Assembly: GCA_020854915.1 (NCBI GenBank)
Contig: JAHKLT010000001.1
Coordinates: 1-34,507, forward strand
Reading direction: 5' to 3'
Source: Methanobacteriaceae archaeon
Lineage (GTDB): Archaea > Methanobacteriota > Methanobacteria > Methanobacteriales > Methanobacteriaceae
DNA length: 34,507 nt
Shown: positions 1 to 34,507 of the stretch, in pieces
How positions within the stretch are numbered: position 1 is the stretch's first letter
Layout of the letters: each line of letters begins with the position of its first letter
The notes under the pieces: model-generated
What the model saw: only the letters and a program-made list of their open reading frames with translations
Told to the model about the DNA's origin: nothing
Databases searched by the model: none
Made by a program: the position numbers and the translations under genes

Positions 1-379
1 TTTAATTACACTGAAATTAAATTAATTTTTCTTATATTAAAAAATAAAAATACATTCAACAATAAACCAAATATTAGGTAATATACGAACAAAATAAACA
101 AAATAAATAATTATCCATCAGCAGGATTTTAGACAGTGCCTATGTAACAAATAATATTTAAATTTTGCTTTTTAAAATCCTTATTTTTTTTATACACCTC
201 AAAAAAACATTTTATTCTAAAAATTAGACTGTTAATAAGGGCACTGTCTAAAATCCTGCCGATGGATAATTAATTATTTTGTTTATCTTGTTCGTATATT
301 ACCTAACATTTGGTTTATTATTGAATGTATTTTTATTTTTTAATATAAGAAAAATTAATTTAATTTCAGTGTAATTAAA
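1..379. repeat. Long fold-back inverted repeat, 140-nt arms around a 99-nt spacer
   Basis: Bases 1-140 and 240-379 are reverse complements of each other without a gap; position i pairs with 380-i. Comparing by eye gives 5 mismatches in 140. The spacer is 141-239. The inner ends both read GGCACTGTCTAAAATCCTGC pointing away from the spacer, and the outer ends read TTTAATTACACTG. The left arm may continue past the window edge. No ORF lies inside. The GGCACTGT start resembles the terminal repeats of IS6-like elements, so the arms may be two inverted ends of one IS or a MITE; that family link is only an inference. Confidence 0.9.
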
Positions 380-641
380 GCATATTGCTGGTTAAATTAA
401 ATTATACTATTTTTTGTATGTGTTTTATTTAACATGAGCATTATCCTGTTTTAATCGATTGTTAATTTAAAACAATATAATATAAGTATTAACATATTTA
501 TAAAAGTTATACAGGACAGTAGTTTTTTATAATTTGGATATAGTTAAAATTAGTATTGTAGATTTTGTAAAATAGTGTGGAGTTTTTTCTTCACATAATT
601 TTTTTTATGGATTTTGGTTTTTTTATTAATCGTTGATACTG

Positions 642-840
642 TCAAAAATTGGTCAGGTAATTTTCATCTAATTCTTTTATTGATTTTTCTGTTATGTATT
701 CCATTTTGAGGTTTAAGAAATCTAATAATCCACTTGATGTTTTATATTTTTTCTTTATATAGTCAGGATTTGTTTGTTTGAAATATGTTTCTATTTTATT
801 ATTTGTATGTTATTGTAATGATCAAAATAATGTTGTATTA
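642..840 (-). pseudogene. Decayed transposase C-terminus (copy A)
   Basis: The minus strand from about 809 down to a TGA at 644-642 reads as a protein tail that begins HTNNKIETYF and continues KKKYKTSSGLLDFLNLKM. Just upstream, at about 840-810, a second frame reads HYFDHYNN and runs into the same stretch, so a frameshift near 810 separates them. No start codon or catalytic region remains. The tail is alike in pattern (KKKYKT, then G, then L and KM) to the plus-strand remnant at 881-1047. Transposase identity is inferred from this paired repeat context and from the general look of such IS tails in methanogens; I cannot name the IS family with certainty (an ISM1-like element is possible). Confidence 0.5.
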
Positions 841-880
841 TATTAAGAACATACATACATAAAAAAATAATTCCAGACTT

Positions 881-1047
881 CCAAAGACTCACAAAATACA
901 CAAGAAACAATTTCATACCTTAAAACATCAAATCAAGCAGAACAATAGTATAGCAAAAGCACAAAACACTAAAACAAGAAAAAATACAAAACAAGACAAG
1001 GAATATTAAAATATCTAGCAATCAAAATGATAAAAAACACACTTTAA
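881..1047 (+). pseudogene. Decayed transposase C-terminus (copy B)
   Basis: The plus strand carries broken reading frames ending at TAA 1045-1047. The last intact stretch, 979-1047, reads KKYKTRQGILKYLAIKMI, then KNTL and stop. It matches the pattern of copy A on the other strand, so the two are related tails arranged back to back. Upstream pieces (881-955) read FQTSKDSQNTQE and end at an in-frame TAG. Both remnants are followed by the 13-mer AAAAAACTCCACA (plus 1049-1061; minus strand over 576-588), which suggests a shared element end. No full transposase is present. Confidence 0.5.
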
Positions 1048-1099
1048 CAAAAAACTCCACAGAACTTTACAACGTCGTATTGTAGTAATATTTATTTAG

Positions 1100-1146
1100 T
1101 GGTAGAGGTAAATATATTTGTATGCAAACAAAACAAACCTCTACCA
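1100..1146. other. 10-bp inverted repeat with 27-nt loop
   Basis: TGGTAGAGGT at 1100-1109 pairs perfectly with ACCTCTACCA at 1137-1146. The loop contains a smaller stem TTTG/CAAA around TATG. It lies between the decayed transposase tail and the 3' end of the ACT-domain gene, so it could be a terminator, an IS end or a small RNA hairpin. The rest of this gap (1148-1380) is AT-rich and I see no gene in it. The stretch 380-641 likewise holds no ORF or recognisable motif apart from the 13-mer at 576-588. Confidence 0.6.
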
Positions 1147-1380
1147 TATGTAAATTTTGATTTTGAATTATTTAAATCTTTTTCTAATTTTGCACTTCTG
1201 TAAATTTAAGGTTTTTTGTTTATTTTGTCTTTATTTTTTATTTAGTAATTTTTTCTGTTGTTGAATTTGAACTTTTTTTACTATAGTTTAAAAAGATTCA
1301 TAAAAAGTATTTGAATAAGTATATTTGTTTTATTTAATATCTAAAAAAAGGAAAAATATAAAAAATGATTAATTCTAAAA

Positions 1381-1812
1381 TTATAAATCATAAATTTCAT
1401 TTGAAGGAACAATTACTACATTATTCTTTTTTAATATTTTAATTAAATTGTCAATATCATCAGTATGTAAAAGTAAAATAGCTTTTTCTGATTTTTCATG
1501 AGTAAATGCATAGAGGTATTCTAAGTCAATATTATTCTCATTTAAAATTTTTAAGATTGAAGATAATCCTCCAGGAGTATCATTTAATTCAATAGCTATT
1601 ATTTTAGTTATTTTAACAATAAAATTATTTTCTTCTAAAACTTTTCGACCTTTAATTGGATCATCAACAACTATTCTTAAAATAGCAAATTCCGATGTAT
1701 CAGCAAGTGATAATGCTCTAATATTAACTTTTCCCTCAGATAAAACATTTAAGGCATTATATAAATTTCCTTTTTTATTTTGTAAAAATATAGACAATTG
1801 ATCTATTTTCAT
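1381..1812 (-). CDS. Tandem ACT-domain protein, likely amino-acid-binding regulator
   Basis: A 143-residue protein made of two ACT-like beta-alpha-beta modules. The first begins KIDQLSIFLQNKKGNLYNAL and the second begins around residue 68 with IIAIELNDTPGGLSSIL; both show the loop where ACT domains bind amino acids. The start at 1812 is chosen because a GGTGATC ribosome site sits just before ATG; a GTG at 1821 falls inside that site. The gene follows the phenylacetate-CoA ligase gene directly, and that gene's TAG stop (1824-1822) touches this ribosome site, so translation is probably coupled. In methanogens this pairing fits salvage of arylacetates into aromatic amino acids, with the ACT protein sensing an amino acid; that role is inferred. 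Confidence 0.85.
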   Translation of the reverse strand: MKIDQLSIFLQNKKGNLYNALNVLSEGKVNIRALSLADTSEFAILRIVVDDPIKGRKVLEENNFIVKITKIIAIELNDTPGGLSSILKILNENNIDLEYLYAFTHEKSEKAILLLHTDDIDNLIKILKKNNVVIVPSNEIYDL

Positions 1813-1821
1813 AATGATCAC

Positions 1822-3123
1822 CTATTTTAAATTTCTTTTATCAATTACTCTAATAGCTTTACCTTCACTTCTTGGAATACTTTTAGGTTCAACTAGTGTA
1901 ACTTTAACTCGAATTCCAATCTCATTTTCAATTAATTTAGCTATTTTATTTTGAATATGCATCATTTCTTTTACACCATCAAAGAAAAGTTCTTGAGATG
2001 CTTCAACTTTTACTTCAATTTCATCCATTAAATCTGGTCTTGTAACAATAATCTGATAGTGAGGTTCTATACGACTAATTTTAAGCAATGCTTTTTCAAT
2101 TTGTGATGGGAATACTCCTACACCTTTAACTTTAAGCATGTCATCAGTACGACCTGTAATTCTACTCATCCTAAGTAATGTTCTACCACACTCACATTTT
2201 TCATATTTTAGTGATGTAATATCTTTTGTTCTAAATCTTATAACAGGCATTCCTTCTCTATATAAATTAGTTAAAACTAACTCTCCTCTTTCTCCATTTT
2301 TAATTGTTTCCTTATTTTTAGGATTAATAATTTCTGGATAAAAAATATCTTCTGCTACATGTAAACCATCTTGTTTAATGCATTCAACACCTACACCTGG
2401 ACCTAATAATTCAGTTAATCCATAAATATTAAATGCTTTACAATTAAAGATTTCTTCTATTTTTAATCGCATTTCTTCAGTCCACATTTCTGAGCCGAAA
2501 CCTATAGATTTAATTCCCATTTTATGAGGATCAATATTTTCTTCTTTAGCTACTTCACCTAAATACATTCCATATGAAGGAGTAAAAATAAGACCAGTAG
2601 ATCCAAAATCATTCATTATTTCAACTTGACGTCTTGTTTGACCTGTTGAGATTGGTATAACTGTCATTCCAATTTTTTGAGCACCATAATGAATACCAAA
2701 GCCACCTGTAAATAAACCATATCCATGAGTGTTTTGAATTATATCATCTTCATCAAGTCCCATCATTGTTAAACCACGAGCCATAACTTCAGCCCAAATA
2801 TCTAAATCTTTTTGAGTATAACCTGAAACAACTGGTTTTCCTGTTGTTCCTGATGAGCTATGAACTTCGATTATTTCTTTCTTATCAACAGCAAACATTC
2901 CAAAAGGATAACTTTCTCTTAAATCATCTTTAGTTAAAAAGGGTAGTTTTTCAATATCATTTAATGAATTAATATCTTCTGGAAAAATATTAAATTCACT
3001 GTATTTTTTATTATAAAAAGGAATTTTATTAAAAGCTGTTTTAACTGTATTTTGAAGTCTTTTAAGTTGTAATTCTTCTAAATCCTCACGTTCCATACAT
3101 TCAGAATTCTTATTCCAAATCAT
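1822..3123 (-). CDS. paaK: Phenylacetate-CoA ligase family (PaaK-like) adenylate-forming enzyme
   Basis: A 433-residue member of the ANL adenylating superfamily, full length for PaaK. The phosphate-binding motif SSGTTGKP is at residues 90-97, YGLTE near residue 235, and the C-terminal hinge and lid region contain [19 protein letters not shown]. It would activate an aryl acid such as phenylacetate with ATP and CoA. In methanogens such genes often lie with indolepyruvate ferredoxin oxidoreductase, which reductively carboxylates the arylacyl-CoA; no ior genes are visible here. Homologues have also been annotated as coenzyme F390 synthetase, so the exact substrate is open. A GAGGTTT ribosome site precedes ATG 3123. 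It is the first gene of a two-gene unit with the ACT protein. Confidence 0.88.
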
Positions 3124-3278
3124 TTTAAACCTCTATTATAAAAATAGGATTTTTAATATATTAAAGTTTATTATTTTTATATTAATTAAAAAAAACTATT
3201 TAATTAAATAATAAATTTTTAGTAAATATTAAATATCTTTTAAAACATATATTTATAGTAATTATAAAAGGTGATTTT

Positions 3279-3434
3279 ATGTGTAGTGTTGGTGGCCCTA
3301 TGGGTGATGTTGACATGAAAAAATTAAAAACTAAAAGGTATCGTTGTTTAAAATGTTCCAATGAATTTAAAGGTCTTGGAAAACGTATTGTCTGCCCATC
3401 ATGTCAAAGTGAAGATATTGAATCTTTAGAATAA
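3279..3434 (+). CDS. Small zinc-ribbon protein, 51 residues
   Basis: ATG 3279 follows a textbook GGTGAT ribosome site (3270-3275) and the frame stays open to TAA 3432-3434. The product starts MCSVGGPMGDVDMKK and has two CxxC knuckles, CLKC and CPSC, about 16 residues apart, which is a rubredoxin-like or zinc-ribbon fold. Function is unknown; such small ribbons bind nucleic acid or act as protein adaptors. It is followed 15 bases later by the next gene, so the two are probably cotranscribed with the DUF116 gene. Confidence 0.85.
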   Translation: MCSVGGPMGDVDMKKLKTKRYRCLKCSNEFKGLGKRIVCPSCQSEDIESLE

Positions 3435-3449
3435 TTTTTGAGGAATATT

Positions 3450-3902
3450 TTGAATATTAACTTGAGTAATGATGAGATTTTATTTCTTAAAGGAGATAAT
3501 GGTCTTGTTGGAATAATTAAAATAGCTAAAAAGAATAAAATTATTTATATTGGAACTCCTGATAATGATGAAATAGCTATGTTTCTTGAAGAAGATGATT
3601 TAATAGCTATATCTTCATTTAATAAAGATGAAAAAGCAATTAAGTCTTTAGGGTATTTAACACGTGAAAGTGATATGCCAATTATCGTACTTGATAAAAA
3701 TCATCCTTCTTCTAAGAGATTACCTTTAGTTTTATCTATAGGTAGTAAAGTAAAGTTAAATTGTAATATTAAACCTGGTACTCATCCTGAGCAAGATGTA
3801 CTATGTTCTTGTGATTCTCTATCTGGTTTAATTATAGCTAAAACAGAAGATGGAATTAGATTAAATAAAGAATTTGAAGATTATGAAATAAAAGAGTTTT
3901 AA
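3450..3902 (+). CDS. Conserved hypothetical protein, middle gene of a three-gene unit
   Basis: About 150 residues, soluble and acidic, with no signal peptide or membrane segment. I do not recognise the family. It has a beta-rich N-terminal half, and a CSC pair in a segment reading DVLCSCDSLSGL near residue 122 that might bind metal or form a disulphide. The start is set at TTG 3450 because GAGG lies at 3440-3443, six bases upstream; a TTG at 3438 overlaps that site and is less likely. It lies between a zinc-ribbon gene and a DUF116 gene with gaps of 15 and 3 bases, so a joint function is likely but unknown. Confidence 0.75.
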   Translation: MNINLSNDEILFLKGDNGLVGIIKIAKKNKIIYIGTPDNDEIAMFLEEDDLIAISSFNKDEKAIKSLGYLTRESDMPIIVLDKNHPSSKRLPLVLSIGSKVKLNCNIKPGTHPEQDVLCSCDSLSGLIIAKTEDGIRLNKEFEDYEIKEF

Positions 3903-3905
3903 TTT

Positions 3906-4601
3906 ATGTTTGAATCAATATATCAATTATTAGGTCAAAGTATTATATTAGTAGTTATAGTATTAATTATATTGTTTTTATTAGCTATATTACTTGGAAA
4001 GATTTTAATTAAAAATGATATTTTAATATTTCCACAACTAATTATTTTTGTATTAGATATTTTCTATTCACCACTTAAAAAAGTAGCTAAAACATTAAAA
4101 TTTGATGAATCTTTAATAGATCATATAGGGGTAGAAGTTAGAAATAATGTAAATAGAGCAAAATTTTTAAAAATTCCACCTGAGAAGAAATTAATTTTTT
4201 TACCTCATTGCCTAAGACATAGAGAATGTGAAGCTATTTTAAATGAAACTGGTCTTGTTTGTACTAGATGTAAAAAATGTTCTATTGGTTTTATAATGGA
4301 AAAAGCTGAACCAATGGGTTATAAATCATTTATTGTTCCTGGATCTAGTTTTGTTAAAAAAATAGTGAAAGAAAATAAATTTGAAGCTGTTGTTGGAATA
4401 GCTTGTTATGAAGATTTAAATCAAACTATGATGAATTTATCTGATTTTCATCCACAAGGTGCTGTTTTATCAAGAACAGGTTGTTATGAAACAAAAGTTG
4501 ATGTTAAATCTGTTTTAGAAGTGATTAATTATAAAGATCCAGAAAAAGTAAAAGAAGTAAATCCTAATAAGGACTTATGTACTAATAAAAAAAAAGTTTA
4601 A
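3906..4601 (+). CDS. DUF116 family cysteine-rich membrane protein
   Basis: A 231-residue protein. Residues 8-30 and about 38-55 are strongly hydrophobic and probably anchor it in the membrane. The soluble part has the DUF116 hallmarks: LPHCLRHRECEA, then CTRCKKCSIG, and later GIACYEDL and RTGCYETKVD. The many conserved cysteines suggest a metal or Fe-S site. The biochemical role of DUF116 is not established as far as I know. It ends at TAA 4599-4601, directly abutting the stop codon of the convergent HMG-CoA reductase gene, with no space for a separate terminator between them. Confidence 0.85.
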   Translation: MFESIYQLLGQSIILVVIVLIILFLLAILLGKILIKNDILIFPQLIIFVLDIFYSPLKKVAKTLKFDESLIDHIGVEVRNNVNRAKFLKIPPEKKLIFLPHCLRHRECEAILNETGLVCTRCKKCSIGFIMEKAEPMGYKSFIVPGSSFVKKIVKENKFEAVVGIACYEDLNQTMMNLSDFHPQGAVLSRTGCYETKVDVKSVLEVINYKDPEKVKEVNPNKDLCTNKKKV

Positions 4602-5807
4602 TTAACCCCTTCCTAATTCTTTATGTGCACGTGCAAGATGTCCTGCTGCAAGAGCTGATATAAGTGATAATTCTCCTGCAAGTACTACTCCTGCAATAAT
4701 CTCTGCAAATTCTTGAACTTTAGATGAACCTGCAACATTTAAAATATTTAATCCTTCATTTGCTGTTTCTATTGAAGTTCCTCCTCCAACAGTAGCTATT
4801 GGTAAATCAGGTAAATTAACAGAAAAATACAAGTCCCCATTCCTATCTTCTGCTGTTGTAATACCAAGGGATCCTTCGACAGTATGTGCTAAGTCCTGAC
4901 CAGTAGCTAAGAAAATAGCTGCAATCATATTTGCATAATGAGCATTATAAGATAAGCTTCCAGCTGATGCAGACCCAATAAGGTTTTTAGAAATATTTAC
5001 CTCTTGAATTGCACTTGCTGTAGTTTTAAGTTTTTCTTTTACAATTTCTTCAGGAATTATTATATCTGCAGATATTGTTTTTCCTCTACCTTCAATCATA
5101 TTAATAGCTGCAGGTTTTTTATCTACACATACATTACCACTTAAAGCAATATGGGTTACATCAAGTGATTTTTCAAGATCTTCTAGAATTTTTTCAGTAG
5201 CTATTGTAACCATATTCATTCCCATACTATCTCCTGTTGAGTAGACAAATCTAGGATAAATATAGTTACCTATAATTAATATTGGATTGATTTTTAAAAG
5301 TTTTCCATGATTTGTTGTTTCTTCTGCAATTTTTTTTAATTTAGTAAAATTTTCTTCTAAATAATTTTTAACTTTAAGAGCATCTTTTGCAGAATTCGCT
5401 TTTATAATTGGTGCTCTTGTCATTTTATCAGAGATAATTGTTGTATTTACCCCACCAGCTAATGTTATTGTTGAACAACCTCTATTAATTGATGCAACAA
5501 GAGCTCCTTCTGATGTTGCAAGAGGAACATAGACTTCTCTATTACAATAATCACCATTTATTTTTAAAGGACCTGCTACACCAAGAGGTATTTGAATTGT
5601 ACCAATTGGATTTTCAATATTTCTTTTAGAAGCCTTTTCTAAATCTAAATCATATTTAGCTATTATATCTAGAGAACTATCTGAAAATTCTTCTATAAAT
5701 TTACGTCTAATTTTAATAGCTTCATCTACAGAAGATGCATATTTTTCTACTTGATATAGTTTTATATTACCTTCTTTTAATCCATTTAATATTTCATCAT
5801 GATTCAT
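4602..5807 (-). CDS. hmgA: 3-hydroxy-3-methylglutaryl-CoA reductase, class I
   Basis: A 401-residue enzyme that makes mevalonate from HMG-CoA with NADPH, the committed step to archaeal isoprenoid membrane lipids. The ENPIG and PLGVAGPL stretch, the catalytic Glu in TSEGALVAS (E100), the MGMNM cofactor region, the Asp in GQDLAHTVEGS and the C-terminal catalytic His in LARAH (about residue 395) are all present. The length and lack of an N-terminal membrane region are typical of archaeal enzymes. It is the third gene of a unit behind sucD, with a 9-base gap and a GTGA-type ribosome site. Confidence 0.97.
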   Translation of the reverse strand: MNHDEILNGLKEGNIKLYQVEKYASSVDEAIKIRRKFIEEFSDSSLDIIAKYDLDLEKASKRNIENPIGTIQIPLGVAGPLKINGDYCNREVYVPLATSEGALVASINRGCSTITLAGGVNTTIISDKMTRAPIIKANSAKDALKVKNYLEENFTKLKKIAEETTNHGKLLKINPILIIGNYIYPRFVYSTGDSMGMNMVTIATEKILEDLEKSLDVTHIALSGNVCVDKKPAAINMIEGRGKTISADIIIPEEIVKEKLKTTASAIQEVNISKNLIGSASAGSLSYNAHYANMIAAIFLATGQDLAHTVEGSLGITTAEDRNGDLYFSVNLPDLPIATVGGGTSIETANEGLNILNVAGSSKVQEFAEIIAGVVLAGELSLISALAAGHLARAHKELGRG

Positions 5808-5816
5808 AATTTCACT

Positions 5817-6677
5817 TCATAAAGAATCTTTAATTAATTTAACAATTTCAGATGGCATTTTAGCTGTTTTAACTCCAACATCAGATAATGCATTTATTTT
5901 ACTTTGAGCTGTTCCAGAATTTCCTTGAATAATAGCTCCGGCATGACCCATTCTTTTACCTGGTGGTGCAGTCATACCTGCAATGTATGATACAACAGGT
6001 TTTGAAATATTATCTTTAATATACTCTGCAGCCATTTCTTCTGCATTTCCACCAATTTCACCGATTAAAACAATTGCATCTGTATCATTATCATCTTCAA
6101 ACATCTGTAATATATTCGGATAATTTGTACCAATTACAGGATCTCCACCAATTCCAACACAAGTACTTTGACCAATATCATTCATTGTAAGTTGACTTGC
6201 TACCTCATAAGTTAATGTTCCACTTCTAGATATTACACCAACATTACCCTCTTTAAAAATATGAGTTGGCATTATTCCCAGTTTACCAACACCAGGAGAT
6301 ATAATTCCAGGAGTATTAGGGCCGATAACGGTTGTGTTGTGTTTTTTAGCATATTCCACAATTTCCATTGAATCATGAACAGGAATATGTTCTGTAATAA
6401 TAATAACTAAATCTAAATATTTTATAGATTCAAATGCTGCATCTTTTCCAAATGGAGATGGTACAAAAATTATAGAAGCATTAACATCTGTATTTTCTTT
6501 TGCTTCTTCAATACTATTAAAAATAGTAACTGATTCTAAAGATTGTCCACCTTTTCCTGGTGTTACACCTGCAACAATGTTTGTGTTATATTTTAACATT
6601 TCTAAAGTATGAAATGAACCTTGATTTCCAGTAATTCCTTGAACTAAACATTTTGTATCTTCATCTAATAATATCAT
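5817..6677 (-). CDS. sucD: Succinyl-CoA synthetase (ADP-forming), alpha subunit
   Basis: A 286-residue protein, normal length. It has the N-terminal CoA-binding Rossmann region ([11 protein letters not shown]), the [11 protein letters not shown] stretch, [11 protein letters not shown], and the phosphorylated active-site His in GHAGAI (H245). With SucC it interconverts succinate, CoA, ATP and succinyl-CoA in the incomplete reductive citric acid pathway of methanogens. No beta-subunit gene lies in the window, which is common in archaea where sucC and sucD are apart. A GGAGGAATT ribosome site precedes ATG. It sits between an unknown gene and hmgA in one transcription unit. Confidence 0.95.
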
Positions 6678-6694
6678 TTTAATAATTCCTCCAA

Positions 6695-7420
6695 TTATTT
6701 TAATATTCTCGTTTTATTTTCAAATGGAACAGCTAAATCAATTATATTTCCATTCATAAAAGCAGTAGCAGAAAAAATAACACTACCTGGTAAAACATTA
6801 CAATTACTGTGTCTTTTAACAAGATAAGTATTTTTATTTCCTAAAGCTGCACCAATCATTGCACTTGAAATTACACCAACAGCATCCATTTCTTCAATTG
6901 TTGCAACAATAACTGGATCATCAGTTTCAGGAGAAACAAAACCTACTCCAGGAATTTTTTTAATAGATTTTTCAATAGGTTTTGAAATATCTGTTAAACC
7001 TTTCATTCCAGTGCCAGCAGCTATTGCAGAATTTGCAACATCTTCAACAAAAGCTTCACCACCATAAGTATCAAATGCAAGTACAACAGCATCAGGATAA
7101 TAATCATTTCTAAATTTAGCTTCAGTATAAGAAATTCCTTCGCCTGCAGATTCTTTATCTTTAGAAATTCCTCTTAAATCACCTAAATCTTCAGAATTAT
7201 CACGTAAAACATTAACAATTTCCTGATTAACATCCTCAATTAAATCATCCTGGAAAATAGCAGAAATAGCAACATCATCTCCAGTAATATTTATTAAACT
7301 AGCATAAATAGCTCCTAAATCAGTGATTCTGTGTAAATCATTTTCAATATTGTTAATTAAACAATCACTACATGAAACATCATTTTTAGAAATATCGGCT
7401 CCAATAACTGAAATTTTCAA
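6695..7420 (-). CDS. Conserved hypothetical protein upstream of sucD
   Basis: About 241 residues, soluble, probably an alpha/beta fold; I do not recognise the family. It begins [16 protein letters not shown] and has two cysteines in SCSDC near the N-terminus and a glycine-rich [14 protein letters not shown] stretch near residue 190, which may bind a nucleotide or cofactor. The start is set at TTG 7420, because a GGGTG ribosome site lies just before it; the ATG at 7432 overlaps that site and has none of its own, though a leaderless start there is possible. It is the first gene before sucD and hmgA. Confidence 0.75.
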
Positions 7421-7548
7421 TATTACACCCATTATAAAATAAATAATTATATATTAAATATTAATTCTCATTAAATATAAATCTATTTATAATGATTAGA
7501 TTAAATATAATATTAATTAATAAAATTATTATGCCCTAAGAGGAAAAT

Positions 7549-8217
7549 ATGTATTCACAAACAAAAATTGCTATTCCAGTACTAGAAAAAAACAAAGAAA
7601 AAGCTATTGAAGTAGCTAATGATTGTATAGACAAAGGAGCAGACATGATAGAACTTAGAATAGATGGGCTTGAAAATCCAGAATCAAAAATTGTTAAAGA
7701 AATAATCGATGAAGTAAATTTTCCAATAATTGCAACAAATAGAATAAAAAGTGAAGGAGGTTATTTTAAAGGCTCAGAAGAAGAAAGAATAAAAATATTA
7801 CTTGATTGTGCACATAAAATTGATTATGTGGATATAGAACTTCAAAGTAGTGATAAATACATAGAAGAGCTAAAAAATACAGGTGTTAAAACAATAATCT
7901 CATACCATGACTTTGAAAAAACTCCAGAACTTGATGAAATATTCTATATTGTAAAAAAAGAAAAAGAGCTCGGAGACATTGCAAAAGTTGCATTTATGCC
8001 TAATGACTTAGATGATACAATAAAAATTTTAGCTATTTTATCTCATTGTAAAAATACAATAGCTATTTCAATGGGAGAATTAGGTTCATATACAAGAATT
8101 ATGGCTTCAAAATTTAACTCACCAATTACTTTTGCAGCTGGAAGAGATCCAACAGCACCTGGACAAATTGATATTGAAACCATGAAATCATTATTTAATA
8201 TAGATTTAGATATATGA
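7549..8217 (+). CDS. aroD: 3-dehydroquinate dehydratase, type I
   Basis: A 222-residue type I dehydroquinase of the shikimate pathway, converting 3-dehydroquinate to 3-dehydroshikimate through a Schiff base. The catalytic His is in ISYHDFEKTP (H120) and the Schiff-base Lys in GDIAKVAFMP (K146); MIELRIDGLENP and GRDPTAPGQI near the ends are family signatures. A GAGG ribosome site lies upstream of ATG. The stop overlaps the start of the next gene as ATGA (8214-8217), so the two are translationally coupled, although their functions are not obviously linked. Confidence 0.96.
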   Translation: MYSQTKIAIPVLEKNKEKAIEVANDCIDKGADMIELRIDGLENPESKIVKEIIDEVNFPIIATNRIKSEGGYFKGSEEERIKILLDCAHKIDYVDIELQSSDKYIEELKNTGVKTIISYHDFEKTPELDEIFYIVKKEKELGDIAKVAFMPNDLDDTIKILAILSHCKNTIAISMGELGSYTRIMASKFNSPITFAAGRDPTAPGQIDIETMKSLFNIDLDI

Positions 8218-8837
8218 GGCATAATCTGACTAAAAATCAGATAATAGCTATTATTGGATTATTTTTAATATTTATTCTTGTTTTATTTTTTGTATTAAAT
8301 AATAATTATGTAGAAGTTCATTTAGATGGTGAAAATATTACAACTACAATAATTACAGCACTATTTATCCATGACAGTGAAACAATAAGTAATCAAATCA
8401 ATGAATATACAATGAAAACTACTAATAATGATTATGATTCAAATATTAGTAATCTAAAAGAAGGTATTAGAAACATTACTAAAAAACACGGAATGAATAA
8501 TGCAGATATAGTTATTAATTCTAAATATGGTGAAAATCAAATTCCTATCCTTTTTACAGTAAATGGAACATCTATGGATCCAACTTTAAAAGATAATCAA
8601 GATATAATCATTTTAAAAACTAAAGATATTCATGTTGGAGATATTGTAGTTTCAAATGACTCAGAATATGGAATTATTGTAAAAAGAGTTTCTGAAATTA
8701 ATGGAACAGGAATATACTTAACAAGTGATAATAAAGAGATTGAAACTGAATATATTAATGGTATTGAATACAAAAAAGAAGGAATAAAAACCTGGAACAA
8801 TCTATCAGATATTATTGGAATTGTAAAAGAATATTAA
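8214..8837 (+). CDS. Signal peptidase I / S26-like membrane serine peptidase
   Basis: A 207-residue protein with one N-terminal membrane helix (about residues 10-28) and a C-terminal peptidase module. The catalytic Ser is in NGTSMDPTL (S120), followed by the GDIVV turn and IIVKRVSEI, where K157 would be the general base. The KR pair resembles bacterial-type signal peptidases rather than the His of many archaeal/ER-type enzymes. About 90 residues separate the membrane helix from the SMDP box, longer than usual. It overlaps aroD by four bases. It could process secreted protein precursors or be a specialised paralogue. Confidence 0.8.
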   Translation: MRHNLTKNQIIAIIGLFLIFILVLFFVLNNNYVEVHLDGENITTTIITALFIHDSETISNQINEYTMKTTNNDYDSNISNLKEGIRNITKKHGMNNADIVINSKYGENQIPILFTVNGTSMDPTLKDNQDIIILKTKDIHVGDIVVSNDSEYGIIVKRVSEINGTGIYLTSDNKEIETEYINGIEYKKEGIKTWNNLSDIIGIVKEY

Positions 8838-8841
8838 AAAA

Positions 8842-8941
8842 TAAGTGTCGGTTAAAATAATTTTTTAAGAAAAAAATTTCTTAAAATAAAGGATTTTATT
8901 ATTGATTTGATGATATTATATATTTTTTTCTCCGACACTTA
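8842..8941. repeat. Structured 100-nt inverted-repeat element between convergent genes
   Basis: TAAGTGTCGG at 8842-8851 is the exact reverse complement of CCGACACTTA at 8932-8941. Inside, TTTTAAGAAA at 8863-8872 pairs perfectly with TTTCTTAAAA at 8877-8886 around a four-A loop. It fills the gap between the signal-peptidase-like gene and glnK, which converge. It may act as a two-way terminator or be a short MITE; no clear target-site duplication is visible. Confidence 0.7.
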
Positions 8942-8963
8942 GAAAATTATTAAACTTATATAA

Positions 8964-9302
8964 TTAAATTGCGTCTTTTCCTTTTTCACCTGTTCTAATC
9001 CTTATTATTTCTTCAATTGGCGAAATAAATATTTTACCATCTCCAATTTCTCCAGTTTTTCCAGAATTTACTATAGTTTCTGTAACTAAATCTAAATCTT
9101 CTTTTTTAATTACTAATTCAATTCTTGTTTTAGGAAGTAAATCAATACAATACTTTGATCCCCGGTATGTTTCTTTTATACCCATTTGGCGACCTCTTCC
9201 TTTAACTTCAGAAACATTCATTCCATCACAACCAATTTCATGAAGAGCATTTTTTACATCTTCAAGTTTTTCTTGTCTAATAATTGCAACTACTCTTTTC
9301 AT
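8964..9302 (-). CDS. glnK: Nitrogen regulatory protein P-II (GlnK type)
   Basis: A 112-residue P-II signalling protein, normal length. The T-loop reads GIKETYRGSKYCIDLLPK and keeps Tyr51; the B-loop TGEIGDGKIFI and C-terminal RIRTGEKGKDAI are intact. It would bind ATP, ADP and 2-oxoglutarate and block the ammonium channel when nitrogen is ample. It lies 11 bases downstream of amt with an AAGGAG ribosome site, the classic amt-glnK operon, and so shares the NrpR-type control of the amt promoter. Confidence 0.95.
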   Translation of the reverse strand: MKRVVAIIRQEKLEDVKNALHEIGCDGMNVSEVKGRGRQMGIKETYRGSKYCIDLLPKTRIELVIKKEDLDLVTETIVNSGKTGEIGDGKIFISPIEEIIRIRTGEKGKDAI

Positions 9303-9313
9303 AGTTTAACTCC

Positions 9314-10525
9314 TTATAAATTATATCCTGATTCTTCATGTAGACCATTATCTAAACCTTCAGTTTCAGTTTTTTCATCAACTCTAATACCCATTATAAT
9401 ATCTAATACTTTAGCTATAATAATTGTTACAACAAATGAGTAAACTATTGTAACTAAAATACTTATAATTTGAATAATTACTTGTTCAGGATTTCCATAT
9501 AATAATCCTGCAGCCTCACCTATTACAGGTGCTGCAAAAATACCTGTTGCTAATGCTCCCCACATACCAGATAAACCATGAATTCCAAATACATCTAATG
9601 CATCATCATATCCAAGTTTTTCTTTTAAGTAATATATTCCAAAGTATGAAATTATTGGTGCTACTATTCCAATACATATTGCACCAGAAACATCAACAAA
9701 ACCGGCTGCTGGAGTAATAGCTACAAGACCGGCTATAGCTCCTGAAATTGCACCAAGCATTGTTGGTTTACCGACTTTAATAATATCTAAAATAACCCAA
9801 ACAATCAATGCAACTGCTGCTGCAATATTACTTACTAAGATTGCAGATGCTGCTAGGCCATTAGCTCCAAGAGCTGATCCTCCATTAAAGCCCATCCATC
9901 CAAACCACAAGAATCCTGCTCCTAAAATAGCATATCCTAAGTTATGAGGAAGTAATGTCTTATTTTTTCTTCTTCCAAGTATTAATGCTAATGCTAATGC
10001 GCTTACACCAGAGTTAATATGTACAACAGTACCTCCAGCAAAATCTAAAGCACCCATTTGCATTAACCATCCTCCTCCCCACACCCAGTGAGCTATAGGG
10101 ACATAAACTAATGTAACCCAAAGAGCTATAAAAGCCATCCATGCAGTAAATTTCATTCTTCCAACAATCGCTCCAGAAATAAGAGCTGCTGTTAGTCCTG
10201 CAAATGTTAATTGGAAAGCAATAAACAATATTGTTGGGATTGTATCAGATAATGAAGTAATTCCAATTCCTTGTAACAATAAGTTATTTGGAACTCCGAT
10301 GAATCCACCTATTGTTGGTTCTCCAAATGCACATTGATATCCGAAAACTACCCATATTATACTTACAATTGCAAAAGCTATAAATGTTAAAAACATTGTA
10401 TTTAAAACATTTTTCTTTTTACTCAAACCGCCGTAAAAAAACGCTATACCTGGAATACTCATTAACAATACTAAAATTGTTGAAACTAGTATCCATGCTG
10501 TATCGCCTGTATTTAAAATATCCAT
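9314..10525 (-). CDS. amt: Ammonium transporter, Amt/MEP family
   Basis: A 403-residue protein with about 11 membrane helices. Family signatures are [38 protein letters not shown] and [15 protein letters not shown], which supply the twin pore histidines. It conducts ammonium across the cytoplasmic membrane. It is the first gene of the amt-glnK unit. Its promoter region carries a TATA box at 10628-10637 and an NrpR-type operator at 10592-10605, so expression should rise under nitrogen limitation. The charged C-terminal tail ([20 protein letters not shown]) is the likely GlnK-responsive end. Confidence 0.96.
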
Positions 10526-10591
10526 AAATATCTTTTCTCATTATAATAATTAAATTTTTAAATTTTTTTTATAAAATATATCACGGAAGAC

Positions 10592-10605
10592 GGAAGCCAT
10601 CTTCC
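10592..10605. promoter_or_regulatory. NrpR-type nitrogen operator upstream of amt
   Basis: The sequence GGAAGCCATCTTCC is an exact GGAA-N6-TTCC palindrome, the operator known for the methanogen nitrogen repressor NrpR. It lies just downstream of the amt TATA box, where it would overlap or follow the start of transcription and block polymerase. A second GGAAGA at 10585-10590 forms a wider palindrome with TCTTCC at 10600-10605. Confidence 0.88.
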
Positions 10606-10627
10606 TATATACAATAATTATTTTTGG

Positions 10628-10637
10628 TATATATAAA
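10628..10637 (-). promoter_or_regulatory. TATA box of amt-glnK
   Basis: On the minus strand ACCTTTATATATACC includes a strong archaeal TATA element. Transcription would begin near 10608, leaving a leader of roughly 80 bases before ATG 10525 and placing the NrpR-type operator at the start site. The start site is inferred from the usual 25-base spacing. Confidence 0.65.
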
Positions 10638-10728
10638 GGTAATGGTTTAGAAAAAAAATTAATTAAAAAAGTAATATTTAAGATATATTAATAATAAAGT
10701 TTAATTAATAATTAAAATTGTTGAAAAT

Positions 10729-11073
10729 ATGAGTCCTAAAAAACAAGCAACTATATTTGTTTTTTTTATAATAGCTATAATCGCAATAATAAGTAGCTCT
10801 TTTGTTTATTCATTAACAGTTGAATTAATACCTGATTTACAAAAAGAAGAAGATAAATTAATTCCTGTAGAAGATGATAATTTCATTCCAGAACAAGTTA
10901 ATATGATTCAAGAAAAGAAAAAGGAAACAAAAATAAACTCCACAAATGATACAATAAATACAACAAATATAAGTAATTACACTCCAAATGAAACAGAAGA
11001 ACCAAATCCAGAGCCTGTTAAAAATGAAACAGAATATATTCCTGAAGACAATAAAGATTTAAACAATACTTAA
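10729..11073 (+). CDS. Membrane-anchored, sequon-rich extracytoplasmic protein
   Basis: A 114-residue protein of unknown function. Residues 8-30 form one hydrophobic helix after a short positive N-terminus (SPKKQ), so it is a signal anchor or signal peptide. The rest is hydrophilic and low in complexity, rich in Asn, Glu, Thr and Pro. Between about residue 69 and the end there are eight N-X-S/T sequons (NST, NDT, NTT, NIS, NYT, NET twice, NNT), which suggests an N-glycosylated, disordered surface segment. No cysteines or known domain. The next gene starts 8 bases after the stop. Confidence 0.7.
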   Translation: MSPKKQATIFVFFIIAIIAIISSSFVYSLTVELIPDLQKEEDKLIPVEDDNFIPEQVNMIQEKKKETKINSTNDTINTTNISNYTPNETEEPNPEPVKNETEYIPEDNKDLNNT

Positions 11074-11081
11074 GTGGTATT

Positions 11082-12305
11082 ATGCCAGATAAAAATCATT
11101 TTATAAGAGATAGTGTTCATGGAAATGTTCAAATTTCAAAATTTGAAATGGACATTATGGATAAAGCAGAATTTCAACGTTTAAGGCGAATAAAACAATT
11201 AGGATTAATTTATTTAATATACCCTGGAGCTAATCATACTCGTTTTGAACATTCCATAGGAACAATGCATTTATCATCAAAACTTGCAAATCATTTAGAA
11301 CTTTCAAAAGAAGATATTGAACTTGTTAGAATATCAGCAATGTTACATGATATAGGGCACGGACCATTCTCCCATGTTTCAGAAGGTGTTTTAAGTTTTC
11401 CTCATGAAAAATTAACTGAATATGTAATAAAAAACACTTCAATGAAAGATAAGTTAAGTGAAAAATTTAAAATTAATGATATCATAGATATTGTTAATGG
11501 AAAAGGAAAATTTGGACCTATTGTATCTGGAGAATTAGATGTTGATCGAATGGATTATTTAATGAGAGATTCACATTACACTGGAGTATCATATGGTGTA
11601 ATAGATATTGAAAGAATCATATCTAATATAAAATTACAAAAAGAGCTAGTTTTAGATATTAAAGGTGTTCAAGCTGCAGAAGCTACATTAGTTTCAAGAT
11701 ATTTTATGTATCCCAGTGTTTATCAGCACCATACAACAAGAATTGCAAATGAAATGTTTAGAAGAATATTAAAAATAGCTATTGATGATGAGATAATCTT
11801 TGAAAAAGATATTTACAAATATGATGATTCTGATTTAACTAGTATTTTTAGAAATAATAAAGGATATATTAAAAATATTATATCTAGAATAGATAATAGA
11901 GATTTATTTAAAAGAGTTCATACTACACAATTAAATATTTTTAAAAATCCAGAACAATTCTATAGTATAACAAAAGAAGAAGTAAGAAAAATTGAAGAAG
12001 AAATAGCTAATGATTTTAATATAGATAAAGAATTTATAATATTAAATATTGCTGAATATCCAAATTTTGATGAAATGAAAACACAAGTATATTCTGGAGA
12101 AAAATTATATCATCTAAATGAAATCTCAAGTATTGTTAAAGCTTTAAGTAAAGCTCGATTTAATATGCCAGATATAAGTTTATTCGTTCCAAAAGAGGAA
12201 AAAATTAAATTCGAAAGATTTAAATTAGAAAATTATATTGATTTACCTGAAAAATCTGAAAATGAATTTAATACAATTCATTATGACCAGATAAAATTAA
12301 TTTAA
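11082..12305 (+). CDS. HD-domain phosphohydrolase (dGTPase/SAMHD1-like)
   Basis: A 407-residue protein. The N-terminal part starts RDSVHGNVQISKFE and FQRLRRIKQLG, then carries the metal-binding HD residues: His in TRFEHSIGT (H57), the HD pair in AMLHDIGHGPFSH (H89, D90) and the later Asp in DVDRMDYLMRDS. This pattern is that of dNTP triphosphohydrolases and SAMHD1 relatives, so hydrolysis of dNTPs is likely, but phosphodiester substrates cannot be excluded. The C-terminal half is not recognisable. It follows the sequon-rich gene closely and precedes ubiX by 8 bases. Confidence 0.85.
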   Translation: MPDKNHFIRDSVHGNVQISKFEMDIMDKAEFQRLRRIKQLGLIYLIYPGANHTRFEHSIGTMHLSSKLANHLELSKEDIELVRISAMLHDIGHGPFSHVSEGVLSFPHEKLTEYVIKNTSMKDKLSEKFKINDIIDIVNGKGKFGPIVSGELDVDRMDYLMRDSHYTGVSYGVIDIERIISNIKLQKELVLDIKGVQAAEATLVSRYFMYPSVYQHHTTRIANEMFRRILKIAIDDEIIFEKDIYKYDDSDLTSIFRNNKGYIKNIISRIDNRDLFKRVHTTQLNIFKNPEQFYSITKEEVRKIEEEIANDFNIDKEFIILNIAEYPNFDEMKTQVYSGEKLYHLNEISSIVKALSKARFNMPDISLFVPKEEKIKFERFKLENYIDLPEKSENEFNTIHYDQIKLI

Positions 12306-12313
12306 GTGATAAA

Positions 12314-12862
12314 ATGATAATAGTTGCAATAACTGGAGCAAGTGGTGTAATTTATAGTATTAGATTATTAGAAGTATTAAATGAATTGAAGATAGAAAAT
12401 AGCTTGATTATTAGTGATGCTGCTAGAACAGTTATTGAAAGTGAAACAGATTTTAAAATTGAAGATATTATTAATTTAACAGATAATTACTATGATTTTC
12501 ATGATTTAAGTTCTTCTGTAAATAGTGGATCTTTTAAATTTGAATCATTAGTAATTGTCCCATGTTCAATGAAAACATTGTCATCAATTGCTAATGCATA
12601 TGGTTCAAATACTATAACTCGAGTAGCAGATGTTGCTTTAAAAGAAAAAAGAAAGGTTGTTTTAGTTCCTCGTGAGACACCTCTTAGAAGTGGTCATATT
12701 GAGAATATGTTAAAAGTTTCAAAAGAAGGAGGAATAATTTTACCAGCTATGCCTGGATTTTACCAGAAACCTAAGTCATTAAATGATCAAATTGATTTTA
12801 TTGTTGGAAAAATATTAGATTCATTAAATATTGAAAATAACTTATATAAAAGATGGAAATGA
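12314..12862 (+). CDS. ubiX: Flavin prenyltransferase UbiX
   Basis: A 182-residue flavoprotein that joins dimethylallyl phosphate to FMN to make prenylated FMN, the cofactor of UbiD-type decarboxylases. Signatures are VAITGASGVIYSIRLLEVL at the N-terminus, VIVPCSMKTLSSIANAYG, VLVPRETPLRSGHIENML and PAMPGFYQKPKSL. No ubiD is in the window. An AGTGAT ribosome site precedes ATG. The last codons (LYKRWK and stop) lie in the first copy of a 40-bp tandem duplication that also contains the start of cbiT. Confidence 0.94.
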   Translation: MIIVAITGASGVIYSIRLLEVLNELKIENSLIISDAARTVIESETDFKIEDIINLTDNYYDFHDLSSSVNSGSFKFESLVIVPCSMKTLSSIANAYGSNTITRVADVALKEKRKVVLVPRETPLRSGHIENMLKVSKEGGIILPAMPGFYQKPKSLNDQIDFIVGKILDSLNIENNLYKRWK

Positions 12863-12920
12863 TTTTATGATAGAAGATAACTTATATAAAAGATGGAAAT
12901 GATTTTATGATAGAAGATAA
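12837..12920. repeat. 40-bp perfect tandem duplication at the ubiX/cbiT junction
   Basis: Bases 12841-12880 are repeated exactly at 12881-12920, and four more bases match on the left. Each copy contains the ubiX tail (encoding LYKRWK and a stop) and the cbiT start with MIED. In the first copy the ATG at 12867 reads MIEDNLYKRWK then stop; only the second ATG (12907) leads into cbiT. Confidence 0.97.
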
Positions 12921-13479
12921 GGATTTTATAACAAGTCGAGATGTTCCAGGACCAACAAAAGAAAACATTAGAGCTATTTTATTATATAAATCTACAGTTA
13001 CAAATGAAGATTCCGTTGTTGATATTGGTTGTGGAAGTGGTGGTATAACAATAGAATTTGCACAAAGAGCAAAAAATGTCATAAGTATTGATAAAAATCC
13101 TGAAGCTATAAAAATAACAGGAAAAAATTTAGAAAAGTTTAATTTAAAGGATAAAGTTGATTTAATTGAAAATGATGCTGTTTCTGCATTAAAAAAATTA
13201 GATAAAATAGACATAGCTATTGTTGGTGGAAGTAGTAATGATTTAGAAGAAATTCTAGAAGAAATTGATAAAAAATTAAACCCAAAAGGTAGAATATTAA
13301 TTACCTCAATACTCCTCGATACAAAAATAGAAGCTATAAATGCTCTTAAAAAATTAGGATATAAACCGAAAATAGTTGAGGTAAATATTTCTAATGGAAG
13401 AATTCTTGATCGTGGAGTTATGATGTTTAGTGAAAATCCTATTGGAATAATAAGCTCTAAAAAAGATAATAATGACTAA
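12907..13479 (+). CDS. cbiT: Cobalt-precorrin-6B C15-methyltransferase (decarboxylating) CbiT
   Basis: A 190-residue class I SAM methyltransferase of anaerobic cobamide synthesis. The substrate-side motif DVPGPTKENIRA sits at residues 12-23, the SAM-binding DIGCGSGG at 39-46, and ISIDKNPEAI follows as the second motif. Corrinoids are needed for the methanogen methyltransferases. The start codon lies in the second copy of a 40-bp tandem duplication; the first copy provides a decoy start with an 11-codon frame. The stop overlaps the start of mobA by 8 bases. Confidence 0.92.
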   Translation: MIEDKDFITSRDVPGPTKENIRAILLYKSTVTNEDSVVDIGCGSGGITIEFAQRAKNVISIDKNPEAIKITGKNLEKFNLKDKVDLIENDAVSALKKLDKIDIAIVGGSSNDLEEILEEIDKKLNPKGRILITSILLDTKIEAINALKKLGYKPKIVEVNISNGRILDRGVMMFSENPIGIISSKKDNND

Positions 13480-14089
13480 TAATTTTAAATCATGTATACT
13501 ATTATGTGGGGGAATGAGTAGAAGAATGGGTAAAGACAAGGGGTCTTTAATAATAAATGGAAAACCCATGATTTTACATATACTTGATACATTAAACTGT
13601 GAAATTGATGAGTTGATAATTGTATTAAATGATAAAGAAAGAATTATAGAATATGAAAAATTCATTGATAAAAAATCTTATTCTTACTCTATAAAAATCA
13701 TAGAAGATGAGATAAAAAATAAAGGCCCAATATCTGGAATAATGACAGGTCTTAAAAAAATTAATACAAATTATGCATTAATTTTACCATGTGATAGTCC
13801 AAATATAAGTAAAAACTTTATTAATCTGATTTTTAAAAAATTAAAAAATTTTAATAAAGATGGATTAATATTATACCATCTTGATGAAAAAATTGAACCA
13901 TTACATTCTGTTTATTCAAAAAATACCTATAAAATAATTGAAAAACTAATTAAAAACAATAAATTAGATGTTAAAAGTTTAATAAATGAATTAAACTGTG
14001 AATTTATTAAAATAGATAATAAAAATATCAAAAAAAGAGATACTGAAAATATTAATACAAAAAAAGATATAGAAAACTTATTTTATTAA
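13472..14089 (+). CDS. mobA: Molybdenum cofactor guanylyltransferase MobA
   Basis: A 205-residue nucleotidyltransferase. The GTP-binding signature LCGGMSRRMGKDKG is at residues 11-24, followed by GPISGIMTGL and the metal-binding PCDSPN. It converts molybdopterin to the guanine dinucleotide form used by formylmethanofuran and formate dehydrogenases in methanogens. The C-terminal 60 residues are very rich in Asn, Lys and Ile. The stop codon lies inside the first unit of a 66-bp tandem repeat, and the gene converges on rrp42. Confidence 0.9.
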   Translation: MTNNFKSCILLCGGMSRRMGKDKGSLIINGKPMILHILDTLNCEIDELIIVLNDKERIIEYEKFIDKKSYSYSIKIIEDEIKNKGPISGIMTGLKKINTNYALILPCDSPNISKNFINLIFKKLKNFNKDGLILYHLDEKIEPLHSVYSKNTYKIIEKLIKNNKLDVKSLINELNCEFIKIDNKNIKKRDTENINTKKDIENLFY

Positions 14090-14227
14090 ATTTAATATTC
14101 TACTTTCAATAAAATTGATATAAAATCTTTAAATATAGAAAACTTATTTTATTAAATTTAATATTCTACTTTCAATAAAATTGATATAAAATCTTTAAAT
14201 ATAGAAAACTTATTTTATTAGATTTAA
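14067..14227. repeat. 66-bp tandem repeat (2.4 copies) between convergent mobA and rrp42
   Basis: Unit 1 (14067-14132) and unit 2 (14133-14198) are identical; a partial third copy runs 14199-14227 with one mismatch at 14221. The first copy carries the last codons and stop of mobA on the plus strand; the third carries the last codons and stop of rrp42 on the minus strand, so both gene ends use the same repeated stretch. Confidence 0.97.
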
Positions 14228-14998
14228 CAGTTCACTACTTTTTGATATAGCTATATTTACACAATCTAATATTTCCTTTTTATTTAAAGGACCCATACCA
14301 CCTTTCTGCATTGAACAAACTAAACCCTTTTCTGTAACACCAATATTTAATCTTCCATCAGAAACATCCTCTTCCATTAAACTAGGATCAATAACCATTT
14401 CAGAACCAATTTTTACAAAAGTAGACATAACAACTTTTTCATTTAATGGTAGATCAAATGTGTTTTCTTTATCAATTACCAATCCATCATCACCAATAGA
14501 TGCAGTAGGTAACTTAGTACTATTTAAAGCAGCAGTAACTGCAAGTTCGCATGCATCAAAAAGATTTCCACAGTTATCTAAAACATGTAAATCTATAAAA
14601 ATCATCCAAACATGATTACCTTCTTCAACACAAAGTTTTTCTAAATCAACCATCTTACTTTCTCTAATACCCCTATCAACAACACGAGCAAGTTCAATTG
14701 ATTCTTCATTTGGAGGTCCAACTTCAAAAGTGGGATCTGCAATAGGTACCATTTCACAATTAGTCATTAAAACTCCTAAATTAGGATTATCTGGATATGG
14801 AGCTCCAACTTGAAGTTTAATACCTGCAATGACTTTTGTTCCACCAATTTTAACTTTTGCAGAACCTTCAGCTTTTGAAATAATATCTGTTTCAATAGAA
14901 ATATCTCTATATTGATCAATAGTCCTACCATCTTCTCTTTGATTATTACCAATAAGATCCTTAATACTTTCCTTAGTAATTTCAGGGATAATCTTCAT
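14210..14998 (-). CDS. rrp42: Exosome complex subunit Rrp42
   Basis: An RNase PH-fold protein of about 262 residues, the non-catalytic partner of Rrp41 in the hexameric ring of the archaeal exosome that degrades and tails RNA from the 3' end. The N-terminal REDGRTIDQYRDI signature and the central region DLHVLDNCGNLFDACELA fit Rrp42. The start is set at ATG 14998 because GGAATGAT precedes it; a TTG at 15019 would overlap rrp41. Its 3' end lies in the third, partial copy of the 66-bp repeat. The genes for L37Ae and RpoP that often follow in archaea are absent here. Confidence 0.95.
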   Translation of the reverse strand: MKIIPEITKESIKDLIGNNQREDGRTIDQYRDISIETDIISKAEGSAKVKIGGTKVIAGIKLQVGAPYPDNPNLGVLMTNCEMVPIADPTFEVGPPNEESIELARVVDRGIRESKMVDLEKLCVEEGNHVWMIFIDLHVLDNCGNLFDACELAVTAALNSTKLPTASIGDDGLVIDKENTFDLPLNEKVVMSTFVKIGSEMVIDPSLMEEDVSDGRLNIGVTEKGLVCSMQKGGMGPLNKKEILDCVNIAISKSSELLNLIK

Positions 14999-15002
14999 AT
15001 TA

Positions 15003-15704
15003 TCATTCCATACTTTCAAGATATTTATTTTTTAAAGCTTCTTTTTGAATTTCACTAATCTGCATACAACCATCAATAGCTAAATCTAAGGCTTTAGAAA
15101 ATTCTTCTTCACTCAAGTTACCATCACTTTGAAGTAAAGTCACTTCACCAGTTCTTGGCATAATAGCTATAGGCAAATCAGCTTCACCTTCTTTATCTTC
15201 CTTCTCAGATAAATCTAAAACAATTTCTCCATCAACTTTACCAGCAGCACAAGCAACAACAATATCTGTCATAGGAATGCCTGCATCAGCTAAAGCAACA
15301 GAAGCTGCAGTTATACCTGCACATCGAGTTCCACCTTCAGCTTCAATAACTTCAATAAAAACATCAACCATAGAACGTGGATAATTTTCTAACATTAAAG
15401 AAGGACGTAGTGCATCAGCAGTGATTTTAGAAATTTCAGAAGATCTTCTATCAGGACCTGGTCTTTTTCTATCATCCACAGAAAATGGAGCCATATTATA
15501 CCTACATCTTATAACCCCAGTATTTGGTTCAAGTAAACGCCTAATATAAGATTCCCGAGGACCATAAACACCAGCTATTATTTTATTTCCACCAACTTCT
15601 AAATAAGCAGAGCCATCAGCTCGCTCTAAAACTCCAACTTCAATTTTAGTAGGGCGTAATTCATCAAGTTTACGTCCATCTACTCTAACACCATCTGTTA
15701 TCAT
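15003..15704 (-). CDS. rrp41: Exosome complex catalytic subunit Rrp41
   Basis: An RNase PH-fold exoribonuclease of about 233 residues, phosphorolytic subunit of the exosome ring. It begins with [20 protein letters not shown], has the RNA and phosphate-binding region [20 protein letters not shown] and the catalytic acidic region [16 protein letters not shown]. The start is set at ATG 15704 because GAGGTTGATT precedes it; upstream TTG codons lie in that ribosome site. Only four bases separate its stop from the rrp42 start, so the two ring subunits are made together. Confidence 0.97.
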
Positions 15705-15746
15705 AATCAACCTCAAATAAATAAATTCTCCTTTTAAAGTTATTAT

Positions 15747-16532
15747 TTATTCAGAAAAATCATCTTCCTCTTCAATTTTTAACTCATCTTTAAAATTTTG
15801 AAGTCTAGGTTTTTCTAATTCATCAGTTTCATCATCAAAAAAAGCAAACTCATCCTCATCATCTACCCCCAAAATAGAATTTAATTTATTTTTAATTCTA
15901 TCTGTCAAACCAGATGTATGAGCTTCAGCTTCAATTAACTCAATAATATTTTTAGTTAATTGTTCCATTTCTTTTTCTCCTTTAACCCAAACAAGACCAT
16001 TTTGACCAACAATAATATTACAGTTTGTCTTGTCTTTAATCATATTGATCATGGAACCTTTTTTACCAATTAATCTTGGAACTTTAGTTGGAGTTATATT
16101 AACAATAATTCCTTCTTTAAACTTACCCATGCCCCTTCCTTTTAAACCAAGTTTTACTTTTTTAACTTCATCAACATCAAGAACTTTTAAAAAAAGAACA
16201 TCACCAACATCATAAACTTTACTAAGTTCTCTTTTTTCTCTTTTGAAAACTTCAAATGCTGGTAAGAAAGCTGAATATGGTGAATTAATATTTACATCCC
16301 ACATTGAGAATTTAACATCTTCAATTTTACCAATTACAACTTCACCTTTTTTAGGGATATATTTACTTTTAAGAGGAATTACTCTAATTTTTTTATTTCT
16401 AATAGAAATAAGACCAATTAAAGAGGAACAAATCTTACCACTTTCTTTAAATGTACCTCTATCTGAATAAAAATCATCATCAGCTAATACTTCTCCAGGA
16501 ATAACAAAATCCTTATTATCCACATAAATCAT
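15747..16532 (-). CDS. rrp4: Exosome RNA-binding cap subunit Rrp4
   Basis: A 261-residue cap protein with an N-terminal Rrp4 domain ([18 protein letters not shown]), an S1 RNA-binding domain in the middle and a KH domain around [20 protein letters not shown]. The C-terminal 35 residues are a very acidic tail ([12 protein letters not shown] and EEEDDF), longer than the core needs. It guides RNA into the exosome ring. ATG 16532 follows GGTGATTTA. It lies 42 bases before rrp41 and directly after SBDS. Confidence 0.96.
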
Positions 16533-16544
16533 TAAATCACCAAT

Positions 16545-17246
16545 CTATTTAATAGCTTTAGTTTCTGCATCTCCACCAGAAATTTCTGCCATTTTAGAAG
16601 CGAAGTCATTCTGCATACCACCAGCTATTTCAACAACACCAATCCATGAACCATCTTGTTGCCATTCTTCTTTTAAAATTTCACCAAAAGGCCTGATTGC
16701 ATTATAAGCATTACCAGCAGCAGAACCTGGAAGACGTACAGCTATTTTTACTCTTTCAAAACGAATAGGAATAAGTGGTTTAATTTTTTTTAAAGCTGTT
16801 TTAATTTGTTCATCAACAGAAATAAAAGGATCAATTTTTATTTTAGTCTCATCAAGTGCATTTTCAATTCTTTGAACAGGATGAGGTAAACCAGTTTGAG
16901 GATTAATAGATTCTCTTGCAATTTTATTAATAACAAGTTTTCTTTTATCTTTCTGCATTTGTCTTTTTTGATCTGCAGTTAACTGTACTTGTCCTTTCTC
17001 TAAAATTTGTTTAGAGACTTCAATAGGGTCTGTTGTTTCAAATATTTTTTCCATAGCTTCATCAGAAGCTTTATCCCCTTTTTTAGAGTCTTTAAATATT
17101 TCTTCAATAGCTAAGAGGTCTTCAATATCGACATCTTCACCGTCAGGGTTTCTAAACTCTGCAGCCAGATCCGGATCAACTAATATTTCAAAATGTTCAC
17201 CATAAGATTCATATTTAGCAATAATAGCATCATCTACATTAACCAT
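16545..17246 (-). CDS. SBDS ribosome maturation protein homologue (Sdo1)
   Basis: A 233-residue three-domain protein. The N-terminal FYSH domain includes [20 protein letters not shown], then an AxxIxR-type helical domain ([20 protein letters not shown]) and a C-terminal ferredoxin-like domain. In eukaryotes SBDS with EFL1 frees eIF6 from the 60S subunit; archaeal copies are thought to act in late large-subunit maturation. Its place between psmA and rrp4 is the well-known archaeal order. An AGGTGG ribosome site precedes ATG 17246. Confidence 0.96.
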
Positions 17247-17267
17247 TGAAAACCACCTGTAAACTAT

Positions 17268-18026
17268 TTATTCTTCATCTTCTTTTTCATCATTAGTAGA
17301 TTTTTTATCTACGAGCTTATCAATATATGAAGAGACTTCTTCTTGAGTAAGTTTTCTGTATTTTTCATTTTCTTTTTCAATAACAGCTATTTCAACACTT
17401 TCAGCATTAGTTTTACCTTCAGTTGCTTCATATACAGCATCAAGAGCTAAATCAATAGCTTCATCTAAAGTCATATCTTCTTGATATTTTTCTTCAAAAA
17501 CATCCATAGCATCAGATCTACCAGAACCAATAGCTGTTGCTTTATATTCAATTAAAGCTCCACTAGGATCTGTTTCAAATAATTTAGATTCTCCTTCACA
17601 GATTCCTCCAATGATTAATGCAGATCCAAATGGTCTTACCCCACCATTTTGAGTATACAGTTGTTTCATATCACAAATCTTTTTAGCAAGTGAACCCACC
17701 CTAATAGCTTCACTATAGGTCATTCTATAAATTTGAGATTCTATTCTAGCTCTTTCAATCAAAGATCTTGCATCAGCAACAAGACCAGAAGTTGCTGCAC
17801 CAATATGATTATCTATTTGAAATATTTTCTCAATAGATTTGGTTTCAACTAAACTAGAAGTAGTTCTTTTATCTACTACTAAAACAATCCCTTCTGCAGA
17901 TTTAACACCTAAAGAAGTAGTACCTCTTTTAACAGCTTCTCTTGCATATTCAACTTGAAAAAGTCTTCCATCTGGGCTGAAAACAGTAATAGCCCTATCA
18001 TATCCAGCATTTTGTAAAGGTTGCAT
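17268..18026 (-). CDS. psmA: Proteasome alpha subunit
   Basis: A 252-residue alpha subunit of the 20S proteasome. The N-terminal gate and signature [20 protein letters not shown] is intact, followed by [12 protein letters not shown]. It forms the outer rings that control entry and dock the PAN or Cdc48 ATPases. The tail is acidic. GAGGT precedes ATG 18026. Its upstream gap holds a TATA box and a 7-bp leader hairpin, so it seems to head the psmA-SBDS-rrp4-rrp41-rrp42 unit with its own promoter, separate from thyA. Confidence 0.97.
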
Positions 18027-18086
18027 AATAATTACCTCGTTTTTTTATTAAAATATTAAAAAATTCTATTTTTTATTAAAATTAAT

Positions 18087-18105
18087 CCAATTCTCCATGA
18101 ATTGG
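18087..18105 (-). other. Perfect 7-bp hairpin in the psmA leader
   Basis: CCAATTC (18087-18093) and GAATTGG (18099-18105) pair around a five-base loop. It lies about 60 bases upstream of psmA, inside the inferred leader. It could be the thyA terminator only if transcripts read through from thyA; no T run follows on the minus strand, so a leader structure is more likely. Confidence 0.5.
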
Positions 18106-18196
18106 CTTTTATTTTAAAAATTACAAATAAATGTTAAATTTAAAATAATTCTTTCTGTTATTCCATAAACTTCATATAAATATTTCTATAATAATG

Positions 18197-18206
18197 TTTA
18201 TATACT
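18197..18206 (-). promoter_or_regulatory. Putative TATA box for psmA
   Basis: The minus strand reads AGTATATAAACA here, a good archaeal TATA element in an otherwise non-coding 209-base gap. The inferred start would be near 18175, giving a leader of roughly 150 bases. Confidence 0.5.
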
Positions 18207-18235
18207 TTTCTATTTTAAAGTAACAAAAAGTTAAT

Positions 18236-18928
18236 TTAAGAAGATGATTTACTTTGAACTTTTTTAGCCTCTTCAAAGTTAACCTTATAAATATGAGCAC
18301 TTATAGAATGAATTGTAATCGGCCCTAATGTAACATCACCTAATTTATTAGATACATATTTAGCAAGATAAGAAAGACCAACAGCATTAGGAAACCAAGC
18401 ACCATATATATCATGAGAACGCCATAAAGCTGTTGTATATAATACATTATCCCTAATTTTAAAATCAACAAGTATCATACATGGAACTTCATCACTAGAA
18501 CTATCAACAACCTGATCCCAAGTAATGGAAATTGCTCTTCTAGATTCTCTACAAGATTTTAGTCTTTCAATAGCTTTACCTATTTGATCTATACCTTCAA
18601 AATGAGCTCTTAAACGATTTCCATATGTATAAATAAAACCTTGCAAATCATCATCAATAAATTGCTCAGAATAAACCTTTAATTTATCCCCTTCCCAAAA
18701 ATAATCATCAGGAATTCGAACATTTTCCACCCTCTCTAAACTCTCCCCTAAACCAAAAAAATCTCCTTTTTTTCTTCCAAAAGGATCATTGATACATGTA
18801 ACAATATTTAAAACTTCTTTAGTTAGAGAACCTCTCTCATCATTAACAAAATGTCCATCATCCATTATTTTTTTAACAATTTTTTCCCAACACTCAGCTA
18901 TTTCTCCACCATTAACTTCATAAGCCAT
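18236..18928 (-). CDS. thyA: Thymidylate synthase, archaeal ThyA type
   Basis: A 230-residue enzyme, close to the short form found in methanogens. The nucleophilic Cys is in DEVPCMILVDF (C150), and RESRRAISITWD carries the phosphate-binding Arg pair. It methylates dUMP to dTMP, in methanogens probably with a tetrahydromethanopterin one-carbon donor. An AGGTG ribosome site precedes ATG 18928. It follows the metE-like gene by 8 bases; in other Methanobacteriales these two genes also lie side by side, so the pair is a mobile block within the proteasome/RNase P neighbourhood. Confidence 0.93.
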   Translation of the reverse strand: MAYEVNGGEIAECWEKIVKKIMDDGHFVNDERGSLTKEVLNIVTCINDPFGRKKGDFFGLGESLERVENVRIPDDYFWEGDKLKVYSEQFIDDDLQGFIYTYGNRLRAHFEGIDQIGKAIERLKSCRESRRAISITWDQVVDSSSDEVPCMILVDFKIRDNVLYTTALWRSHDIYGAWFPNAVGLSYLAKYVSNKLGDVTLGPITIHSISAHIYKVNFEEAKKVQSKSSS

Positions 18929-18936
18929 AAAAACAC

Positions 18937-19872
18937 CTAATCATACTCTTCTTTAATTTTACTAATAATCTCTAATTTCTTATATGCAATTTCTAAATCT
19001 ACCTTTCTAAGACCACAATCAGGATCTAATATTAAATTATCTGAACCTATTAAATCAACAGCTTTTGAAACCATATTTTTAACAGATTGATAATCATCAA
19101 CATCATTTAAAGTAGTATCAAGACAACCAAATCCAATTTTTTTATTTTTTAAATTACTACTATATTTTTCAAGTAAATCTAAATTATAATCATTTCCTGC
19201 AAATTCACAATCAATTATATCAACATCAAAATTAACTAATTCTTTAAAAACATCTGTTAAATTACCACAAACATGAATAGCTATTGGAGTTTTAATATTT
19301 TTTCTTAATATACTAATAGCTTTAGAAGCAGTTTTTAAATCAACCATACCTGTAGATAAAAAAGGTTCATCAATTTGAATATACTTTACATTTAACTCAT
19401 CTAAAGCTTCAACTTCGAATTTAAGACTTTTTGCTAAGTCTAAAATAGCTTTTTCTTTATTTTTATAAAAAGATTCAATTCTTGAAGAATGAACAATTGT
19501 TGATGGACCAGTAAGAACTGCTTTAACACTTTTTTCTTTAGAATTTTTAGGATGTTTTTCTAAAATAGATTTAGCATATTTTATATCCTTAGTTGTAATT
19601 TCACCATAAGGTTTTTGTATTTTAGATACAATAACAGAAGAATTCATATCTGTTTTAAATCCAGGAATATATTTTGAAAAAGAAAGTATCATATCTCCTC
19701 TAAGCTGACCATCAGAAATTATATCTATTCCTGCATCTAATTGGAGATTTACTATATCTTCAATAGCTTTTTTATAAGGATCATAAATTGATAAAAAATT
19801 TAAAATTTTATCTTTTATATTATCTGGAGACTTAATCTCTACTGGAAAACTACCTACTACAGAAGTGAACAT
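18937..19872 (-). CDS. metE: Short MetE-like methionine synthase (C-terminal domain type)
   Basis: A 311-residue protein matching only the catalytic C-terminal half of bacterial MetE, as is normal in methanogens. The zinc ligands are visible: His and Cys in AIHVCGN (H200, C202), Glu in DCEFAGND (E223) and Cys in DPDCGL (C286). The homologue in Methanothermobacter transfers methyl from methylcobalamin to homocysteine, and the same is likely here. GAGGTTTT precedes ATG. It is cotranscribed with thyA. Confidence 0.92.
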   Translation of the reverse strand: MFTSVVGSFPVEIKSPDNIKDKILNFLSIYDPYKKAIEDIVNLQLDAGIDIISDGQLRGDMILSFSKYIPGFKTDMNSSVIVSKIQKPYGEITTKDIKYAKSILEKHPKNSKEKSVKAVLTGPSTIVHSSRIESFYKNKEKAILDLAKSLKFEVEALDELNVKYIQIDEPFLSTGMVDLKTASKAISILRKNIKTPIAIHVCGNLTDVFKELVNFDVDIIDCEFAGNDYNLDLLEKYSSNLKNKKIGFGCLDTTLNDVDDYQSVKNMVSKAVDLIGSDNLILDPDCGLRKVDLEIAYKKLEIISKIKEEYD

Positions 19873-19983
19873 TTAAAACCTCTAAATTAATAATTAAAAT
19901 TTGCTTTAATAATAATATATATTTACTTTAATAAAATCTTTATTAAATTTACTATATATTTTATGATTTTTAAAATTTACTAA

Positions 19984-20346
19984 TTAATTAATATATTTAG
20001 AAATAGCTCCAGAAATAGTTCCTGAAAGACCTAATGTATTAATAGAAATAGAATGATTTTTAAGTTTTGTTAAAACTGATAAAGAAGATCTAACTTGATT
20101 TTCAAAACCTCGTTGACATTTTAAAATAGCTTTATAATGATAATAGCCATTAGAATTTTTTAATTTATAAAATCTCATCACCCATAGATTAAAATTACTT
20201 GTTTCACACTCTCCTTTAAAACGAATACAAGCATCCCATGTAGCAATTACAAGTTCATCCTTAGATATTTCCTTCTCTGATTTAATATCAATAGCAAGAT
20301 ATCTATTGTTTTTTCTAAGTGTTGGAGGAAGAATTTTAAGTTTCAT
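19984..20346 (-). CDS. rnp2: RNase P protein component 2 (Pop5)
   Basis: About 120 residues. It starts MKLKILPPTLRKNNRYLAI, contains WDACIRFKGECETSNFNLWVMRF and the conserved QRGFENQVRSSL stretch typical of Pop5. With Rpp30 it forms a heterotetramer that activates the catalytic RNA of RNase P for tRNA 5' processing. ATG 20346 is chosen because GAGG lies seven bases upstream; it overlaps the rpp30 end by 11 bases, so the two partners are translationally coupled. Confidence 0.93.
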   Translation of the reverse strand: MKLKILPPTLRKNNRYLAIDIKSEKEISKDELVIATWDACIRFKGECETSNFNLWVMRFYKLKNSNGYYHYKAILKCQRGFENQVRSSLSVLTKLKNHSISINTLGLSGTISGAISKYIN

Positions 20347-21088
20347 TAAAACCCTCAATTTTTTTAACACCTTTTAAAATTAAATTATCCCTATTTTCAT
20401 TAAATTTTAAAATATTTAGTGGTGTATTTGATATAGAATTTAATACTTCATCATCTTTTAATCCTATATCTTTAAAAAAATAAGTTAAATCTATAGGGTT
20501 TCTAATATCATAAATAGAAGATGCACCAGAACTTAAAATTAATGGAAATTCAAATTTCCTATATAAATTTATGATATCTCTAAAATACATTAATAATTTA
20601 GCCCTGTATGATAAATAGCTATTTAAAATATCTTTAAAACATAGTTCAATAGCTACATTATTTTCACTAGCTTCTTTTGCTAAAACATGATTTATACCAC
20701 AATCTTTTCTTTTAAAATAAGGTCTTGATAATATATCTATCTTGATATTTTCACATGCCACTCTATTTACTTTAGAGTCACCACCTAAAACAGAAAGACA
20801 CTTAGTTTTAGGTCTAAAATTTCTAATATTTTTTTGAATTTGATTACAATTATTATTTGATATTTCACATCTTAAATCAATTGTAAAATCTTTATTTGTA
20901 AAGTTTTTATTTGTAAAATCTTTATTTGTAAAGTTTTTTTTGATTTGATCTAAATATGCACTAGCATTATAATAATTATTATTTTTATAATTAAAACTAA
21001 TATGATTCCATCCCCAATGATTTGCTTCTTTTGCAAGAATTAAATCACTATCATAATTATTGCCTTTTATATTTAAATCCAAATACAT
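20336..21088 (-). CDS. rnp3: RNase P protein component 3 (Rpp30)
   Basis: A 250-residue TIM-barrel protein, RNase P partner of Pop5. The start MYLDLNIKGNNYDSDLILA, the DLRCEISNNN strand, LSRPYFKRKDCGINHVLAKE and the SSGASSIYDIRNP stretch fit Rpp30. An unusual insert of four [N/D]FTNK pentamers sits at about residues 50-69, encoded by a tandem DNA repeat (20881-20940), just before the DLRCEI strand, so it probably extends a surface loop. AAGGAAT precedes ATG. Confidence 0.92.
   Translation of the reverse strand: MYLDLNIKGNNYDSDLILAKEANHWGWNHISFNYKNNNYYNASAYLDQIKKNFTNKDFTNKNFTNKDFTIDLRCEISNNNCNQIQKNIRNFRPKTKCLSVLGGDSKVNRVACENIKIDILSRPYFKRKDCGINHVLAKEASENNVAIELCFKDILNSYLSYRAKLLMYFRDIINLYRKFEFPLILSSGASSIYDIRNPIDLTYFFKDIGLKDDEVLNSISNTPLNILKFNENRDNLILKGVKKIEGFNET
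20881..20940. repeat. In-frame 30-bp tandem repeat inside rnp3
   Basis: Bases 20881-20910 and 20911-20940 differ at one position, and each is itself two near-identical 15-mers (TTGTAAAATCTTTAT and TTGTAAAGTTTTTAT). On the minus strand the 15-mers encode [N/D]FTNK pentapeptides, so changes in copy number keep the frame. Confidence 0.95.
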
Positions 21089-21119
21089 TAAAATTATTCC
21101 TTAAAATTAAAAAAATAAG

Positions 21120-21422
21120 TTAAATAGCTAATTTTCTAATATTATCTATTTCTTTTTTATCAATTGGTAATTCAACAACAGATGTACCATGACATGGTTT
21201 AGTATAAGGTATTAAAAGTTTTTTCTCGTTTTCAATAATACCAATAGGAATAGGTGGAACACCAATAATTCTAACTCCTAAAATAACTTCACCAGGTTTA
21301 ACATAAATAACTTCATCAGCTTTAAATCTAATTAATCGAGCACAATCTTTAAAGCCTGCTTTATTTATTAAAACCTCATAATCATCTGATTGTTGTAAAT
21401 AAGTTTCTAAACAAAATGACAT
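21120..21422 (-). CDS. DUF1894 family protein
   Basis: A 100-residue soluble protein found in methanogens. It starts MSFCLETYLQQSDDYEVLI and has a beta-rich core with KPGEVILGVRIIGVPPIPIG and a CHGTSVVELP segment. No biochemical function is established. A TTGGTG ribosome site precedes ATG 21422. It lies 12 bases behind the DUF1890 gene, the usual partner, and just upstream of the RNase P genes with 31 bases between. The family name is from memory. Confidence 0.75.
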   Translation of the reverse strand: MSFCLETYLQQSDDYEVLINKAGFKDCARLIRFKADEVIYVKPGEVILGVRIIGVPPIPIGIIENEKKLLIPYTKPCHGTSVVELPIDKKEIDNIRKLAI

Positions 21423-21434
21423 AAAAACACCAAG

Positions 21435-21890
21435 CTAAATTTTTTCTAATGCTTTATCTAGTTTAACTTTAACAGGATTAGGATTATGAAATGCTTTAAC
21501 TGCAAGAACCTCAGCATCAGTAGAATCACTTATGATATTAGCATATTCCTCAACTAAATCTTCATCTTTTTCAAAAACGATAGCTATAGATTTTATTTGT
21601 AATATTTGATAAAATGTTACAAAAAATGATGCTGCAGCTTCTTTATGAATAAACCCTAAAAGAAGATCAAATTCTCCTTCATTTAACTCATTTAAACATC
21701 TATCTAAATCAACAATATTAGAAATATATTTATTTTCAGGATCTGAAATCTTTAAAAGTTTAGAAGCAGCAGGATTAGCAGTAATTGTAACGTCAAATCC
21801 TAAAGAATTTAATTTATATGTTGCATAAATTGCAAGAGGTGTTTGAGAAGGTGCTTCTGGGCACCCTAATAATACTAAAGCTTTCTTCAT
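21435..21890 (-). CDS. DUF1890 family protein
   Basis: A 151-residue alpha/beta protein that starts MKKALVLLGCPEAPSQTPLA and resembles a small Rossmann-like fold (LLGCPEAP turn, NSLGFDVTITANPAASKLL). The family is restricted to methanogens and is usually next to DUF1894, as here. Function is unknown. It begins 5 bases after the stop of the membrane protein gene upstream. The family assignment is from memory and the context supports it. Confidence 0.75.
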   Translation of the reverse strand: MKKALVLLGCPEAPSQTPLAIYATYKLNSLGFDVTITANPAASKLLKISDPENKYISNIVDLDRCLNELNEGEFDLLLGFIHKEAAASFFVTFYQILQIKSIAIVFEKDEDLVEEYANIISDSTDAEVLAVKAFHNPNPVKVKLDKALEKI

Positions 21891-21894
21891 AACA

Positions 21895-22974
21895 TCATCT
21901 TCTTTTTAAAGTAACAGTTTGTGCAAGGATTATAGACCCTAGAAATATAAATGTTAAAAGTGCAGTACCATTAATAGTACGATTAAAGACAAATAAACCA
22001 ATTAAAGCCTGTGCAATAAATGCAGATAAAGCACCTATTAATAAAACTTCTTTACCTAAGAATTTCTTATTATTCTTTTCTCTTTTAGCTCTATACATTT
22101 TAAGAAGTTTAAAGCCTACAAAAATGGTAACTCCAACAAAAACCATTAAACCAATTAAGCCAATGTATCCAAAATCAAAGGTATATCCCATAATTCCTGG
22201 AAGCATATAATCAACAGTATCTTTTTGATTTACTAAAACACCAAAAAATAGTGGAAATGGTAAACCAAACATCAAGATTAATTGCATTGGTAGAGAAATG
22301 TAACCTTCAGCAAAAGCTGTTCCTTCAGTACCCCAATATGAAGCATTACCATTATGACCAATAAGCTGAACATTATTTAAAACCATTTTAATACTACTTA
22401 AAGAGTTTTCTTCAATTCTTGAAATCCTAAGTAGTGGGCTGAAAATATTCATACCAGTTATTAAAGATAAGATTTCTAGGAAAACAAAACCTGCTGCACC
22501 TATACCAATGAAAAATAATATTCTTCGAAGAGATAGGAAAGATCTTTCTCTGAATGATTTGGATATAACAAAGTAACCAATGAATAAACCTAATAACCAC
22601 AGAAGTAAAAAAGATCTGTGCATTAATCCACCTGCTATTGTAATAACTAATAAAAACAAAAATACTACTTTTTTCAATCCTAAAACATTAACACCCGAGT
22701 CCTCCATCACTTTCAGAGCCGAAATAGCTGTTACAATAGCTAAAACTGCTATAGGTCCAAAAGGATGTGTAAATTCATTTTGTCCAAAAGATAAAAGTAG
22801 TAAAACTAAATCTACAGCAAATAATAGTGAAAATCCTCCTGATAAGAATAATGAAAGGAATGTAACAATACTTAAAGACATTGGTATAATGTTTAATGCG
22901 AAAATCATCGTAACAAGCAACATTAAGCCTACTTCGATAATTAATTGTAAATGGTTTTGAGCTATTAACATCAT
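21895..22974 (-). CDS. Polytopic membrane protein of unknown function
   Basis: A 359-residue protein with about nine to ten hydrophobic helices and short loops. One larger exposed loop around residues 175-215 (RISRIEENSLSSIKMVLNN, and a GHNGNASYWGTEG turn) may be extracellular. No transporter or enzyme motif is evident. It heads an operon with DUF1890 and DUF1894, so it may anchor or work with them. The start at 22974 reads MMLIAQNHL; the second ATG is also possible. Confidence 0.7.
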   Translation of the reverse strand: MMLIAQNHLQLIIEVGLMLLVTMIFALNIIPMSLSIVTFLSLFLSGGFSLLFAVDLVLLLLSFGQNEFTHPFGPIAVLAIVTAISALKVMEDSGVNVLGLKKVVFLFLLVITIAGGLMHRSFLLLWLLGLFIGYFVISKSFRERSFLSLRRILFFIGIGAAGFVFLEILSLITGMNIFSPLLRISRIEENSLSSIKMVLNNVQLIGHNGNASYWGTEGTAFAEGYISLPMQLILMFGLPFPLFFGVLVNQKDTVDYMLPGIMGYTFDFGYIGLIGLMVFVGVTIFVGFKLLKMYRAKREKNNKKFLGKEVLLIGALSAFIAQALIGLFVFNRTINGTALLTFIFLGSIILAQTVTLKRR

Positions 22975-23051
22975 CTTTTTATCACTGAATAAATTTGTAT
23001 TAATATAAATATATAATTTTTAATCTATTTAACTTTAAAGTTTTTATAAAG

Positions 23052-23124
<73 letters not shown>

Positions 23125-23139
23125 TTATATAGTTAATAT

Positions 23140-24174
23140 TTATTTTTTAGAGTTATTATAAGCTCCATATATATTATCTATGATAATTTGGAACAAATCA
23201 TCAGTTATTAATTTCTTTTCATCATTTGGATGAACAATTAAACTTAATGCTGTGTGAATAATATCATCAAGATCATTAGACCTATACATCAAATCCTGAT
23301 CAATATAAAACTGATCTACAGATAAGGTTTTTCCAGGATAACATGAAATTACTGGAGTTTGTAAAATAGCTGCTTCCCTATTCATAGTCCCTCCAGCACC
23401 AATAACTAAATCACATTTTTTAATTATACTAGATGTATCTAATGGAGGTGTTAAGATAGTTGTATTTTCAATACCTTCAAAAATCTTAGCCTGTTCTTTA
23501 AACCTAGGTAAAACTAAAATATTAGCATAGTCCTTTAAAGCTTTAACAATAGGAAGCAACACTGATTTAGTACAATCAGCATCTAAATATGATGCAAGAG
23601 AAGGTTCAGGACGCATTAAAATTGTTTTTTGCAATTTTAAATCTAAATTTAAATCATTGAAAATATTTTCATTAAAATCAAAGCTTTTAAAATGTAACAA
23701 TTCTGAAGTTCCATTATAAGATAAAATTTTATTTGGATCTGCACCAAATTCCATTAATTTCCACATATCAATTATTTTAGGAGAAACAATAGTATCACAT
23801 AAAGGAAGAGTTAATTTATTTGCAGCTAAAGCATGTTCATTATCTAAAACATATAAACTTGGAATACCTAATCCAAAAGCTATTCTAGGAAGTTCAATAG
23901 AATGTTTAGAAAGAGCAACATCAACATTTTCAGGATAAATAAGATCAACTAACTCATTTAAACGAGCAGTATTCTCTTTGAGTTTATCATAAAGAGAAAC
24001 ACCATGTTTACCTACTGAAATAAAATCAATATCATACATATTTAATAATTTATGAATATCTCCAAAATCACGAGCTGTAACAATTAAATCCTCTCCTTGA
24101 TCTTCTAGATATTTAATAATATCTTTAAAAAATCTTACATGAGGAGCATTTGATATATCTATCCAAATTTTCAA
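23140..24174 (-). CDS. DUF354 family, GT-B glycosyltransferase-like protein
   Basis: A 344-residue protein starting MKIWIDISNAPHVRFFKDII, the DUF354 N-terminal signature, followed by a GT-B type two-domain layout. The C-terminal half has VIGAGGTMNREAAILQTPVI, which matches the nucleotide-sugar-binding region of the MurG/UDP-GlcNAc epimerase type. The substrate is unknown; cell-surface glycan synthesis is a fair guess. The start is TTG 24174, with AGGTGAC just upstream. It lies 8 bases downstream of hypB. Confidence 0.83.
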   Translation of the reverse strand: MKIWIDISNAPHVRFFKDIIKYLEDQGEDLIVTARDFGDIHKLLNMYDIDFISVGKHGVSLYDKLKENTARLNELVDLIYPENVDVALSKHSIELPRIAFGLGIPSLYVLDNEHALAANKLTLPLCDTIVSPKIIDMWKLMEFGADPNKILSYNGTSELLHFKSFDFNENIFNDLNLDLKLQKTILMRPEPSLASYLDADCTKSVLLPIVKALKDYANILVLPRFKEQAKIFEGIENTTILTPPLDTSSIIKKCDLVIGAGGTMNREAAILQTPVISCYPGKTLSVDQFYIDQDLMYRSNDLDDIIHTALSLIVHPNDEKKLITDDLFQIIIDNIYGAYNNSKK

Positions 24175-24182
24175 TTTGTCAC

Positions 24183-24839
24183 CTATAAATTGTTTTTAAA
24201 TTTATTAATAGAATTTAAAACTGTTTGAAATCCTTCATCAGTTTTTAAACTAGTTTTAATAACATTAACATCAGGATTTAATTTTTTAGCATCATTAACC
24301 ATTTTATCTGCATCAGCACCAACTGCATCAGCTAAATCAACTTTATTAATAATTACCAAATCAGAATTTTCAAAAATCATTGGGTGTTTTTCTATAGTGT
24401 CATCTCCTTCTGTTGCACTAACAACAACAATTCTAATATGAGAACCTAATTCAAAATCAACAGGACAAATTAAGTTACCTACATTTTCAATTATTAATAA
24501 ATTAATATCAGATAAAGGTAAATCACCAATAGCATGTTCAACTAAATGAGCATCTAAATGACATTCTTTACCAGTATTTAATCCAACAACAGGAACACCA
24601 TGATTTTCAATTCTACCTGCATCAAATTTACTAATAATATCTCCAGCAATAACACCTATTTTATAATCAGTTTCATCAATGATCTTTTCAATTAAAGAAG
24701 TTTTTCCAGAACCTATAGCTCCTACAATATCAATAGTAAATATATCATTTTTTTCAAAAATTTCTTTATTTTTATTAGCTAACTTTTTATTAGCTTCCAT
24801 TATATTATGTTGAACTTCTATATCAGCAACTTTATGCAT
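24183..24839 (-). CDS. hypB: Hydrogenase nickel-insertion GTPase HypB
   Basis: A 218-residue SIMIBI GTPase. The P-loop IVGAIGSGKTSL spans residues 38-49, the metal-binding GKECHLDAHLVEHA follows, then the switch ENVGNLICPVDFELG, and the guanine motif INKVDLADAVGAD. It helps insert nickel into [NiFe]-hydrogenases together with HypA. The His-rich N-terminal nickel store of some bacteria is missing, as usual in archaea. An AGGAG ribosome site precedes ATG; it is 14 bases downstream of hypA. Confidence 0.96.
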   Translation of the reverse strand: MHKVADIEVQHNIMEANKKLANKNKEIFEKNDIFTIDIVGAIGSGKTSLIEKIIDETDYKIGVIAGDIISKFDAGRIENHGVPVVGLNTGKECHLDAHLVEHAIGDLPLSDINLLIIENVGNLICPVDFELGSHIRIVVVSATEGDDTIEKHPMIFENSDLVIINKVDLADAVGADADKMVNDAKKLNPDVNVIKTSLKTDEGFQTVLNSINKFKNNL

Positions 24840-24853
24840 ATTATCTCCTACAA

Positions 24854-25225
24854 TTAATTAGGTTGTTCTATAATTATATTTCTAACAATACAATCTTTTC
24901 CATTTAAAATTGAAACTCTTTTATTCTTACATTTTGGACACTCAATAATAGGAGCATAATGATCTAAATCATCAGTATTAGCATTACCTTTAAATTTACA
25001 TTCAGGGCATTCAATTTCTGCAGGAATCTCAATAATATCAAATTTAGCATTTTCAACAATAGTATTTTCACATAAAACATCTAACATAAATGATAATTGC
25101 TCAGGATTGATTAAAACAAGTTTACCTATTTCAATAACGATTTCAGTTACTTCCGTAGCATTATTTTCATTAGCAGTTTCAATAACAGAATTTATTATCC
25201 CTTGAGCCATAGCTAATTCATGCAT
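24854..25225 (-). CDS. hypA: Hydrogenase nickel-insertion protein HypA
   Basis: A 123-residue metallochaperone. The N-terminal MHELAMAQGI includes His2, the nickel ligand, and the zinc site is formed by CPECKF and CPKCKN. It delivers nickel to hydrogenase large subunits with HypB, which is the next gene. GAGGT precedes ATG 25225. The pair serves the several [NiFe]-hydrogenases expected in a hydrogenotrophic methanogen. Confidence 0.96.
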   Translation of the reverse strand: MHELAMAQGIINSVIETANENNATEVTEIVIEIGKLVLINPEQLSFMLDVLCENTIVENAKFDIIEIPAEIECPECKFKGNANTDDLDHYAPIIECPKCKNKRVSILNGKDCIVRNIIIEQPN

Positions 25226-25341
25226 CTTTTATACCTCTTATAAAAATAAAAATTTCAATTAATTAATTTATCTTAAAAATATATTAGTAAAAAAAGTATT
25301 TAAAATTAACTATAAAATATGTTAAATAAATTAAAGAGATT

Positions 25342-27951
25342 TTAAACCTTCTTTTTTAAATTCATAAATAATTCATTAGCATCTTCATTATAAGAATCAA
25401 TAGATAATGCTTTTTTAACAAAATTCATAGACCCATTAATATCTCCTTGATTATCTAAAATCTTAGCAAGTAGTACCCATGCATTAGTATATTTTTTATT
25501 TAAGTCAATTATTTCAACTAAAATATCTTTAGCATTTAAATAATCCTTCTTATAAAAAAGTTCCAATGATTCATTATACATTGAATCAGGATTTTTAATA
25601 TCACTACTACTTGAAATTTGAGACTTTTTTATTTTAATATCTTTTTTATCATGTTTTTTAGGTTTTTTAGCTATTTCCTGACACATATAATTTAATATAT
25701 CTCTAGTAACTTTTTTATGAAGTGGTTTATTATCATTACCACATTTAGGTGAATAGATACATGAAGGACAACCATCCCGACATTTACATTCATCTAAAAG
25801 ATCTTTTGTAGATTTTAATATATCTGAAAATACATCAATAGCTTTTTCACTAATTCCAATACCATCTTCATATGCATCATAAATAAAAATTGTAGCTTCT
25901 TGTGTATCTTCATGGTAATTAATAGATAATCCACCTATATCAAACCGATCACACATTACATGTAAAGGAAATAATCCAATAATTGCATGTTCAACACCAT
26001 GTAAACCACCAGCAAAAACATCATCCCCTTCATATTTTTCTTCTAGCTCTTTTTTAAAATCTTCTGGAATTGTAAACCATACACCTTTTGTTTCAAACTT
26101 TAAAGGAGGTAGATTTAGAAAATATGTTCCTAATGTTTTTGAAAAATGTATTTTTTTATATTTATGATAATCTTCTGAGACTTCTAAAGATCCAAAATTA
26201 ATTGAAAAATTGTTTATTTTCCTTTTATCTATTTTCTTTTTTATTTTAATATCAACATCTTTTAAAACCGTTGTATGATAATCAACAACTTGTTTAGAAA
26301 CATTTACAAATCCTTTAGATAAATTTACATTATTTACTATGAAAGTTTCACCTTTATTTATTAAAACTGCCCCCTCATGGGCTTCACGATATACTTGAGA
26401 TCTTTCCATAGTCTCAAGAAGATGATTATCATTCATAATCTTAAAGTAATCAGTTGATAACTGATCTAGGGAATGATGAAATGAAGGATTATCATCGAAA
26501 GGATAAATATATTGATTTTTAAGATTTTTATTTAAATCTTTTGATTTAAACAATTCTTCTAAAATAGCTTCACTACAATTAAAATATATACTTGCATCTT
26601 CTTTTGTTAAAGGTAATTCTTGACATGCACATAAAATATGAGCTTTTTTTAAAAACTTATTGTTTGTATCAATAATTGCATTTTCATGAGGTTTATCAAA
26701 AAAGAAATCAGGATTATTCATAAAATATTGATCCAATTGGTTTTCAAAAGCTATTAATATAACTAAAGATTTTTGCATTCCTCTGCCTGCACGACCTCCT
26801 TGTTGCCATGTAGAAATCATAGTACCAGGATATCCTGAAATAATAACAGCATCTAAAGAACCTATATTAATTCCAAGTTCTAAAGCATTAGTACAAGTAA
26901 CCCCTAATAAGTTCCTACTTTTTAAACCATCTTCAATTTCACGCCTCTCATTTGCAAGATAACCAGCCCTATAAGCAGTAATTCTATCAGTTAATTTATT
27001 TTTAGTTTGTTTCATATCTCTTTTTGCAAGCATAGTTATTAGTTCTGCAATTTTTCGAGAAACAGTAAAACATAAAGTTTGAATATCTTTTAAAATCAAA
27101 TACATAAATATATTCTCAGTTACCTGATGAATTGATGGAGAATTATCACCACGACCTTTATTCCTTTTATTATTTTTAAAAGGATTATATAAAATAAAGT
27201 CTTTTTCACCACTTGGAGATGTATCTTTATCTACTAAAGTAAATTCTTCACCAGTTAATTTAATTGCAAGTTCCAATGGATTAGCTAAAGTAGCTAATGA
27301 TAAAATAAATTGAGGATTTGATCCATAAAAATTAGCTATTCTTTTAAGACGTTTAATTAAAAAACTTACATTTGAGCCAAAAATTCCTTTATAGTAATGA
27401 GATTCATCAATAACAATATACTTTAAATTACTGTAAAACCTTTTCCACTGATGATGCCAAGCTAAAATATGATGAAGTTGATAAGGATTTGTTAAAATAA
27501 TTCTTGAATTTTGACGAATATCATATCTTCTTGATTTATCAGTATCACCATCATAAGTTTCAGGATTAATATCTAATCCTAATTCTTCTTCTAAATTTTT
27601 TAAAATATCTAATTGATCATATGATAAAGCTTTTGCAGGATAAATATAAAGTGCAGTATTCAAGTCAGATTCTATTAATGAATCAAGAATTGGTAAATTA
27701 AATGCTAATGTTTTTCCAGAAGCTGTAGGAGTAGTTAAAATTACATTTTCACCATTTTTCACATGTTCATATGTTTCAGCCTGATGAGAATAAAGTTTAA
27801 TTTCTTTTTTATTAAGGTAATCTTTTAAAACTTTATTTATATTAGTAATTTTCTTATATTTACCTTTTTTTGGAGGAATAGTCTTAATATAAGCTATTTT
27901 ATCCTTAAATCTCACATCATTTTTAAATTTATCTATATTATTATCTACCAT
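25342..27951 (-). CDS. MrfA/Hrq1-like DEAD/DEAH helicase with DUF1998 and C-terminal TPR
   Basis: About 869 residues. The N-terminal helicase has Walker A TPTASGKT (about 74-81), the DEAH-box DESHYYKG, the motif III-like SLATLANP and motif VI QGGRAGRG. A DUF1998-type region follows with four cysteines in CKCRDGCPSCIYSPKC, the zinc cluster of MrfA. After a Lys-rich linker the last about 75 residues form TPR-like helices (NESLELFYKKDYLNAKDILV, then NAWVLLAKILDNQGD), an unusual addition. MrfA unwinds DNA 3' to 5' in crosslink repair. The start ATG 27951 is chosen over a TTG at 27960. No clear ribosome site is seen. Confidence 0.88.
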   Translation of the reverse strand: MVDNNIDKFKNDVRFKDKIAYIKTIPPKKGKYKKITNINKVLKDYLNKKEIKLYSHQAETYEHVKNGENVILTTPTASGKTLAFNLPILDSLIESDLNTALYIYPAKALSYDQLDILKNLEEELGLDINPETYDGDTDKSRRYDIRQNSRIILTNPYQLHHILAWHHQWKRFYSNLKYIVIDESHYYKGIFGSNVSFLIKRLKRIANFYGSNPQFILSLATLANPLELAIKLTGEEFTLVDKDTSPSGEKDFILYNPFKNNKRNKGRGDNSPSIHQVTENIFMYLILKDIQTLCFTVSRKIAELITMLAKRDMKQTKNKLTDRITAYRAGYLANERREIEDGLKSRNLLGVTCTNALELGINIGSLDAVIISGYPGTMISTWQQGGRAGRGMQKSLVILIAFENQLDQYFMNNPDFFFDKPHENAIIDTNNKFLKKAHILCACQELPLTKEDASIYFNCSEAILEELFKSKDLNKNLKNQYIYPFDDNPSFHHSLDQLSTDYFKIMNDNHLLETMERSQVYREAHEGAVLINKGETFIVNNVNLSKGFVNVSKQVVDYHTTVLKDVDIKIKKKIDKRKINNFSINFGSLEVSEDYHKYKKIHFSKTLGTYFLNLPPLKFETKGVWFTIPEDFKKELEEKYEGDDVFAGGLHGVEHAIIGLFPLHVMCDRFDIGGLSINYHEDTQEATIFIYDAYEDGIGISEKAIDVFSDILKSTKDLLDECKCRDGCPSCIYSPKCGNDNKPLHKKVTRDILNYMCQEIAKKPKKHDKKDIKIKKSQISSSSDIKNPDSMYNESLELFYKKDYLNAKDILVEIIDLNKKYTNAWVLLAKILDNQGDINGSMNFVKKALSIDSYNEDANELFMNLKKKV

Positions 27952-28028
27952 ATATATCAAAAAATCTTAAAATAAGCTTAAAAAGAATTATATTAATATA
28001 CATTTTTTATAAACTTAGTAATATACTT

Positions 28029-28154
28029 TTATTTTTTATATTTAGTATATGCTACAATTAAAATTAATATTAAAAATATAATAGCTAATGCATATACTAA
28101 ACACTTATTTCTACAACATATACATCTTTTTATTAAAAATAATCCATAATTCAA
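28029..28154 (-). CDS. Candidate 41-residue membrane peptide with a cysteine knuckle
   Basis: From TTG 28154 the minus strand is open for 41 codons to TAA 28031-28029. The product begins MNYGLFLIKRCICCRNKC and then forms one hydrophobic helix ending YTKYKK. The four cysteines (C-x-C-C-x3-C) before a membrane helix look non-random, but the ribosome site is weak (no clear SD) and the sequence is AT-rich, so it may be a chance frame. It lies in the gap between the DUF2142 gene and the helicase gene, on the same strand. Confidence 0.35.
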   Translation of the reverse strand: MNYGLFLIKRCICCRNKCLVYALAIIFLILILIVAYTKYKK

Positions 28155-28179
28155 CTTTTTATCTAAACTTTAAGCTTTT

Positions 28180-29706
28180 TTAATAGTATTTAATAGCTGT
28201 AGCTAAAACACCTGATCCTAAAAAAGCAAATGTTATTATGATTATTATTAAATCAATTTTTTTATCTCTACTTACATTGTTATTGATTCCAAATACAAAT
28301 GGTAATAGTGATAATAATGGAATAAAGTATCTAGCTTGTATTCCTGAAATTGAACTTGATCCAACAGGAGACCAGGTTATGTATTGTGATAAGAAAATTC
28401 CATAAAAGCTTATTAAAACAATGCAAAATGAAAAAACTCTTAGTTTATTACTAATTTTATTTTTATAAGGATATAAAAAGCAAATAGCTCCAAAAAACAT
28501 GGTATAAATACCATTTATTAATCCAGAATCATAAGCATTTTCTGCATAAGAGAAGACAAATAAGTCTTGTATATATGGTAAATAATGTGTAACATTAAAC
28601 AAAAGCAAGATAGTTTCACGAGGATGTGATATCATATTGTTTATTTGAGCTGTGGAACTTACATTATTTGCAATAATATAATCTATCCTATAAGAATTAT
28701 TTATAGCTGGAACAGCAATATGATTACTCCATATTAATCCTATAACACCTACTAAAACAATACTTATTAAACCATAATAATATTTATTAAATTCAAATTT
28801 GTCATTTGGAACTATCAATATTAAAAATATAAAAGCTAAGTAAGGTAGTTTACATAAACCCAATATCAAGCATAAAAAAGAAAAAATAGCTAGTTCTCTC
28901 TTAGTTAAGCTATTTGTTTTAGATTTAATCATATAAAAAAAGTAAGCTATTATAAGAAGTGCTAATCCATTAATCATACTATCAATACTCATTGAAGCAC
29001 CTTGATAAACTGCTAAAGGTAGACATGCTACTGCAATAAAAGGAATTTTTAAAATAGGTGTTTTTTTAACTGCAATAGATATAAGTGCAGAATATAATAC
29101 TAAATTAAAAAGCCTTCCAAGCCATAAAAGCCAAATTTGATTTAAATCAAATATTTTAGCAAAAAATATTCCAATAGCTTGAGCTAAATAACCAAAAAAT
29201 GGGTTTTGCTGAAAAGCCGAATGGAAAAAAACAGAACTATGATTAATTACTTGATTATCACTATTAGATTCAAAAACAGTTGATCCTCTATCATCAAATA
29301 ATACTAAAAAACTTTGAATTGTTTTAAAACCTTGTCCTGGAAAATGATTTGGGAAAAGTTCACCTTGAGATACTAATTCAGCTCTAATAAAATGTTCCCC
29401 TTCATCAGGAACATCAAAAATAGGTGTTATAAAAACTAAAAAAATACCAAAACATAAAACAGCTATAAATGCAACTTTATGTAGTTCTTTAATATGTTTT
29501 GTATAATAATTAATTAAAAATAAGCCTAAAAATAGAACTAATAAAAAAATAATAATTTCAAATCTTGGATTTGAAAAATTCTTAGAAGATACCATGGTTA
29601 TTGAAATAATAAATAAGAATATTGAAAAGAAAAGCAAATATTTCTTGTTTTTAATTGTTTCATTATAATATGAAATTAAAGTTTTTTTTAAAATTATTTC
29701 ATTCAT
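28180..29706 (-). CDS. DUF2142 family polytopic membrane protein
   Basis: A 508-residue protein with about 11-13 hydrophobic helices. The family signature ITPIFDVPDEGEHFIRA sits near residue 110-126, in the first large outer loop, with the acidic DVPDE core that recalls GT-C type glycosyltransferases. A lipid-sugar-dependent transferase acting in cell-surface glycan synthesis is possible, but the activity has not been shown. An AAGGTT ribosome site precedes ATG 29706. It is transcribed divergently from the UvrD-like helicase gene. Confidence 0.82.
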   Translation of the reverse strand: MNEIILKKTLISYYNETIKNKKYLLFFSIFLFIISITMVSSKNFSNPRFEIIIFLLVLFLGLFLINYYTKHIKELHKVAFIAVLCFGIFLVFITPIFDVPDEGEHFIRAELVSQGELFPNHFPGQGFKTIQSFLVLFDDRGSTVFESNSDNQVINHSSVFFHSAFQQNPFFGYLAQAIGIFFAKIFDLNQIWLLWLGRLFNLVLYSALISIAVKKTPILKIPFIAVACLPLAVYQGASMSIDSMINGLALLIIAYFFYMIKSKTNSLTKRELAIFSFLCLILGLCKLPYLAFIFLILIVPNDKFEFNKYYYGLISIVLVGVIGLIWSNHIAVPAINNSYRIDYIIANNVSSTAQINNMISHPRETILLLFNVTHYLPYIQDLFVFSYAENAYDSGLINGIYTMFFGAICFLYPYKNKISNKLRVFSFCIVLISFYGIFLSQYITWSPVGSSSISGIQARYFIPLLSLLPFVFGINNNVSRDKKIDLIIIIITFAFLGSGVLATAIKYY

Positions 29707-29915
29707 AACAATAGAACCTTCAATTATAAATTATTTCTATACATAAATATGTATTAATAATATATTAATTTGTTTTTTAAAAATTTATAAAAATACTTCT
29801 TAAATTTTATATTAGGATAATAATTCTTATTATTAATTAAATGCTCTTAACCTAAAAACTTATATTCAATATTAATTTAAATTAATATATTAACTAGTAA
29901 TAGCTGTGAAGAAAA

Positions 29916-32324
29916 ATGATAAGCAATGAAGAATTTAAAAATATTATAGTGAATATTCTTAATAGAGATATTTCAACTAATGAAGATCAAAAAGAAGCTA
30001 TTTTTTCTAGTACTGATGATTCATTATTCATTGTAGCAGGACCTGGTTCTGGAAAAACAACAGTTATGGTTTTAAAAATTTTGAAATTTATTTTTGTAGA
30101 TGATATTGAACCAACAGAAATATTATCAACTACTTTTACAAGAAAAGCAGCTGAAGAATTATATTCTAGAGTTTTAAGTTGGGGAGATGAAATTAAAAAG
30201 TTTTTACTTGAAAATAATAGTGACTTTGAAAAAATAGTAAAGATTAATAAAATAGATTTTAATCAAATTAACATTGGAACAATTGATGGTGTAGCAGAAG
30301 AATTACTAAGAGTTCATAGAGATCCAGGAACTAATTTACCAGTTGTTATTGAAACATTTGTTGCAAACTCAGCAATGATTCACTCAGGATTATTCAAAAA
30401 TAATAGATATCAAAAACAAGAACTTCAAGAATATCTTGGTCATTATAAAGGAATTAAAAAGATTTCAAATCCTGCTAAGATGAGTGAAGCAATTTTAGAG
30501 TTAAAAAATAGAATCTATTTTGATCAAATAGATTTCAATAAATTATATGAAAATACAATTTCTATTGGTGAAAAAATAGCTTTAGATGCTATTAAAGATT
30601 ATATTGAAGATTTAAATAATAGAAATATAATTGATTTTCCAATGCTTGAGGCAGAATTTTTAAAAAGACTTAAAAATAATAAACTAGATTTATTTTTAAA
30701 TAATATTAAAATATTATTAGTTGATGAATATCAAGATACTAATTTAATTCAAGAAAATATCTACTTTACAATAGCTAAATCTGCATTAAAAAACAAGGGT
30801 TCAATAACTGTTGTAGGTGATGATGATCAATCATTATACAGATTTAGAGGAGCTACAGTTGATTTATTTACTAATTTTAAAGAAAGATCTAAAAAAGCAT
30901 TAAATGTTGATATTAAAGAAATAAATCTAAAAACGAATTATAGGTCAACAGAAAATATTATAAAACATTGTAACCATTTTGTAGAATTAGATAAAAAATA
31001 CCAAAGTGCAAGAGTTAAAGAAAAACCAAAAATTAATGCTTTTAATATGGAAGGTAAAAAGATTCCTGTTTTAGGAATGTTTAGACATAATACTGAAATG
31101 CTTTCAAAAGATTTATCACGATTAATAAAAAACTTAGTTAATAAAAAAGAAATTAGTTTAAAAGTTAAAAAAGTTATTAATTCTCAAAAAAACTTAAGTG
31201 ATTCTAATCTATTAGAAAGTAGAAAAAAAGACTTAGGAAAATCTAAAGAAAATATTACATTAAGATTAGATGAAACTCATGGTTCTCCATCAGACATAGC
31301 TGTATTAACCTTTTCACCAAAAGAAATAAATAAAGGCAAATACTCAATTACACATTTTCTAAGAAAAGAACTTGAAACAGATAAAAATCCCATTAGTGTA
31401 TTTAATCCAAGAGGTCAAGTTTTACAAGAAATCAATTATGTTAGTGTTTTTTGTGGATTAATGTTAGAATGTATTGACCCAGAAAGTAATTATCAAAAAG
31501 AAATCAAAAAAATTCCAGGAATTGCAAAGAAAAATATGAGAAAATGGAGAGAAGCTGCAAGAGAATTTATTTCTAAATCTCCAGAACCACATAAACCTGT
31601 AAGTTTAGAAGAATTTGTTAAACATTGGCAAATTCGCCAACCTATAGGTTATGAAAAGTGGCCAGAAACTGCAAGTTTAATGGAACTTGCATATAAATTA
31701 ATTACTTGGATTGAAGTATTACAAGATGATGTTGAAGGAATAGTATATCTTGAAGCTATTACTAAAACAATAACACAAACTGGATTTTTTAATAAATATT
31801 CTGCTAATATTCATTTTGATGAAGATGAAAAAAACTCTATTGAAGAAGCATTATGGAATATTTTCATTCCAATAGCTATGGGTGGTGTTGAAATCGATGA
31901 AAATCTTCTTGAAACACTACCACAAGATAGAATAAATATTATGTCAATCCATCAATCAAAAGGATTAGAATTTCCTCTTGTTATTGTTGATGTAGGTTCA
32001 AAGTTCAAAAATAATGATTCAAAAAGTAAATATCAAAGGTTTCCTAAATCTAAAAAAGATAGTGAAACATTAGAAGATAGAATTAGAAATTTCAGTTCAA
32101 TTGGAAAATCTGAAAGAGATAATGAAGATAAAGCATTTGATGATTTAACAAGATTATATTTTGTTGCCTTCTCAAGAGCTGAAGATGTTCTTTTATTGAT
32201 AGGTTTAAATCCAGCTATTGAGGGATATATGATAAAAGATAAACATAAATCTATCCCAAATGTAGCTCTTGGATGGAGTAGAGATGAAGAATTCATTGGA
32301 TTTGATGAAATATATATGATTTAG
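29916..32324 (+). CDS. UvrD/AddA-like superfamily 1 DNA helicase
   Basis: An 802-residue SF1A helicase. The Q motif region NEDQKEAIFS, Walker A AGPGSGKTT (residues 41-49), the DEYQDTN box (about 270-276), GDDDQSLYRFRGA, the NYRSTENI motif IV, HQSKGLEFPLVIV (about 680) and LYFVAFSRAEDVLLL (about 750) are all present, so it is an active 3' to 5' translocase. A roughly 100-residue Lys/Ser-rich stretch lies between motifs IV and V. The nuclease gene follows 8 bases later, so they likely act as a helicase-nuclease pair similar to AddAB. The ribosome site is poor (GTGAAGAAA). Confidence 0.92.
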   Translation: MISNEEFKNIIVNILNRDISTNEDQKEAIFSSTDDSLFIVAGPGSGKTTVMVLKILKFIFVDDIEPTEILSTTFTRKAAEELYSRVLSWGDEIKKFLLENNSDFEKIVKINKIDFNQINIGTIDGVAEELLRVHRDPGTNLPVVIETFVANSAMIHSGLFKNNRYQKQELQEYLGHYKGIKKISNPAKMSEAILELKNRIYFDQIDFNKLYENTISIGEKIALDAIKDYIEDLNNRNIIDFPMLEAEFLKRLKNNKLDLFLNNIKILLVDEYQDTNLIQENIYFTIAKSALKNKGSITVVGDDDQSLYRFRGATVDLFTNFKERSKKALNVDIKEINLKTNYRSTENIIKHCNHFVELDKKYQSARVKEKPKINAFNMEGKKIPVLGMFRHNTEMLSKDLSRLIKNLVNKKEISLKVKKVINSQKNLSDSNLLESRKKDLGKSKENITLRLDETHGSPSDIAVLTFSPKEINKGKYSITHFLRKELETDKNPISVFNPRGQVLQEINYVSVFCGLMLECIDPESNYQKEIKKIPGIAKKNMRKWREAAREFISKSPEPHKPVSLEEFVKHWQIRQPIGYEKWPETASLMELAYKLITWIEVLQDDVEGIVYLEAITKTITQTGFFNKYSANIHFDEDEKNSIEEALWNIFIPIAMGGVEIDENLLETLPQDRINIMSIHQSKGLEFPLVIVDVGSKFKNNDSKSKYQRFPKSKKDSETLEDRIRNFSSIGKSERDNEDKAFDDLTRLYFVAFSRAEDVLLLIGLNPAIEGYMIKDKHKSIPNVALGWSRDEEFIGFDEIYMI

Positions 32325-32332
32325 GTGTTATT

Positions 32333-33514
32333 ATGAAGTTATCAGCAAGATCAAAAGCTTATATGATTCCAGAATATAGTTTAACAGGAGATTTACTCTC
32401 TTTTTTAACATGTAACTTACAATACAGATATCAAAATAAAGGAACACTTCCTCCATCAATGCCTATACAGCTATGGTTTGGAGAATTCATTCATGGAATT
32501 ATGGAAGAATCATATATTAAATGGAAAAATGGAAAAACAGAATTTCCATGGGATTGGAAAACTCAAATAAGACCAATTGAAGATATGATTGATTTACGTC
32601 TCCAAGTAAGAGGATTATATCCCCCACCAAAACAATTTTATTCTACAGTAAATGAAGAAAATGTTGAACTTACAGATGATCATGAATTAATAGCTAGTGC
32701 AAGAGCTATAGCATCAATAAATATATGGGGTCCTTATTTATTCCCTTTAATAGATTCTGCAGAAGTATTAATTAAAGGTATACGTGACATGCCAGATTAT
32801 GATGAAAGTAAAAGTAGATCTAATTACTATGGAATTAATGGAGTTATAGATGTTTTAAGTTCAATTAATATTCAAGAAACACAAGAAAAATCTAAATCAG
32901 ATAATGAAATAATAAATTACTTAAAAGAAAATAAAAAATTCCAAGAAACAATATTTAATTTAGATGATGAAGAATATGAGATAATAATAGATTATAAAGG
33001 TATGAAAAGACCAGGATTAGATAGTCCTAACTGGTTACATCACCAATGGCAGATTTTAACTTATTCTTGGCTTAGATCAAAACAAGAAGATTCTAAAAAA
33101 ATTATTGCAGGAATCATATTCTATCTAAATGAACTTGTACCTTCAATACCTGATTTAAAAGCTATTCAAAAAGATATATTTAAAAATAATACAGATGTTC
33201 TCCCAGAAGATAAAGATTTAATAGCTATTGAAGAATGGGATGAAAGTAAAAAAGTTCCAGAACTATCTGATAAATTTAAAATGAATAGATCAATTCGTAT
33301 TATTAATATTGATGAAAATAAAATTAAAACTTCCCTAAAAGAGTTTGATGATGTTGTTAAAAATATTGAAAAATCTTTAATTAGAGAAACTGATGGTTGT
33401 AAAATCAAAGAAGCGTGGAAAGCAGATGCTGAGGAGAGAACATGTCTTGCATGTGATTTTAAAACCTTTTGTAATAATAAACATAATCAAAGTAAAGAAT
33501 TTAGAATACCTTGA
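32333..33514 (+). CDS. RecB/AddB-like PD-(D/E)XK nuclease with Fe-S cysteines
   Basis: A 393-residue protein. Cys27 lies in FLTCNLQYRYQ, a conserved His in FGEFIHGIMEES (H54), the catalytic IIDYKGMK motif near residues 218-225, and three C-terminal cysteines in TCLACDFKTFC (C371, C374, C380). Cys27 and the last three form the Fe-S cluster pattern of AddB, Cas4 and DNA2-type nucleases. It should cut DNA at ends or single strands. AGGTG precedes ATG 32333. It is paired with the SF1 helicase upstream, for which DNA end processing is the most likely joint role; it is not next to CRISPR genes. Confidence 0.88.
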   Translation: MKLSARSKAYMIPEYSLTGDLLSFLTCNLQYRYQNKGTLPPSMPIQLWFGEFIHGIMEESYIKWKNGKTEFPWDWKTQIRPIEDMIDLRLQVRGLYPPPKQFYSTVNEENVELTDDHELIASARAIASINIWGPYLFPLIDSAEVLIKGIRDMPDYDESKSRSNYYGINGVIDVLSSINIQETQEKSKSDNEIINYLKENKKFQETIFNLDDEEYEIIIDYKGMKRPGLDSPNWLHHQWQILTYSWLRSKQEDSKKIIAGIIFYLNELVPSIPDLKAIQKDIFKNNTDVLPEDKDLIAIEEWDESKKVPELSDKFKMNRSIRIINIDENKIKTSLKEFDDVVKNIEKSLIRETDGCKIKEAWKADAEERTCLACDFKTFCNNKHNQSKEFRIP

Positions 33515-33782
33515 GACTATTTTTGTATTTATTTATAAATTAATACAAACCTTTATAAGCTCGAAAATTAAATATTTAAATGTACATAAAATTTTATTAA
33601 AAGATACTTATAATTTACAATTTTATTTTTAAATGATTACAAATTTATTTATTAATTACATTTTTATTATAATAATTTTTTTTAAATTTACTTTAGATTA
33701 AATTTCTTTTTATTTAATATTATTGTGCATATACATTAAGAAAGATTTAATTAAATTTTTCTTAATTTAAGGAAATAAAAAT

Positions 33783-34001
33783 ATGTTCGAAAACGATAAT
33801 TACCAAGAAAATAATTCCTGCCCTATTACTGTAGGAAAAGAATATGATGTTAAAATTGAAGATAAAGGTAGTTCCGGTGATGGAATAGCTAGAATCGAAG
33901 GATTCGTTGTTTTTATTCCAGAAACTGAAGTCGGCCAAGAAGTAACTGTAAAAGTTAATGCAACTCGCCGTAACTTTGGTTTTGCTGATTTAGTAAACTA
34001 A
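33783..34001 (+). CDS. TRAM-domain RNA-binding protein, 72 residues
   Basis: A single TRAM beta-barrel: [20 protein letters not shown], then [18 protein letters not shown], ending FGFADLV. Small TRAM proteins of methanogens bind RNA and act as RNA chaperones, often in cold or stress response. AAGGA lies 8 bases before ATG 33783, and a GCATATACA element near 33727-33735 may be the TATA box. Codon use is richer in GC-ending codons than its neighbours, which fits high expression. A hairpin plus T run follows. Confidence 0.93.
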
Positions 34002-34023
34002 ATTTTTTAAATTTTAACAAAAA

Positions 34024-34065
34024 TAGCTATAATTAATTTTTTATAGCTAAACATTCTTTTTTTTT
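34024..34065 (+). terminator. Hairpin and T run after the TRAM gene
   Basis: TAGCTATA (34024-34031) pairs with TATAGCTA (34042-34049) and is followed by AACATTC and a run of Ts. It lies about 20 bases after the TRAM stop codon and looks like an intrinsic-type terminator. Confidence 0.6.
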
Positions 34066-34507
34066 AATCTATTCTATAAATTTTATCTATTTTATCAAAA
34101 ATCACTGCTAAATGAAACTATCTAAACTTAATTCAAGTTCATTCATTATATTGAATCTACCATCTAATTTAAGATTGTATCAATTCAAATATCAAAATCT
34201 TTTTATATCAGTTTTATTTTTCTAAATATTAATTTTGATTTTTAATTATCATTAATAATCTATTATACAATATTATCTGGTTTTAAATTATATAGGGTTC
34301 TAGATTTTTATGAAAAAAATAAGAATGTCTGATGGTTGTTTGATGTGTTTTAAGATAGAATTATGTTGATTTTCTAAAAGTACAAATGAATTTCGTCTTA
34401 AAATTCATATATATTTAGTAAAATGAATACACATTAATTTAAAGCATTTTCCATAAAGTCTATTTTCACCTGATTTGGGGGTATGTGAATTTTCTTTATT
34501 ATTAAAA
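34066..34507. other. AT-rich non-coding end of window, possible decayed ORF fragments
   Basis: No intact gene is seen here. On the minus strand 34507-34434 reads LIIKKIHIPPNQVKIDF then MENALN and a stop, and a separate fragment near 34365-34290 reads LENQHNSILKHIKQPSDI. These could be the start of a pseudogene, perhaps a transposase, that continues past the edge, or chance frames. The rest shows no hairpin or repeat. Confidence 0.3.

Follow-up and report, generated by a model that had tools for sequence, protein, structure and literature searches.

The inverted repeat at the edge of the window (the whole 34,507-nucleotide stretch of DNA that was analysed) is very probably formed by two head-to-head copies of a single DDE-type insertion sequence (IS), their A ends facing each other across 99 bp. 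Copy 1 would have been inserted at TTACATA and been internally deleted, with contig C51 as its other flank, whilst copy 2 would be an older A-end remnant; the arm length of 140 nt would have been set by the assembly and the hairpin would be a by-product. Multicopy ends, both ends of the IS, a terminal repeat common to them, 7-bp duplications, a deletion junction and overlaps between contig ends were all observed directly. The hairpin in the window is an ordinary kind of element, namely head-to-head IS ends at a contig break.

Arms, termini and genomic copies of the insertion sequence

The arms, at positions 1 to 140 and 240 to 379, are complementary at 135 of 140 positions (96%) with no gaps and enclose a spacer of 99 nt (141 to 239), as stated in the original prediction of ungapped 140-nt arms with about five mismatches. 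The probability of such a match between unrelated sequences of the same composition is approximately 1e-54. The differences had been described as scattered; five point differences are indeed present, but all lie within 81 bases of the IS terminus (positions 21, 34, 48, 68 and 81) and occur in the second arm alone. The terminus GGCACTGTCT starts at 240 on the plus strand and at 140 on the minus strand. The placing of IS termini at the inner ends of the arms was correct, but their orientation had to be reversed, as both termini face the spacer and the IS bodies lie outward. The A-end terminus adjoining the spacer reads GGCACTGTCTAAAATCCTGC. The spacer is ordinary AT-rich host or older-element sequence, with no second copy in the genome, and is unique to contig C74, of which the window is the entirety (window position 1 being C74 position 1).

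Both arms are A ends of the same multicopy IS. Copy 1 lies on the minus strand (1 to 140), its reading on that strand starting with GGCACTGTCTAAAATCCTGCTGATGG; its terminus is at 140 and the contig break cuts it at 1. Contigs C23, C52, C54 and C73 each terminate in this same end, with 100% identity over 137 to 140 bases. A second type of end, the B end, was found at C13, C47, C60 and the other end of C73, and has only the last 41 or so bases in common with the A end. This shared stretch is a terminal inverted repeat of approximately 41 bp finishing in GCAGGATTTTAGACAGTGCC; in copy 1 it occupies 100 to 140 (minus strand) and is 100% identical to the B-end terminus in all four of these places. 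In the B-end contigs the 41 bases are preceded by an open frame, PRSMKKTFRTTKGFLRRIKLQKLRWTKRNVLNIK*, which aligns to residues 434 to 467, the C-terminus, of a 474-aa transposase of Methanobrevibacter cuticularis. The IS thus has a non-coding A end upstream of its transposase and a B end encoding the transposase C-terminus; the full ORF is present in the M. cuticularis relative, the body being unassembled here. Copies occupy unrelated sites on C13, C23, C47, C51, C52, C54, C60, C73 and C74. A scan of viral contigs for the IS terminus gave no matches.

Target-site duplications were sought by pairing the flanks of A ends against those of B ends. Perfect 7-bp duplications were obtained for copy 1 of C74 with C51 (TTACATA), C54 with the end of C73 (ACAATAG), the start of C73 with C13 (TTAAAAT) and C52 with C47 (AAGTAAT). 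All remaining pairings matched at three bases or fewer, and the copy 1 flank matched B-end flanks other than that of C51 at no more than one base; the pairing yielded no partner for C23 or C60. Related elements in other genomes are likewise flanked by 7-bp duplications, TTTGCTC (L058), ATTTATG (L119) and TAATAAG (L117), giving a fixed length of 7 bp in four reconstructed copies and three related elements elsewhere. In the window the duplication is TATGTAA at 141 to 147 (TTACATA on the other strand), identical at seven of seven bases to the first flank bases past the IS end of C51. Since the target duplications match, 140/141 is a true insertion junction. Genome searches for the arm and GGCACTGTCTAAAATCCTGC, for flanking transposase sequence and for a target duplication were all positive, and the earlier suggestion of two inverted IS ends was borne out, arm and terminus recurring at contig ends together with transposase coding and target duplications. 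The pairings additionally provide the scaffolding adjacencies C74-C51, C54-C73-C13 and C52-C47.

Contig break, arm length and alternative readings

The genome to which C74 belongs (Methanobrevibacteraceae) is fragmented into 75 contigs totalling 1.66 Mb. Nine contig ends each overlap their nearest partner by 140 or 141 bases; where two flanks agree by chance for one to three bases, the IS part is in several cases shorter by a similar amount. Overlaps of this length point to de Bruijn assembly (k about 141) that stopped at a repeat, a reading taken from the overlaps themselves and not from assembly records. The contig would begin at position 1 because such an assembler was unable to traverse the multicopy IS, and both the outer limit of arm 1 and the arm length are consequently limits of assembly. 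The value of 140 nt, originally given as the arm length of the element, is a truncation at the first base of C74 and not a true arm length. No complete IS, body included, is present in the assembly of this genome. The absence of an IS body is usual for a collapsed repeat. Caution is warranted more generally: where a near-perfect inverted repeat of round length sits at the edge of a contig, it may consist of IS ends that the assembler truncated at its k-mer size.

Arm 1 is exactly a k-mer overlap at a contig end, where such errors arise, and the inverted repeat might be an assembly chimera in which arm 1 was wrongly attached to the contig. This is very improbable, however, as the 7-bp duplication adjoining arm 1 matches C51 exactly, as predicted for a real insertion, and the private substitutions in arm 2 show that it was not derived from those same reads. 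Although genuine, the inverted repeat is not a bounded fold-back element. If positions 1 to 379 were a fold-back MITE moving as a whole unit, which was among the original proposals, long and nearly perfect inverted arms enclosing a short spacer would be expected; this reading is extremely improbable given that the termini (140 and 240) and the target duplication are internal, on the spacer side at 140/141 and not at 1 or 379, that the outer boundaries consist of a contig break on one side and an undefined point on the other, and that the spacer is single-copy in the genome. The probability that the hairpin is a functional structured RNA, such as an antisense or attenuator element, is close to nil, although a structured RNA was likewise proposed originally: folded as RNA, the sequence is very stable (-184.4 kcal/mol against a shuffled mean of -47.0; z = -32), but two inverted copies of one IS end fully explain this stability, the contig end cuts arm 1 and an Rfam search of positions 1 to 1500 returned no matches. 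The potential hairpin is a by-product of two inverted IS ends and not a selected structure.

The two copies and neighbouring repeats

From the seven-base match and the absence of alternatives, C51 is inferred to lie on the far side of copy 1. The start of C51 carries transposase codons aligning to residues 95 to 141, followed directly by GATTTTAGACAGTGCC, which forms the final 16 bases of the terminus, such that the deletion junction reads SYDKKSEM before and ILDSA after the join. The residues D191, D250 and E426, conserved across the transposase family alignment, all fall past the deletion point, leaving the IS of C51 without any DDE residue. Copy 1 is therefore probably an internally deleted IS. 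It would have been inserted at TTACATA by transposition, generating the 7-bp target duplication, and its internal deletion would have fused codons up to approximately residue 141 to the final 16 bp of the right terminus, in which case it would depend upon a full copy for transposase. As the duplication is intact, copy 1 either moved already deleted or lost its body after insertion. It is conceivable, though unlikely, that this poorly catalogued, 7-bp-duplicating DDE group of Methanobrevibacteraceae has given rise to a lineage of non-autonomous, internally deleted derivatives that includes copy 1, and that derivatives ending in no more than the final 16 bp of the terminus may still be mobilised by full copies. 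Just past the copy 1 duplication, at 160 to 190 of C51 (L059), lies TGTATTGTCTAAAATAATTT, a decayed terminus-like sequence that suggests still older insertions at the same place.

Copy 2 (240 to 379, plus strand) is diverged. The ends of C23, C52, C54 and C73 agree with arm 1 at all five differing sites and arm 2 alone departs from them; recent duplication of the arms or correction between them, as first envisaged, is not supported, since only copy 2 has diverged. The last difference lies at window position 320, and an intact, otherwise unchanged IS would predict a contig break no more than about 141 bases further on, near 461, where none occurs. No transposase N-terminal coding was found behind copy 2 on the plus strand, nor was a second terminus or duplication (TAATAAG) found within 3 kb; the best match to the 40-bp terminus in 380 to 1400 was no better than in shuffled sequence (reached by 166 of 200 shuffles). 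Copy 2 is most likely an older A-end remnant that would have been truncated.

Further repeats were observed in the vicinity. A remnant of a second IS at 635 to 846 (minus strand) comprises a transposase C-terminus (TNNKIETYFKQTNPDYIKKKYKT...) whose stop falls within the terminal repeat (GATACTGTCAAAAATTGGTCAGG). It has copies in C22, C27, C50 and C63, of which those in C22 and C27 once more end at about 140 bases. A third repeat is present as pieces at 549 to 634 and 821 to 1119, with 565 to 605 and 1032 to 1072 inverted; in C8 and C36, copies of its first piece precede an ORF resembling the N-terminus of a 401-aa transposase (G021). As the second IS sits inside the third repeat, positions 1 to 1120 represent a nest of element remnants. 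Three relatives carry the ligase gene that neighbours the insertion site in the window. Short tandem or direct repeats, approximately 95 to 96% identical (109 and 51 bp), are present at 14067 to 14241 and 12830 to 12920. Imperfect direct repeats of about 80% identity within positions 1 to 780 of C23 (L008), a short contig, are probably those of a repetitive protein gene.

Relationship to known insertion sequences

The nearest relative is an IS of 1559 bp in M. cuticularis DSM 11139 (contig 64, NZ_LWMW01000064; L057:1069-2627), which encodes the 474-aa DDE transposase. It possesses the same 20-bp terminus and a single transposase ORF, starting 126 bp inside the A end, whose C-terminus is 53% identical to the B end of the window genome. 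It differs in that the subterminal sequence of the A end cannot be aligned past approximately 24 to 48 bp and in that the copy examined has no clear target duplication. Among 100 sampled genomes of the family of the window, recognised as Methanobrevibacteraceae from the named M. cuticularis records, 41 carry homologous transposases. A literature search on ISM1 and Methanobrevibacter IS found no paper.

Weak profile matches were obtained to models of IS66, ISH6, IS6 and ISL3, all under the NCBIfam cut-offs. In common with ISH6 and IS256 (Mutator-like) and with IS66, the transposases are of the DDE type with an N-terminal zinc-binding motif, but NCBIfam scores are far below the curated cut-offs. 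The best score to the ISH6 model NF041731 was 36.3 bits, in a close relative, against a cut-off of 240 bits, and for IS66 (NF033517) a score of 48.7 was obtained against 180. With Pfam DDE_Tnp_IS66 (cut-off 23.1 bits), one distant relative scored 33.5 bits and the nearest relative 18.4. For ISH6, duplication of an 8-base AT-rich motif, AANATNTT, has been described (PMC3942029), whereas the duplications reported here, although AT-rich, are of 7 bp. Judged by curated profile models, the IS would constitute an uncatalogued group of DDE insertion sequences of the Methanobrevibacteraceae, and a target duplication of 7 bp can now be given for this group, which is unnamed in current curated models.

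What the first reader, a model, noticed from the sequence alone, without database searches (positions are those of the whole stretch)
1591..33229. Over-represented motif AATAGCT / AGCTATT, with seven AATAGCTATT palindromes
By hand I find about 80 AATAGCT or AGCTATT sites across the window on both strands, against roughly eight expected from base composition alone. The full palindrome occurs at 1591, 8058, 8243, 11774, 19276, 20614 and 33220, where far less than one is expected. Many are Ile-Ala-Ile as ATA-GCT-ATT, but the site at 20614 is in another frame and some sites are intergenic (28083, 29893, 34023). The motif is absent from 1-1380. It resembles iterated palindromes such as cyanobacterial HIP1 or could reflect a strong codon-pair bias.
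Basis: partly seen in the sequence, partly recalled or inferred. Interest (0 to 1): 0.7.

Follow-up and report, generated by a model that had tools for sequence, protein, structure and literature searches.

The report
Archaeal genome-wide AATAGCT word
A gut methane-producing archaeon and its relatives have filled their genomes with one short DNA word, AATAGCT, far beyond chance and independently of the proteins encoded, much as cyanobacteria did with HIP1, but without the DNA-methylation and mismatch-repair genes invoked to explain HIP1.

Summary
The window has 88 AATAGCT sites (9.5 expected) and seven AATAGCTATT palindromes (0.26 expected); its genome (1.66 Mb, "Methanomonile" group of Methanobrevibacter s.l.) has 321. 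It is a DNA-level signal: coding palindromes are 106 against 9.6 with protein and codon use fixed, and 21 with codon pairs also kept. Intergenic excess is as strong. All seven letters are favoured at synonymous sites (odds ratios 4-24).

The interpretation needs changing. Arms on the two sides of AGCT are statistically independent in seven genomes (own: 128 observed, 125.5 expected), so the unit is the directional 7-mer AATAGCT/AGCTATT. The word peaks in arthropod-gut genera (up to 819 palindromes per 1.1 Mb), is weaker in Methanocatella-type genomes and absent from Methanosphaera-type ones. It has no strand polarity and near-random spacing.

No methyltransferase family tracks it; only a Type I HsdM was found in this genome. 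MutS, ComEC and (in rich genera) Vsr were not found. Ortholog turnover rejects a mutational cold spot (p=0.005) and fits fixation bias. I favour selection for, or conversion toward, the site of an unidentified DNA-binding protein: a new archaeal variant of the HIP/uptake-sequence kind.

The parts
1591..1600 (.). AATAGCTATT, two overlapping half-sites; Ile-Ile-Ala-Ile frame of the gene 1381-1821 (-)
8058..8067 (.). AATAGCTATT; Thr-Ile-Ala-Ile in gene 7549-8217 (+)
8243..8252 (.). AATAGCTATT; Ile-Ile-Ala-Ile in gene 8214-8837 (+)
11774..11783 (.). AATAGCTATT; Lys-Ile-Ala-Ile in gene 11082-12305 (+)
19276..19285 (.). AATAGCTATT; Pro-Ile-Ala-Ile in gene 18937-19872 (-)
20614..20623 (.). AATAGCTATT in the other open frame, Asn-Ser-Tyr (AAT AGC TAT), gene 20336-21088 (-)
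33220..33229 (.). AATAGCTATT; Leu-Ile-Ala-Ile in gene 32333-33514 (+)
28080..28086 (+). intergenic half-site AATAGCT
29899..29905 (+). intergenic half-site AATAGCT
34022..34028 (+). half-site AATAGCT downstream of the 72-aa ORF 33783-34001, apparently intergenic
1477..34028 (.). span of all 88 half-sites AATAGCT/AGCTATT in the window (54 on +, 34 on -)
   Evidence: list; strand counts

Best explanation
The genome carries a genome-wide iterated DNA word, the directional 7-mer AATAGCT (= AGCTATT): a strict AGCT core plus one three-base arm. Shown: the excess acts on DNA irrespective of coding; every letter is favoured; each arm is acquired independently; the word is held near saturation at synonymous sites by a bias in which variants arise or become fixed (scaled coefficient about 2-3 if it is fixation bias), not by reduced mutation at existing sites. 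Inferred: a sequence-specific DNA-binding protein reads the word. Either many sites are mildly advantageous (chromosome organisation, repair or recombination), or repair or recombination resolves differences in favour of the word (drive). AATAGCTATT is two such words overlapping on AGCT. The bias is probably ancestral to Methanobrevibacter s.l. and strongest in arthropod-gut genera.
For: Coding palindromes 106 vs 9.6 (synonymous shuffle) and 21.3 (codon pairs kept); intergenic 13 vs 0.4; excess in all open frames and both orientations. 7-mer is the top coding word, 1111 vs 290, z=48. Odds ratios 4-24 at all seven positions, control words mostly near 1. Arm independence in seven genomes. Ortholog turnover: 28 one-sided sites seen; cold spot predicts 16.3 (P=0.005), fixation bias 26.8. 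Even density per gene, near-exponential spacing, no strand polarity in G000. Same word in related genera, graded from none to 104-fold. Saturation follows density.
Against: No candidate protein has been identified and no function tested. Selection cannot be told from drive, nor fixation bias from raised gain (30.0 predicted), without polymorphism data. The AGCT core is a palindrome, which fits a symmetric reader such as a methyltransferase, and arm independence does not rule out such a reader with flank preferences. About 10% of the genome is unassembled and only 925 kb was read.
Confidence: 0.6

Rival explanations
1. HIP1-type mechanism: an orphan AGCT methyltransferase marks the core, and methylation-dependent mismatch repair or selection for methylated sites builds up the flanks (model of PMC4390886).
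For: The core is AGCT, a known target of persistent orphan m4C methyltransferases in other archaea (PMC10609329). Core letters are strict and the arms more tolerant, as with HIP1, whose outermost base is also independent of its counterpart.
Against: No PF00145 or PF02086 match in G000; its only PF01555 match looks like a tRNA methyltransferase; the only DNA methyltransferase seen is a Type I HsdM. No family is shared by all 16 rich genomes. MutS mismatch-binding domain absent from all 139 genomes; Vsr absent from the rich genera. In Methanocatella-type genomes the common PF01555 enzyme goes with fewer sites.
Confidence: 0.15
2. DNA uptake or recombination word: cells preferentially take up or recombine DNA carrying AATAGCT, so the word spreads by molecular drive, as with the uptake sequences of Neisseria and Pasteurellaceae.
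For: Sharp non-palindromic word, both orientations equal, near-random spacing, all letters favoured, near saturation, related genera share the word.
Against: No ComEC match in any of 139 genomes; the search for papers on competence in Methanobrevibacter gave only reviews and unrelated work by title (not read in full).
Confidence: 0.12
3. Context-specific mutation creates the word (raised gain), with no selection or drive.
For: Ortholog turnover also fits raised gain (30.0 predicted, 28 seen).
Against: The bias covers all seven positions and both transitions and transversions; one mutational process would have to do all of these.
Confidence: 0.08
4. Mutational cold spot: bound or protected AATAGCT mutates less and therefore accumulates.
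For: Would affect all positions equally, as seen.
Against: Predicts 16.3 one-sided ortholog sites against 28 seen, P=0.005.
Confidence: 0.03
5. Codon, codon-pair or Ile-Ala-Ile protein bias.
For: Most coding sites are in the Ile-Ala/Ala-Ile frame; IAI tripeptides are themselves in excess.
Against: Intergenic excess (13 palindromes vs 0.4), other frames (Asn-Ser 41 vs 7, Ser-Tyr 24 vs 4, CTA frame 19 vs 2) and survival of the codon-pair-preserving model.
Confidence: 0.01

Closest known systems
HIP1 (GCGATCGC) and alternate HIPs of cyanobacteria
   Same: Genome-wide over-represented short palindromic sequence with a strict inner core and more tolerant flanks; present in coding and intergenic DNA; density varies between related genomes (PMC4390886).
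   Different: Archaeal, AT-rich. The arms are independent, so the unit is a 7-mer rather than the palindrome; the two halves of HIP1 around GATC are strongly coupled (65 vs 25.6). No companion methyltransferase found, and no MutS.
DNA uptake sequences (Neisseria DUS, Pasteurellaceae USS; from general knowledge)
   Same: Sharp non-palindromic word, no strand preference, genome-wide, shared by related genera.
   Different: Shorter (7 bp), palindromic core, in archaea, no ComEC in the family, no uptake evidence.
Persistent orphan AGCT m4C methyltransferases of archaea (HG11, HG16, HG19; PMC10609329)
   Same: Same AGCT core.
   Different: Reported as persistent in Methanoculleus, the Methanoregula/Methanospirillum group and Nitrososphaerota, with none persistent across Methanobacteria; none detected in the window's genome.
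Chi and KOPS words (from general knowledge)
   Same: Short over-represented directional words.
   Different: No strand polarity over contigs (p=0.81).

Membership tests
HIP (highly iterated palindrome) | Short sequence over-represented genome-wide, in and between genes | tested here: met
HIP (highly iterated palindrome) | The palindrome is the unit (halves coupled) | tested here: not met
   128 vs 125.5 expected from independent arms; HIP1 control 65 vs 25.6 around GATC
HIP (highly iterated palindrome) | Methyltransferase for the core present in rich genomes | tested here: not met
   None found in G000 by PF01555, PF00145, PF02086, PF07669; only Type I HsdM by PF02384. Limited by 90% completeness and families covered.
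HIP (highly iterated palindrome) | MutS-type repair required by the published model | tested here: not met
   PF01624 in 0 of 139 genomes; rings in 11 of 14 control genomes
DNA uptake sequence | Sharp word with equal orientation and spread over the genome | tested here: met
DNA uptake sequence | Competence channel ComEC | tested here: not met
   PF03772 in 0 of 139 genomes; rings in 10 of 14 controls
DNA uptake sequence | Preferential uptake of word-bearing DNA | not testable with these tools
   needs transformation assays
Chi/KOPS-type polar word | Strand polarity along replichores | tested here: not met
   chi2 23.9, df 31, p=0.81 in G000; weak heterogeneity in G002, p=0.005; draft contigs, no replication map
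Methylated AGCT motif | AGCT is modified in the cell | not testable with these tools
   no methylome data available here

The most novel reading that the evidence does not exclude
Methanobrevibacter s.l. archaea maintain a genome-wide directional word read by an undiscovered DNA-binding or recombination protein, without methylation or MutS. This would be an archaeal counterpart of HIP1 or of DNA uptake sequences, strong enough in arthropod-gut lineages to add Ile-Ala-Ile to proteins.
Probability: 0.45. Interest if true: 0.8.

Novelty: new variant of a known kind. Interest (0 to 1): 0.62.

Why it matters
HIP1 has been known for decades without an agreed function, and a published model ties it to orphan methyltransferases and MutS-type repair. 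An archaeal family with an equally strong iterated word, ranging from none to about one palindrome per 1.3 kb among genera and lacking those parts, separates the phenomenon from that machinery. It also offers a natural experiment (Methanosphaera-type none, Methanocatella-type weak, Methanobaculum-type strong) that includes cultivable strains. If it is an uptake or recombination word it would be, to my knowledge, the first in archaea and useful for the genetics of gut methanogens.

Tried and rejected
Codon-pair bias: rejected by shuffles and intergenic counts. Palindrome as unit: rejected by arm independence. Chi/KOPS: no strand polarity in G000. Mutational cold spot: rejected by ortholog turnover. 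Methyltransferase correlation: PF01555, PF00145 and PF02086 over 139 genomes, PF02384 and PF07669 over 19; none tracks the word. MutS_I, Vsr and ComEC: absent or unrelated. Viral contigs with two close palindromes: selected for the motif and only modestly enriched otherwise, so uninformative. Literature searches gave no prior description; the library is open-access only. One search had a script error in its coding-shuffle column and is superseded; only its intergenic columns are valid.

Full report
WHAT IS THERE. The window contains 88 AATAGCT/AGCTATT sites against 9.5 expected and seven AATAGCTATT at exactly the coordinates given, against 0.26 expected. Among 10-base palindromes with at least 15 copies in the window's genome, AATAGCTATT stands alone: 128 sites in 585 kb against 3.5 under a first-order model, about 37-fold. 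The whole genome, 1.66 Mb in 75 contigs, has 321.

WHOSE GENOME. The window belongs to the Methanobrevibacter s.l. lineage. Its nearest relative by a window protein is Methanobrevibacter sp. OttesenSCG-928-I08, whose count and size match the only other genome of the window's genus. PMC13135261 places that single-cell genome with "Methanomonile shimae" (g__JAHKLT01) in a proposed family "Methanobrevibacteraceae". The names Methanosphaera, Methanocatella and Methanobrevibacter s.s. for groups g12, g9 and g8 are inferred, largely from group size.

NOT CODON BIAS. With protein and per-gene codon use fixed, coding palindromes are 106 against 9.6 (max 16). With codon pairs preserved as well they are 106 against 21.3. 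In 55 kb of intergenic DNA there are 13 against 0.4. The 7-mer is enriched in every frame that is not a stop: AAT AGC T 41 against 7, AGC TAT T 24 against 4, AG CTA TT 19 against 2. In the window alone the figures are 84 against 25.2 (7-mer) and 7 against 0.86 (palindrome).

THE UNIT IS THE HALF-SITE. Around AGCT, the outward arm ATT occurs in 20% of cases in G000, against 4-6% around control palindromes. Sites with both arms equal the product of the single-arm rates: 128 vs 125.5 (G000), 50 vs 52.0 (G002), and 21 vs 17.2, 31 vs 23.5, 52 vs 51.5, 9 vs 6.5 and 8 vs 6.7 in five other genomes. As a control, 100 kb of a HIP1-rich Synechocystis plasmid showed strong coupling of the two halves around GATC (65 vs 25.6) and independence only of the outermost base (65 vs 66.4). 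So the repeated element here is a directional 7-mer with a strict AGCT core. Mismatches in AGCT abolish the excess; mismatches in the arm leave 1.1-2.4-fold. Arm independence does not by itself exclude a symmetric reader of AGCT that has flank preferences.

EVERY LETTER COUNTS. At synonymous sites where the other six letters match, the seventh is the word's letter 45-100% of the time. Odds ratios are 4-24 against the same codon family with the same next base (undefined where no alternative was seen), over all seven positions, covering transitions and transversions. Control words mostly give 0.5-2; the low outliers are those whose alternative letter makes the word. Ile codons in xxA-Ile-GCT are ATA in 89% (G000), 92% (M. 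cuticularis, M. filiformis) and 97% (G010) of cases, against 33-41% overall. No comparable effect is seen in the Methanosphaera-type or ruminantium-like genome. IAI tripeptides rise with site density: 0.8-fold in the Methanosphaera-type genome, 1.8 in G000, 3.0 in M. filiformis, 4.2 in G010. This suggests that the force also reaches amino-acid changes, but samples are small and the expectation is simple independence.

DYNAMICS. In 241 orthologous pairs between G000 and G002 (75% amino-acid identity), 28 one-sided word sites were seen. A cold spot with reduced loss predicts 16.3 (P=0.005), raised gain 30.0, and a fixation bias with S of 2.2-3.2 predicts 26.8. The word is lost and re-made, not merely protected.

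DISTRIBUTION. Per-gene counts are Poisson-like around expectation (dispersion 0.83) and similar over GC classes (3.4- to 4.2-fold). Spacing is close to exponential (CV 1.11), and strand preference is absent across G000 contigs (p=0.81), though weakly heterogeneous in G002 (p=0.005). Among 139 genomes palindrome counts run from 2-16 (Methanosphaera-type), 13-218 (Methanocatella-type) and 96-153 (Methanobinarius-type) to 184-965 in Methanovirga, Methanorudis, Methanoflexus, Methanobaculum and Methanacia types. The reversed control is 0-13.

MACHINERY LOOKED FOR. HIP1 goes with methyltransferases for its core (PMC4390886). In G000 no PF00145 or PF02086 match exists. The single PF01555 match is a 346-aa protein that looks like a THUMP-type tRNA guanosine methyltransferase, judged by eye. 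PF02384 gives one clear enzyme, HsdM of a Type I system whose HsdR reads as two ORFs. Across 16 motif-rich genomes each of the three main families is missing from several. In Methanocatella-type genomes a strong PF01555 enzyme goes with fewer sites (18 vs 31 per Mb, p=0.0003), a relation not corrected for phylogeny. The mismatch-binding domain of MutS and ComEC are absent from all 139 genomes, and Vsr was found only in g8, g9 and g12. The 10% of G000 not assembled, and enzyme families not covered, remain a gap.

READING. Shown: a DNA-level, word-specific, near-saturating bias for a 7-mer, shared by a family of gut methanogens and strongest in arthropod-gut genera. Inferred: a DNA-binding protein reads it, either because sites are useful or because repair or recombination favours them. 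I cannot separate selection from drive. An AGCT-specific modification remains possible and is directly testable in cultured strains.

VERDICT. Real, DNA-level and unreported in the literature that could be searched. It works like HIP1 or an uptake sequence, but it fails tested features of both and is best called a new archaeal variant of iterated genome words.

Noticed in passing
window 1-379: Two 140-nt inverted-repeat arms (1-140 and 240-379, 96% complementary) 99 nt apart, at the contig end, in a stretch without ORFs or motif sites; looks like a MITE or insertion-sequence remnant.
   Followed up: partly
L145 (G000 contig 25) 3275-9045: Type I restriction-modification locus next to an alaS-like gene; HsdR reads as two ORFs (146 and 838 aa), so possibly broken or a frameshift in assembly.
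   Followed up: no
Methanocatella-type genomes (g9): Most carry a ~296-aa PF01555 methyltransferase, and those genomes have fewer AATAGCTATT sites (18 vs 31 per Mb, p=0.0003, not corrected for phylogeny); might be an AGCT restriction-modification enzyme.
   Followed up: partly
G000, 585 kb read: CTGCAG and GCTGCAGC are also over-represented (5-fold and about 25-fold), probably Ala-Ala coding and codon use.
   Followed up: no
G036 and G012 (L089-L093, L079-L083): In these genomes ATAGCTA, TAGCTAA or GTAGCTA rank close to AATAGCT, a looser TAGCTA-centred excess that may be an earlier or eroded form of the word.
   Followed up: no
Genomes of L058 and L061 (g5, rumen and reindeer): A Methanobrevibacter s.l. 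group with near-background palindrome counts (6-31), suggesting secondary loss within the family.
   Followed up: no
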